The notes beneath the pieces are model-generated. The model did no database searches, was not told the origin of the DNA, and worked only from the letters and a program-made list of their open reading frames with translations. From Forficula auricularia (lineage: Eukaryota > Arthropoda > Insecta > Dermaptera > Forficulidae), in the NCBI GenBank assembly GCA_024734495.1, contig JALMQS010000132.1, positions 2,364,789 to 2,428,788 of the forward strand: a stretch of 64,000 nucleotides of DNA, read 5' to 3'. Positions within the stretch are counted from its first letter, which is position 1, and every line of letters begins with the position of its first letter. Positions 1 to 64,000 of the stretch are shown one piece after another. A program made the translations under genes and the position numbers.

Positions 1-1077
1 CTGAAATTTTAATTTAAAAGATTTCACCCACTCGATTCCCTTTTAGTATAATTACCATATTACCCATTCATTGATTTAAAAAATCTTATTTTTTTTAGAG
101 TATCATATGAGATTTGTAAATTATACTTCAAAAGTGCTGGTCTTTTCTAGATTAATAAAAATATAAATAACAATTAAGAATACTATATTTTATTTACTTA
201 TAAAAATTTTAAAAATAAGAATTAGTTGAACTCAGGAGAAATGTGGAGGACATATTCCACGAAATTTTAAAATAATAAAATTTAATTAATAATTAATATA
301 TAAATAACAAAAAGGACTTATTCCGTCTACGTTTATCAAATTAAAAAACATTCAATAAATGTTACCCTATTCGAATTTTGATTTTCTGAAAAATGTCCTA
401 AGAAATTCAAGTTTTAAATTCTAAAATACAATTTAGTCCACGTTTAAAGCAAATTTATGTTAGTTTCAATAGTGATTATATTTTATGTCTTTTTGAGAAT
501 AAAATCGGATATATACCACATTCATTCAAAATTGTTGTGGTTATCGGAGCATACCGCAAGTGATATTATTTTTTCACATCTCCTGAGCTTGTGACTTGAC
601 CGAATTCAGAAACTACTACATCCATATTATCCTAGAATGGTTTATCATTTATCTTATAAATTTTTTATGTTGCCAGCTATCGAGACCGATATTCAAGATT
701 TGGATTGGCTTGACGTCACAAGGGAAAGCAGCCAATTGGTTAAGGTCCCCATTTTTTTTTCTAATTAACCACACATTAAAAAACCAAAAACCCTCGGGTA
801 GCACTAATAATGCTAAAAAAACACTTGGGGCCCAGACAGCTTTTGCAAAAAAAAAAAAATAAAATAAATAATTACTATGCCTTGTTTTTATAAAATTAAA
901 TGGGTATTAAAAAGAGTGATAAAATTTTTTTTATTTATTTATTATTTTGATATTTCAATTATGTACTTTTTGTGTTAATCAGCTTAATCTTGTCAAATAT
1001 ATATTATATACTATATATATATATCTTTGTAAATATTAAATAGATTAATAAAATATTAAAATACGTCTGAATTTTCA

Positions 1078-1145
1078 AATGTCGGGATTTTCGGCTGTCG
1101 GGATTTTGGGATGTCGGGATTTTGGGGTCTCGGGATTTTGGGAGC
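1078..1145. repeat. Minisatellite, 17-bp period
   Basis: About four copies of TGTCGGGATTTTGGGA with small variations, ending in a CACCCCGGCC block. Likely part of an unidentified transposon end. Confidence 0.75.
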
Positions 1146-2820
1146 ACCCCGGCCAATTATAATATATCCTTATGGCGAAACAAGCCCTTTTCCTGAAAAT
1201 CTTATATTCTAGTTACCTTTATTGCAGAAAGTCACCAGCAATTGAGCACTCGATGTTGTGTATTTTTAAAACAAAATAATTTTGGTCGGATAAATGAGCA
1301 ATCTACTTACAGGATAAATAATATAAATTCAGCTATGTTGAAAATAATTTTCACAGAGCACATGGATGAATTTAAATATCAATTACTAATTTCGAAAATG
1401 AGAATTCACATCTTAAAATAAAAAAAAATATATATTTATCGTTTAATTTTAATTTATAGAAAATAAGCTCCCCAGAGAGAGCGAATATTGTGGTAAACCG
1501 TAAATCGATATACCAATTGCTATTAGATGGTTAAATAATAGTTTGATTTGATTAATGTTACAGGGTTTATTTCTTATTGAAATTTTCGATTATTTTTTAT
1601 TAGTGAAAAGCATATTGAAATTATTTATTTATTATAAAACAAGTTTCAGATATATATAATAACATATATTTAGTTTTTTTACTTTCAATTACCTTTGTTT
1701 ATTAATATATATAGGTATATTACTTAAGAGAATTTTTATTTCTGTTTTATTTCAAGCAGTTTATTAAGTTTTGTCATGTTAGTATATAATTTAAAAGAAC
1801 ATTAAGCGAGGAGTTTTTTTTTTACTCTTTCTTAAGCTTAAGCTTTTATCCAGTTTTATCGCCATAAATCAAATTTTCAATTTATCATCATCTTTTCGTT
1901 TTAAAAGACTAAACTCAGATAGGATGAAATTAAATTGGTTTAATGTTGAAGACAATAACATAGATGTAGGAAAAGAAATTTGCTCAAAAACAACACAGAT
2001 CAGCAGCACCAAAGACAGAAGAGAAGAAGAAAATGCCACAAGCCCCTCGCACAAAATAAATAAATAAATAGAGGAGAAGTTATCGTCTAAAAGTGAAACA
2101 AGAAGCGGCGAGTTATTTCATTTCGGAGCCACAAGAGCAACTTTTTTAAGATAATTGTCTGCTTGTAGAGGAACAAAAAAGTACTGCAGAGAAATGAAAA
2201 AAAAAAATAATAATAATAAAATAAAATAAGAAGAACGAGAGATATGATTTGATTAAGAGACATCAGGAAATACGAGTTTTATTCAGCCGACGACCCGCAA
2301 GCTAAAGAAAGCTAAACATGGTTATGAACATGAGAGTTAAGCGGTTGAAAGAAAAAGAGGGAGACAGGGAAATTGAAATACATAACACGAAAGTTAAAAG
2401 ATTCCGCAGATGGTGAGCTGTTTGAACAAAATGAGTTATTCATCTATATAAAATTAAATTTCATGGTCACTTTTCTAAAACAGATCATAATGAAAGAGAG
2501 AGAGAAAAAAAGGAAAAGTATAACGAGAAAACTTGATTGATTAAAAAAGAGGAGAAAATTGCATTTTGAAAATGTTTATATGCTAGAGGTTTTAAAGGGA
2601 TGGAAAAAATTGGAATAAAATTTTACTAAAAGTCAAAGAGATAAAAGTTTAGTTTTTTGAGTAATTTATCAAAAGATTTGAAATGTGTTCTTGTAATTCA
2701 ATCACACTTGCGAATGGGGATGAAATCAATTTTATAAATGATCAAAATATTGTCTGTTAATGCTACTTTTAATTTAATTCTGTCTTATGATTTAAGTGTA
2801 TATATTTACAATACTTTTAT

Positions 2821-3840
2821 CCCTATGAATTCTAGAAATTGGTAAACCCTCCCGGCTCTATAATCTTAAGTCCCTCAATGGTGCCCAGACACCTTCGATC
2901 TACTTTTCGATAATAAGTTCAAGCTTGAGTGAATATGATTTACAATACGTTTATTACTATGAATTCTAGAAACTGGTATACCCTCCGACCACTCTTTTTC
3001 CAGAGTCTTATAATAGTTATAATATCTTAAGTTCCAGACATCTTCGACTACATCCCTTCCATTGATTACTCCACTTTTCGATAATGAGTACAATTTTGAG
3101 TGAATATGATTTACAATACGTTTGTCCCTATGAATTCTAGAAATTGGTAAACCCTCCCGGCTCCATAATCTTAAGTCCCTCAATGCTGCCCAGACACCTT
3201 CGATCTACTTTTCGATAATAAGTTCAAGTTTGAGTGAATATGATTTACAATACGTTTATCTACTATGAATTCTAGAAACTGGTATACCCTCCGGCCACTC
3301 TTTTTCCAGAGTCTTATAATAAATTTAGTTATAATATCTTAAGTTCCAGACATCTTCCACTACATCCCTTCCATTGATCACTTTTCGATAATAAGTACAA
3401 GTTGGAGTGAATATGATTTACAATACGTTTATCTCTATGAATTCTAGAAACTGAAAATCCTCTCGGCTTCTCTTTTTCTAGAGTATTATAATAGTTATAA
3501 TCTTAAGTCCTTCAATGGCGCACAGACACCTTTGATTACATCTCTTCCATTGATCACTCTACTTTTCGATAATAAGTACAAGTTTGAGTGAATATGATTC
3601 ACAATACGTTTAACCCTATGAATTCTAGAAACTGATAAATCCTCTCACCCTCTTTTGTTCCAGAGTCTTATAATAGTTATAATCTTAAGTAACTCAATGG
3701 TGCACAAACACCATCCCTTCATCCCTTCCATTGATCACTCTACTTTTCCATAATATGGTAAGTAAAAGAGTCTTTCGGAGCCAATACGTAGATGCTGTAT
3801 TATTTTTAGTGTGACCCTTCTTGTATAAAAATAAAAAATA
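2821..3840 (+). repeat. Higher-order tandem array of a LINE 3' end
   Basis: Six units begin with CTATGAATTCTAGAAA at about 2823, 2958, 3127, 3263, 3435 and 3616. Unit lengths alternate (about 137, 168, 137, 172, 181), so two adjacent pairs form a duplicated unit of about 305 bp. In the forward frame a unit reads NTFIPMNSRNW followed by a degenerate LP-FP-SYN-L-SF pattern, which matches the C-terminus of CR1/Jockey-type LINE proteins (compare FIPMTSRDWNSLP in the element at 35040-35437). After the last unit the sequence runs into CCCTTCTTGTATAAAAATAA, like that LINE's 3' UTR. It looks like an amplified, dead LINE tail. Confidence 0.7.
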
Positions 3841-5904
3841 CTACATCAATCGACACTTGGGAGGTAATAATTATTTAAACATGCTTTTACCTTATTTTCT
3901 AATTATACATTTTTTTCTTTAAATGATACAAGGTGGATTTATAATTTAAATAGAATAATTAAAAATGTATATTCTGTTTCGGGGTTAAAAGTAGGTTCCC
4001 ATGAGGGTCCACTTCCGACATCCTAGTTTATGTGTTTTTAATGTAAAAGTTAGCAGTGATGGTAGTCAAGATCTGTCTAATTTATTTTTTATGATTATAT
4101 TACTATACATAAAGCGCGTATGGTCTTTAACGTATAGGTATAGTTCTCCCACTCGTACTACTAAATGACAGGTAGGCAGCTAGTTATTATTATAGTAAGT
4201 TATACTATTTATTATTAGTATAACATTATTAATACTAGTATTTAGGATTGACATTCACCTTAAACGATAAAGGTCAGTAAGTGTCAAAAATTGAGGGTAA
4301 AAAACCCACGACATCGGATAAAGTTAAAAATATTTCAACTTTTGCATCATGACGGATCTGATGAATACAAGTTGGAAATATCGTTCAATATATTCCTGTC
4401 AAAATCTACTGACCACTAGAGTAGCATTTCGGATGGACGTATCGTCGAATGACGGACTCATGTGAATCAAACTTAATACCTTTTGTCTTCCTAGAAAAGA
4501 ATTCACCCTCATTTTACTTTTTTTTTTAATCGATATATTTTTATAAAAAAATATCAATATTTCCCCCTTAAGACTCAGTTGAAAAAATATATTAGCTTTT
4601 AGAGTCAAAGGATCTGCAGATCAAAGTATTAAGTTTCAAAAAAGAATAACCAGGTAAAGAAAGCCAATCTTTAGAAATCATAATTATAAAATAATCAGAA
4701 AATGAGTTTGTTTAATTTTTTTTCTCATTGAAGCGCCAAGGGGTGTTGGATGTTACCAAATAACATGGGTGGTCTAAAATAAACTTCAAAATTAGAATAA
4801 ATTGAACATTTGACACTTGTTGAGAAAATGAACTTAGTTAATGATTACATTAAAATTTTTGACCTTTAAATAATTTATTATTCAATCGCTAAAGATTTAT
4901 AAGTTTGCTCATCAATAAATTATCTTGATCGTTTATTATTGAATATAATCATTTCTTAAAACAAAAATAAAAAATAAGTTTCTAGTTTTTATTTTCATTA
5001 CTATACAACAAATAGAAATGAGGTTATTGTATGTTTATTTTGTTATGTAATTGGTATACGAAGGTTATAGTAATTTCGAAGGCGCGACTGACTTCTCCAA
5101 AGGGAAAGTTGAGTAAAATCAAATAAATGTATGTAACATGACTTAAGTATTGAATTTTTTTCCTTATTCATGTTTAGAAAAGTCTGGGATGTGGAGAAAA
5201 ATAATTTTAAAGAATCCTTTTTCTGTTTGCCTGCATGGGTTCTGACACCCCAATAACTCAAGAACGAAGATATTAAAAAACCAAACCACCAAAATTCGAG
5301 GAAAGCAGATCGAATTTAAATTAAGTTTTATTATTTTTATCCAAATTAATGATTGAGTTTCCTTAATCAAATAAAATAAATTTTGATGAGCTTTGTTTTC
5401 CTATTTCAATTGGAAATATTAATTTGAAATGAACAGTTCAATTAGGTTAAAGAATTAACTAGGTAAATATTAGCTGACTTCCGCCTCTGCCGGCAATATC
5501 ATCTATTCTTAAAAGGTAAAGGCCTTGAAATTCTAATGGATGTAGATGGTGGCTAGTAGTAGTAGTAGTAGTAGTAGCTGGTATACCACTTTGAGCTTCA
5601 CCAATCAATTTTAGTTAGATACAAGCAATCCAAATGGAAGTAATTAAAAATAAAGTGATATCAAATATTAAAAATAAAATTGGTTTCCATAAGATGTTAG
5701 AATGACCAGCTCTCAAGATAATAGTCCATGGTTCTAGATATTGGTTAAAAATGGTGTCATGATGATGAGGTCATAACATATTAAGGTTAGTATTTCTAGT
5801 ATTGGTAACTGATAACTGCAGATACGCCAACTGCTGGTGAAAGATTCAACTCTCTCAATCGGGTCTTCTGACGGCTGATTAATAAGTGTTTAAATGACAT
5901 ACTA

Positions 5905-6687
5905 TCTACTCTTATTAAACGAGCAAAAATTGTATATATATATTTATTTTTATTTATATTTGTATCTTGGTTCTATTTTGAAAACGACTCTACCGATTTT
6001 GATGAAATTCACGGGTTAGGGGGTTTTTGGGTTGGCAATTCGATCTGTCACGGTCTCATCTTCGACAAAATTGTTTTTGATAGATTTTTTCGTAATCAAA
6101 TTAATTATTCTCAGGTAGACAAATCCCAATCTTGGAGTTTAAAAAAGGTTTCTCTTTTGTTTACTTTTGTACCCAGACAGACAATGGGTTGGGTTAATCC
6201 TTTATTCTCAAAGGCCTTGAAGAAATATTGTGATTGTGGCTTTTAATATATTTTGTTCTCCCTAAACGTTAGAAATATTAATAAACGTTTTCTAATTGTT
6301 TTTATAAAGAACTTTATTTATTTAATAGAATAAAAATAATCAAGATATTTATTTAAAAATATATTTCGCATAAGCAGGTCTCAATTTTCTGAAAAAACAA
6401 CACATTTTGATAGATTAAATTTATTAACAATTGGATGAATAAAAATGAATCATATTGGTTGAATCAAAACAGGTGCAGGAGGTGGGGGATCCGGGGGTAG
6501 GGCGAGGTTTTGGGGGTGGGGTACAGTGGGCAAATATTATATATTTTTGTATTTTTTTTAATTTGAAAACGGCTCTCAAATAAAAATCGGCCTTTTTATC
6601 AGAATTTTAAATTAAAAATAATATTAAAATAAAGCTTTTAACTGAAGGAAGAAGTTACTGAGCATCGCTAGGTGCCTCTAGGTACTA
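5905..6687 (+). mobile_element. Helitron-like element, family A copy 1
   Basis: About 0.78 kb. It starts TCTACTCTTATTAAACGAGC after an A and ends with a hairpin-like ACTGAGCATCGCTAGGT followed by GCCTCTAGG. The copy at 52499-53258 is collinear over its whole length. There is no coding capacity and no inverted repeat. The 5' TC and the 3' hairpin suggest a Helitron or Helentron, but the 3' CTRR rule is not clearly met. Confidence 0.55.
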
Positions 6688-7799
6688 TCTAAACAAAAAC
6701 CAAACCTATTTATTAAATAATATTCTTTGATTATCCATATGAAATTTGTGACAGCGATCCAATTGCATTAGTTTCAATTTCTTCCACATGGCGGAAATTT
6801 ACTATTTACCAATAGGAATCCATTATTTCTATCCCGTGATTATTTAAGCACTCATGGTCATCATGATGACAATAGCGTCGGTGGATTAGTCACTGGCAGA
6901 TTCTATAAGCCTTGAACAGAACTACACCTCGGTAATACCTTGGCATGTTGTAACCACCCGATCTCCGAACTTTGGATAATCTATTTGTAAAGCGGGCAGT
7001 TCTTGACTAAATGACCTCTACGCTCACGTCGTACTAGCCCGACCTGTTGCTTATATCTCTGAAAATGAAGAGTAAAGAAAAAGAGGGGTAGTTAAATCAC
7101 TGAATATGGCGATAACTTGAGTGTATCTATATGGGAATTCGAGAACATAGAGAAATTAACAAATAAAACATATAGCCATTGCGCATATCCGTTGGCTATG
7201 AGAATTATCATATACATATAAGCATATGTCATAGCTTTGTGAAATCTTTAGTTCTTTCATTGTTAAAAATAATTGGATCGCCTTAAGTATAGACAAAATC
7301 TGGACTCCCAGTCAATTATATATTTACGGAAAAAAGTGAAGTAATTTTATTTTAATTTGTAGATTAAATAAATCCAAATGATAAAATACAAAAATTAAAT
7401 GAAAAATAGTCCCGATAAATTTTATTGTAATTATTCAATATTGAAATTTATTTATTTATTTATTAATATTATCGATTTAAATAAAAATTTGTATTTCTCT
7501 TTTAGAAGGTTCACGGGGTACAGTTTAGATAAAGAATAGCATGTGCCATTTATAAAGCAAGGTGTCTGACAATTTTAATCCAATGAGATATTAGATATTT
7601 AATTGGCACTGAACAGCTGTAAACAGAAAGTTAAGCCGTTGACGCTAATGAGAATTTATTTATTTTTTATTATATAAATCAATAAATATATAAATGAACA
7701 AAATCTTCGATACAAATGACAATTATTAGATATTGAAAATTTAATTAGCAATCCTGTAATTGATTTCTGTCGCTGAAAACGATTTCATTATATTATATT

Positions 7800-8110
7800 A
7801 AGTGGCTAGAGCAGCGAGCGATGCTCGGTAACTTTTTGTCTCTAAATAGCTTAAGTTTCAAATTTCAATTATCTGTGCGACTTACCGAAGACGATATAAG
7901 AATGATGAAAACGTTTATTTTAAGACACTCCTAATTTACCCCCCCCCCTTTCTTTGTAACAATCGGATTAAAATTTATACACGACTAATAACTCATCGTT
8001 CCGTTTTTGAGAAAATAAAAAAAAACGATAAATCTTTCATGTAAATGTCCACTTTCGGTGTTCCGATTTCAACCAAAAGCTTGCTGTACATGATTGAAAA
8101 ATATACCCGG
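7800..8110. mobile_element. Family B fragment with Helitron-like hairpin end
   Basis: The minus-strand end has the hairpin ACCGAGCATCGCTCG, as in family A. The body (AGACACTCCTAATTTACC, CAATCGGATTAAAA, AATCTTTCATGTAAATGTCC) recurs at 28600-29480 and 43060-43690. Non-coding. Confidence 0.55.
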
Positions 8111-8189
8111 ATCGTTGCTAAACTTTATCCAAAGTCATTTGAAATATTAATATGTTTATTCCTTTATTATTAATTCGATATCACTTGCT

Positions 8190-9540
8190 ATTTTCAGTCC
8201 ATGTTGACTTAAATTCAAAAATAGTGATTGATTCGCATATAATACTCGAGGAATAACCATTCTACATTGTATTTTAAACGTTTCGGTTATTATTGATAAC
8301 CTTGCTAAAGACATGGAGGAATCGACTTAAAATCAAAAATAACAATAGATTCTGATCTAATACTAGAGGAAATCCTTAATGCATTCCATTTTTGATGTTT
8401 TGACTATTAATGCCAACCTCTAGTGAAAATGTGGAAGAATCGACTTAAAATCAAAAAGACTAAATTTTTTATTTTAAAAATAAAATTCAGAAATTTTTAA
8501 AAAATCTTATATATTCGATTGTTTTAAGGCTTTCAGACCATTATTTAAGGAAATAGAGACGTTTAAAGATTTTAAATGCAAAAAAAAAATCAGAAATTTC
8601 TTAAAAATCTTATAAATTTGATTGTTCAAAGGCTCTTAGACCATTATTTACGGAGATAGAAACGTTTAAAAATTTTAAAAACAAAAAAAAATTTCAGAAA
8701 TTTTTAAAAAATAAATTCATTGTTTTAAGGATCTCAGGCAATTATTTAAGGAGTTAGAGACGTTTAAAGATTTTAAAGACAAAAAATTTTAGAAATTTTT
8801 TTAAAATCTTCTAAATTCGATTGTTTTAAGGGTCTCGACCATTATTTACGGAGATAGAGACGTTTAAGGATTTTAAAGACTCAACCTTGAGTTGTTTACC
8901 AAAAAAATAATTTAGTCGTTTTGATTTTAAGTCGATTCATTCCACGTTTTCAGTAGAGATTGCCATTAATAGTCGAAACATCAAAAATTTAATCGATTGT
9001 TATCTTTGATTTTAAGTCGTCTTCAGCAATGGTTACCAATAAAAACCGTAACATCAAAAATCCAATCTAGAATGGTTATTCCTCAAGTAATAGATGAGAA
9101 TCAATCGCTGTTTTTGATATGTCTTCAGCAATGGTTACCAATAAAAATCAAAACGTCAAAAATTCAAGGTAGAATGGTTCTTCTTCTTCGAGTGCCATAC
9201 CCGAAACGGGTGTCGGCTCCTCTCCACATATACCTGTGCTGAGTGTGTTTAGTTGTTTTTTACACAGATATACGGGACCTACTTTTTAACGCCGGTTCCG
9301 AACGGCTAATTTGGAGAGGTTACTAGGCAATTATACTCTTGGTAGGTTGCCATTACTTTCCAAGAGGAGGCGACTGCAAATATCTATCTGCCGAGACTCG
9401 GTCTCGAACCAGCGATCTTCGAGTCAGCGACCCAACACTCTAGCCACTGACCCACAGTCGCCTCGTAGAATGGTTAATCCTCAAGAAATAGATGATAATC
9501 TATACTTATAAAATTTCTTCCTAACTATTTAGCATTTCAC
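8190..9540. repeat. Foldback with central tandem array
   Basis: The left arm (8190-8460) carries repeats of GAATCGACTTAAAATCAAAA. The right arm (8890-9170 and 9465-9540) carries the complement (TTTTGATTTTAAGTCGATTC at about 8919). Between them, 8461-8885 holds about four units of 105-120 bp with the pattern CAGAAATTTTTAAAAA, ATTCGATTGTTTTAAGG, GAGACGTTTAAAGATTTTAA. The right arm is interrupted by a SINE. Confidence 0.7.
9180..9464 (-). mobile_element. tRNA-derived SINE with 11-bp target duplication
   Basis: The minus strand starts GAGGCGACTGTGGGTCAGTG. It has a box A-like GTCAGTGGCTAGAGTGTTGG, a box B GGTTCGAGACC and a (GAA)n-type tail. GTAGAATGGTT flanks both sides (9169-9179 and 9465-9475), the hallmark of LINE-driven retroposition. 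It is 285 bp long and inserted into the right arm of the 8190-9540 repeat. It has no protein role. Confidence 0.85.
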
Positions 9541-11455
9541 AGACAGAAGCCTATCCATTCTTACTTAATCAAGTTTAAATGAGCTATATTAAACCGATCA
9601 AATGAATAAATTTTAATGAATTTAAAATAAAGAATTTAAATAAGTACTCTCTTACTCTAAAGTAAAGTACTTTAAAATATAATTTTACTAAAAACTTTAT
9701 TTAACCTTTTTTGTGGTCCCTAAGGTGCTTAATTAGGATATTAAATTTCATCAAAATTGGTTAAGACATTTTCAATATATTTAGAAAAAACTAAAAAAGT
9801 ACAGAAATAAATTACCAATGTTTGTGGATCGATATCTATCAAAAACTAATCAGCGCTTCATTTTGTTAAACTAATGCTAGGTTTTCAATTTCATTTCAAT
9901 CGGGGCAACGGTGTGGAAAAAATCGTGGACGAAATAAACGATAACATCCATCCATATATCCGTACGATCTATATGAAAAAATTGCACTTTTTGTCCTCTC
10001 GACGAGATCCCCATGTAATTTTTGTCAAAACCGTCACCTGCTAAAATTCAACCTAATTGAATACTACAATTTGTGACTTTAATTGACACCATGGGTTCCG
10101 TAGTCTTTATCTGAGGACCCTTTAAATTCACGCTTGCCGCGAGACCGATTACAATACTTTACCCATCCTTCTTCACTCTTTATTTCTACCATGGCACCTC
10201 CTATATATTATCATTCATAGAAAACACCAGCTGAATTTCTTGTTTATTAATTATTATATTTAAATATATATTCTTTTCATTTAACATTTAGCTTATATGT
10301 GCGAACGGAAACACTTGATGATGTACTCATGAACGAACTCGCCCTAATTGGGTAGGCTATGTCTCTGATGCTGTGTACATATTTATAGCTAATTAATTCA
10401 AATTCCAAAAAGTAATATAAAACATTAATTTAAAGCTTTAAAAAATATTTTCATTAAAATTTCTTTTGAATTTACTTGATTCTCTAAAATTTTAATATAA
10501 ATTTTAAATTTTTTGTTAAATGGCCCTAAAAGAAAAAAGAGCCATTAATATTTTTGCAATATTATTTAAAAGGACGCTAACGATGCATTTAAGATTCTCG
10601 CGTTAATAAAAATGTTCCGCCATATTGTATAATACAGATGCGTTATGAATATTCAACGGATATTCTCTATGAAAATCTTCCAATCGCTACGCTAAATTAA
10701 ATTCCAGGTTGGCCTCCATTTGCTCTCCTTGTTAATTTATCGCCTTGGTTTTTAGAATACGAAAACCATTAGTCAGGGAATCTGTTCGATTTTTCAATGT
10801 TGAACAATTTCATTGACGTGGCCAGCAAAACGTCCTACAGTTCGTTGGGTGCTGTATCAAGGGGGTGAACGGGGTGATCAGAGGGTATATGTAGGTGAAT
10901 TACTTCTGCTAAACGAATTTTGATTTATGGGCAAACCTCGGCTAAAATTCATCGAATCCATTTCATTTGAGGCCCATTCATGACCGGGATACAAAGCGGA
11001 CGCTTTTAAAGAACGGCGAATGTAAATTTACACGATGCTATTTTTATTGGTGATAGAGCATGATCAGTGGCGGGTATTGAGACTTGTTGCCAACAGATGG
11101 AACATTTTCAATGAGTTCAATTACAATGGACAGAGAGATTTCATTTAAATAATGTGTCAGTTAAATTTGACTAAATGGGCTCGAAAAAATCACTCAGCGG
11201 ATGGATTTTTAAAATTAAAAAAATACATCCAAATTCCAGCAATGTTAGTGCTTGTAATTAATTAGAAAATTTAAGTTCCTATAAAAACTTTTCAATATAT
11301 TACTTTTTAAAATTTATCTCAAATTAAAAAAACAAAATCATTGTTTTAGGCTTTTTTCACAATAATTTCAATTTAAAAATTTAGAATTTATAAATTTAGA
11401 TTGTCATACAAAATGGAAAGAATGCATTTTAATTGAAATTATTATTTTCTCAACT

Positions 11456-12155
11456 TTATTATTCTTGTCGAATTTAACTTGACTGCACACTAGATTTCAC
11501 TACTTTTTCGAACTTGGCCTGGTTTTAATGTTAGGGTGGGATTTCCCTTCTTTTTGTAAGGTAATATGTAGCTTTTATTTTTATTTATTATTTGAGGGTT
11601 AATATTTACTCTACAAATTTCACCCCTTTATTTTAGATAGGTAGTAAAGTATTCGTGATTAACTTTCCCCTTTAAAAATTCCCCAAACCCTAGAAAATTG
11701 ACAACTTTTAACATTCTATGGTCATTAAATTTTTAAAATTAAAATTCAACCTATTCCTTCATTTTAGGAGTTGAAAGAGAAAAAGTCTAGGTTTTTCAAT
11801 TTTTCCTTTATTAGTTCCACATACTCTACTATTATGCCCAATTTTAGCATCCTAGAGTCATTTCATCTTATTATATTAAACGAGCAATTCTTGTATATAT
11901 ATATATAATATATTATATTTATATATATATATATATCCAACCAAAACATTCTGTGGAAAAACAGGCCAAGTTCGAAAAAGTAGTGAAATCTATTGTGTAG
12001 CTAAGTTAAATTCGCCAAGAATAATTAAGTTGAGATATCTACTAATTTCTCAACTTAATTATTCTTGGCGAATTTAACTTGGATACACAATAGATTTCAC
12101 TACTTTTTCGAACTTGGCCTGTTTTTTCACAGAATATTTTGGTTGGGATTTCTTT
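11456..12155. repeat. Palindrome plus direct copy (100-bp arms)
   Basis: The arms 11935-12038 and 12050-12153 are near-perfect inverted copies (AGGCCAAGTTCGAAAAAGTA on one arm, its complement on the other) with a very short loop. A third, diverged copy lies at 11456-11560. It is probably a foldback MITE; no coding capacity. Confidence 0.75.
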
Positions 12156-12159
12156 TCTT

Positions 12160-12470
12160 TTTGTAAGCTATGAGGTTGGTCCAAAGGTCTAGAATTTTTA
12201 TTTTTGACCCCCCCCTCCCTTCCTCCATTTTGGATGGTTAGTTTTTGCATTTCTAGCCTTCTGGGGACCCACAGAATATGTAAACAAAATTTGGTTGTGT
12301 TTGGTCCAAGGGGTTAGAATTTTAATTTTTGACCCCCTCCCCACATTTTGGGTGGTTAGTTGTTGCATTTCTAGCCTTTAGGGGGCCACAGAATATGTAT
12401 ACAAAATTTGGTTGAGTTTGGTACAACGGGCTAGAATTTTCATTTTTGACACTCTTCCCCATTTCGAAGG
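12160..12470 (+). repeat. 115-bp tandem repeats
   Basis: About 2.5 units with TTTGGTCCAAGG, GAATTTT-ATTTTTGACCC and GGTTAGTTTTTGCATTTCTA. Inverted copies of the unit lie at 59215-59430, and the TTTGGTCCAAAGGTCTAGAA piece recurs at 34220. Confidence 0.65.
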
Positions 12471-12849
12471 GGTTGAAAGATAGAAAGATTGGATTTTTGG
12501 AATGTTTCCTTTGTTTGTGTCCCAAATTCTACTAGCAGGATAAATTCCATGATGCTGGAATGATTGGAAGTACCCTATAGGTTTTGATGACCTGCCAGTG
12601 AGTGAGGTAGGGAGTGCCAAAATTAGCTATTTTCTCAGGTCCATATCTCAGAATCTATTTAAGCTATATTATTGAAATTTGGCACTCTCCTCAAGATGGA
12701 TTAAATAATTATGTGTATAATTTCAGTTCTTTATCTCAATTGGGTTCCGAGCTCAAGGGGCGTCGAAATTGGTTCGAAATGCTTCGTGTAAATAGCGTAC
12801 AGCGTGTACGGCCAAGCCAATGCTCGAATTTAGCCTGCGCACGCTGTGC

Positions 12850-13005
12850 GCTTTGATATATATATAATCGGTTTCTCGAAAACGCCCCTAATGATTTGGG
12901 AGAGGGGTGGGGGAAAGGCTAGGGTTTGGGGGGAGTCCAGGGGTCCTGTACTATATATATAGCTTTTAACTGAAGCAAAAAGTTACCAAGCATAGCTCGG
13001 TGGCC
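12850..13005 (+). mobile_element. Family A 3' fragment
   Basis: It contains the G-rich stretch and CTTTTAACTGAAGCAAAAAG followed by TTACCAAGCATAGCTCGGT, matching the 3' end of family A elements. Confidence 0.5.
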
Positions 13006-14099
13006 CATTGATTTTTGTGTATTTTTTAGATTTTCTAAACTCTTGAGAGACCTCTAAAAAAAATTTTATCTAGCTCGAATTTGGAGAGGGTTCTTAAAAG
13101 ATAAAATACTCAAAAAATTTCATACGAGATAAATCCCGAAAAATTTCATGTGGGTGCCATGCTTTGTGGATTACAGGGTGGAAAGTACTGATTTAGAAGG
13201 ATTTGAGCTCACTTTTCATGAAGCAAGAATTAGAGAAACTGAATGACAATTATCGTGAAAAGTAGTAGTACATTTTAACAGAATTAAATAACACCAACAA
13301 ATGTTGTGTTTTATTTTGGATTTGTTTCCGCCATTTAAATTTAAATTTAAAATGAAAGTTCTGATCTATACCGAAATTTTTAAGACTGGTTCCGTAGTAG
13401 CTAGGAACTAGTTTCTTTATTTTAGAGCCTTTTAGCTCCTATCTAATTACAAACTATATAGGGATGATTTAATTAAATTTCATATGCATATTATTTTAAT
13501 ATTTTCGAATTTGTAAAAAGAAAAAAAATGCATACACCTCTAGCAAAAAACTGCTAAGAAGACCCAATAGAGCAAGGAGAGTAGTGATAAGAAGGTTTTT
13601 AAATTCTCATAAAACGGTTATCAAGTATAGTATTACATTTTTTCTAGATCTACAATTGAATTGTCAATTTTCTAATAATATTCCGCCGATTTTCTAATAG
13701 GCAAAGAAGCCAATAGTAAATACATATATTGCCAAATTCTACTAATAATAAACGCAGTTATATTTTAGCAGTATTTCAAAATTAATTGAAATAAAATAAA
13801 ATCTAATTACAATTTGGAATGAATTTAATGTAATTGATATGATAATCGTTGGAATCTAATGCCTCTTGTGAATGTAACAGGAGCCCTTTACTAATTGCTT
13901 AATGTCAAGTAATTTGTTCTTGACAAACATCAATAATCAATTAATTGTACCTAACTGAAATCATGTTAATAATTCATTTATTACTTATTGGGAGTTTGGG
14001 ATTCATTCTTTTCTTTTTTAATAAAACAAATGATTTAAATACAATTATAATTACAAAATTATTATACTTAGCTGTTTCGTAGGACGAATAAACCAAAAT

Positions 14100-15037
14100 A
14101 TATTAAACGAGCTGCTCGACCCTCCGGGCAGGTGGCCCTGGCGGGCGGCGTCTCGGCATGTGATTATTAGGTTTCCAAAATTCATTTAAAAAAAAGTTCC
14201 ATTCCCAAAAAAGTATGTTTTTTTTTTAAAATTATAAAACCTGGCAAAAAATTAACTTTTTCATTAAATTTAGCACTTAGAATTTTAACATTTTATTGTA
14301 GTTTAATAGATAGAAGACGCTATCACTTGGCATAATTTGGCTAGCTTATGAGTAACTTCACAATAAATAACTCTCAGTTTTCTAAAGAGTAAATGTACAA
14401 AAAAGATAAAAATTTCTATAATTTGCCCCCCCCCCCCCTCGCCCCCATACAGTCAATTTTGTTAGTTGATTTTTACAGGAATAGTTTCTTAAAGTAATAA
14501 AGAATAACTCTACAAAATTTGATCAAGATAGGAGAGAGTTTTAATTTTTGCCCCCAGTCACATTTTGGATAGTTGGGAGTCGAATTTCAAAAAATCCTGA
14601 TATTACTTTTTAGATATTTGTATTTAGAATTTGATTAAGTATAAATCAAGTAGATATCTTATCGTTCTTAATTGAAAATGCATAATTAGTGTAAACACAT
14701 TGCAAAGATATTTTGCCACTTTTGACCCCTTTAGGGGTCGAATTTCAAAAAATCCTGAAATTAGGTTTTAGATATTTTAATTTAGTATTTTTATAAGTAA
14801 AAAGCAAGTAGATATTTTATCGTCCTTAAGAGATATCGCATAATCAGTGAAAACACACTTTGCCCCCTTTGACCCCCTTAGGGGTCGAATTTCAAAAAAT
14901 CCTTTCTTAGTGAGCTCCTATGTCATAGATATAATATCCTCTCCAAATTTCATTTTTCTATGTCTAGTGGTTTTGGCCGTTTTGATGAGTGAGTGAGTGT
15001 ATCGGGCAAAGAATTTTATTATATATAGATATAATAT
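14100..15037 (+). mobile_element. Non-coding element with internal repeats and TATATATAGAT-type end
   Basis: It starts ATTAAACGAGCTGCTCGACC with a GC-rich head. Three internal direct repeats are built on CTTTAGGGGTCGAATTTC and AAAAAATCCTG (about 14530, 14715, 14865). It ends with GATGAGTGAGTGAGTGTATC and TATATATAGAT. The ends at 49377-49770 and 52163-52465 look related. The class is uncertain, possibly Helitron-like. Confidence 0.55.
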
Positions 15038-15049
15038 AATAATAATAAT

Positions 15050-15605
15050 AAGGGGTCGGTAGCGCAATCGGTTAAATCACCAACTTTTCTAATCCGATTA
15101 GGAGAACATCAACCTAGACTTCATCAGTTCGATCCCAACAAGAAGCAAAGTGAATTTATTTGAAAATAATAAAAAACCGGCCCCTCGGCTCCAGAAACTG
15201 ACAATCTCTGGTTCTACAAAACCTCGCGCATGCGCAGGACAAAATTTCGTAACAAGCAACCATGAATCGTGAGAGGCAAAAACAAGATTACCCCAGGTGG
15301 TAACCAATCCACCCACCCTCGAGTGGCAACCGGGCATTCAGATTTTGGGGGACCCGGACCATCACGAAGTCAAGGAAGAAACAATGGAAGAATAACGCCA
15401 AAAATCCATAAATACCTGGGCACCTTTAACATCAACATACTCATCCGGCCAGGAAAAATTACATAACCTGACCATGGAACTCGATAACACGTTCCGGAAA
15501 AAAATAGAGGCGTGCAAGGTCCAACCAGAAAGAAACATCAAGCTTTGAGTGATCCCAAGGGTCCAAACGCAACAAATAATGTTAATAATAATAATAATAA
15601 ATAAT
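15050..15605 (+). mobile_element. SINE/RTE composite with (TAA)n tail
   Basis: The head looks like a tRNA promoter: GGTCGGTAGCGCAATCGGTT (box A-like) and GTTCGATCCCAAC (box B-like). Downstream, around 15410-15460, the frame reads YLGTFNINILIRPGKI, resembling the start of the RTE-type endonuclease (GTFN-R-L-PGK pattern). It ends in (TAA)n. It is either a 5' fragment of an RTE LINE or a SINE built from one; no intact protein. Confidence 0.55.
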
Positions 15606-15859
15606 ATATAATTTCAATAGTTGTTGTTGAGCAAAAAAATAATTTATTAAGCCAACTATTATTATTATTAGCCACTAAATTGTACAGCATTGCTTTTCCA
15701 TAAACATATTAAATAAATAGCAGTATACAATTTCCATATAATATGAAAGAGATGTATTGTTAACTATTCTTATCTTTTCTGATTCTCAAAACCTTTCAAA
15801 AAAGAGGTTCATATATTCGTCTGTAGTCCAATTGTGCAATTCGTAAATCCTCTTCCCTA

Positions 15860-16960
15860 GTCATGCGGGATATCTAGATATTTTTTTCTCGAACCGGGAC
15901 AATTTTGAGAGCTTATTCGAAATAAAAAAAAATGAGTAAGTTTTATATGATTTTACAATGAGAGAATTATATTCTTTTTTTGTGAAGTGGTTAATAAAGA
16001 AAAAACAATTGAGTAGTAATGATTTTTAATTACTTTTATCTGAGCTAAACTAATAATATAAATATATCACTATAGCATGAACTCAAGTTAAAAATTACTC
16101 TCCTTCCAGGTGACTAGTATTAAATCACGCATAAAAATAAATATTTGCTCATTGTGCAATAAAATGTCTGAAACGCAGAGAAAAATATTTTCCAACTATG
16201 ATTTTTTCTATTCGTGTGTCTGAATTCCGATACCCACAATAACCTAAGAACAGAAAGTCAATAAGTTCGTTTGTAATAATACATAGTAAGTACTGATTAG
16301 ATTTTGGAATTTCTTGTTCAAAAGACAGAAAATATTATTTTTTGAGTTATTTTATTGATATTTTAAGAGGATGTTATAGTATAGCCATAAATGAACAATT
16401 TATATTTATAGTTTAGCAATAATTACTTGGGCAGGTCTAGTGTACAAAGTCTTGAAAAAGTTTTCACTTTTTTAATATTTAATGATCGGGTAATCGATTC
16501 TTTCATTAAAATCTGATTGATGAAAATAATAACAAAGGGCACGGATAAAATCATCTCTCTTTTTTAGAGCTATTCTTTCATTAGAAGCCAAATACATATA
16601 AGTTCAAACCTGTTTAGGACTAGTAGAGATTAATTTCTTAATTTCTTTATTGTAGGAATGGCCTTTTGCACTCGGATCAAAACGATACTCGTTATACGGA
16701 GAGAGAATATTCAATTGGACTTGGTTAAAATTCACACAAGAATGTACAAAAGAAATTAATTTTGCGGCTATAACTAACAAGCGTCGAATCTTCAATAAGT
16801 TTTTTTCTTTTTTTTCCATTTCTTTGTATTTTTGTTGAGAAATCCACTAAACTTAATTTCACAATTAACTATGCCGAGGTAGCACTTAATTTTTTCCAAA
16901 TTATAGGGACAAAATGACAAACTGACCGTGACGTCTGTACCATACCTTCAAATTGGGACA
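15860..16960 (-). mobile_element. Family F repeat, copy 1
   Basis: About 1.1 kb, reverse complement of the copy at 41133-42170: shared blocks include TTCACAATTAACT, TAGCCATAAATGAACAATTT and TTTTATATGATTTTAC. Another copy is at 56575-57320. It is non-coding, and its termini were not resolved. Confidence 0.55.
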
Positions 16961-17884
16961 TTATTTTGCACCTTTATCATTAAAATAATTATCCGCAAGC
17001 ATTAAATTCATATTTATAAAGCCTATCAAGTCATGTGATAAAAATAATTTATTAATTCGAACGTTTGAGTGTCTTATGATTTTTATTTTATGAAAAATAG
17101 ATGGAATTTTTTAAAAGAATGTAAAAACAACACGCGAAGGCGCCTTATTGCCTTTATCATTAAACTTTTTTTTTCAAGTTAATTAAAATATTCGAAGATT
17201 TTGAGAAATTTTTTAACATGGCCCATTCATACTTCAAATAAAAATTGATTAAAATTTTTATTTTGATGATAATCTGGGTCCATTTAGGTAAATTTCTGCA
17301 GGCGTTATTAAGCATTAATTGATATAGTGGGGATCAATCAAATCAGAGCATTTCAATATAACGAAAGATCGCCGAACACTCACTCTCCATGCCATCCATG
17401 CATTTCATTATGGAAATGCTCGGGCTTGATTGATTCTCGCTAAATCTATCAAGACTTGTGATAACAGCTCCGACCTAACAAGGACATTTCAATTAAGTTG
17501 CTGTTTGCACCAGGGCTGGAAAATATTCTAACCTAAAGCCTGACCGCCAAGGTTTTAAAATAAAAATAAAAACATTTTTTTTCTTTTATAACAAGTGTGC
17601 AATAATTCATTCTCATTTGATCATTGAAAAAATGTATTATAAAGATAAACTATTTTAAATAATTAAAGATGATTTTAAAAACTAATGGATGATTTGAAAA
17701 TGTTAAAATTTTAAAATTTAAGGGTGAAAAATGAAGTGGGGAATTTAAAATCATAAATTGAAAATATCCATAACTAAAAAATGATAAATCTCAATTTTTA
17801 TGAAATTTTAATTAAGCATATTATTATTACCATTTCCGTCAATAATGTGTATCCATAAAATGTTGCTCTTTTAGAAAAATAAAA

Positions 17885-17945
17885 AAAATCACACAAAGAA
17901 ACTTGTCCTTAATTCCCATTACAAACTTTCGAAATTGAATTATAT
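17885..17945 (+). mobile_element. Fragment of the outer 63-kb foldback family
   Basis: AATCACACAAAGAAACTTG and TCCTTAATTCCCATTACAAA match the tail at 63826-63870. No ribozyme core is retained. Confidence 0.5.
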
Positions 17946-18572
17946 GTTAGGTATAAGATAGCTAGGTTATGATACAACATAGGCTGGATTTTGAAATTTC
18001 GGTTGGAGGGTTTCGAAAAAATTAAAATTATAAATCTCCTAGAGTAGAAAACAAAAGTAACTATTAAGGTAAAATTTAGCTAGAAAGTAGTTTCTGATTA
18101 AAAAAAAAGTGTGTTGAGGATATACCCTAGAGCCTCCGGGATGAGGTGAGGAAAAATTCTAAAGAAATTAGAATTATTAATTCTCCAAACCAAAAATTTG
18201 AAAAGCCGAAATTTAATATGAGATATTCAATTATTTCTAAATAGGTTGCCCTTTTAGGAAAATAGATTTCATATATTACCTATATACACATTTTTATATT
18301 GAAATGTCTATCTTCATCGTATGAATAAATAACAAGATATCTATCAAATAAAGTGGCTCTATGGATTCGGAATTGTGGAATTGTTGCTCACCACTGATCT
18401 AGTTACCTAATCGATGAATACAGATTTTTGGTAAAACATAACACACAGACATTCTTTGGACTTCAACGTAAATATCTTTAAAAATTTCAATTTAAACATT
18501 TTTTCACGAAATCAAGTTTTTACTATCTACTAATGGTATGAATGATTCAATTTGTTGGGTAATGAAACTAAT

Positions 18573-18800
18573 TTAAAAGAGACAATAAAAGAGTGTCTTC
18601 TGCTGAAAAAAAATGTTTAATTTATTTATAACGAAATTACAGATTCGAGGGCTTTGCCCTCTTCATCAGTCTATAACAGTTGATTCAAATTCACTTTCAC
18701 AAATCGATTCCTGTGAATCACTTGTAATTGACTGATGAAGAGGGCAAAACCTCGAATATAATCTCGTTATAAATAAATTATAAATTTATTTTTCAAATTT
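18573..18800. mobile_element. Hammerhead family 1 foldback, decayed copy
   Basis: The left end GACAATAAAAGAGTGTCTTC equals that of the copy at 49779. Two inverted arms each carry CTGATGA and a GAGGGC stem, but both have lost GAAAC (GAATC on the minus arm, GAATA on the plus arm). The right arm is shorter than in other copies. Confidence 0.7.
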
Positions 18801-20789
18801 AACATTAGATTTTATAAAAATATATTATGGGACTTGGCCCCAAACGGATAATGCTTTGTATAAACGAGGGTTGGAGTCAAAAATTAAATCTTGTGACTTA
18901 AACTCCACACTCCCTGAGATGGAAATCGACAATCTTACACAATGAATTAGCCTGTTCTAGAAGAAAATCTTAAATTTCTCCTAATTCTATTGCTATAAGC
19001 AAGCTATGTCTTGACTATTACACTCTTAGTTATTTCTGATCTTATATATTGAGAGTTCTTAGTAATGGATTTTTCCAAAATTTCCCGAATCATCTTTATT
19101 TATTTCTTTTTTGTATTATTCCCATTTTAATAGTTCTTCAGAGAGAACAATTTTTATTCGTCCAAAACTCGTCTGGGCTTGTCTTTGACATGCTTGAACT
19201 GGAAGATATACCAGGCAGGGACTTCAAACCTTCTATCAGCACCCTTTTCGGAAAAATCATTCATTTTAATTGCCCCTTGAAATGATGCAACCATTTTATT
19301 TCATTTCGAGAAACAATATACTTTTCAAAACAAAAAATATTTTTTATAGAAATATTTGAAATAACAGATAAAAATTTCAAAATTTAAAAATCCTCCTGAA
19401 ATTTTGAAATCGACCTTATATAATATCCACGGCACGCCACTGGTACACAAAAATACAATAATTTTGAAGTCTATAAAAAATGTTTAATATTTAAAATGAG
19501 AATTTTAAATTTAATACTATGAAAAGTCTGAAAGGTTTAATGAGAAACTAGACATTCGCTTTGCTGATATGCCGTGGCTGACTTTGCGCTCTTTTGAATT
19601 AATATTTGAAAAAATTTAATAATTATATAATTTGTAAATTCCCTCATAAAAACAATAAAAACTAGAAAAAATTAAAAAAAAATAGTTTTTAATATATTTA
19701 TTTTTATTTAAGTATTTTAGAATATATAACCATTTCTTATTAAATGATTTTTTAAATTTTACTTTCAACTTTTTTTTTAAATATTTACCAAAAATTGTCG
19801 CGAGATATCAAAAATGACGCCGCGAGCTACCGGTAGCTCGCGAGTGAGGGGTTTGCGACCGCTGGTATAAGGCTTCCTTGTAGACCGAAACGCCGTGATT
19901 TATGCTTAATTTTTTTTGTGTCAAGATAGTTTAGTTGCTTTTGACATATTTTGAAAACACTTTTTTCATGCCCAAGTAGAATACTTTACCATACCCGAAA
20001 TGATAAAGTAAATAAAGTAAAATGTAATGAAAATCTGAAAGGCTGACTCCATGTGTAGCAACAGCAACGCACGCTGCAGCTCGGCTTGGTAGGGAATAGG
20101 TAAATTTCTCCATGGAATAATCACTCATTCAATTTGCAAAGTAACTCGAACAGAAATAAATATATCAACTACCCGATAGGGAACGACCATTTCAACGACT
20201 ATTAGAAGATATTTTAGTAATCAAAAGTCTGTGGAGCTGGGAATTTTACTAAAAAACCAATCTGACTAATAAAGTAGGTATTATTAAATTAAAAATTTAA
20301 TTTCTTCTTTCTTCTTAGTACACATAACATACACATTACAGATACGCGATGATTACACATAAGTACAAGAATATTAATTGGATTCACAATTTTTTACCAT
20401 GATTGAAAAGGATTAGGAGTAGGGTATTTAATTTTTCGTTATAATACTATATACACTGCTCACGATAGCGCAGAGTCTAGGGGAACAAAATTTTTCGTAA
20501 ATATCAATTGCACGTTTTGAAAAAATAAACTCTCATTTTGTTCAGTAAGAATCCTAAAATAATAAGAGATATAAAATTTAAAAAATAATTAAAACTAAAA
20601 TGTGAGTGCGTTTTTCAGAAAAATAGATGGAATTTTTTCAAAAAAAAATCAACTCACTGGCGGAACCATATATATTAAAAAAAAAAAACTCAATTTTATG
20701 GTCACAATCTAAGATTTTAGTAAAAAATGTGCTTATATAACATGTCAGAGGGTAACTTTTAAGGAGTTCGGTGTTGGTTCTAGGTGAAA

Positions 20790-20975
20790 CATTTTAATAT
20801 AATAATAAAACTTGAGTAAGATAGAAGACCTACCTCGTATCTTACTCAAGTTTTATTATTATGTCAGAGGGCTTCATCCTCCGGGAGGTAAACCCGAACA
20901 CTAGCTTGCAGTTTGTATGGCAAGCAAATTAGTGCTCGGGTTCAACTTCTGGGGGATGAAACCCTCTGACATAAT
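20790..20975. mobile_element. Foldback MITE with ATGTCAGAGGG ends (family E)
   Basis: An inner inverted pair, TGTCAGAGGG with CATCC and GGATGAAACCCTCTGACA, brackets a central segment with GTGCTCGGGTTC. An adjacent inverted pair is AACTTGAGTAAGATA and TATCTTACTCAAGTT. Diverged relatives are at 51320-51450 and 53330-53425. Confidence 0.6.
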
Positions 20976-21570
20976 ATAAACATAATATAAACATAAGGGG
21001 ATAGGTTTACTGGGTTGTAGGGTGATCAGAGGCGGGGGAGAAGTTCCGGGGTTGGGGAGAGAGTCGGTGGGATGGAGAGTCGTTGGAAATGGAGGAGAGG
21101 GAGTGTTCAAGGGAAGGGGGACCAGGGGTCGAAGCCCACCGAAGGCGGGCCTCGAAGCTAGTTTTCTACTAAAATCTTAGATTGTGATCATACAATGTTT
21201 TTTTTTTTAAATAATAATATCTTATATTTGTACCTATATTTATAAAGCAGAGACCACCCTCATTGATTTTCTGTTAAAAACAATATAAATATTCATTTAA
21301 TCAGATAGATCAATGAAAATTAGCAGAAAACAAAAACGTTTTGTTCCCTAGACCATTTTGTGCATTTAGTAATATTAATAATACAAAATATACTTGAAGC
21401 AATTCTAACTAAATATATACAAAATACAAATACGATGATCAGTTAATTGTTAGAAAAGTGACCATGATTAGAAAAGAGCAAATCCGCCACCGCCGAAGAG
21501 AGCATCTATATATATCTAGATTAGCTGCAACATATAGAAGATGAGCCAGTTGTGAAGCTAGAATGGGTAC

Positions 21571-21693
21571 CGTGTGTGCAGTTAGCCTCATCGGCCCCAT
21601 CGGGGCAATTGATAGTGCCGTCGCACACCTGCACCAGGCAGATGATGTGGTTGGAGTCTGGACATCGGTACTGGTCGTCGCCTCGACACCCTC
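21571..21693 (-). CDS. trol: Perlecan (trol) exon: LDL-receptor class A module 2
   Basis: It encodes residues 408-447: GCRGDDQYRCPDSNHIICLV with CDGTINCPDGADEANC, i.e. six cysteines and the calcium-binding CPDGADE block. Start: acceptor ACCTCAG (21694-21696) keeps phase 1. A second CAG at 21748-21750 is also in phase and would add 18 residues (ending PPLPSKETSG) up to 21747. The frame hits a stop a few codons further upstream, so no longer exon is possible. The donor is read as ACG/GTACCC (21570 downward), weak but giving the expected phase 1 exit; it is the least certain boundary in the gene. The next exon must be left of this point; no further LDLa exon was seen in 1-21,570. The preceding intron is about 8.2 kb. 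Confidence 0.85.
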
Positions 21694-21959
21694 CTGAGGT
21701 CTCCTTCGAGGGCAAAGGCGGGCCTCCGACCACCTCTCCGGAACTCGCTGCCCGGACAAAACACCGTCATCTTCACGACCAAAACCCTTCCCGTCTTTTT
21801 CCATAATTCTAATTTCATGATATTCACTGAAAATCTCTTTCTTTGTATAGATAATAAATGGTGTGTTTAATGCAAACCATATGGCTTTCATTTGCCCCTC
21901 ATTAATAACAAAAATAATACAAGTACATTTATTTCAAAGGAAATCACAAGCGGTTGTCA

Positions 21960-22070
21960 TCTACTAGTTTCGAGATGGAATGGATTATTTTTAATTATAT
22001 GTCAGAAGGGTCGTTTATACCCACATATATTAAAAATAATGCGTTCCATCTCAGATCTAGTACACTGAAA
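21960..22070. repeat. Short inverted repeat related to the 36-kb MITE
   Basis: GAGATGGAATGGATTATTTT, then ATTATATGTCAGAAGGGTCG, and on the other side AAAATAATGCGTTCCATCTC. A small degraded member of the ATGTCAGAGGG group. Confidence 0.6.
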
Positions 22071-22716
22071 ACACGATATATTTATAATTAAGATATTATA
22101 TTTGATATAAATAAATGGTTGTCTTGATTATGGCGAAATAGATCTCTATTCATTATAAATAAATTATATAAATACTTATTATAAGTATCCTTATATCTTT
22201 GGCGTAACTCTAGATATAATAATATTTAAGATGCCACTATTTCCCTGGTTGAAAAATTGAACAGAAATTAACAGAAATGTGGCATTTTTTTGTTGATCCG
22301 TTGGAATATGGCTATAAGATCTGGACATAATTTGAATGTAAATGTAATCCTCCTGTGACCATATTATGACCGGTTTGGATGGTTTATTGTTTCTGGGCAG
22401 AATATGCCCATAACCTAGCTAGTCCTCTATAGAGGACAACTACTTGGAATTTCCTTTGAAATGTGAAGTCTGTCTCTGTCAGTAATTTGAAGTCTTATGG
22501 TAAATTTATTCATGTGAATTTTGTATTTACATGATGTAGATTAAAAATAGTAATAAATTGTCAGGGATATGAGCACTTAGCCTAAGTTTCTAAATATTTT
22601 TAAACTAACTTAAATAATTCTCTTAAAATTGAGATTTTCAACAATTTATACACAAATGTGAACAGTTAATTCATCTAATACAAACCAGAATAATATCTAA
22701 GATAATCAGCTAGGCT

Positions 22717-22960
22717 AGTGGTTCTCAATCTTTTTATATTTGCACCCCTTTTACAAATTGATTTCAGCCCTTCTCTAAAAATTAAATTAAAAAAAAAATT
22801 GAAAAATCTACTTTGAAATATTGAGAAACCTTTAATTATCAACATTAAATTTTTGTTGCTTTGTTAATAAATGTCTTTTATTGTCTTTGTATCTAAAAAT
22901 ATTTTTTTGGACTATTGATCATTTGATCATTCTTTCTGTGGCTTCCTTCGCGCCTCATAA
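22717..22960. mobile_element. hAT-like left end, partial
   Basis: TAGTGGTTCTCAATCTTTTT is a common hAT-type terminus. No matching right terminus or target duplication was found. Confidence 0.4.
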
Positions 22961-24499
22961 GCTAAAAACCGCGGAGATAGAGCCAACATAATCTTAACAA
23001 CAAAACTTGAATGAAAAACTATGATTTATCATGTTATATTATATTCTATAAAACGAGGAAACAATTTATTGTTTAAATTTAAACTGAAACTTTGAAAATT
23101 TAACAAAATAATATTTACAGTATTAGTAGGTACCTATGCTAAAATCTAATAAAATATTATAATTTGATTGCGAAAATAAAGTTTTAACATATGGATACTA
23201 GGCAATTTTTAGTTGAAAGTAATAACTTATTAAATTCTAGATGAGTAAATTAAATATTAAGATAAATTTCTGATGCTCGGATTGTCCTAGACCTAGACCC
23301 TAGAGCAATAGTCGCCAAAGTGGTCGATTCGACCCCCAGTAATCAATATAACCTTTTTAGAGATCGATAGAAAAATATAAGAGGTCAGAGTACTAATAGT
23401 AATATTTCATTCGTCCCATAGTAATAACCAAGATATTTTGTACTATTCTACTTCTAAGTCACTTAAAAAAAGACTATATTAAACACAATAAGTACATCAG
23501 CTATAAAAAAACAATAACACACATACGCCTATTTTACGCTTGTCCTATTATAATTACTTAATAGTCAAATAGAGGGGATTTAAGAAACTCTTCTATACTT
23601 TTACCCCTATAATTAATTATCTACACACATAGGCACAAAACTAAATCTGTATTGGCTAAACTGGACTTTAAATATATAATTATATATTGACTCTAAAAGG
23701 AATATTTTTGATAAAACATTAAAATTTAACTTAAAAGTATTCTCATTTCTAACCATATCCTATTTGAATAAACATTATAATTATATCATATTATTCCTCA
23801 GTTTTAGAAATCAATATTTGATTACGATTTAATCGAATTAATAATAATTTTAAATGTAAATTCAAATGAATAATAAAAAAAAATAACTCATTAAATTGAT
23901 CTATTTAATCCTTTTTCCAATTTAAATATATGGAAAATGTTAATACAATTTTATAATCCTTAGATAGGGTTTTATATAAAATGGCTTCTTTAGAATCAAC
24001 ATTCAATTGAATTGAATGGGTCTCCTATTATAGAGAAATATTCCGCCAGTCGAAGATTTTTATCATTTTTCATTGAACAAACATTTTTAATAAATGATTT
24101 GCGCTTTATTGTCGAACTTGGGGTTTATGGTTTATAGGTTGGAAATAAAAGCTAAGATGGTTTTTTTTGGAAAATAAAATTGATTTTAAAATAATTTACT
24201 GAATTATTGGTGTCTGTCTTCTCCTTTGCCATTTCTAAAGTAGCACAAACCCAAATACATTAAAAATTTAAGCTCAATTTCTTAAGAAATAAGATATTAT
24301 TATATACAAAAATATCTGTCGAAAATATATTTTCAATTAATTTATTGCCATCTAACGCTGATCAAACTAGTCCCTAATTACTAATATACAGGGTGATTCA
24401 CAACAGGCAATTATTGGGGAAGTCAATTAAGCAAAAAATATCATATGAACAATGGTCAAATTCAATCTTTAAGGAACTAAGGCTGGATAAAATTTCTAT

Positions 24500-24610
24500 C
24501 TAGTTCCAAATTTGATGCTTTTGGTGGTTGAGTTGCTTCTCAAAAGAAAAATTTCGACTGAAACCACCTACTACAAATTGGACATTTTCAATCTCAACAA
24601 AGTGCACAAT
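24500..24610 (+). repeat. Family D repeat
   Basis: GGTGGTTGAGTTGCTTCTCA, then AATTTCGACTGAAACCACCT. It matches 45115-45260 and the arms at 26540-26640 and 27160-27260. Confidence 0.55.
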
Positions 24611-25779
24611 TAATTGGGTTTGTGAGGGGTGGATTATACTAATTGGTCTAATGAATACTCATATTTGTAGATTCTATTAATTCGATACTTGAGTGGTTAT
24701 CGAACCAATTTATCGATTAAGCGGTAAATGATTCCTATTAGTAATTACCTTGCTACTAGTTCAAATTGCAGAAACTAGTTTAAAAGATCGTATTGTGTCT
24801 CTGTGTGTTTGAGAATTGTTCAGTGAATATCAAAATAAAATTAGAACGTTTCTTAATTAATAATATGATTAAAAATAGTAGAATTTAAGAGATAAAACGA
24901 TTAAATTCATACAGAAAAAGTCATTAGTGTTAATTCATTTTATTATATTAATTATTTTAAAGTAAGCCTCACTTATATAATTTTTAGATAAGCATTTATT
25001 TATTAATATATTTAAATATTTTATTATTTTATAAATTAAATTAGTTATATTTTAAAATTTAAATGTTTAGCCCCAAACCTTTATTTGATTAATGTTTAAT
25101 GAGCTATTTATATATTTTACAACTTGGTATATCAATGAATATTTTGAATTCACCCCCCCCCCCCCCATAACCACCCTTAACTTTTAAAAGTCGTGAAATG
25201 GAATTCGAGATTTACTATTCTTTGCTCTCTAAAATATAATTGAAGGCAGGCTAAAAAGTGCTTATTCTAGAATAAATGTATTAAATCAAAAGTGATATTT
25301 AATCATTAATGAGTAAAACAATATGTGAATGACAACGTGTTAGCTAAAAAAATCTCAATAATAAATAATAAATGAGCTTTAAAACGTTTCCTCTTAGAAG
25401 TAGAGTAAAATTTTAACACTTTTATTTTTAGGTTTAGATTTAATAAGAATTATTACCAATAGATTTTTGCTGAAAGAATATATTAAAATAATAATAATTA
25501 TTAAAATGAGAAAAAAACATGACAAAATATATCATTTGATGCCGTGGTATATGCAAGCCGAATTAATATATGAAAATATTTTGAAAAAAAATTATTGATT
25601 GTTTTATTAAATTAAATTAATATAATTCATTTATAAAACAATCTCAATGATTAAGTTTTCATTAATTAATTTAATTAATTTCCAAATCTTTAGTAGAGAA
25701 ACTAAGTAGTTAATGGTGAAAATAAAATTGTTCAAAACACGCTAACTTCCTCAAATACACAAAAATAATACATATAAAT

Positions 25780-26010
25780 CAGGGGTAACCCAGGGGGCTA
25801 AGGCGCAAAATTCGTAATTGAAATTTCTGTGGGGGGGGGGGGGGTTGAAAATTGTTTCATTTTATATGCTGAAAATAAAAGCGGTCAAGTCTTATAACTT
25901 CAACAAAAGATAATAAAAAGCTCTTTAAAACTGAATAAAATAGAAAGGGGTAACTTTTCTTAAAACTAAGGGAGGGGGCGGTTAATCATGAAACTAGGGG
26001 GTCACCCATG
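25780..26010. mobile_element. Possible hAT-type MITE
   Basis: CAGGGGTAACCC at the left and GGGTCACCCATG at the right form an imperfect 12-bp inverted repeat, with poly-G inside. No convincing 8-bp duplication was found. Confidence 0.35.
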
Positions 26011-26539
26011 TGGAAATGCTCTAAATAAAGAAATAAACCATCACACAGATTATGTATTTATTAATTAGGAACTATTTCTTTAATTAAATTGATAGTTACA
26101 ATAGAATAATAACATTATTTATGTTTACTATTTATTACTTTAAATATTTTAAAGTATTTAATCAGTACATTGATTTTTAAAAGGTATGCTAATTTCTAGA
26201 ATTATCTACATAGTACAATCTATCGACAACATTTTGAACTAAAGATAACGAAAACTCTAAAGCGGGAAGTCCTCGCATTCAATTCAAATGTTTTTACTAA
26301 TATTATTGAAAATTTAAAATGAAATCAGAAAAATAATCAGGCATTTTAATACTAAAAATTATCTTTAATTTTTCAATTACAACAATTAGAGATCAATTAA
26401 TTTATTAATTTTTTTGTGAAAAGTAAAGGTATTCGTAATTTACAATTATGTTTAAATAATTTTATGTTTTTATATTATTTTAAACTATATCTATGCATTT
26501 CTGTATTTGATCATAAATATATAAAACAATATGGATAAA

Positions 26540-27260
26540 TAATAATTTTTTTAAAGAAAAATTTCGCCTGAAACCATCCAGATTAAACCTTTTAATTGAG
26601 AAAATCTCATCGCAATACACGACGTTTTGACACTCTTTTTCAAGGATTGTGGGAAAGAATAAGGTCTATAAATTGACTTAGTTCTCAACCAGTGGCGGAT
26701 CACCGCACAGGAGCAAGAAGCGCGCGCTTGGGGCCTCAGAATCTAAGGGGCTTCAAAAATAAAGCATACTTGTAATTTTTTCGCGTTCTGTAATTCTGTT
26801 TTCTCAATACATGTGTAGTTGTAAGTTCTACAGCATAATTTAAATTTGATTGCGCACTGGTCAGTAAAATTTGCACGAGTCAGTTTTACACAATACTACC
26901 CTTCACAGTCTCAGTTATGGAGTCGAACTGTCTGAACTCGGCTTACCAGTCTATTCAATATTATTAGGCGATATTCAAACTATTTTTTTCCATAGTTATT
27001 GAATATGTTTTTATTTATTATTGTAATAAAAAATGCTCTTTTTGAACATATGTACTTTCATTAAAATGTCACTATTTTACAATCAGTAATGTAGGGGGGC
27101 CTCAAAATGTGATTGCGCTTGGGGCTTTCAAAATGCTTGATCCGCCACTGTCCTCAACACTTGAAAACAACTCCAGAAATAGATGTCTGGTAATATTTTC
27201 TTATTAAAAATTTACATTCTACGTGGTTCCAGACGATCTTTTTTTCAATAAACATCTTAA
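26540..27260. mobile_element. Family D foldback split by a hAT MITE
   Basis: The left arm (CGCCTGAAACCATCCAG region) and right arm (CATTCTACGTGGTTCCAGAC region) are inverted diverged copies. Removing 26690-27150 and one duplication rejoins TTCTCAAC to ACTTGAAAACAAC. Confidence 0.6.
26690..27150. mobile_element. Non-autonomous hAT element, 461 bp
   Basis: Terminal inverted repeats CAGTGGCGGATC and GATCCGCCACTG. The flanking 8-mers TTCTCAAC (26682-26689) and TCCTCAAC (27151-27158) match at 7 of 8 positions, as expected for hAT. No transposase frame. Confidence 0.8.
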
Positions 27261-28589
27261 GGACGAAAGTTTATTTACTTACTTAAATCTACAGGATAAA
27301 TAATTTTGAAATTTCGACTTTTTGTTTTAATTCACTTTTAGTGGGAATTTGAACTCGGGTATTTTCTTTAAATGCAGAATAGTTGCCGTTGGAGTCTTTT
27401 TAATTAAAAAACAATTTAAATGATTTGAATAATTGTTTGTTTTAACTATTTATAATAAAAATTTATTTCAAATCCGAAATAGGTATATCATTGAAAGTAA
27501 AATAAAATGAAAATACCATTACCATTAAAAGAAAAATTGGATCTTTTGATTTTTTATACTACCTATCAAATAGAAAATAAAATTCTATAATTCCTTACTT
27601 TCCTATTTCTTTAGAGTTCAGGCCTCGACAACCTAAACCGCCCCAGGGGCCGCATTGACGACCTAAAAATTTCCTAGGGCCGCACACAAATAAGAATTTA
27701 TTTTAAATATAAACATTATTTATTTTTTTATTTTTATTTTTATTTTATTTTAGTGATATTCAAAAACATAAGGTTTTAATATTTATCGCCTAATGATGCA
27801 ACCCGCAATTCATAGCCTTCTATTTGAATGCATAACCTAGAACACACAGGCAAATGTGTTTTTCGAAATATCTAAAAAATGACTAAAACTGTTTCGGGGA
27901 AAATATATTTTAAGGCCAAATTAGGTGATATTTTAATAGTTATTTTTTAAAAGGGTCTATTCTTCATATTTTTGTGTGAGATCTAGCGTAAAACTAAATA
28001 AGAATAATAAAACAATATTGTCGACTTTAGTTGTTTTATGGGGAGAAAAGTTTGATTAGATTTTTGTTGAAATCAGATCACATGCATACTTGACGTTTAT
28101 TAGTGACATTTTTCTAAAAATAATAATAATTATTATATTTTTTACTAAGGCTTATTTTATGTCTTAAATGATATACCTAATTATATTATAGGTCCTATGG
28201 TAAAGTAACACCAAGTTTTTATTGTATATTAAATAATAATTACCAAAGAATATTCTAATATGAATAAATAAGGGAACAACTTTCCAGCACCCTGTATGAA
28301 GATTTTCTACTTGGTATTGATATTAAATAATAATAATAAAAAAGATCTTAAGTCACGGTAGTGCTGAGGATTCTCATTGGTGTTAAATAAAAAGAAAAGC
28401 TTCTTTTTTAGCAATTTTTAATTAAAGTGATGGTTTAAATTAATTCAAATATTTCGAAAACTTTACCGACCTCCATCGCCACTGAAGAATGAATACTGTA
28501 CGTTTTCCGAACTATTTGGATTAATTTAAATCACGATTTGAATTAAAAATTGATTAAAAAAACTTTTGTTTTTATTTAACACCTATTAA

Positions 28590-29760
28590 AATCAACTCGT
28601 GTGTTCACCACACGACTTTCGCATTTTTATTTATTTAAAATCATCGCGACACTATTAATTTACACCCCTTTCCTTTATTTCGTTTTTTTTTATTTTCTCA
28701 AAAAAAAAATTAATTTCTTTTTGTAACTTCTAGGTGGAAGGAATCGATGGCCTTAATAGTTTGAAACTAGATTTGGGACATAAAACTGGATATTGTCCAA
28801 AAGGGACCAAAAATCTATTGGTCAGTGAGTACATACGTACCTATGTACCCCCCCTGCGTTTTGCAACCAAGTCTCAAAGCTACGAAATTCGAAACTTAAC
28901 CTCGATATAGGCTAGAAGGAGTACAGCAATCTTTTATTTTTTAACATTTAATGCTAACTTTTATTTATATATTTTTTTTCTTATGTTTATAATATTATAA
29001 TATTTTTTTTTTGATCGCATTGCACAGTTGTGGGGCGCTTTTGGCGCTCCCAACACTCTGGCCTCGGTTCTGGTGGCCTACTGGCGCCCATATATACATG
29101 TACTTTTTACCAATAGCCACATCTGGCATTATTTGGACGGCTGATGAGGTGTTGCAACCTAATCTGTAAATAAATCTGTTTTTCTTTCTGTAAAGGGCTG
29201 CCCCCTTCTGCGTGGCGTAATAAATCAGTCAGTCATTGAAATCGAAAAACCGGAAGTGGACATGCGCCGCGACACTCCTACTTTACACCCTCTTCCTTTA
29301 TTTCATTCGGATTAAAAATTTGACACAACTAATAACTCACGACCCTTGATAAATACACTAATTTTTAAAAAAAATCCTTAGAGCGGTTTTTGGGAAAATC
29401 CGAAAAATAAAAATCTTTCATGTAAATGTCCACTTCTGATTTTAACCAAAAGCTTTGTGTATCTAGCCTATATCGAGCTTAAGTTTCGAATTTCGTAGCT
29501 TTGAGACTTTGCGAAACGCAGGAGGGTACATTCGTACGCACTGACCAATCGATTTTTGGTCATTTTTTGGCCTCTGGGGACCAGCATATCCGGTTTTATG
29601 TCCCAAATCCAGTTTACAACTATTAAGGGCATCGATTCCTTCAACCTAGAAGGTACAAAATGAAATTAACTTTTTTCATCTCTGAGATACAAGCTCTTAC
29701 AGTCAAGACCCAGACAGGGCATCGCAATACTTCCATGTTATATTCTATGAATATAAATGT
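28590..29760. mobile_element. Family B foldback with internal insertion
   Basis: Inverted arms: 28600-28940 (TTTGAAACTAGATTTGGGAC region) and 29440-29700 (GTCCCAAATCCAG region). 28955-29245 in the centre is an unrelated GC-richer segment with AATAAA-like ends. The right part is collinear with 43060-43870. Confidence 0.6.
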
Positions 29761-29901
29761 GAAAGTAAAAAGATATTTATGCATATTTTAATTTATTTAA
29801 TTTGGATTTGATTTTGGTATATACATCCAGCATCAATGATATATTTAATCGATATCTTATCATCTGAAAGAGAAGGATAGAGAAGCTGACTAGTGACTTA
29901 C

Positions 29902-30090
29902 TGCCAAAGTCGTTATTTTTCTCTTCTAATATGACAGTGGGCTCGGAAGCAGCGGGAACAAAAGAAGGGCATCCAGCCTCATCGCTTCCGTCGCGACACT
30001 CAGCTTCCCCGTTGCATCTAGCCTCTGGTGGAAGACACTCTCCTGAGCGACAGGGAAGTTCTCCAGGGGCACACTCCGAAGAATCCGGTC
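29902..30090 (-). CDS. trol: Perlecan (trol) exon: LDL-receptor class A module 1
   Basis: A 189-bp phase 1-1 exon, acceptor CCCTTATAG (30091-30093), donor GTAAGT (29901 downward). It encodes residues 345-406. The module has six cysteines in class A spacing, from ECAPGELPCRSGECLPP to RCNGEAECRDGSDEAGC; the acidic CRDGSDE block is the calcium-binding signature. A 24-residue acidic tail (EPTVILEEKNNDFG at its end) follows. LDLa modules bind calcium and lipoprotein-type or growth-factor ligands; perlecan domain II is a run of them immediately after the SEA domain, as here. GC content is much higher than in the flanking introns. The phase 1-1 structure is typical of LDLa-coding exons and allows module shuffling or skipping without breaking the frame. 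Confidence 0.92.
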
Positions 30091-31551
30091 CTATAAGGGA
30101 AGGGAGGAAACCAAAAAACCACGCCAAGCAGGAAGAAGCCAGGGGCATGGTTAGTGATCGAGAGATTCAGTATCAAAAAGATTATTATAATTAAGAGCCG
30201 GGCGGATTTGGTACACACAGCCATGGAGATGTTTACAGCCACAGGTTCGTTATCAGCAGAAGAGGCGACATTAGAATATTGTTAATAAAAGATAGAGGTA
30301 GAGGTGGTGAGAAAAAACAAAACAGAACAAGATAAGAACAATGAATTACCAATGAAATTCTTATGTTTCTATTTATTTATTACTTATTCATAAAATTTTT
30401 ATAAGCACATATTAATTGTATTTACAAAGCACATAATATATCTTTAAAAAATAGATTAAAAATCTTCCAATATCATACAAATATTATACACTTTCAAAGA
30501 GATATAGTTCTATTCATAATAAAATAATAAGAATTAAATCTATCCATAATATGGGTTTAAATGAGCAACTGCACATTATTTTCGGATTAATAAATTCATT
30601 TTACATAAAAAAGCATTAAAATTGTTTTATGATGTAATTTGTGTTCATTCTTTTCAAAGTCTAAATATGGATTCGCAGGTATTTAGCTTAAAAAAAAATA
30701 TTTAATTGTAAATAAAATTTGAATTTTTAGTGAAATCACACGTAATTAATTATAATTATTTATTGAACATGAACAAATAATACAATAGAACTACGACGTT
30801 TCGATCGACTTATTCTGCGATCGTTCTCAAGTATAGTATGAGCACCCACTCCGATTTTAGGTTAAAAATAGATAACCTAACAACAAACCTAAATTCGGAG
30901 TGGGTGCTCATTTGCTCATACTTGAGAATGATCGCAGAATAAGTCGATCGAAACGTCTTAGTTGTATTGTATTATTTGTTCTTGTTCAATAAATAATTAT
31001 AATGAATTTTGTGTGATTTCACTAAAAATTCAAATTTTAATCAAATTAATCACAAAAATAAAAGCTTCAATATCTTCATTACTAATATTTAATTGTCAAG
31101 TTTTGTCACTTTTATGTGAGGCTTTGTCAAACTAGATTGTTTCATGTTAGGCTTGTTAAAAAATCTAACAAAAATGACTTGAGTGAAAGAATTAAGAACT
31201 TGGAAAACTCTCAAATAAAAGAGATAAAACGTTTCGATTAAATAAATTGTGTGGTTTTTGATTAAAAAAAACAACAGCTTCCGAAAAATTGTATATGAAA
31301 ATAAGGGAAGAGCAACCTTTATTAGAAAACTATTTCATTAAAACTGAAAAAGTATACAATTACATTTTAGATTGAAAGGGAAACTCAAGAATTGCCCTAT
31401 ATGAATGGGGTGACATTTAATTGAAGAAAAAACTTCTAGAAAAAGTCATTATTTTCGAAGATAATGATGTTTTGTTTACATATATTTGCAATATTGTGGT
31501 GAAATTGTAATCTGTAAAAATCATTGATATTAAGAGATGGAAAGAGCTTAC
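30091..31551 (-). other. Perlecan intron, 1.46 kb
   Basis: It contains the 0.3-kb palindrome at 30710-31030. The remainder (30100-30700 and 31040-31540) is AT-rich with no recognisable feature. Confidence 0.8.
30710..31030. mobile_element. Near-perfect palindrome with hammerhead-like remnants
   Basis: Arms of about 150 bp (left TTTTTAGTGAAATCACAC, right GTGTGATTTCACTAAAAA) with a short centre near 30870. Each arm holds TTGAGAA, a CGATCG stem pair and GAAACGTC. The CTGANGA box is damaged, so it is a remnant, not a canonical core. Confidence 0.75.
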
Positions 31552-31721
31552 CTTGGTTTTCACGGAATGAAAAATTCTCATCGGAGACAGTGAGTGGACC
31601 GAGACTTCTTCTGCGTCGGATGTGATGGAGAAGTTGTTCCTCGACATTTTTACCGATGCCCGGTTTATCTAGTACTTTGAGGTCGATGGTCACTTTACTT
31701 TTGAAAGCGTCGACAGTGCGT
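31552..31721 (-). CDS. trol: Perlecan (trol) exon: second half of SEA domain
   Basis: A 170-bp exon with a strong pyrimidine tract and CAG acceptor (31722-31724) and donor GTAAGC (31551 downward). Residues 288-343 read RTVDAFKSKVTIDLKVLDKP, then GKNVEEQLLHHI, a tetrabasic RRRR followed by SLGPLTVSDENFSFRENQ. KVTIDLKVL matches the central strand of a SEA domain; I see no G-SVVV autocleavage motif, as is usual for perlecan-type SEA. The RRRR after the second helix is a possible proprotein-convertase site, which is inference. It ends in phase 1, joining the LDLa exon at 29902-30090. A 5'-truncated LINE is inserted only 91 bp upstream of the acceptor (31813 onward), so the branch point is probably within the remaining 91 bp. 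Confidence 0.87.
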
Positions 31722-31812
31722 CTGAAAAAAAGAAAGGAGAATTAGAAATGGAAATTCAAAATTACAGTTCTCTATTGAGTCATTTCGATTTACTCTCAAT
31801 TGAATTGATACA

Positions 31813-32634
31813 GGTAGCGAAATCCAAGGTCAAAAGATCGCTATGTTAAGATTTGCCGATGACATTGTCCTTTTAGGAAGCAATAAAATAGAATTAGAGG
31901 AAGCTCTGAATGGAATTAACCAAATCCTAATAGAAGTAATCAAAATGAAAATAAACAAGAATAAAACCAAGGTCGTAGTTTGTACAAAAAAAGAACAAAC
32001 GAGACAGGAATGCATCAAAATTAACCAAGAAAGCCTAGAAGGAGTTAAGGAATTCCGCTACCTAGGAAGTAAAATAGCATGGGATGGGAGGAGTGAAAAC
32101 GAAATTAAATCAAGAATTGCCCAAACAAAAATGGGGTTTAATTCAAAACAAAAACTACTATGCTCCTCCTCAATTAGCTTAGAAAACAGGAAGATGCTAT
32201 TGAAGACATCTGTATGGAGCATAGCCATGTACGGGTGTGAAACCTGGACAATTAGAGAAGAGGAGAGAAAGAGATTAGAGGCTTTCGAAATGTGGTGCTA
32301 CAGAAGAATGGTGAAAATCAAATGGATGGATAAAATTACAAATGAAGAAGTTCTTGGAAGAATCGGAGAAAGAAGAACATTGTGGAAGTGTCTAAAGAAG
32401 AGAAGAGGTCAGATGATGGGGCACACACTGAGACATGGGGGACTGCTTAGGGATAGGCGGGAAAGAAAAGGGGAAGGGGAAGACCCAGATTAGAATATTT
32501 CAACCAAATAATTGGGGATATGGGATGCCAGACATTTAGAGAGGTCAAACAGCTGGCGGAGGACAGAGTCGAGTGGAGACGGATTGTTGCATCAAACCAG
32601 TCTTAGAACTGTATACTCAATGATGATGATAAAA
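31813..32634 (+). pseudogene. RTE/BovB-type LINE reverse transcriptase, 3' half
   Basis: A 5'-truncated non-LTR retrotransposon. The open frame begins at GSEIQGQKIAMLRFADDIVL; FADD is the catalytic reverse transcriptase box. It continues with FRYLGSKIAWDG, AMYGCETWTI and EAFEMWCYRRMVKIKWMDKI, the conserved C-terminal block of RTE/BovB-type proteins. A frameshift near 32470 moves the ending to another frame (RGRPRLEYFNQIIGD, then EDRVEWRRIVASNQS and TAG at 32604-32606). The 3' end has the short TGATGATGATAAAA tail usual for RTE. It therefore encodes no working enzyme. It is antisense to perlecan and starts 91 bp from the SEA exon acceptor. Related 3' ends are at 54090-54365 and 61204-61251. 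Confidence 0.88.
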
Positions 32635-32946
32635 TGGTTGGGCGAGCGGTTGAGCAGGAAGAATTTAGGCTATACGCTCGCCCAGCCCATGGTGGACTTA
32701 TATGACGAATTGTGTTTTGTATCACAGGCAATAAAAATCAACAAGAATGCAATTCGTTGTAAGGCCAGGTTTTGAGAAATGTTTTTTAAATTATTCTTAT
32801 TTATATGCTGAGCTTGGGAATTTTTAAATCGCCAATGCGTGCAATTTGATTGGCAAGACCTGATATAAACAATATTTTTTTGTTATTCAGCTCCATAATA
32901 AATATTAGATATATAAATTTTCATTGGAAAAGGAACAATAATAAGT

Positions 32947-33098
32947 ATTATATTAAATCATCAATTTCGACGTTTCTGTTTTTTATTATAGCTTCTTCAG
33001 GCTCTTAACAAAAAAGTGCATTTACGAGAAATTTATCCAAGAACACGAGGAAGCTCTAATAAATCAGCGAAACCTTGCAATTGATGATTTAATATAAT
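32947..33098. repeat. Inverted repeat with a hammerhead-like half
   Basis: The arms TATTATATTAAATCATCAAT and ATTGATGATTTAATATAATA are exact inverted copies about 110 bp apart. The minus strand of the left arm has CTGAAGA (33000-32994) and GAAACGTC (32976-32969); stem II is poorly paired. Confidence 0.65.
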
Positions 33099-33112
33099 AT
33101 TTAATATTGTAC

Positions 33113-33268
33113 CCGAGGGTGAACGGCGACCTAATATCGTGTACACCTACTTCCACTTCCACTGTCATTTCCAAGTAGAAGACAATAGATTATCTAGTTA
33201 ATTCCAAAATAATTCCAGATAATTCCAAAGACAGTGTACACCTAATTCCGATCGCGGTTCACCCCTCT
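33113..33268. mobile_element. Family C MITE, copy 1
   Basis: CGAGGGTGAACGG at the left and CGGTTCACCCCTC at the right. The interior has GTGTACACCTACTTCCA and AATTCCAGATAATTCCA minisatellite units. The same structure is at 43918-44081. Confidence 0.65.
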
Positions 33269-34134
33269 ATTGCCCCGTTTCCTTCGAAAAATTGATATAT
33301 AAACAATTTTTTTTATTATTATTAGATAATTGTTGATTCTTTGCTGTTTACTAAGATTTCTGACAAAAGTTCCCAAATTTATTTTTGTTTCTTATTTTCA
33401 GATGAAATCACGTTACTAGTATCCAGAAGTAATCTAATGAAATCCGAAGGGTTTTTTTCCGCCCAAGGAAAGTTTTTATCCAATTTAGTTGAGCAACGAT
33501 TATCTGTAATGGCAGCCGTTCGCGGACACCGGAAGGAAGGGGTCTACGCCAAGTGGACAACGCTGTTCAATTCGTCAAAGTAACTCAATCTGTTGACGAA
33601 CGATCAAGACGAAATCAGCGATAAATTTCCAGAGGATAGAGATACGATCCCTTCCAACCACCCTGGTTCTATTGCATCGAGGTGGGAGGCGAGAAAAGGG
33701 GGTGAAAGCCTTCAAAATTGAGAAAGATAAACGAAAACGACATTCCATCCAACCGAGCAAATGTTTAAAGCTCTTTTATTAAGTTACCAAAAATAAAAGA
33801 ATTTTTCGAGATAATATTGAGATATTTTATTTCAATTTAAGTAAACATTTAAAAAAAAAGTGAAAAGTTTTAGTAAATAATAAATCTAAAAAAAAGATAG
33901 ATGATTTGATTATAAAAAAGATTAAATTAAATTGCAAAATTGCATCCTCTAATTTTGTAATTTCACATAATTTAAAGTATATTAGTATTCTAATAAATTG
34001 TTTTCCATTTGCATTACTTAGATGGAGAAATAGAGTAAATAAATGTGAAAACTTTTTCAAGACTCGGTCTGCTCTCAGATTAGATCCGGCCTAGTAATAA
34101 CAAAGATAATTATGAATTATATATGTTGCAGTAA

Positions 34135-34530
34135 ACACACGTTTTTAGTAAGAACGCGTTCTTACTAGTTAAAAGGCATTTCACTGAATACCTTTGTGGC
34201 AACTAGAATTTACTGATGTAGGTTGAGTTTGGTCCAAAGGTCTAGAATCTTCAGTTTAGACCTTCAGCCCCATAATGAGTGTTTATTTTCAAAGTTTTTT
34301 AAACGAAAATGTAAAAATTACTATTTTTTCATAGAAAATTAATATTTTTGATATTTTCGTTTAAAAAATTTTGAAAATAAATACCCAAAATGAGGTGCAA
34401 GGTCAAAAATGAAGATTATAGACTTATGGTCCAAACTCAATCAACATCAGTAAATTCTAGTTGCTACAAAGTTATTCAGTGAAACGCGTTTTAACTAGTA
34501 AGAACCCGTTTTTATTAAAAAACTCGTTTT
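34135..34530. mobile_element. Long palindrome with TTTGGTCCAAAGGTCTAGAA arms
   Basis: Arms of about 170 bp: AAAACGCGTT/AACGCGTT-type outer parts, GAATTTACTGATGTAGGTTG against CAACATCAGTAAATTC, and a centre near 34340. It shares its inner motif with the tandem repeats at 12160-12470. Confidence 0.7.
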
Positions 34531-35039
34531 TACTTCAACATATATATGAGATATGACATTCCCTTAAAGTCTCAAAAAATAATTCAAATAAGCCGACCAG
34601 GTGCGAGTCGGACCTCATACCTACGGTGCCGTACCTTATAACTCCCAAAAAACTCAAATAAGCTGATAAGGAGAAAACGAATGTATTCATGATTTTTTTA
34701 TAATTTTAAGCTTAGTCGTTTCTAACACGGACGATGCTACAAAACTACATAATTTGGAGCTCTCTCATACCATCATTTAAAATCGAAATAAATTAAAAAA
34801 AAATAGATATAATTCTACTTGAAGAGATTTTTACAGAGATACCTCATAGTTTATGATAAAAAAATATATTTTTGATCCTACATAAAATTCGACCCTATCT
34901 AAAATAATCAGCTGATAAAATTTTTAATATGATTTTTGATTTACGGAAAAATAAATACATACAATTTCTAAATTTTAGATTTTTATTCGGTTTTTAGGTT
35001 AATTTTCGACCTACAACGCTCTGACAGACGGCTAGACAG

Positions 35040-35437
35040 ACAAAAGGCAATGTAGCTACATTAATAATGTCCTGTTTAACTTTTCAACCCTAATCCCACC
35101 AAAGGCCTCATTTGCCCGAAATACACGATTTTCTAAAATTCAACACCCCTACGCGCTTAAACTAGATACTAATCGAACAAACGCATTCGCCAATTCATTT
35201 ATCCCTATGACATCTAGAGACTGGAATTCTCTTCCCCCGACCGTCTTTCCAGCTACTTATAACCTTCAAACTTTCAAGACCAGCATCCACAGATACCTTC
35301 GACCTCTACCCAATCCCTAAATCTCCCCTTATCTTCACGTTACAAGGGTCCACCACGGACTTCAGAGGTTGTACCTTCTTGGTGCAACTTCTTCTTGTAT
35401 CAATATCATTATAAAAAAAAAAAAAAAAAAAAAACCC
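35040..35437 (+). pseudogene. CR1/Jockey-type LINE C-terminus and poly(A) tail
   Basis: The final part of a non-LTR retrotransposon protein. From about 35060 the frame reads YINNVLFNFSTLIPPKASFA, RNTRFSKIQHPYALKLDTN, then SFIPMTSRDWNSLPPTVFPA and YNLQTFKTSIHRYL, ending LRPLPNP and TAA at about 35325. This block (an RNTR-HP segment, then F-P-T-R-WN-LP and a basic amphipathic tail) is the usual end of CR1/Jockey-clade proteins. A 3' UTR of 90 bp and a poly(A) run (35412-35435) follow. The reverse transcriptase domain is missing, so the copy is 5'-truncated and dead. The minus-strand relatives at 45349-45545 and 46360-46920 and the array at 2821-3840 belong to the same group. Confidence 0.78.
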
Positions 35438-36142
35438 TTTGAGGTTCTATAGATAAGGAGCCAAAAATCTAATCAGCTCTCTGAATTGGAAATAATAAGT
35501 TTTTGGCACAAGGGTGAACTTTCTATGACGTTATCATAAGAATTGAAATCCGGACAGATACACACAGAAAAAAATCATAGTTGAAAATTATTTTTCTCCA
35601 AGTTTTAGACATTTTTAAGCACAATGAGAATTGTTTATTTTTGCGAGATTTCAATATTATGTCCGGAGGGCAGACTTCGCAGGCTGGGGCCATATTGACC
35701 CAGGTCGAATGCTCTCAGAGTAGGAAGCTCGTGTTCAAGACTCCAAAACTGCAAAAATTTGTCCAACTCTACTATGAGCCCTTCACTAATATACTGTACA
35801 CACCCATACACACATAACCACATTCTTCAAATAAAAGAGGATTAATTTTGTTCTGGCTAAATGGTCTTGTTCCCAGGTCATAAATAAAATTAAATTAATA
35901 AAACAGTGATTTTAATATATTCATTTAAAGAAAATAAATAAATTCTACATATTCTTTTATGGAAGTTTGGTCATGTCTGTATTGGAATTTCGACTGAGTT
36001 TATAGGCTGTACATATTTTCATATTATTATTTGTCTCTATCTGCTCGCGGGGCTATCATCTTGTTTAGAGATTAAAATAATGAGACTCAATTCGAACATG
36101 CCGTTTTTATGATTTCTAATATAATATATTTATACAAAATTA

Positions 36143-36860
36143 GTGTGAAAGATATTAATTTTCCGATGGTAATAGATTCAAATTTACTAGAAAATCATAA
36201 GTTGGTGTCATCTATTAAATCCGATGGAATGGAATATTTTTAATTATATGTCAGAGGGGTTGTTTTTCACCCCCTCCGGAATCGAACCCGAGTGCCAGTA
36301 ACAGCAATCCGGGCCATCTGGCTCACCTGCAGGATGCGAACCTCTCTGACATATGTACACGCGTAAAATATTTTACTCAAAGATTGTTATCTTAATTTGT
36401 GAAATTTCGCGATATAGTGATTCTAAATTTAAACATATAGCCATGCCATATAATTTAAATAAAGGTCTTTGAGTGTTTCGAATTTTGAAGAAATTCAAAA
36501 TTCGAATGGCAATGGAATGACTTTTCCTAATTTAATATGAAAGATATTAATTTGCCGATGGTAATAGATTCAAATTTACTCGAAAATCATAAGTTGGTGT
36601 CATCTATTAAATCCGATGGAATGGAATACTTTTAATTATATGTCAGAGGGTTGTTTTTCACCCCTCGGGAATCGAACCGCGTGTATATAAGTCAGAGAGG
36701 TTCGCATCCTGCAGGTGAGCCAGATGGCCCGGATTGCTGTTACTGGCACTCGGGTTCGATTCCGAGGGGGTGAAAAACAACCCCTCTGACATATAATTAA
36801 AAATATTCCATTCTATCGGATTTAATAGATGACACCAACTTATGATTTTCTACAAAATTA
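36143..36860. mobile_element. Foldback MITE pair with a tRNA-like core
   Basis: The 140-bp arm (GAAAGATATTAATTTTCCGA, AATCCGATGGAATGGAATA, ATGTCAGAGGGGTTGTTTTT) appears three times: 36143-36275 and 36540-36660 forward, and 36785-36855 inverted. The cores (36270-36350, and inverted at 36690-36780) read, on one strand, GTGAGCCAGATGGCCCGGAT, then GGGTTCGATTCC, which is a perfect box B with an A-like box before it at short spacing. A related element without the core is at 58812-59050. Confidence 0.7.
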
Positions 36861-38694
36861 GTGTGATAACAATCATTTTAATAACTAATTTTAATAATTA
36901 ATGTAATAATTAAATAACCAGATTACAATTGTTTCATAAATTTATCTATTTTTAATCGACTTCAAAAAAGGAGGAGGTTCTCAATTCGACTGAATTGTTT
37001 TTTTAGAAATGTATAAATTAATAATCTGCACCTGGCGATGCAACCCGCGAATCAACTCGTAACCTCTAACAGGCGCTGCTGGTTTTGTAGAAATACAACA
37101 CAGGTGGTAGATTCTTAAAAAAAATATTTTTGAGTAAGTACCAGATATATTATTATCACATTTTTCTGTTATTATTGTACTTATTAATCCCGATAGCAAT
37201 ATAAGCAAGTGTATTCTCGTTATATAAATGTTAATTATTCATTCTTTTTTCATTTAAAAAACGAACGATTCAAAATGTAATATTTGTGTGTCTTTATCAG
37301 TCAGCGAATAAGCTTTTGAATGAGAATAAAGCTGTCAGAAGAAGTTCGAGAACGTTCAAAATTTTTTCAGTGGGATTTTATTTATTTGAAAGTTGTGATA
37401 GAGGCTACAGAAAAAAGCTAAATAAAGAGATAAGTAGTTAGTTCTTTTTGTTTTCCAAATTTGGTTTTAAGATTTTCAACAACAAATTCTAAGAAATTTA
37501 TATTTAATTCCTTCAACTACTAGAGAAAAAAATACCGCTTGCTGGTATGCAATTGCTTTTACAAGAACACTGCAGCTTTTTTCTAAACTATTGGTCATAA
37601 ATTAAAAATAAATAATGTAACGATTTGTTATCTATGCCTCTAAGAATATCAAATGGTCTTTGAAAGTTATACAAATAATAATAGAAACTCTAACAAGTGA
37701 ATGAGATCTGAATTTTACTTTTTCATCAATCTAAATGGCTGCCTCTTATTCTCATAAACCCATAGATAACAGATTTGTTGGCTTAAAAATAAAATATTAA
37801 GCATTAAGTTCGAGTATTTTTGTATCTAGTATACTCGTAATACAGTACAAGCCCCGTTACTTTAAAAAAATGTAACCCCTCTAATTTGGTTCCCTCTCAA
37901 AACACACTGGCTAGAGTTGGAAGGCCATAAACACCAGCTAAAGGGAGCTTAAGCTGACACATTGACGAAAATATAGTGATAATACTAATTTGTTATATTA
38001 AAGGGACGTTAAACTAGAAGAGTGATGGTAAAGTTTTTTTTATTCTGTATTGTCAAAATTTTAATTTGCTTCTAATATTGTTATTCGTGTGTGTTATCAC
38101 ATATGGATTATATTTTAAATATATACATTGGCATAGATAAAGGGTTTATTTCTAATATATTCATAAAACCAGAATAATTCACTTTTAAATTTGGAGGAAA
38201 ATGTCTTCGAAATTAGAGTAAGTATATTCAATGGTAACTAGAATATATAACTAACAGTCGCGTGCGGCCCATGGATGCTGTGGATGCTGCGCATTCCTAA
38301 ATTTTCAAAAAGTCAATAGTATTTTCATACCATCTCATAAAAAATTTAATGTTAAATTTGAAAAATAACGAAAAAGTTCTGGCATTTATCAATGAATTTT
38401 ATCCAAAAGAGCGAAAAATAAAATAAAATTTAAAAAATTGAAGTGTTCATTTTTGAACAGGGTCCTCTGGTTAAAATGTCACCGCCCACCACTGATAACT
38501 AAGCTATTAAATATTGATATATTATGAAATATTTATTTTAGATTGGAAAATAAGATGAGACTGTCAAAATTCTAGTTTTAATTAGAAATATTATTTATAT
38601 AAAAAAAAGACACACTTGATGCTGTATATTGAATGTAAATTTGAAACATTCTCAAGAAAAATTTAAAATCGATCAACAAGTTTCAACAAGGACC

Positions 38695-38951
38695 ATCGCG
38701 CATGCTGGCGCTTCGGTAGATTTGAGAATTTTTTTATTGAATTTGGCTGGGATTACATCAATCTTAGGAGCAATCAATTTTATCACAACGGTTATTAATA
38801 TGCGCCCTACAGGACTTAGGTTGGAATGAATACCATTATTTGTATGGTCAGTAGCAATTACTGCCCTCTTGTTATTGGTTTCTTTACTACTATTTGCGAG
38901 GCCATTACCATGCTTTTAACAGAACGAAATTTAAATACATCTTTTTTTGAC
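38695..38951 (+). pseudogene. NUMT: fragment of mitochondrial cytochrome c oxidase subunit I
   Basis: The frame reads [20 protein letters not shown], then [17 protein letters not shown], a segment specific to COI. A TGA that the mitochondrial code reads as Trp follows (E-W-MPLFVWSV). A small deletion near 38905 shifts the frame, after which ITMLLTERNLNTSFFD resumes. The in-frame TGA and the frameshift show a nuclear insertion of mitochondrial DNA, not a functional gene. It lies inside the perlecan SEA intron. The flanking sequence is not recognisable as COI, so the fragment is about 257 bp. Residue choice fits an arthropod, but I could not place the species. Confidence 0.93.
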
Positions 38952-39966
38952 TCAAATACAACAATCAGTTTCCCCAAATTTGCATCATAAACCTAACATT
39001 TATTTTTCAAATCTAACTATTTCAACTTAACTACTCAGAAAATTAATAGGATAACACAGCTTGAAGCTGTGGCATAAGTCAGTGATCAACATTCGGGGTC
39101 ATAAATGCATCTTGACCTGACGTGGAATGAGCATAATACCTACTTCTGTTGTAAAAATTTTCTCAAAAATGCAATAATTACATTTTTCAAAATTACATTT
39201 GTTTCAAATAAAAGAAATGTAAACTCCTTTTATTCTAAAGCCTATCGTAGATTTGATTTCTCCATTTCTTTAATTTATAAATGTCATCATGAAATGTGCT
39301 TTAATTAAATAACATCAATAATAATTTACCCACATAATTTCCATACGTAATTTCGCAAACACCGAACATTCATTCACCCTAAAATTGTAAAGAAGTAGAA
39401 CAAACTCTTTCATCATTTCTTAATAATTGAATTACTTATTTTTCTTTCCACAGTTTACAACCTTGAAATCTTCAGGAATTTCGCCTCTATCTCCTAAATA
39501 TTCTCTTCTTGAATTTCAATTCTATCCTGATTCGTGGGAATTACCTACACTTTTTTGATACAATTACTATGCAACATTAATCATTAAAAAACGAAATAAA
39601 ATTTTCGATTTTTCCTTCCACAAAAATTAACACTATGAAAAATAGGAAAAAATTTCCGGTATGAGTATGAATGAATTATGCTTATAGGCTTAAAGTAATT
39701 TCCTGGTGGGAAAGAAAACATTATTCTTAATACTCTTTGGTCCAAATGAAAATTCCCCTTCTACACTTTCAAATCGGAGAAAATTGCTTTAGCAGTCCAC
39801 TGACGTCAATGCGATTGATTCTGATTCTTCAATATTTTTAATTAGGCCAATGATTTTATGTAGGTAAACACCCTATTTGAAAATTTACTATTTAATTCTA
39901 CTGGTAATGTTCAAAATGAGTAGATAAATCAGTATATAAATTAAATTTAAATAAAAGGATTCTTAC

Positions 39967-40123
39967 TCAATCTTAATCACGTTGGATTTCAGTGCTAGAT
40001 TATCAAAAATTGAGTCGACTGCTCGAGTCAAATTATCCGCCAATTGTCTGAAGTTTTCTGATCGTCGATTTTCGAATTCTTGATGATAAACTTCTTCCAA
40101 GGTGAATGTAACGCGATATGATC
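39967..40123 (-). CDS. trol: Perlecan (trol) exon: first half of SEA domain
   Basis: A 157-bp exon, acceptor TTTTCAG (40124-40126), donor GTAAGA (39966 downward). With the split codon from the exon above it encodes residues 235-286, starting SYRVTFTLEEVYHQEFENRR and continuing with FRQLADNLTRAVDSIFDN. The pattern of a beta-strand, an acidic/aromatic helix with paired hydrophobics, and then VIKIE is that of the first half of a SEA domain, an extracellular module found in perlecan domain I, mucins and agrin. The exon leaves in phase 2, matching the entry of the exon at 31552-31721, which supplies the second half. The intron separating them is 8.2 kb and packed with mobile elements. SEA identification is by pattern only; a profile search would settle it. 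Confidence 0.86.
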
Positions 40124-40784
40124 CTGAAAATAGAAAAAAAGAAAACTGTTAAATTATATAATTCTATACAAGTTTTTAATTTAGAAATAATCGTAAGAAT
40201 AAAATTAATAATATTATTTTATATATAATATGTTCGATTAAGGGATGCGCGCTAATCAGGTTGTTGTTTGATGGGTTCTAAGCAGGAGCTGCCACCTATT
40301 GTCTCATTTAAAAACTAACTCTTTCTGAACCCATACCTTCTATTTAAATAATTGCATTCAACTATATGAGATTATATATCCTTTGGGAAGTTGATATATT
40401 TAATATTATTGTATTTTAATAACCGAATATTTAAAAGAGATTAAAAATAAAACTAAATGAAAATTAAATAAAGAATTAAATTAGATAATTATTTCAATTA
40501 ATGAAATCATATCTATTTTTAATTTTCATAATAATAAACGTACATGAAAAATGTTTCTGTTTTTTTGTTTTGTTTTTTTTTTGTTTTTGTTTTTTGCCTC
40601 CTATTTTCGAAACATTTCAAAAACGACTGAAACTATTTTAATAACAAATTATGAGTCAATTCTTGATGTTTTCCTCTAAAATAAATGAGAATCGAAAAAC
40701 TTATATTTTAAGAATACAGATAAGTTTTCATTAAGTGTTGCCGGACGACGTATTAATTACAACTATAACGGATTTCTAGCGCAG

Positions 40785-41135
40785 TAGTTCTTAACCTTTT
40801 TAATATGCGACCCAAATTTGAAAAATATGTTCATGTCGCGATCCCCCCCCCCGTCTAAAAAGATTAATTATCTTTTTTTAGACGATACTTGAGAAATTTT
40901 CTTCAATTTTCAATCATGATTTTCACATATAAAATTATTTTGTAACAATTAAGATAACCAAAGTACTTTTGGATCTAAGGAAAAGTTAATAAAAAAGATC
41001 ATGTTTTTCATATTTTCATTAGTATTGAATAAATCAAAATATATATTTCAACTTATAATAATAAATAAAATATTTGATCAACTCTTCGCAGCCCAAAGAA
41101 TATGCATTGCGGCCCAATTTTCGGTTTAAAGGTAT
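40785..41135. mobile_element. hAT-like element, partial
   Basis: CAGTAGTTCTTAACCTTTTT at the left and a GCGGCCCAATTTTCGG block followed by AGGTATAGTTCAAGTG at the right resemble hAT ends. No target duplication was confirmed. Confidence 0.45.
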
Positions 41136-41189
41136 AGTTCAAGTGTCCCGGTCAGTTTGTCGTTTTGTCCCTGTTATTTGGAAAAAATT

Positions 41190-41398
41190 ATATACTTCTT
41201 ACTCTTATTTCCTTTATGTCTTCTAATCTTTCACTACTTTTTATTTCTCTCTACTTCCCCCATAAAATTTGTGTATTGGTGAACTCTTTTGCCAAATTTG
41301 TAAAATATTGTTACTAAATTATGTATAAACACTAGGTGGGACCTAAGGTCCTATGTTTGTATACTTTGTTAAATAAATAAAAATAAATAAATAAATTA
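41190..41398 (+). mobile_element. LINE 3' end inserted in family F
   Basis: Ends CACTAGGTGGGACCTAAGG, then TTTGTATACTTTGTTAAATA and repeated AAATAAATAAATA. Its absence from the other family F copies marks it as an insertion. No coding frame is kept. Confidence 0.6.
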
Positions 41399-41659
41399 AG
41401 TGTTTCCTCGGAAAAGTTAATTGTGAACTGAATTTTAGTGGATTTCTCAACGCGATTAAAAATACAAAGATATAGAACTAAAAGTAAAAACTTTTTCAAA
41501 ACTCAATACGCATGCTATTTAGAACCGCAACAGGTAATTTCTTTTTTACATTTTTGTTTGAATTTTTATTAAGTCCAATTGAATATTATCTCTCTCTATA
41601 ACGAGTATCCTTTTGGACCGAGGGCAAAAGGCCATTCCTAGAATAATAGAAATTAAGAC

Positions 41660-41764
41660 TATTAAATTGATGAAGAGGGCAAAGCCCTCGAAACTATAGT
41701 CTCGTTATAAATAAATAAAATTTATAATTCCAGCAGAAGACACACTCTTTTATTGTCTCCTTCA
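41660..41764 (+). mobile_element. Solo hammerhead-family-1 element, 105 bp
   Basis: Flanked by AGAAATTAAGAC on both sides (41648-41659 and 41765-41776), a 12-bp target duplication inside family F. It carries a hammerhead-like core and ends CACACTCTTTTATTGTCTCC plus TTCA, as in the foldback copy at 49779-50020. Size and duplication fit a 5'-truncated Penelope-like or non-autonomous retro-insertion. Confidence 0.8.
41667..41701 (+). ncRNA. Hammerhead-like motif, solo copy
   Basis: TTGATGA (C3 changed to T), an extra A, stem II GAGGGC/GCCCTC with loop AAA, then GAAA (41690-41693), stem III AC/GT closed by TATA, and C17 at 41701. All core positions except C3 match the hammerhead consensus. It is antisense to the host gene. 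Confidence 0.6.
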
Positions 41765-42535
41765 AGAAATTAAGACATTAATCTATAATAGTCTGAAACG
41801 GATCTGAACTTGTATTAGGCATCCTTGCATTCAATACACGTTAGCTCTAAAGAATGAGAAATCATTCTAACCACGCCCTTTAAATTTATTTTCATCGATC
41901 AGATTCTAATGAAAGAATCGTTCACCCGCACATTAAATAATAAAAAAGGGAAAACAATTTCAAAACTCGGTACACTGCCCTAGTAATAATTTATGAACTT
42001 AAATATAAATTGTTCATTTATGGCTATACTGTAACATCTCTTTTAATATCTCAATAGAATAATTGCCTTTTGAATTCAAAAATCTAATCAATCCTCTATA
42101 TTGATAAAAACGAACTTTTTGACTTTCCCTTGTCGTGGCCCACCATCTTGCGTATCGGAATTCAGACATACAAAAAGAATATATATATATATATTATGCT
42201 CTATACTTTTATACCTTGTATTTTTAATTATTAGCTTACATTAAATATCATTGTTAAATATATATTTATATGAAGAATGGGTGAAGCTCTAGCTACATAA
42301 TAATCTAACTTTTGTTTTCTAGAATAGCAATACGCATTGCAAAGTAGAAAAACTATTGATGTGAGGATTGATTGTGAAGATAGTAATTTACTGTGTTTTT
42401 AAAATAAATGCATATATTTCAACAGTAATTAATTTTGTAGATGTGAAGATAGGTAACACCGTTAAATTTTAAATTCTTTATAGATTTTACTCCCAAATCT
42501 GAGCGAAATATAACTTATTTAGCCTTCACCGAGGC

Positions 42536-42569
42536 GACGTTTTGAATTCTCAACGATATCTTTCTTCAG
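42536..42569 (-). ncRNA. Hammerhead-like remnant
   Basis: CTGAAGA (42569-42563) is kept, but GAAA is CAAAA before ACGTC and stem II pairs poorly. A decayed member. Confidence 0.35.
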
Positions 42570-42793
42570 GGCAGAGGCTAGTTTAATTAAAATTTCCAAC
42601 GAATTTTTGTTAGAATTCGAATTTAGCAACAACTTTCCATTTTGATTCACACACCAATCTCACTTTAATAACAACTATGAAGAATATGAAATAAATGTTG
42701 TTTTCTTAAAATCAAAATGAATAAATTAATGTAACAGGAATAACAGGGAAATGAACAAAATTCAAAAATACAAAATTTTTATTAAATGGGCCA

Positions 42794-42824
42794 GACGTTT
42801 CGTTAATTTTTTTGACTTCCTCAG
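42794..42824 (-). ncRNA. Hammerhead-like motif with 12-bp stem I
   Basis: CTGAGGA (42824-42818), extra A, weak stem II (GTC...AAC), GAAA (42801-42798) and CGTC, so C17 is at 42794. Stem I is formed by 42825-42836 and 42782-42793, 12 pairs including one G-T. Stem III is the self-complementary ACGT with no loop, so a monomer could not close it but a dimer could. It is in the sense orientation in a perlecan intron. Confidence 0.55.
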
Positions 42825-43917
42825 TGGCCCACTTAATCACTCTTTGCCCAAAAACAATTTCACTATTCGACAAAACTTTATTAATCTTTTTTTAATACAT
42901 TCCTGGCTCCAATTAATCAACAATTTTGGACTTTACCTTAAAAATTAAAAAATTCAGCGAAATTAAGGAAAAGTCCAAAATTGTTGGTTAATTGGAACCA
43001 GGAATGTATTTAAAAATCAACTGGTGTGGTTACCACAAATCTTTCACATTTCGTCATCGCGATACTCCTAATTTACTCCCCTTCCTTAATTTCGGTTTTT
43101 TTGATTTTCTCAAAAACGACTCTAACGACTTTTTAAAAATTAGTGTATTTATCAAGTGTCATGAGGTATTAATTGTGTCAAATTCGCGCCGCGCGCTGCA
43201 CACTCCTACTTTACACCCTCTTCCTTTATTTCAATCGGATTAAAAATTTGACACAACTAATAACTCATGACACTTGATAAATACACTAATTTAAAAAAAA
43301 ATCGTTAGAGTCGTTTTTGAGAAAATAAAAAAAAACGAAAAATCTTTCATATAAATGTCCACTTCCAATTTTTCGATTCCAACTAAAAGCTTAACTCCTT
43401 CGAGCCTATGTCGAGCTTGTTTCGAATTTCGTAGCTTTGAGACTTATGGTTGCGAAACGTAGGGTGGGGGGTACATTTTTAAGTACGTAAACATCAACTT
43501 CCGGTTTTTCTATTTTAGCCAAAATCTTGTTATACTTCTTGTAGCCTTTAGATAGCTTAAGTTTCAAATTTCAAGGCTGTGCAACTTTCCGAAGACTAGA
43601 TATTAACGATTAAAATATTTATTTTACAACACTCCTAAATTACACCCCCTTTCTTTATTTCAATCGGATTAAAACTTATGGTTGCGAAACGCAGGGAGGT
43701 ACATACGTCATAAGTACGCATGAGCAATGGATTTTTGGCCCCTTTTTGACCTCTGGGGACCACAATTTCCGGTTTTATATCCTAAATTCGGTTTCCAACT
43801 ATTAAAGGCATCGATTCATTCCACCTAGAAGTTATAAAATGAAATTAACTTTTTTCATCTCTGAGATACAAGCTCTCAATGAGTCAGGAACTAGACAGGG
43901 CATCGCAATACTTCCAC

Positions 43918-44081
43918 CGAGGGGTGAACCGTGGCCTAATATGCTGTACACCTACTTCCACTTGTACTTCCAAATATTTCCAAGTACTTTCAAATATTTC
44001 CAAGTGTTCCAAATATTTCCAAGTAATTCCAAATACTTCCAAAGAGGTGTACACCTACTTCCAATCGCAGATCACCTCTCG
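43918..44081. mobile_element. Family C MITE, copy 2
   Basis: CGAGGGGTGAACCG at the left and GATCACCTCTCG at the right. The interior has repeated TTCCAAATATTTCCAAGTA units. An imperfect flanking repeat (ACTTCCAC/ACTTCTAA) and the uninterrupted sequence at 29720-29750 support insertion into family B. Confidence 0.65.
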
Positions 44082-44183
44082 ACTTCTAAATTATATTCTA
44101 TGAATATAAATGTGAAATTAAAAAGATTAACGATGTTTTGTCGAATAGTGAAATTGTTTTTTGACAAAGAGTGATTAAATGTG

Positions 44184-44215
44184 CTGAGGAAGTCAAAATA
44201 AATTAATGAAACGTC
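44184..44215 (+). ncRNA. Hammerhead-like motif, partner arm
   Basis: CTGAGGA, AGTC, a weak loop, then GAAACGTC. The inverted partner of 42794-42824; stem I is less well paired. Confidence 0.5.
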
Positions 44216-44447
44216 TGGCCCATTTAAGAAAAACTCTGTTTTTTATTTTTGTCAAATTCCCTGCTATTCCTATTACAAATTTATTATGGACGCGAATGAT
44301 ACAACGAATAAATTAATGATTATCAATAAAATTGATTCTAAGACTAATAGACAAGAAAATTATTAAAAAATGTAAATCTATTTTTTTAATTGTAGTGTTA
44401 GTTTTACGGTCTTTATGTAAAAGCTAGATTATCTCTGAGTTCCTTAC

Positions 44448-44668
44448 TTGTTTTTTGTTCCCCGCGGGTCTCAGTTCTTGCTTCAGTGTCGTCAGTTGGC
44501 AGTTCGGTTTGTCCACTTCCATAAAGGCTGTTTCTTCCTGTTTCGTCAAAATCGCCACTTGAGTCGATATCATCTTCGTCATCGGATCGGCGGAGTGCAG
44601 CAGCCACTTCTCCAAGACGGTTTGTCGATGCCTCAGGGATGATCGTGGATCGACGTGCTCTTTCCTCA
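44448..44668 (-). CDS. trol: Perlecan (trol) exon: glycosaminoglycan attachment segment
   Basis: A 221-bp exon with acceptor TTTCTAG (44669-44671) and donor GTAAGG (44447 downward); its phase joins both neighbours. It encodes residues 161-234. Two Ser-Gly sites sit in acidic surroundings: SSGDFDE (Ser198-Gly199-Asp200) and YGSGQTE (Ser212-Gly213). In vertebrate perlecan, heparan sulfate chains attach to SGD sites just before the SEA domain, and the same order is seen here, because the next exon begins a SEA domain. A dibasic patch (RARRS, residues 164-168) is near the start. Heparan sulfate attachment is therefore a family-based inference, well supported by the motif, the acidic context and the position. 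The exon contains no stop in this frame and has higher GC than the intron sequence around it. Confidence 0.86.
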
Positions 44669-45114
44669 CTAGAAAGTGTAAACATTTTTTAATTTTAAAA
44701 GAAGTAATTGAAAAAAAAAATTATTTTGCCGAGAGTAGCAGAGTTGTTGATTCACAAAGAGAAACAAACAAATAAATAAAAAAAAAATATATACAGATAT
44801 ATCATTTCGATATATATGTGTATGTTTATTTGCATCAAGCAGAGGACAACCTCTTTGTTTCTCTTTTTGTTCAAAGAACTAACCTTTACTTAGGAATTGT
44901 TATTTTACAGTAATATTTCAGTAGTGGTAATTTTTTCAAATAATTTATTCATAAGAAATTCTATTTGAGCTCCAGAAAATTATTAACAATAAAATATGAT
45001 TTCAAATATTCTAGTAAAAATGAGTGAGATATTTTGGCCTAATCTATCCAAATGTATTTTAACCGGTCTCTTGGAATCTCCCAAGTGTAATTAATTTTTC
45101 AAAGTAAAGATAGC

Positions 45115-45260
45115 ATTACAGGTTTGATGTTTTAGTGGTTAAGTTGATTTTCGAAAGAAAAGTTTTGGCTGAAACCAACTAGATGGTATATTTTTAATGA
45201 GAAAGTCTCATGAGATGTTTCCAGACTATTTCTGAAGATGTTTTCAAGTACTGTAAAAGA
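45115..45260 (+). repeat. Family D repeat
   Basis: GGTTAAGTTGATTTTCGAAA, then GGCTGAAACCAACTAGATGG and CTGAAGATGTTTTCAAGTAC. It matches 24500-24610 and 26540-27260. Confidence 0.55.
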
Positions 45261-45348
45261 AGTATATTATTGATAGCCTAGGATTCTGATAAGAATTTCT
45301 CATTAAAAAATTGAGCATTTTTTTAAAATTAATTATATTAATGTGAGG

Positions 45349-45545
45349 TAGAGTTGCACCGAGGAGGTGCAGCCCTTATGGCCTAAATTGGCCACTCCAT
45401 CGTGAAAAGAAGAAAAAGAGATTTTGTGGGCTCGGTATGAGTCGAAGGTATATGCGGATCCGGGTCTTAAACAAATTAAGTTATAGGTCGCGGGGAAGAG
45501 GGTGGCGGAAGCGAGTTCCAGTTACTGAAGATCATAGGAATTAAC
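45349..45545 (-). pseudogene. CR1/Jockey-type LINE 3' end remnant
   Basis: On the minus strand the sequence reads PMIFSNWNSLPP near the start and ends in a 3' UTR with GGGCTGCACCTCCTCGGTGC and CAACTC, comparable to GGTTGTACCTTCTTGGTGCA in the element at 35040-35437. Frames are broken. It is in the same orientation as perlecan. Confidence 0.55.
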
Positions 45546-45879
45546 GACCTTTACTTTTAAGTCTAGTATTTTTAATTTTTAGGTTACATTAAGTATCATT
45601 ATTAAAAAAAATTATAAACATTAAATAAATATATTTTAACAAATATTTAATGGGGGAAAAAAATTCAACCTCGGAGTCCGGATAAAAATATACTAATACT
45701 TTAAAGTCAATTACAAGTCCTGAAGAAGGTAAATAAATAATAGAAAGCTCAGCAATCAAAATATGCGATTATAATGTTTCAATGGCTAAATATCAAAAAA
45801 TATATAAATAATTATCGAAATTTAAATTTCTATATTATATTTATAGAATTATCGGTTGTAAAATAAAATAAATAATTAC

Positions 45880-46048
45880 CTTTCCAATAACTCTTCACTG
45901 ATGATGGATTCCCGTTCGGCTGAAGTGTCTTGACTACTCGTTTCATGTTTTTTATTATGATTTTTATGGTGTTTCTTCGAATGAGCCTTTTTGGGAATTT
46001 TATGAGGTTTGTGACCTAAGGTGACGTCTTCATTTTCATCAACGTTTT
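45880..46048 (-). CDS. trol: Perlecan (trol) exon: Lys/His-rich linker
   Basis: Acceptor TTTTTCAG (46049-46051) and donor GTAATT (45879 downward) bound a 169-bp exon. The entering phase (two bases to complete a codon) matches the exit phase of the exon at 48700-49012. Residues 105-160 start NVDENEDVTLGHKPHK, continue as a strongly basic Lys/His block (KKAHSKKHHKNHNKKHE) and end in SSQDTSAERESIISEELLE. The open frame runs through the whole exon and leaves in phase 2. The basic block could bind heparan sulfate or metal ions, but that is inference from composition. No known domain is visible, and the product cannot be named from this exon alone. Its place rests on phase continuity and on the short introns either side (2.65 kb and 1.2 kb). 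Confidence 0.82.
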
Positions 46049-46182
46049 CTGAAAAATAATAATGAAAGGATTTGGTTAGTATACAATTTATTATATATAT
46101 ATATATATAAAATAATAAAAAGAACAGATCTAAATTTTAATAAGTTACTAATGGGAACGGATAGCGGAATAAGAATTATGGA

Positions 46183-46214
46183 TCAGGCAGCTAGTTTCAT
46201 TCTCTAGAAATTAT
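46183..46214. repeat. 32-bp direct repeat of LINE sequence
   Basis: TCAGGCAGCTAGTTTCATTC and the next 12 bases are repeated exactly at 46473-46504. The left copy is a detached duplicate lying 135 bp from the exon. Confidence 0.75.
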
Positions 46215-46359
46215 CAAAAATAGAATGACAGCAGCTCAAGAGATTTGTAATTTTTCTACTTATGGTCAATCACAAAGGAAGTTTTCTATTGTATGATGTT
46301 AAATTAGAAACAATTCGAAGAATAGCAATTGATCGATGGATTTTTATTTATTTTATTTT

Positions 46360-46920
46360 ATTTATTATACTAAGTAGGAGCAATTGCTATAGGCCAGGAG
46401 GGAAGAGAAGGAAATTTTAGGGACTAAGTACCTATGTCTGTGGTCTTAAATAACCTAGGGGAAAATCCGAAGTCAGGCAGCTAGTTTCATTCTCTAGAAA
46501 TTATAGGGATAAACGAATTGATTAATACATTATATCGATTCTTAACTAATTTGACATCAAAGGGTTCGATAATCACGTATTTCTTACAAACAGAAGCTTT
46601 AGAGGGGATATTGACTTTAACTCGTCAGAACAAACATCATGGTGGTAGTTATAGTACCTACAGAGAAATGGGGTAGACGATTCTACGGTGAGCCAAGGAT
46701 TCTCGTGAGCTAGATAGGCCAGAGTATCCTATTAGTTTTATTACTCTCTTCAAAAAAGGATATCTTGAGAATGCTTGGAAGACCCTCTCCACAAATACTA
46801 GCCATATTCGAAGCATGGACGAATCCGAGCCTTTTATAGAATAAGTAATTGAGAGGGCATAAAATAATGTCTAGTCCTGAAGAGAAAGCCAAATTTGAGA
46901 GTAGCAACTTTGACTTTTAG
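46360..46920 (-). pseudogene. CR1/Jockey-type LINE C-terminal pseudogene
   Basis: Read on the minus strand, the pieces ESLAHRRIVYPISL, (R)YYNYHHDVCSDELKSIS and LLFVRNT followed by LSNP, then NSFIPIISRE, follow the order of the C-terminal region of CR1/Jockey LINE proteins (E-L-HRR, then YY-H-CS-EL, RNTR and FIP-SR-WN). Stops and at least two frameshifts separate them. The 3' end is TAATAAATAAAATAAAATAA-like (46345-46375 on the minus strand). It is dead and 5'-truncated, oriented with the host gene. Confidence 0.62.
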
Positions 46921-47603
46921 AGACTTTAATTCCATTTCTGAAAACATTTCTATCTTTTATTTTTAACATTGTTGTGATTATCAAGTGGGCTAATAAATTT
47001 ATCTCAAAACTGTGTCTTTTGAAATCCTATTAAATATTTTTTCTGGTAATTTTAATTTTGAATCTCAAATCGTGCGCTATTAAAAGCCTACAAGTTGCTA
47101 GTAGAAGTGTTCATCCTCTCCCCTTTTAACTTAACGATTTAATTTAAAAATATGTGAAAATTCTCGAAAATACTTTAGTGTGAGTACTTTGAAAAAATAA
47201 TTAGTTTGGATGACAGATCAAACTAGGGATTCCTTACTCATTAGACCCACTCGCCTATTGGAGAATAGATATCGTACCTATATATAAGACAGTTCCGCCT
47301 CCCCGATTGCCCTTTTCCAGCCCCTTTTATTGGAGTATCGTAAACGTTTTTTTTTTTATCTTGGGCGTTAACTTTGAAGATAAAATTCATATACAAGAAG
47401 AAAGGCCGAAAGCAGTGGAACGTATTAGCCAATCAGAGAAAGATTATAATATACTTATGGGCAGGGCGATAGTTGGGGCAGTGGCCAGAAGGTTTAAGGG
47501 GCGTTTCAGACAACTCTATTTCTCTTTCAATATAAAAATGAGAACTAGTTTAAGATTCGGTTCCATGGATTCAAATTTTCGATTTGACTATTATTTGTTA
47601 GCG

Positions 47604-48250
47604 CAGTGCTTCCCAACCTAGGGTCCGCGGGTTTTTAGCGAGGGTCCTCGAAAATTTTCAGTAGAATGTACAAATATTTTTTATGAACATTTTTAAAATC
47701 TCGTGCACAGATCCTTAAAATATGATCACATTTCGATCGGTAGCTCGAGAAGAGTTGATCGACATCAGATCAGATAATTTGCTTGAGGTTGAATATAATG
47801 AAAAAAGTATTTCAGAATTTTAGATAAGGCGACTGTAAGAATATCCGTCTATAGCAAAAGAAGCCTTGGTAATCCTAAATTCTTTTGCGACTACATGCCT
47901 ATGTGAAAGAGCATTTTCGTCATTATTTTTAATATAAAATAAGCACAGATCATGCCTTTCCAAGGAAACTTTGGAAGATTCTTTGCGAGTTAGCATTTCT
48001 AAAATTAAATCAGATATTGATTTGTTGTGTAAAAACATACTATTCATTAAATTGTTTTGTGAGCTTCATGCTATGTATAGTTTTTCTTATTTTATTTTTA
48101 AAAACTGTTTGTAAGTTACTATTCTTTGTGAGAAAATATAAACATGTGAAACAAAAATTTTGACGACTAAAATATGTTTTTTTCGGGGGTCGGTGGATTA
48201 TTTTGTCAGATTTAGAGGGCCGTGGCATGAAAAAAGGTTGGGAAGCACCG
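47604..48250. mobile_element. hAT element, internally deleted, perfect 8-bp duplication
   Basis: Ends CAGTGCTTCCCAACC and GGTTGGGAAGCACCG. Both sides carry TGTTAGCG (47596-47603 and 48251-48258). At 647 bp it is far shorter than a full hAT element, and it keeps only the tail of the transposase. Confidence 0.9.
47746..48060 (+). pseudogene. hAT transposase C-terminus (SCAND3/ZBED5-like)
   Basis: The forward frame reads REELIDIRSDNLLEVEYNE, then after two stops EYPSIAKEALVILNSFATT, CLCERAFSSLF, a stop, and LEDSLRVSISKIKSDIDLL followed by CKN. This is the hAT dimerisation tail in the form seen in SCAND3/ZBED5-type transposases (EYP-I-K-A, T-LCE--FS-L, LR--LS-I-P-I--LC). At least three in-frame stops make it non-functional. 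Catalytic and zinc-finger parts are missing. It lies within the 647-bp hAT element and supports its classification. Confidence 0.8.
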
Positions 48251-48699
48251 TGTTAGCGGATGGTTCAAGTTTAAAGTTGAAATTTGGAACCCAGATGCAC
48301 TTTATTAATAAAAATATCTATGCCAAATTTCTGTTCATTAGTTACGACCATTCGATAGCTTCCCAAATGACAATTCAATTTTTTTCTGAATTCTATATTT
48401 TCAAATCAGAAATTTTGAAGTTTAAAATCTAATCAGTATCTATTCCCATACAAACATTTTGGCACCAGAACGAGTTTTCTACAGCTTTACGTTCTTGGTA
48501 TCGGAATCCAGACATCAGAAAAAATGCATCTTTAAACTGAAATTTCTTCACTTCTTAAACATTTTTAAAGACAATAAGCAAATTAGCAAATAAGTCGAAT
48601 GAATTCAATATTTCATCCTGTCTGGCGGAAAGGTTCCGCGCTTGCTTTTCTGCTTTCGCTTATATTATAATTGAAATTATTATTAGTATTTATACTTAC

Positions 48700-49012
48700 T
48701 TTCCGATGATGATGAAAGTGTTGTTGAAGAAGAAATTAGATCCTGGTCCTCTTCTTCCTGATTTGGTTCAGTCGTTGTTGTAGTTTTTTCTTCAGGAACT
48801 GTCCACCAAGGATCAAATAATCCTCGTTTGATACTTCGGGTTAATCGTCTTAGATGATGAAGAATACCCCCATTTTCTTCAATCTTGTCATCTAATACCG
48901 GTGAGATTAAGCTTGAGGATAGAATGGGGTTGTTCTCGCGATATGAATTCTGGATGACTGCAGGTCGGGATTGTTCTCCAATATCATCGAACACGAGGTC
49001 ATTATCGTAGTA
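48700..49012 (-). CDS. trol: Perlecan (trol) exon: acidic, Ser/Thr-rich N-terminal segment
   Basis: This exon encodes residues 1-104 of the visible product plus one base of codon 105. It begins YYDNDLVFDD, runs through an acidic region, then a basic patch containing RSIKRGLFDPWW, and ends in a Thr/Ser/Glu-rich stretch (TTTTTEPNQEEEDQD, then a poly-Ser region). The acceptor is a pyrimidine tract with CAG (49013-49015). The donor is GTAAGT (48699 downward). It enters in phase 0, so another coding exon with the signal peptide must lie upstream, and none was recognised between 49,013 and 64,000. RSIKR resembles a furin-type site, which is inference. The segment has no recognisable fold. Assignment to perlecan rests on splicing in frame to the exons below; a Ser/Thr-rich acidic segment fits an extracellular O-glycosylated or glycosaminoglycan-bearing region. 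The exon structure is more certain than the protein name. Confidence 0.82.
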
Positions 49013-49376
49013 CTGAAAATGAAAGAGAAACATACACAAAAATTAATTAAATATTTCTTCAAAAAAGTTTAGAGATATCTTACTTAAACACTCGAGTTCC
49101 TTTTTAAAATTAGAGATAGTTTGCTTAAATCTTGAAAATAAAAATAAAATCCCGATAACCGAAGTGTTCACACTACAATATAATTTATTTCTATAATTTC
49201 TAACATCTTATGTGACAAATGAACTGGAGAGTCATATTGAGATTTGACTAGCTGCTGACATGGTGGACGCAATAAAAACAAAGCTTATACAAGTACTATT
49301 GATTCCATATAAAATGTAAAACCCACGCCGAAATAAATCCTTTTATCGAAAGCGTGCCACGATTCATTTAACATAC

Positions 49377-49770
49377 TAGCTGCAAGGCCGCCTTCGCGCC
49401 CTTCTCGGGGGCACCTCCCGGACCCCACCCTCACACTCCGCTCGCACCCACTACACCCCCTGAAACCCACCCAGCACCCCTACCCACCGTACCATGCGGC
49501 CGTGCCCAACCCCCGCCCCCACACTATCACCCCAACACTCCATCCCGCACCCCACCCACCTCGGACCCCCAACCCACGAACCCCACTCCCACCCCTCACA
49601 CCCACCCCCCCACCATGCACCCATGCCCAACCTCGCCCCCACGTCACCACCCAACACTCCATCCCGCACCCCACCCACCTCGGACCCCCAACCCACGAAA
49701 CGTGTGCAACCAAAATTTGGCGTGATTTGGAGCAATGTACAGACAAAACCTTAATTTTATATATATAGAT
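49377..49770 (+). mobile_element. Element with GC-rich minisatellite
   Basis: It starts ACTAGCTGCAAGGCCGCCTT and ends TTAATTTTATATATATAGAT. The centre is two copies of about 125 bp (CCCCAACACTCCATCCCGCA, GGACCCCCAACCCACGAA) of C-rich sequence, giving long spurious open frames. The start and end types match 52163-52465. Confidence 0.6.
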
Positions 49771-49778
49771 TATCCTTG

Positions 49779-50020
49779 AAGGAGACAATAAAAGAGTGTG
49801 TCTTCTGCTGGAATTATACATTTTATTTATTTATATATATAACGAGACTATAGTTTCGAGGGCTTTGCCCTCTTCATCAGTCTATTACAATGGATTCACA
49901 GGAATTAATTTATGAATCTAATTTATAATTTATGAAGGGGCAAAGCCCTCGAAACTATAATCTCGTTATTATATATAAATAAATAAAATTTATAATTCTA
50001 TCAGAAGACACACTCTTTTT
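49779..50020. mobile_element. Hammerhead family 1 foldback with 13-bp target duplication
   Basis: Two inverted arms, each ending in an AGAGTGTGTCTTCTGCTG-type terminus, with TAGATTATCCTTG on both sides (49766-49778 and 50021-50033). It is 242 bp long. The minus arm has an intact core; the plus arm (TTATGAA, stem, GAAACTATAATC) is damaged in the first box and at the cleavage triplet. Confidence 0.85.
49846..49880 (-). ncRNA. Hammerhead-like ribozyme, best copy
   Basis: CTGATGA (49880-49874), extra A, stem II GAGGGC/GCCCTC with loop AAA, GAAA (49857-49854), stem III AC/GT with loop TATA, C17 at 49846. Stem I begins GA/TC, then a GT bulge, then ATA/TAT. All conserved core bases are present; the A between the box and stem II is not in the standard consensus. 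It is in the sense orientation in the perlecan upstream intron. Confidence 0.68.
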
Positions 50021-51754
50021 TAGATTATCCTTGTTTGGTAACTAATCCAAATAGAGGGATTTTAGTAACTCGTATTAGGAGAAGAGTTTGCTTTATACAT
50101 TATTCTAAATTTTTTTGATTAAAAATGACAATTGTTAATAAGCGTAGATTTAACTATTTTTACGCAAGTTAGTGAATACATAATTTAATTAGTTTAAATT
50201 TTAATTAATAATTTAATACTTTATTAAAAAAATTAATCACTAACTATTTTGTATAATATAAATCAATCCTAAATAAAGTCCCATAAAATTGCTTCTTGCC
50301 GGTACAAACAATTTAAACAAGCCAGAAAAATTCAAGAAATTATTTTAAATCCTTCATATTATTAAGTGGTATTCTTGCATATTAATTTATTATTTATGTA
50401 TAGTTTGATTCTCGCAAAATTTAAAATTAAAATAATTTTTGATTATAAATAGCCTATAATTCTTAATTAAGTATTTTAGATATGGTATTCAAATCAGCAA
50501 AAAATAAAATCTTTAAAATAGCCCATGCAATGAATTATCATAAGAATGATAAAGTTTCACATGATCCTTTAGAACAAAAAATTGCTAATATTAGGAAAAA
50601 GATGCACGAAACGTGAGAGGGAGATGAACGCGGAGTCCAGTTTGAAAACAGTGACTTAAAGGCTTAAAACTCTTAGCTACAAAAAAAGAAAAGAAACAAA
50701 CAACCCTGGATAAGTTTAACCGGCGGTTTTCTCGATAAAGGATTAGGGAGAGCCAGCATTCCAGAGTTATCAGCTCCAAGGAATAGCTTTTCGGTTACCA
50801 TCAAACTGATACCACCTCTGCACAACACGAATCAATTAATCACGTGATCTAAAAAAAAGGCTTGCCCGAAGCGGTCAATTATCTTTTAATTAATTTTAAT
50901 CAATACCTTGTCATTCTTAATCTCTAATAAAATAATTGTTTGAACCCGTTAACAAGAAGATCAGTATCAAAGTCATTTGCTAGATGATTAAGAAAATCAT
51001 TTATCCTGTTAATTAGACTTTTTTCTTCATCTTGATGATTTCATGAACAATTCAAATCAAGTTAGACCTTAATAATGAAGATAAAAGAAAAGAATAAAAA
51101 GATTCTTAAATTGTCTGAGACATTAATCCATTAAGAAAAATTAGAATCGTTAATCATATGAAGATCCTTTTGAGGGAGTTAATGACGCGAATGAAAATAT
51201 TCATGTTCTTAAGAATTTAGTAAAAACGGTAAAACAAAAGTTTTCCATTCCATTGTTGCCAAGAATTTATGTAGAATATATTTATTTATATATTAAATAA
51301 TTAAGAGAGAAAGAATTTAATTTTTAGGACAAAATCTTAGATTTTAGTAGAAATATTTTTATATTGCAATATCAGAGGTTGAACCTGAGAACTAACATGC
51401 TTTCCGGGCAGTTAGTTAACCCTCGAGACAAAAACCTCTTTCTGACCCGCAATATATTATATAAGCGAAGAAATTTTTTACCCCAGTCGTCCACTGGAAG
51501 CGAAAACGCGCTACGGCGATGCAGCGGGACAATAAGCCAATACTCTACTAAATACTAATACTACTCTACTCCATTTGCTAATTGTCGAGATTCATCTCCA
51601 GTAGACGACCGGCCTTAGGTATTCCATTCTTCTGTAAAGGAAAATAAAAAATTCAGCTTAAAATGAAAAAAAGTTTTTCTTAGAGGATCTTTTGTTTAAA
51701 TATAAAACTAAAGATTTGAGCATCAATTTTTTGAAAATAGTTGGAATGTTTTTC

Positions 51755-51950
51755 AAACAAATTATATTTTAAAAAAACTAAAAAACATGCTTCTAAAAAG
51801 TTCAAAATAATGTAATACTTAATCAAAAAGCGTGGGGGATTTTGTCGAAATTAATTAAAATTTTCTGTGTACCACGCTTTTTGATTAAGTATTACCTATA
51901 TTATTTTATACTTTTTAGAAGCATGCTTTTTAGTTTTTTGAAAATATAAT
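51755..51950. repeat. Palindrome, 78-bp arms
   Basis: AATACTTAATCAAAAAGCGT and ACGCTTTTTGATTAAGTATT face each other across about 40 bp; the arms extend to AAACTAAAAAACATGCTTCT on the left and its complement on the right. Non-coding. Confidence 0.8.
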
Positions 51951-52162
51951 TTATTTTTTTACTATTTAGTCTTAATTATTTTTATAGAAAAAAGTTTGCG
52001 GAAGTTAACAGAATGAAATGTATTTATTTTTATTATTTTTATATAATTACATTCAAATTTAGTTGGTAAACAATTATCTTTATAGAGAAATATTTGCCTG
52101 ATTTAACAGAACGAAAGTAACATTGATAGATAGATAGATAAATTGAAGCTAATATAAAGCAC

Positions 52163-52465
52163 TAGCTGACGACCGACCCTTCGGACCGGCGTCACCTAGT
52201 CCCTGGCGGGAAGTGTCTCGTTCATACCAATTTAATAATTGAAATTTAAAATGATACTGTAAGTATTTAAAGAATGTGGTGAATGAAATTGATTCAACAA
52301 TAAGGAAAGATTTATTTAACACATTGGCTAAGCATGAACACTATCTGGCCAATCAGAATTGTTCTAATAATTTAACGCTTTGCTATTGGCTATGCACTGA
52401 CCAATCAAATCGTTTGGATCATTCAAACATATATACATACTTTTACATTTTATATATATAGATAG
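52163..52465 (+). mobile_element. Short element, ACTAGCTGAC to TATATATAGAT
   Basis: A GC-rich head (ACCGACCCTTCGGACCGGCG) and a TTTTATATATATAGAT end like those of 14100-15037 and 49377-49770. About 300 bp, non-coding. Confidence 0.5.
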
Positions 52466-52498
52466 ATAGATGTAAAAATCAGGTAGGGTTAAAAACCA

Positions 52499-53258
52499 AT
52501 CTACTCTTATTAAACGAGCAAAAATTGTATATTTGTACATATATTTATTATTTATTTGTTTATATATTTGTATCTTGGTTCTTTTTTGAAAACGGCTTTA
52601 CCGATTTTGATGAAATTCACGGGTTAGGGGGTTTTTGGGGTGACAATTCGATCTGTCACGGTCTCATCTTCGACAAAATTGTTTTTGATGGGTTTTTTCG
52701 TAATCAAATTAATTATTCTCAGGTAGACAAATCCCATTCTTAGGGTTTTAAAAAAGGTTTTCCTTTTCTTTTTGTGCTCAGGCAGACAATGGGTCGAGTA
52801 AATCCTTTATTCTCAAAGGCCTTGAACAAGTATTGTGATTGTGGATTTTAACATATTTTGTTTTCCCTAAACGTTAGAAATATTAATAAACGTTTTATAA
52901 TTGTTTTTATAATGAACTTTATTTATTTAATAGAATAAAAAATAATCAAGAGAAGGTCTCAATTTTCTGAAAAACAACACATTTTGATAGGTTTTATTTA
53001 TTAACAATTGGATGAATAAAAATGAATCATATGGTTGAATCAAAACAGGTGCAGTAGGTGGGGTGCAGTGGTGGGTGATTCGGGGGAAGGGCGAGGTTTT
53101 GGGGGTGGGGTTCGAGAGGGGTGGAGGTGGGAGGGGGGTATAGTGGGCGAATATTATATATTTTTGTATTTTTAAATTAATTTAAAAATAATATTAAAAT
53201 AAAGATTTTAACTGAAGGAAGAAGTTACCGAGCATCGCTCGGTGCCTCCAGGTACTGT
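52499..53258 (+). mobile_element. Helitron-like element, family A copy 2
   Basis: Starts TCTACTCTTATTAAACGAGC after AA. It is collinear with 5905-6687, including ACCGATTTTGATGAAATTCA, CACGGTCTCATCTTCGACAA and the end hairpin ACCGAGCATCGCTCGGT followed by GCCTCCAGG. Non-coding. Confidence 0.6.
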
Positions 53259-54089
53259 ATATTAAGAAAGAAAGAATTTATATTTTAGGACAAAATCTAA
53301 GATTTTAGTAGAAATATTTTTATATTTTTGTGTCGATGATTGAGCTAACTGTCCGGAAAGCATGTTAGTTCTCAAGTTCAACTTCTGAGTGGATGAATCC
53401 CCTCTGATATCGTAATATAAAAATATTTATACTACTTCTAGTTCTAAAGCCATCTTCAGGAAAAGATATAAGTATATGGAATTAAAAGGGGGGTGGGCAG
53501 GAGTTTGATAAAATCATGTGATGGCCAGGTCACATATTTGTTTTCAATATTATTATTTATAAATTTTTGATATAAGAAGGGGAATAATTTTGAAACATAT
53601 TTTTTTCTAGCTGTATGTATTTATAAATTCCGATATTCACGGTAATTTCAGAGCTAGAAAACTATTAGAAAGTTCGTTTTGTTGATAGAATTTCTTAATT
53701 TATAATTTATAACTATTAATTTTCGGTCTGAATGAAAATTTGTTATAAAATAAATAATATAGGCATTAGATTTTATATATAAAAATATAGTAGTAGTAAT
53801 TTTCTTTTGTAATTATTTTGTAAGAATTATCTCCCCGTCAAAACATTTGATACATATTTTAATTTGGATTATACAATTAACTATCTCGCAAAATTGTAGA
53901 AACTAATTACTTGTCATATATAAATGAAATGATGCCATAAAATTTTTGAAATTTAAAAAAAAATTAAATGATAATTAAATAAATAATTAAGGATATAATT
54001 TAACAAAATATACTGTTCATATTTATTTAAATTATTTGAAATTTACTTTATTTCTTTAACATCTCATAGTTCAAATCAATAAAGATATA

Positions 54090-54365
54090 GGATTAGAGAA
54101 AAGAGAGCTTTTTGGAAGAATCTAGGGAAAAAAATTAATTTAATATTGCATTAAAAGATGAGAGATGGGTATTGAAAGGGGGTAAGGGGTATTTCAAAGA
54201 GATAGGTAGAAAAGAAAAAGGGAATCGGAAGCCTAGATTAAAATATTTTTCCAGGATATGGTACGAGATATTTTTGGAAAAGTGAAAGAATTGGCAATGG
54301 AGATAAAAAGATGCGTCAAACTAGTCTTAGGACTAACTATCAAATTGTGATGATGAGGATAAACA
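54090..54365 (+). pseudogene. RTE-type LINE 3' remnant
   Basis: KPRLKYF at about 54213, a degenerate KNWQW and DASN ending, then TCTTAGGACTAACTATCAA and TGATGATGAGGATAAA parallel the end of the element at 31813-32634. The frames are heavily broken. Confidence 0.65.
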
Positions 54366-54977
54366 ATTTCAATTAAATGTAGGGTTGCTTAGGGAAAAAT
54401 ATTATTTACTTGTGCGTGAGAACATTTTTGAAAATTATGACCCTAGCCGGAGAAAGAAGTGAATTTAAATGCATTTTTTTCGGGGTTAGTCGTTCACAGC
54501 AGAATCTGGATGTGAGAGGGAAAAAGTTTATTCATTTTTTAATTGTTAAATTGTAACAAAAACAGCACCAAGTGATTTTGATTCTAGATCCCGATAAGAG
54601 AAGAAGAGAGGTCAGTCATAAGCAGCTTAATGGAGAAGGGCCGTTGAGATCATTGAATCTCTTCCCTTATCTAGAGTTTTAATCGTTGCCAGTCATTTGA
54701 GAAAAAGATACAATTGAAAGACGAAATATTTAAGAGGATTAGACATTAAATAAATAACAAGAGATTAATTGAATATGGTATCAAAAGAAAATCAAGTTTA
54801 TTTTAAAAAATTCAAGGGATTATTTAATCATCATGCAGAGTAATAATAATAATATAAATAGAATAGATTTTTAATTAATTAATACTATAAAAATAGGTAG
54901 ATAGTTCCCACGCAAGAACGATCCCAATTACGACCATTCATTTTGGAAAAATTTTCTATCTTTGCAGTCATTGTATT

Positions 54978-56268
54978 GGATTGGCAACTAAGTAATTGCG
55001 GATTTTTTTTTTTTTTTTTTAGAAAATCAAAGACAATTTTTTCATGGAACTAAATAACTTTATTCTGTAATGTATTGCCCATTTTGATCAATGACCTTTT
55101 GCCATCTTTCAGGCAGCATCATAATCCCACGTTCATAAAACTTCTGGTTTTTATTAGCAAAAAACTGAATCAGGTACGATTTGACATCATCATCATTATT
55201 GAAATTTTTACCATTCAAGGAGTTTTGTAAAGATCGAAATAAAAGTAATCAGATGGTGCAAGGTCAGGACTATATGGAGGATGTGGCAAAACATCCCAAC
55301 CAAGCTCCAATAATTTTTGCCGAGTGACCAAAGATGTGTGTGGCCTTGCATTGTCATGATGGAATACAACACCTTTTCGATTTGTCAATTCGGCCCGCTT
55401 TTCTTCAACTGCATTGTTTAATTTCGTTAGTTGTTCAATGTAGACAACAGAATTGATCGTTCGGTTGGTGGTAAGAGTTCAAAGTAGACAATTCCTTTGT
55501 AATCCCACCAAACTGATAACAAAACCTTCTTTTGATGAATACCAGCTTTTGATGTTGTTTGAGCTGGTTCACCTGGCCTGCTCCACGATCTTTTCCGCTT
55601 GATATTGTTGTAAACAACCCATTTTTCATCGCCAGTTATCAGTCGTTTTAAAAATGGATCATTTTCATTACGCTTCTTAAGCAAATCGCAGCTGTTAATG
55701 CGTTGCGTTAAATGCGTTTCTTTCAGTTTGTGAGGAACCCATGTATCGAGTTTTTGAACATAGCCAAGTTGTTTTAAGTGATTTTCAATGCATGTATGTG
55801 ATACATGACACTTCTCTGCAATCTCACGTGTTGTACTGTGACGATCCGAATCGAATATTGCTTTGATTAGGTCGTCATCAACTTCAACTGGACGACCAGA
55901 GCGTTTTTCATCTTTGAGTGAAAAATCACCAAAACGAAATTTGGCAAACCAATTTTGACACTGCCGTTCTTTAAAGGCTTCGTCGCCATAAACAGCACAT
56001 AACTTTTTGTGAGCTTGCGATGCGTTTTTCCCTTTGCAGAAATAAAAAAGCAAAATATGACGAAAATGTTCCTTGTGATTTTCCATTTTTCAACGAACGC
56101 CAAACGAAAACTACGCAACCGATCAAAAAACTTTTTTTACTGATTGACAGCTGAATTGCCAACTATCAAATAACAAAAGGTGTTTTACATTTGGACTACG
56201 CCAGCAAAGCTAAAAATTCAACTGAAGCCATCTATGAGTAAAATCCGCAATTACTTAGTTGCCAACCT
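54978..56268 (-). mobile_element. mariner element, 1.29 kb
   Basis: Terminal inverted repeats TTGGCAACTAAGTAATTGCG (54981-55000) and its complement (56247-56266). A TA follows on the right (56269-56270); the left edge is slightly changed. Typical length for a full mariner. A poly-T run (55003-55020) lies just inside the left repeat. Confidence 0.92.
55060..56086 (-). pseudogene. mariner transposase, two frameshifts
   Basis: It starts at ATG 56086 (MENHKEHFRHILLFYFCKGK). The N-terminal helix-turn-helix region contains GDEAFKERQCQNWFAKFRFG, and a linker has WVPHKL. The catalytic residues are the Asp of TGDEKW, the Asp of HHDNARPH and the Asp of YSPDLAPSDY; 34 residues separate the last two, the mariner D,D34D signature. 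One frameshift near 55460 breaks the frame after ELLPPTE, and a second near 55225 follows SDY. The C-terminal end (LPERWQKVIDQNGQYITE, TAA at 55060-55062) is in the third segment. The original length of about 342 residues is normal for mariner. With two frameshifts it is not expected to make transposase. It is in the host-gene orientation. Confidence 0.93.
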
Positions 56269-56574
56269 TATAATTAATGATTTCTATACATTCTTATCCT
56301 ATGGCCTAAAAAAACAAAAAATAAAAATAGTAAAAAAAATCATTAAATTAATATTTCTCGTCATATTTAATTTTTAACTTTCTCTACAAACGTAAATGGG
56401 CCCTCTATTAGTGTCACCATCACATGTGTCTGTTTTTTAAATTGATTCTAAAATTATTGAAATTTCTTTAGTATCACTTTGTCTTCGAATAATTTGTGTA
56501 TAAGTAATTTTTCTTTTTTTATAGATATTTTAATGAAATCATATTTTGTTTGTCTATAAATCGTCTTACCATAC

Positions 56575-57320
56575 TTTTCGGTGTGACCGGGACTATTCCG
56601 GTTTGAAGCTATGGTTCAGGTGTCCCGGTCAGTTTTTCATTTTGTCCCGTTAATTTGGAAAAATTAAGTGTTGCCTAGGAAAAGTTAATTTTGAACTAAA
56701 TTTTAGTGGATTTCTTGACGTGATTAAAAATACAAAGAAATAGAAGAAAAAGTAAAAACTTTTTTCAAGACCGGGTATGCTTGTTAGTTAAAGCCGTAAC
56801 AAGTAATTTCTTTTGTACATTTTAATGATGTCCGATTGAATATTCTCTCTCTTTTATAACGAGTATGGTCCGAGTGAAAAAGACCATTCCTAGAATAATT
56901 TAAATTAAGAAATTAATCTCTAATAGTCTGAAACAGGTTAGAACTTGTATTTGGTATCTTTACAGTGCCTTCTTAGCTCTAAAGAAAAAGAGATCCTTCT
57001 ATACTAATTAATCATTTTTCTTTATTAACCACTTCACAAAAAAGATCATCTTTTTAAATCATAAACTCTTTGCTGAATATAATTATCTCTTTGTAAAATC
57101 ATATAGAAGTTCCTCATTTTATTATTTCGAATAAACTCTCAAATTATCGTGGTTTGAGAAAAAGATATTATAGTAAGTGTTTTTAAGTAGGTACCTCGAA
57201 GACCTCAAAAAAGGCTATATAAAATTTTTAGGAAAATTAGGTACATTTTAAAGTACTTTTCTAATCAGTAATTACTTCACAAAAAGATCATATCTGATTA
57301 ATAATAAAGAAATAAACAAA
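56575..57320 (+). mobile_element. Family F repeat, copy 3
   Basis: GTGTCCCGGTCAGTTTTTCA and the following 330 bp are collinear with 41133-41650 minus its LINE insertion. The 57080-57160 part matches 15880-15980 inverted. Non-coding. Confidence 0.55.
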
Positions 57321-57699
57321 TGTACTAATATTTCAAATGGCTATGGATAAAGTCTAGAACCGATCCGTTGGAGTTTATTTTTATTGGTATTATTACAGCC
57401 GTTTATTTGAATCGGGTAGGTTATGGTGACTTGTATTTTTTTCTTTTTTGCAAATATCTAAATGAGAAATTTCGCTCTATTTATTTTTGTGAAATTTTTA
57501 TTTTTTAAATGTGACAATTACTTATCCCAAAATATTAGTAAAGTTCACTGACAATGTTTACTTAATTATTTACCTTTCTTACTCTTTAGTATATTTTTGA
57601 AAAAAGGTTATAGAATTATGAACATAAACCAGAAAAATGTTAAAATGTTAAAGATGAAATATTTTAACATAATCCTAAATCAAAAAGTACAATGAATTA

Positions 57700-57872
57700 G
57701 GGCCGTTTGTGCGTCGCAAAGTAAACCGACTTTTTACCAGTAACACAAGGTAGATGGTAAATGGAGGGACATCTATCAGTGCCTGGCATCTGATTGGCCA
57801 CCCCAGTCCCTCCATTTACCATCTATCCTGTGTTAGTGGTAAGATTAGCATTTACTTTGCGACATACAACCC
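57700..57872. mobile_element. PIF/Harbinger-type MITE, 173 bp
   Basis: Ends GGGCCGTTTGTGCGTCGCAA and TTGCGACATACAACCC form an imperfect inverted repeat. TTA flanks both sides (57697-57699 and 57873-57875). An inner inverted pair (GATGGTAAATGGAGGGAC and GTCCCTCCATTTACCATC) makes most of it palindromic. Confidence 0.8.
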
Positions 57873-58811
57873 TTATATTGTTGGTAAATTTTACAAGGAT
57901 TTACATTTTCATGATTTAAGAAAAAAATTTTGTTGTTGTTTTTTTTTCACTTAAAATTCAATAATTCAAAAGAAAATTAATATTTTCTAGAGTTTTATTT
58001 TATTTTCACTTGATATATAAAAATGTAATATAATTCATTTCTATAACGAGCACTATTTTTTTCATTTTGTTTCTTTTAGAGAAGAAAGTGCAATAATTTG
58101 TTTCTAATGAAAACTTTTATAATTTGGCTGAAAACTTCATTTTAACTTTTTCTATATTATTTTTATTTCTTGTTTTTTTTTTCAGTTTCGACTTTTCTTA
58201 TTGTTTTATTTTCCAATGTACAAATTACAGACATCGTTTTTTGGCTTTTAATGGAGTGGGTATCTAAAAAACAGGTTGAATCTTCAGTTTGAATACGACA
58301 GCTGGCTTTCTTAAACATTCTAGCGAAGCATAGACGAGTGTTATAGAATAGGGACTGTTTAGAAAAAGAAAGAACAAATAGACGAAGAGAGTGGGCGATG
58401 CAGAAAGTCTTTTCGTAACGAGGTATCTCAAAAATAAGAATTCAACTCAACAAACACAATTAACGATCTCAGTTTAAATTCTGTAATTAAACCTCTCGAA
58501 AAGTAGAAATCTCTATTTTAAATTGTATTTCTAAACAATAAACAAAAAAACTTGAACTAACTATCATTAAAATTAAAGTAAGTACTATAATATAAAAATT
58601 TAATTAATATAGTTAGAAACTTATTTTTATTTATTGTATATATCAGGGGTGGCCACTAGCCTTAACTTTGGGAGCCGCAAATTTATAAAATTGTTTCAAA
58701 GCGAGTCACATTGTTTGGAGATTAAATAATGGTTTATTAAAAAAAAGACACATTTTTTATTTTATAAAATATAAATGAAGTAACATATATTTTTTGCTCT
58801 ACTTACTTATA

Positions 58812-59050
58812 ACATTAGTAGAAAATCATAAGATGGTGTCATCTATTAAATCCGATGGAATGGAATATTTTTAAGTATATGTCAGAGGGGTTGTTCTCAC
58901 CCCTCGGGAATCGAACCCGAGTGTAAAAAACAACCCCTCTGACATATAATTAAAAATATTCCATTCCATCGGATTTAATAGATGACACCATCTTATGATT
59001 TTCTAGTAAATTTGAATCTATTATCATCGGCAAATTAATATCTTTCATAT
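58812..59050. mobile_element. Foldback MITE of the 36-kb family, short copy
   Basis: Arms ATGGTGTCATCTATTAAATC, GATGGAATGGAATATTTTTA, ATGTCAGAGGGGTTG and their complements, separated by about 30 bp containing TCGGGAATCGAACCCGAGTG. The tRNA-like core of the 36-kb copies is missing. Confidence 0.8.
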
Positions 59051-59214
59051 AACATTAGTGTTCAATTACAATAAAAAAAAGAAATAACATTTTACTTTTG
59101 AGAAGTGCTTTTACGAGATTTAATTTTTGTATTATTAATTTTTACTTTACCATAAAAGGTATGGAAAAAAGTGTTTTTTTTTTGCTTCTTTTTTTCGAAA
59201 TATCTAAAAAACGG

Positions 59215-59430
59215 CTGAAACTGAGCAAACTCAACCAAATTTTGTATACATAATCTAGTGGACCCCCAGAAGTCTAAAAATGCAAAAACTAACCGCCCAA
59301 AAGAAAAGGGGAGGGTTGTAGGGTCAAAAAATGAAAATATAGGCCCTTGTACCAAACTCAACCAAATTTTGAATACATAATCAGTGGGTCCCCAGAAGTC
59401 TAAAAATGCAAAACTAACCCCCTCCCTACA
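59215..59430 (-). repeat. Tandem repeats, reverse of 12160-12470
   Basis: Two units with AAACTCAACCAAATTTTG, CCCCAGAAGTCTAAAAATGC and AAAACTAACC. They create the spurious minus-strand frame at 59092-59361. Confidence 0.65.
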
Positions 59431-61203
59431 TGAATATAAATAATTTTATTAAATATTAAATATAAGTGAGGGGCCAGGTTTTATGGTAAAGTCAAGTGGC
59501 CGGCTACATCAGAACTTGTCAGTTTATCTAATTTAATTATTATACTTTTTAAAATCAGTATTATTCAAGATGGTTCAAGAACCGCACGAGATTGACTGAA
59601 GAGCCGTATCTTTTTGTAACAATATATGTTGAGCTATCTTATTATGACATTTTCCTTTGTTTTTTAGACTGATGGTGGTAAAGACTGTTTGCCGAAACAG
59701 TTTTATAATTTATTAAATATTAAAAGAAAATGAATTTTGTTTCAGCTTACTGAAAAAAAAATATATATATATATATATATTTTACATTGAGAACATACCT
59801 AATAAGATAATAAGTAATAACCTAATAACTAGTAAGTGTTCTTCGGAGCTTTTAGATATCTCAACGATTGGTGAAATTGTAAATGAATATATGCTATCGA
59901 AGTTCCAATTATTAAAATATGTATGTTAAATTGTTTTTATGGGAAATCATTTCGAATTAAAATATGAATAGGAGCTTTCGGAATTTAATTTAATTTAAGT
60001 AAATTAAATAATTCAAATTACAGTTCAGGTACAAGTAATTTTTTTACTATTTCAAGTGAATATTTATAAATTTATTGAAATATTTATTCTGTGCATTTAT
60101 AAGATTTAATTGATTCCTAATATACTGGCACACTCTCCCTGCTTAGCGGAGAGAAGTAATGTTAATTCTTCAAGTCCTGAGTGCACTAGTCCTTCCTCCT
60201 AAATTTTTAATTGTAGTTATAAACAATGAACAAATAAACTTCGTTTAATTATTAGTAAAATATTAGTAATATAAAAATTTCATTAGTTTTAAAGCTTATT
60301 TTTATTTATTGTTCATATTTTATATACGGTACACATTGTGAAAAATTTTGTGAATATAAAACGGCATTTTCCTTAAGAAATTAAGCTCATGTTGTTTTTT
60401 ACCCATTCGATGCATTTTTTTTCAAGTTAATTATTATCTAACAATTATATTTGAGTCGCTCTGAAGCCAAATTCGGAGAAGTCCACTTTTGAAAAATTTC
60501 TAAATTTCGGTAAATTCTTATCCAACAAATTAAGTTAATTTTTTTACTACATAAGATTTTTTCTTGTTTAGGTTTTCCTCAGTAGAGTCAACATTTTATT
60601 TCTTCTGAATATGTTTTCTTATGTTGCGGCTTAAAAAACATCTATTTTTAATAATTGATGTTTTATGGACTTAACCGCATTGGCTGCTGACTCATTAATT
60701 TCCTAAAAGAAATATAAAAGTCAAAAGATATACGGTCATAGGTGAAGTAAAATGAATTAGTTTTGATTTTAAATACACCAGGACAATTTAGAAAGTTAAC
60801 CAATAAATGGCCATACGCCTGAATATAGGCAATCAATTCGTCATCTCTGCGTCAAGGCTGCGTAAAACATAGGCTCTCCTGTAAAGTACTTGAGTTATAG
60901 AGTTCATATAGAACCTGGTTTCATTTCAAGATATCACAATTTCCCCGCACTTACTAATAATGCTTAAATGTAAGGCTAATTTAAAGTAGTGGCGGGTCGC
61001 TAAACTTCTTTGACCGCCGACCCCTTCAAGAGCTTCTTGAAATTTTATCAAACCCCTTTATTTAATTAGTTGAATAAAAGATTTCACTGTCGATGGTACA
61101 GAATTGTTTTTATTTTAGGTTAAAAATAAAATGAAGAGTCTTCTGTTTTTTAAATAAAATAATTTTTAACCTTTATTTAACTTTTTATTATTTTATATTA
61201 TTA

Positions 61204-61251
61204 TTGCGTCAAAACAGTCTTAGTACTGTATACTCAATTATGAAGATAATT
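61204..61251 (+). pseudogene. RTE-type LINE tail, about 50 bp
   Basis: GCGTCAAAACAGTCTTAGTA, then CTGTATACTCAATTATGAAG equals the last codons, stop and 3' tail of the element at 31813-32634. A minimal 5'-truncated insertion. Confidence 0.65.
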
Positions 61252-61425
61252 ATAATATTTATATCTAATAACACTGTTAAATAGTTAATAATCATTATAA
61301 TAAAAATTTAGTTTTAAAATAAAACATTAAACTGTTTGATATACCTATAATTTGAGGCAAATTAATCATTAAATATATGTTATTAATTATAATTTGCTTG
61401 GAAACATGAATATTATGCATAGATA

Positions 61426-61467
<42 letters not shown>

Positions 61468-62019
61468 AAACAAAACCATTTGTAGAAGGAATTATCTCAT
61501 ATTAATAAACATTTATTATAGAAATTTGTGCCTGAATAGATGCAGAGATTTTAGAGGTTTGCTATCAAATAAATCAATTTCACTATTTAAATACAATTGT
61601 GTAAATAGGTGTGTTAAGTCAATAATAATAAAACATATATTATTATATTTAAAAAATATAATATATGCATTGTTTTGATAGTATAATGTATTTTTTTATA
61701 CTATTCAAAATTCAAGGAAATATCGACGTCATAATACTGCCTGAATCAGTCAAAAATAAATTTTGTCTAGAATCGTTCGAATTTTTATTTCTATATTTAT
61801 TAGTATTATTCAATTCACTAAGTATACATATCATATATTACAATAGAGCAGTGTTTCTTATTTAATAGCACTCCATCTAATGCATAGATATTATTTAGTG
61901 TCTCACTAGCGAATGTGTAAAAATTTAAAATTAGAATTATGTTATTAATACCGAAAAATGTAATAATTTTTAAATTTTGTATTAAATATTAATATATGAT
62001 ACATATAATATGTAAGAAC

Positions 62020-62960
62020 TAATCAACTGGTGTGTGCGCCAACATCTTTCACATTAGTTCCTTATTTGAGATCATCATATTAATTTTCTTCATTCAAAGT
62101 ACTTCAATTCGGTCTTTTGTTTTTAACCAAAATCTCGAGGTTTGTCTTCTAGCATCTAGATCAGGGATTCCCAAACCGTGGTCCGCGGGCCGCATGAGGC
62201 CCTTTTAAAAATAAATTATCATACCTCATATCCTTCTTTAATCCCATTCGATTTAAACCAGGGCTGTCCAACCCGTGGCCCAATACAAAGTCATAAAATT
62301 CCTTAAAACATTAAGATTTATATGAATATACAGGTAAACACACAACAATTTGACCTGATAATTTTTTTTCTCTAAAATAATAAATCTTAAAATCTACTGT
62401 GAAATTTTCTAAAATAAAAGTGATAAATTTAAATTTTGAATCTAAAACTAGATTTCAAGATTTCCGAAAAAATAATGGTCTATTTTCGACTCCATTTTCA
62501 CTAAAAATAAATTTTCTACTTGGAAACTTTCTGATTGAATGTTCTAGAAAAACAATTAGATACCTATCTGAAAGAAAAATTGAATATTGTCTCATTATTG
62601 AAATTTTATATTAATTATCCTGCCAGAAAAAATATAAACAAATACTAATACATAATATCACTTTTTGTAATTATGTAGGTATGTATTTAAGAATAGTAAA
62701 AATAGAAGCTCACTATGAGCTAAATATTATTAAAGTTCTTATTTTTACATTAATAACTAATAACAAATATCAATAGAATTATAATATTTATCCGCGGCCC
62801 GAGACAAGTTTTTTTCTTCAAATGTGGCCCGTATAAGCCAAAAGGTTCGATACCACTGCTCTAGATAGCTTAAGTTTCAAATCTCAAAGATCTGCAACTC
62901 ACCGTATTGGAACTAAGGGCATTCATTTTTTTCGACATGACTAATTTACTCTCCACACTT
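62020..62960 (+). mobile_element. Family B copy split by a hAT element
   Basis: CAACTGGTGTGTGCGCCAAC, then CTTTCACATTAG on the left and TAGCTTAAGTTTCAAAT on the right are family B sequence. The join at CATCTAGAT/CTCTAGATAGC matches the uninterrupted form at 43540-43560. Confidence 0.65.
62162..62858. mobile_element. hAT element, 697 bp, non-coding
   Basis: Left end CAGGGATTCCCAAACCGTGG, right end GGTTCGATACCACTG. The flanks ATCTAGAT (62154-62161) and CTCTAGAT (62859-62866) agree at 7 of 8 positions. A second hAT-type start, CAGGGCTGTCCAACCCGTGG, lies inside at about 62262. Confidence 0.7.
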
Positions 62961-63164
62961 GATTCCAATAGGAATTTAAACCTACTCTTTGAAAAAAAAA
63001 TAAACTCAGTTGATCAAAATGTTTTATTTATATCGGTTCACAAACATTAGAACTTTATTAACTAATATTTATTTATCTGAAGAATTTAGTGAAATTTGAA
63101 AGTTTATAAGGGGAAATAAAAACAAGTTTTTTTGTGTGATTTTTTATTTTTTGTTATTTTTCAA

Positions 63165-63197
63165 CCACCGTTTCGTCAACCTTGCTGACTTCTTCAG
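63165..63197 (-). ncRNA. Hammerhead-like motif
   Basis: CTGAAGA (63197-63191), extra A, stem II GTCA/TGAC, GAAAC (63174-63170), then GGTGG. The cleavage triplet is changed. Sense orientation to perlecan. Confidence 0.5.
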
Positions 63198-63347
63198 AGC
63201 TTCTACAATTATAAAACATTATTAATATGTATTTGCAAGAGTACATTGTAAGATTGAAGTAATTTTTGGAGACGGATTGAGTGGATATTGATGAGGCAGT
63301 CCAAAAAAAGAAGAAGATAATTTATACTATCCTTTTATTCATAAACC

Positions 63348-63379
63348 GACGTTTCGGAGGCTATTCTCTCCTTCTTCAT
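63348..63379 (-). ncRNA. Hammerhead-like motif
   Basis: ATGAAGA (C3 changed to A), extra A, stem II GGAG.../CTCC, GAAACGTC, and stem I AAACC/GGTTT. One core substitution. Confidence 0.5.
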
Positions 63380-63581
63380 GGTTTTGAAAAGTCAGTGAAG
63401 GAAATCCAATGCGATATTCCCTTCTGTATCCTCTTTCAATGGCAGTAACAATACTATATCGTATTTCATTCTCACTATAATTCTGCTGAGAATGAAATAC
63501 GATATATTATTGTTACTGCTACTAAAAGTGGATACAGAGGGGAATGTCGCATTGGATTTCCTTCATTTACTTTTCAAAACG

Positions 63582-63611
63582 CTGAAGAGAGGTAATAGCC
63601 TACGGAACGTC
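63582..63611 (+). ncRNA. Hammerhead-like motif, partner arm
   Basis: CTGAAGA intact, stem AGG/CCT, then GGAACGTC (A13 changed to G). The partner of 63348-63379. Confidence 0.45.
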
Positions 63612-63781
63612 GGTTTATGTATAAAAAGATAGTATAAATTATCTTCTTCCTTTTTTTGGACTGCCTCATCAATATCATCTCAGTACATTATAATTTCAGA
63701 CCAAACTTATATTTTATCCACCAAATACATATTACATATCTTCAATGGTAACGATAATGTGTGATGTAACTAGTTGAAGCC

Positions 63782-63812
63782 CTGAAGAAGTCTGCAAAGT
63801 CGACGAAATGTT
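63782..63812 (+). ncRNA. Hammerhead-like motif
   Basis: CTGAAGA, extra A, stem II GTC.../GAC, GAAATGTT, with stem I AGCC/GGCT. GAAAC has become GAAAT and the triplet is GTT. The partner of 63165-63197. Confidence 0.5.
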
Positions 63813-64000
63813 GGCTGAATAATAAAAAAATCACCCAAAAAAACGTGTCCTTAATTCCCATTAAAAACTTTCGAATATGGTATATAAATACTGTACCTAT
63901 GTTTATATTAAGGATCAATTTTTAAAATATGAGAATAAATTTAATGATTGTCTTACTTTTATAGAACAAACCAGTTGATTAAAAGAAAAACGCTCTCTTC

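Follow-up and report, generated by a model that had tools for sequence, protein, structure and literature searches.

Penelope-like elements (PLEs) of the Penelope/Poseidon type are known to carry inverted pseudo-LTRs, target duplications and an optional tail. In the relevant sections of PMC3846280 and PMC11167929 the target duplications measure 8-10 bp, and the optional tail of ~31-40 nt lies on one pseudo-LTR. A PLE protein in purified form is able to cut and extend both strands; it uses two start sites, and the stretch between them is the tail (PMC11167929). The origin of the inverted pseudo-LTRs is left open where PMC3846280 deals with it, and a passage of PMC7761336 calls the role of the PLE hammerhead unknown. 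Minimal type I hammerheads of PLEs are described, in the portions of PMC7761336 and PMC6466107 that summarise this work, as acting as dimers and as being arranged in tandem. The part of PMC7229834 on axolotl reports 126,247 hammerhead motifs, a number similar to that found here.

The window analysed here is a stretch of 64,000 nt from Forficula auricularia (GCA_024734495.1, contig JALMQS010000132.1, 2,364,789-2,428,788 of the forward strand), which contains foldbacks bearing a hammerhead-like core. We consider it likely that these foldbacks are PLE insertions, made by target-primed reverse transcription on both strands and partly from hammerhead-cut RNA. A strict core pattern, CTGANGA-N6-30-GAAAC, counts 125,683 matches in the 1.06-Gb genome, compared with 5,135 for the reversed pattern, and five in the 64-kb window, compared with 0.41 expected; on these counts a chance origin of the motif was set aside. 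A covariance model finds 12 window cores at E<=0.01, three of them training rows. Pattern and model together bear out the claim of a preliminary description that the core occurs in several sequence-distinct families. Three facing pairs on its list of cores were recovered; the list lacked the cores at 41667 and 59669, and its 'remnant' core at 42536 has no covariance-model match at E<=10. At gathering scores no Rfam hammerhead model matched the window, and at E<=10 none matched the further selected stretches that were scanned. The Rfam listing at E<=10 held mainly microRNA models, which we took to be long hairpins matching by chance. The elements in the window are the following (hits and E values are those of the covariance model).

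18642..18669, minus strand: family-B hammerhead core, left arm of a facing pair (hit 18620-18681, E=2.3e-7)
18732..18758, plus strand: decayed family-B hammerhead core, right arm (hit 18720-18776, E=0.0015); a target duplication was looked for around the pair 18642/18732 and none was recognised
30697..31096: degraded hammerhead foldback, exact 13-bp target duplication at 30697-30709 and 31084-31096; cores TTGAGAA...GATCGAAAC, the left starting at 30798 (minus) and the right ending at 30954 (plus), E=2.9 and 0.031
32932..33113: foldback, core 32972-33000 (minus; hit 32950-33012, E=2.3e-8, training row), arms inverted, decayed partner core within 33033-33095 (plus; E=0.4); a target duplication was searched for and none was recognised
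41660..41765, plus strand: single-arm, tail-less family-B insertion, core 41667-41694 (hit 41655-41716, E=2.3e-6), flanked by an 11-bp target duplication GAAATTAAGAC at 41649-41659 and 41766-41776
42732..44305: hammerhead foldback, exact 13-bp target duplication at 42719-42731 and 44306-44318; beyond the core, left arm 65 nt and right arm 93 nt, the right with an ORF-start-like word
42797..42824, minus strand: hammerhead core, left arm of 42732..44305 (hit 42775-42836, E=2.6e-12, training row; strict pattern)
44184..44212, plus strand: hammerhead core, right arm of 42732..44305 (hit 44172-44234, E=5.4e-6; strict pattern)
44721..44869: family-C foldback, hammerhead core lost, mapped to the PLE reference; the right arm starts at reference 338, the predicted cut being between 336 and 337
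49779..50020: family-B foldback, 13-bp target duplication at 49766-49778 and 50021-50033; cores 49853-49880 (minus; hit 49831-49892) and within 49921-49977 (plus; E=0.035)
59669..59698, plus strand: hammerhead core (hit 59657-59720, E=1.5e-5)
63170..63197, minus strand: hammerhead core, left arm of the outer nested foldback (hit 63148-63209, E=6.7e-11, training row; strict pattern)
63252..63681: inner foldback, enclosed by the arms of the outer foldback; its 12-bp target duplication (63240-63251 and 63682-63693) has one mismatch; beyond the core, left arm longer (99 nt vs 73 nt)
63351..63379, minus strand: hammerhead core with box ATGAAGA, left arm of the inner foldback (hit 63329-63391, E=2.6e-10)
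63582..63608, plus strand: decayed hammerhead core, right arm of the inner foldback (hit 63570-63630, E=0.0083)
63782..63809, plus strand: hammerhead core, right arm of the outer nested foldback (hit 63770-63831, E=4e-11)

The facing pairs reported earlier at 42797/44184, 63170/63782 and 63351/63582 are present, each with its left core on the minus and its right core on the plus strand. What had been noted as 'decay' at 30,800-30,960 is a degraded pair, and lies inside an exact 13-bp target duplication. The core at 32972, previously regarded as solitary, is probably not so, given its decayed partner and the inverted arms. The target duplication of the inner foldback 63252..63681 is uncertain: it scores 9.5, whereas the 90% quantile for randomly paired flanks is 10.5. 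The core-less foldback at 44721-44869 is, by its mapping, part of the same system, and is the sole representative of family C in the window.

RNAalifold recovers stems I and II, with two-sided changes in seven of eight pairs. Paired cells reach 93% compared with 58% in shuffles, and 88% compared with 51% in a second test, although the counts of pairs with two-sided changes were not above shuffles in either shuffle test; the covariation that the preliminary description proposed to look for in both stems is present on the first two measures. A single unpaired nucleotide, A or T, stands 5′ of stem II (A in 65 and T in 30 of the first 100 genome matches listed), so that the 'extra A' described earlier is a consistent extra nucleotide, but not A alone. 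One study reportedly describes a viroid whose hammerhead has an additional nucleotide in the catalytic core; we take this viroid to be Chrysanthemum chlorotic mottle viroid, with the nucleotide between A9 and stem II. An extra core nucleotide is common to both cases, in a plant viroid there and as a genome-wide feature here. Stem III is absent or a palindrome, with GAAACGTH without a loop in 32 of 70 cores, GAAAC-4 nt (mostly TATA)-GTH in 31 and other forms in 7. By their CUGANGA/GAAA core, covarying stems I and II, and stem III, the cores are minimal type I hammerheads and predicted ribozymes.

At locus L059 (C563), a PLE frame of 827 aa matches RVT_1 (1.5e-16) and GIY-YIG (7.6e-6), and the family-C core is present in two copies 2,909 bp apart (a tandem unit), on either side of the ORF. 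The family-C hammerhead thereby sits in the PLE pseudo-LTR, upstream of the 827-aa frame. A sequence search gave 242 relatives at E<=1e-20 (120 among them listed). In 21 of 21 cases family-C foldbacks map onto the L059 PLE, one arm ending at reference 435-444 and the other at 470-490. Family B has a tail word in common with this PLE. PLE proteins gave no listed match to the window or the other loci. The PLE link consists of a coding element for family C and of anatomy for the window's other families, which are read as PLEs because they share the PLE layout: a core set back from the ends by ~60-180 nt, a tail that in some of them includes an ORF start, and a target duplication. The families had been called unrelated: they are distinct in sequence, but that they are unrelated in kind is doubtful in view of this common anatomy and the family-C coding element, and the shared core is therefore best explained by pseudo-LTR descent plus retained constraint. 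The preliminary description had ascribed the recurrence to selection on the core; the explanation given here comes near the common descent of the whole element that it had named second among its possible refutations.

If the elements are of PLE origin, their facing pairs arise from the insertion mechanism. In the first 100 listed cores, neighbours of the same family that lie less than 1.5 kb apart form 20 '-+' pairs, one '++' and no '+-' or '--', and all neighbours together form 22, 4, 6 and 1 pairs in these orders. Judged by arms and flanks, the facing pairs are insertions of two 5′-truncated arms between target duplications. Target duplications were called in 24 of 28 pairs, and exact ones of at least 9 bp occur in 15 of 26 pairs, compared with 2.4 in shuffles (shuffle maximum 7). 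Where a target duplication was called, the arms differ in length by 30-67 nt in 21 of 24 pairs and by 10-20 nt in three (the calls are doubtful for L032, L010 and L048, with differences of 10, 17 and 20, and L032 is one-tailed by mapping). In family C, a tailed arm faces a tail-less arm in 21 of 21 foldbacks, 14 of them fetched with a tail-containing query and seven without; this set excludes L002 as divergent, L019 7933-8202 because its right end could not be classified, L051 and L054 as one-armed, and L066, which has one long arm and whose partner, if any, would lie beyond the fetched stretch. L041 and L052, divided in the main mapping, entered the set with the pieces of two other mappings. 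The window's family-B foldback 49779..50020 breaks this one-tail rule, with an arm difference of 8 nt. Among the 27 family-B centres checked, 11 have the exact tail word on neither side; two of these could not match, as the centre differs, and the remainder may be tail-less at both ends. One-armed inserts were found at L051, L054 and 41660-41765 of the window. In the 12 family-C foldbacks with inner ends more than 12 nt apart, the deeper arm is tailed in seven and tail-less in five, so neither arm simply copies the other.

The inner junctions were compared with the predicted hammerhead cut. Family-C junctions occur at 139 places; in the 50 listed, 53 of 100 arm ends fall exactly at GTC^TCAAAC, a count to which chance matches add a few because arm ends were taken as longest matches. 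At least one arm ends at the cut in 40 of these 50 centres, in 25 distinct junctions, and the centres are diverse (33 distinct). Family B, with 1,339 places, has gap 12 in 27 and gap 2 in seven of 50 listed, whereas a neighbouring interval (416 places) has no gap class above 8 of 50 listed. Family-B junctions are not diverse, one class making up 27 of the 50 listed centres; within the gap-12 class the tail is on the deep arm in 308 places and on the cut arm in 252. Two loop-less families, family A (24 distinct places; ten are common to its two place lists) and the 42.7-kb family (4), have no cut-site peak, a weak negative on so few places, and a further tetraloop family gave 0 places in the junction search. 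In four family-C elements (L032, L044, L056, L070) the junction lies at reference 243-251, on or next to a self-complementary stretch. The junction sites in families B and C suggest that in vivo the RNA is first cut by its own ribozyme and then copied into the genome. With less assurance than for the PLE insertions as such, we favour a reading in which the hammerhead of two PLE families cuts RNA in vivo, the cut 5′ end becomes the inner cDNA end on both target strands, and the strands use different start sites, leaving one tailed and one tail-less end.

Reverse transcriptase can halt on structured RNA, and the junction peak might reflect stalling at the folded hammerhead, not cleavage. We regard this as unlikely, since in two families, which differ in their flanks, the peak separates the predicted C17 precisely from the base that follows it, a stop would be expected 3′ of stem I, and two other hammerhead families lack such a peak, if on few places. 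Self-priming, in which one cDNA or antisense RNA snaps back and copies itself into inverted arms, is the proposal found in PMC3846280, in a part that also describes palindromes at inverted PLE junctions; palindromes lie at several junctions here too, including those of the four family-C elements. It nevertheless seems quite unlikely, as a copy should not exceed its template in depth and carry a tail that the template lacks, yet the tail-less arm is the deeper in five of 12; moreover, the outer ends are unequal in all 21 family-C foldbacks, and the hammerhead-cut junctions indicate a sense rather than an antisense RNA template. Animal retrozymes are short repeats in direct tandem that contain type I hammerheads and move by way of small circular RNAs. 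They would account for such a hammerhead in short non-coding repeats, and the tetraloop class resembles the axolotl retrozyme hammerhead with palindromic tetraloop described in part of PMC7229834; we consider them very unlikely here, as same-family neighbours among the first 100 cores listed are inverted in 20 pairs and direct, as in retrozymes, in one, and the outer part of family C is PLE 5′ UTR with a tail. Foldback or MITE-type DNA transposons that acquired a hammerhead and move as DNA would have inverted arms and target duplications, and the one large family-B junction class is as expected of master copies, but this origin is hardly credible when, in place of equal arms and a fixed interior, in 21 of 24 pairs one arm exceeds the other by 30-67 nt at the outer end and family-C junctions are diverse, when the 308-to-252 split excludes a single master unless its centre was inverted by recombination, and when the family-C arms align with a PLE and some inserts have a single arm.

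On the reading of target-primed insertion from both strands, the foldbacks would be PLEs reduced to pseudo-LTR/5′-UTR sequence with a minimal type I hammerhead. This hammerhead would lie in the 5′ UTR of the PLE RNA, and reverse transcription would begin at one of two sites, ~105 and ~150 nt 3′ of the predicted cut; where stem III is palindromic (ACUAUAGU), RNAs of the family could pair two by two as a double hammerhead, and part of the RNA would be cut at GUC^. The PLE enzyme would cut both target strands and one cDNA would be primed on each, one from the distal ('tailed') and the other from the proximal ('tail-less') start site. Each cDNA would extend to the RNA 5′ end, whether transcript start (placed for family C at reference ~206-211) or hammerhead cut, or stop early, and the cDNA 3′ ends would be joined via a palindrome, via microhomology or bluntly, to give an antisense-then-sense foldback with target duplications of ~9-16 bp. 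We infer catalysis, the double-hammerhead form, the order of steps and the family-C-like behaviour of the window's other families. If this is true, cut RNA would yield short dead-end foldbacks because the 5′-UTR start sites are only a short distance 3′ of the hammerhead, the ribozyme would limit the spread of full-length PLEs, and ribozyme activity would be recorded in the genome as foldback junctions. The junction peak allows that activity to be read from the genome alone, family by family, and the one-tail rule with unequal inner ends discriminates self-priming from two separately primed cDNAs; both analyses are repeatable on any assembly rich in such elements.

We found no earlier description of the one-tail rule or the cut-site junction peak in the PLE literature searched. 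Like the Penelope/Poseidon-type PLEs of Adineta vaga (in the relevant part of PMC3846280) and Anolis PAc (PMC11167929), the elements have inverted pseudo-LTRs, palindromes at the inverted junction and, here in family C, an RT+GIY-YIG ORF with a hammerhead near its start. Unlike them, the copies here are mostly pseudo-LTR-only foldbacks, with a one-arm tail throughout the 21 of family C and a junction peak at the hammerhead cut in two families. With minimal PLE hammerheads, as described in parts of PMC7761336 and PMC6466107, the cores share the core sequence, stems I and II, a missing or very short stem III, a palindromic stem III region and the PLE association; they differ in the near-constant extra A/T before stem II, and inverted pairs, in contrast to the tandem arrangement described there, dominate close neighbours. 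As in animal non-LTR retrozymes, short non-coding repeats carry type I hammerheads, but where the corresponding part of PMC7229834 describes direct tandem repeats and circular RNAs, the repeats here are inverted pairs with target duplications.

The hammerhead-like core, CTGANGA followed after 6-30 nucleotides by GAAAC, is present five times in the window (G+C content 30%) against 0.41 expected. In the whole genome of 1,061,512,967 bases it has 62,686 + 62,997 matches, compared with 2,577 + 2,558 for the same pattern read backwards. Searched with a covariance model of 23 cores, the window gave 12 sites at E ≤ 0.01, three of them training rows (cores used to build the model); evenly spaced stretches of its contig, 200 kb in all, gave 28 sites, eight of them training rows. 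The Rfam hammerhead models gave no match in the window at gathering scores, nor at E ≤ 10 in the further stretches scanned.

RNAalifold recovered four pairs each in stems I and II of the 23 cores, with two-sided changes in seven of the eight. Stem II had 93.2% of its cells paired (58.3% in shuffles, at most 54.5% when slid), in rows most of which had been preselected for four or more stem II pairs; stem I was free of selection. The 18 cores taken as loop-less gave 88.1% over the seven pairs of both stems (50.8% in shuffles, at most 48.2% when slid). Covariation in stems I and II, proposed as a check in the preliminary description, was borne out by these paired cells and by the covariation score, which, like the number of cells with two-sided changes, lay above 500 of 500 shuffles in both the stem II and the 18-core test. 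Pairs with a two-sided change showed no excess, being matched by 465 and 365 of 500 shuffles, respectively, and the count of pair types, matched by 468 and 7 of 500, stood out only in the 18-core test. Among 12 family representatives (14 clusters minus two without a definable cut), 27 of the 36 innermost stem I cells were paired, a value reached by none of 2000 shuffles (mean 14.0).

The same description held that an extra A follows CTGANGA. An additional nucleotide is indeed common: skipping one gave a stem II of 4-6 pairs in 74 of 100 unselected genome matches listed, whereas more than three pairs formed in one match with two skipped and in none without a skip. Its identity is less strict: across the 100 matches listed, 65 have A at this position, 30 have T, four have G and one has C. 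At stem III, GAAAC runs directly into GTH in 32 of 70 cores classified, a 4-nt loop intervenes in 31, and seven have neither; the loop is mostly TATA, making AC-TATA-GT a palindrome. Cores at L017 4978-5003 and L019 8412-8437 carry GAAAT and an AT-rich palindrome in place of GAAAC, with CTC/GAG as stem I, and L021 946-971 looks akin to them.

A genome search for GIY-YIG domains, of which the best 150 of 3,423 candidates were scored and matched, yielded a tandem Penelope-like element (PLE) at locus L059 on C563, the reference for family C. Its 2,909-bp unit holds a frame of 827 aa that encodes both RVT_1 and GIY-YIG, flanked on both sides by family-C cores in the same direction. The protein's top match is 58% identical, and the relatives listed come from insects such as Euphydryas, Diabrotica, Tribolium, Harmonia and Ischnura and from other animals. 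At L060, a 5'-truncated ORF is fused to a tailed pseudo-LTR fragment in inverted orientation, the tail being the extra outer stretch that one arm of a foldback carries. Family B (18.6, 41.7 and 49.8 kb of the window) and family C have the tail word CTGCTACTCTCGG in common. The families at 30.8, 32.9, 42.7 and 63 kb are putatively linked to PLEs by their anatomy; in the 42.7-kb family and the L034 family, the long arm includes ATGGACRCGAAT, which looks like the start of an ORF.

Same-family neighbours less than 1.5 kb apart, among the first 100 cores listed, are arranged -+ in 20 cases, ++ in one, and +- or -- in none; for all neighbours the counts are 22 (-+), 6 (+-), 4 (++) and 1 (--). Every family-C foldback mapped on L059 likewise has a minus-strand arm, then a plus-strand arm. 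Across families, target duplications were called in 24 of 28 pairs, with arms differing by 30-67 nt in 21 and by 10-20 nt in three, and 15 of 26 pairs had an exact duplication of 9 bp or more, compared with 2.4 in shuffles (maximum 7). Within the window, duplications at 30.7, 42.7 and 49.8 kb score between the 95% (11.5) and 99% (14.5) quantiles of random flank pairs; those at 63 kb fall short of the 90% quantile, and a search at 18.6 and 32.9 kb found none. Two family-A cores stand in direct orientation, 74 bp apart, at L010 509-612. Further features of the window are:

36113-36859 and 58815-59080: long inverted repeats (I2, I3, I5, I6, I8) belonging to a different family, which these two distant places share
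44721-44869: core-less foldback, the only family-C copy in the window
49779-50020: facing pair with an arm difference of 8 nt
63170-63809: foldback nested inside the mirrored arms of a second repeat of hammerhead type, as also at L041 901-1221

Foldbacks typically bear one tail. In all 21 complete family-C cases (14 retrieved with a tail-containing query, seven without: L019, L030, L032, L036, L041, L044 and the window), the outer ends fall at reference 435-444 on one arm and at 470-490 on the other. All six family-B pairs inspected by eye carry a single tail, and complete overlap of two lists for one family-B class, a comparison blind to centres with neither arm tailed, gave 182 one-tailed centres and one two-tailed, the latter in the G000:C137:8879888 region. 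The exact family-B tail word lay on one side in 16 of 27 centres checked, on both in none and on neither in 11, two of which could not match. The pair at 49779-50020 is an exception. At L036, L052 and L057 the tailed end runs on into short TTTTCAATT or TTTCAATT repeats; it is as if the reverse transcriptase had begun again on those few bases, in a manner reminiscent of telomerase.

In families B and C the inner junctions peak at the predicted hammerhead cut. Family C has 139 centres no more than 30 nt away from the flank chosen next to the hammerhead; of the 100 arm ends in the 50 centres listed, 53 lie exactly at GTC^TCAAAC, a few of them by chance because ends were taken from longest matches, and the runner-up positions (11, 10, 8 and 6) are all short of the cut. 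At least one arm is at the cut in 40 of these 50, with 25 distinct junction sequences. Among 50 listed of 1,339 family-B centres, the gap is 12 in 27 and 2 in seven. Both arms end at GTC^TCGTT in the three gap-2 places with sequence; of eight such gap-12 places, six join a cut arm to a GAAAC arm with CGA in common and two are a variant thereof. A neighbouring stretch of the family-B arms had 416 centres, and no single gap size accounted for more than 8 of the 50 listed. Within the gap-12 class, 308 centres have the tail on the deep arm and 252 on the cut arm, a split that a single amplified master would not produce unless recombination had inverted its centre. Two families without the stem III loop gave few centres and no cut-site pattern: family A had 16 and 18, of which 24 are distinct and none has the cut-to-cut gap, and the 42.7-kb family had four. 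One further tetraloop family searched gave none.

In family C, inner ends are at most 12 nt apart in 9 of 21 cases. Several of these lie in or next to a self-complementary stretch around reference 249, or else around 206-211, a position that may mark the 5' end of the transcript. In the other 12 they are 22-194 nt apart, the deeper arm being tailed in seven and tail-less in five. Self-priming, in which inverted arms arise from one strand copying itself, has been proposed on an antisense template for inverted pseudo-LTRs, with the mechanism left open (PMC3846280); it is improbable here, since a snap-back copy should not yield both signs of depth along with the one-tail rule. We favour instead two cDNAs that would be primed separately, one on each target strand, one starting at the distal site and the other at the proximal, and joined at their 3' ends; their templates would be whole 5' UTRs or hammerhead-cut RNA. 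In family C, the predicted cut is followed ~105 and ~150 nt downstream by the two start sites, and the ORF comes after both; cut RNA primed there can thus yield only short foldbacks, and we infer that in this way the ribozyme would curb full-length copies. This model was not found in the literature searched, which took in a minority of subscription papers.

PLE hammerheads are described in PMC7761336 as minimal, without helix III, in tandem and possibly acting as dimers, and double-hammerhead structures are cited for them in PMC6466107. Inverted pseudo-LTRs, 8-10-bp duplications and an optional tail are likewise described for PLEs (PMC3846280). In a lizard, no reads were found at the hammerhead cut (PMC11167929), so the junction signature is either not general or not visible there. 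The same study shows that a PLE protein cuts and extends both strands from two start sites, the tail being the interval between them, and that the strands do not differ in vitro (PMC11167929).
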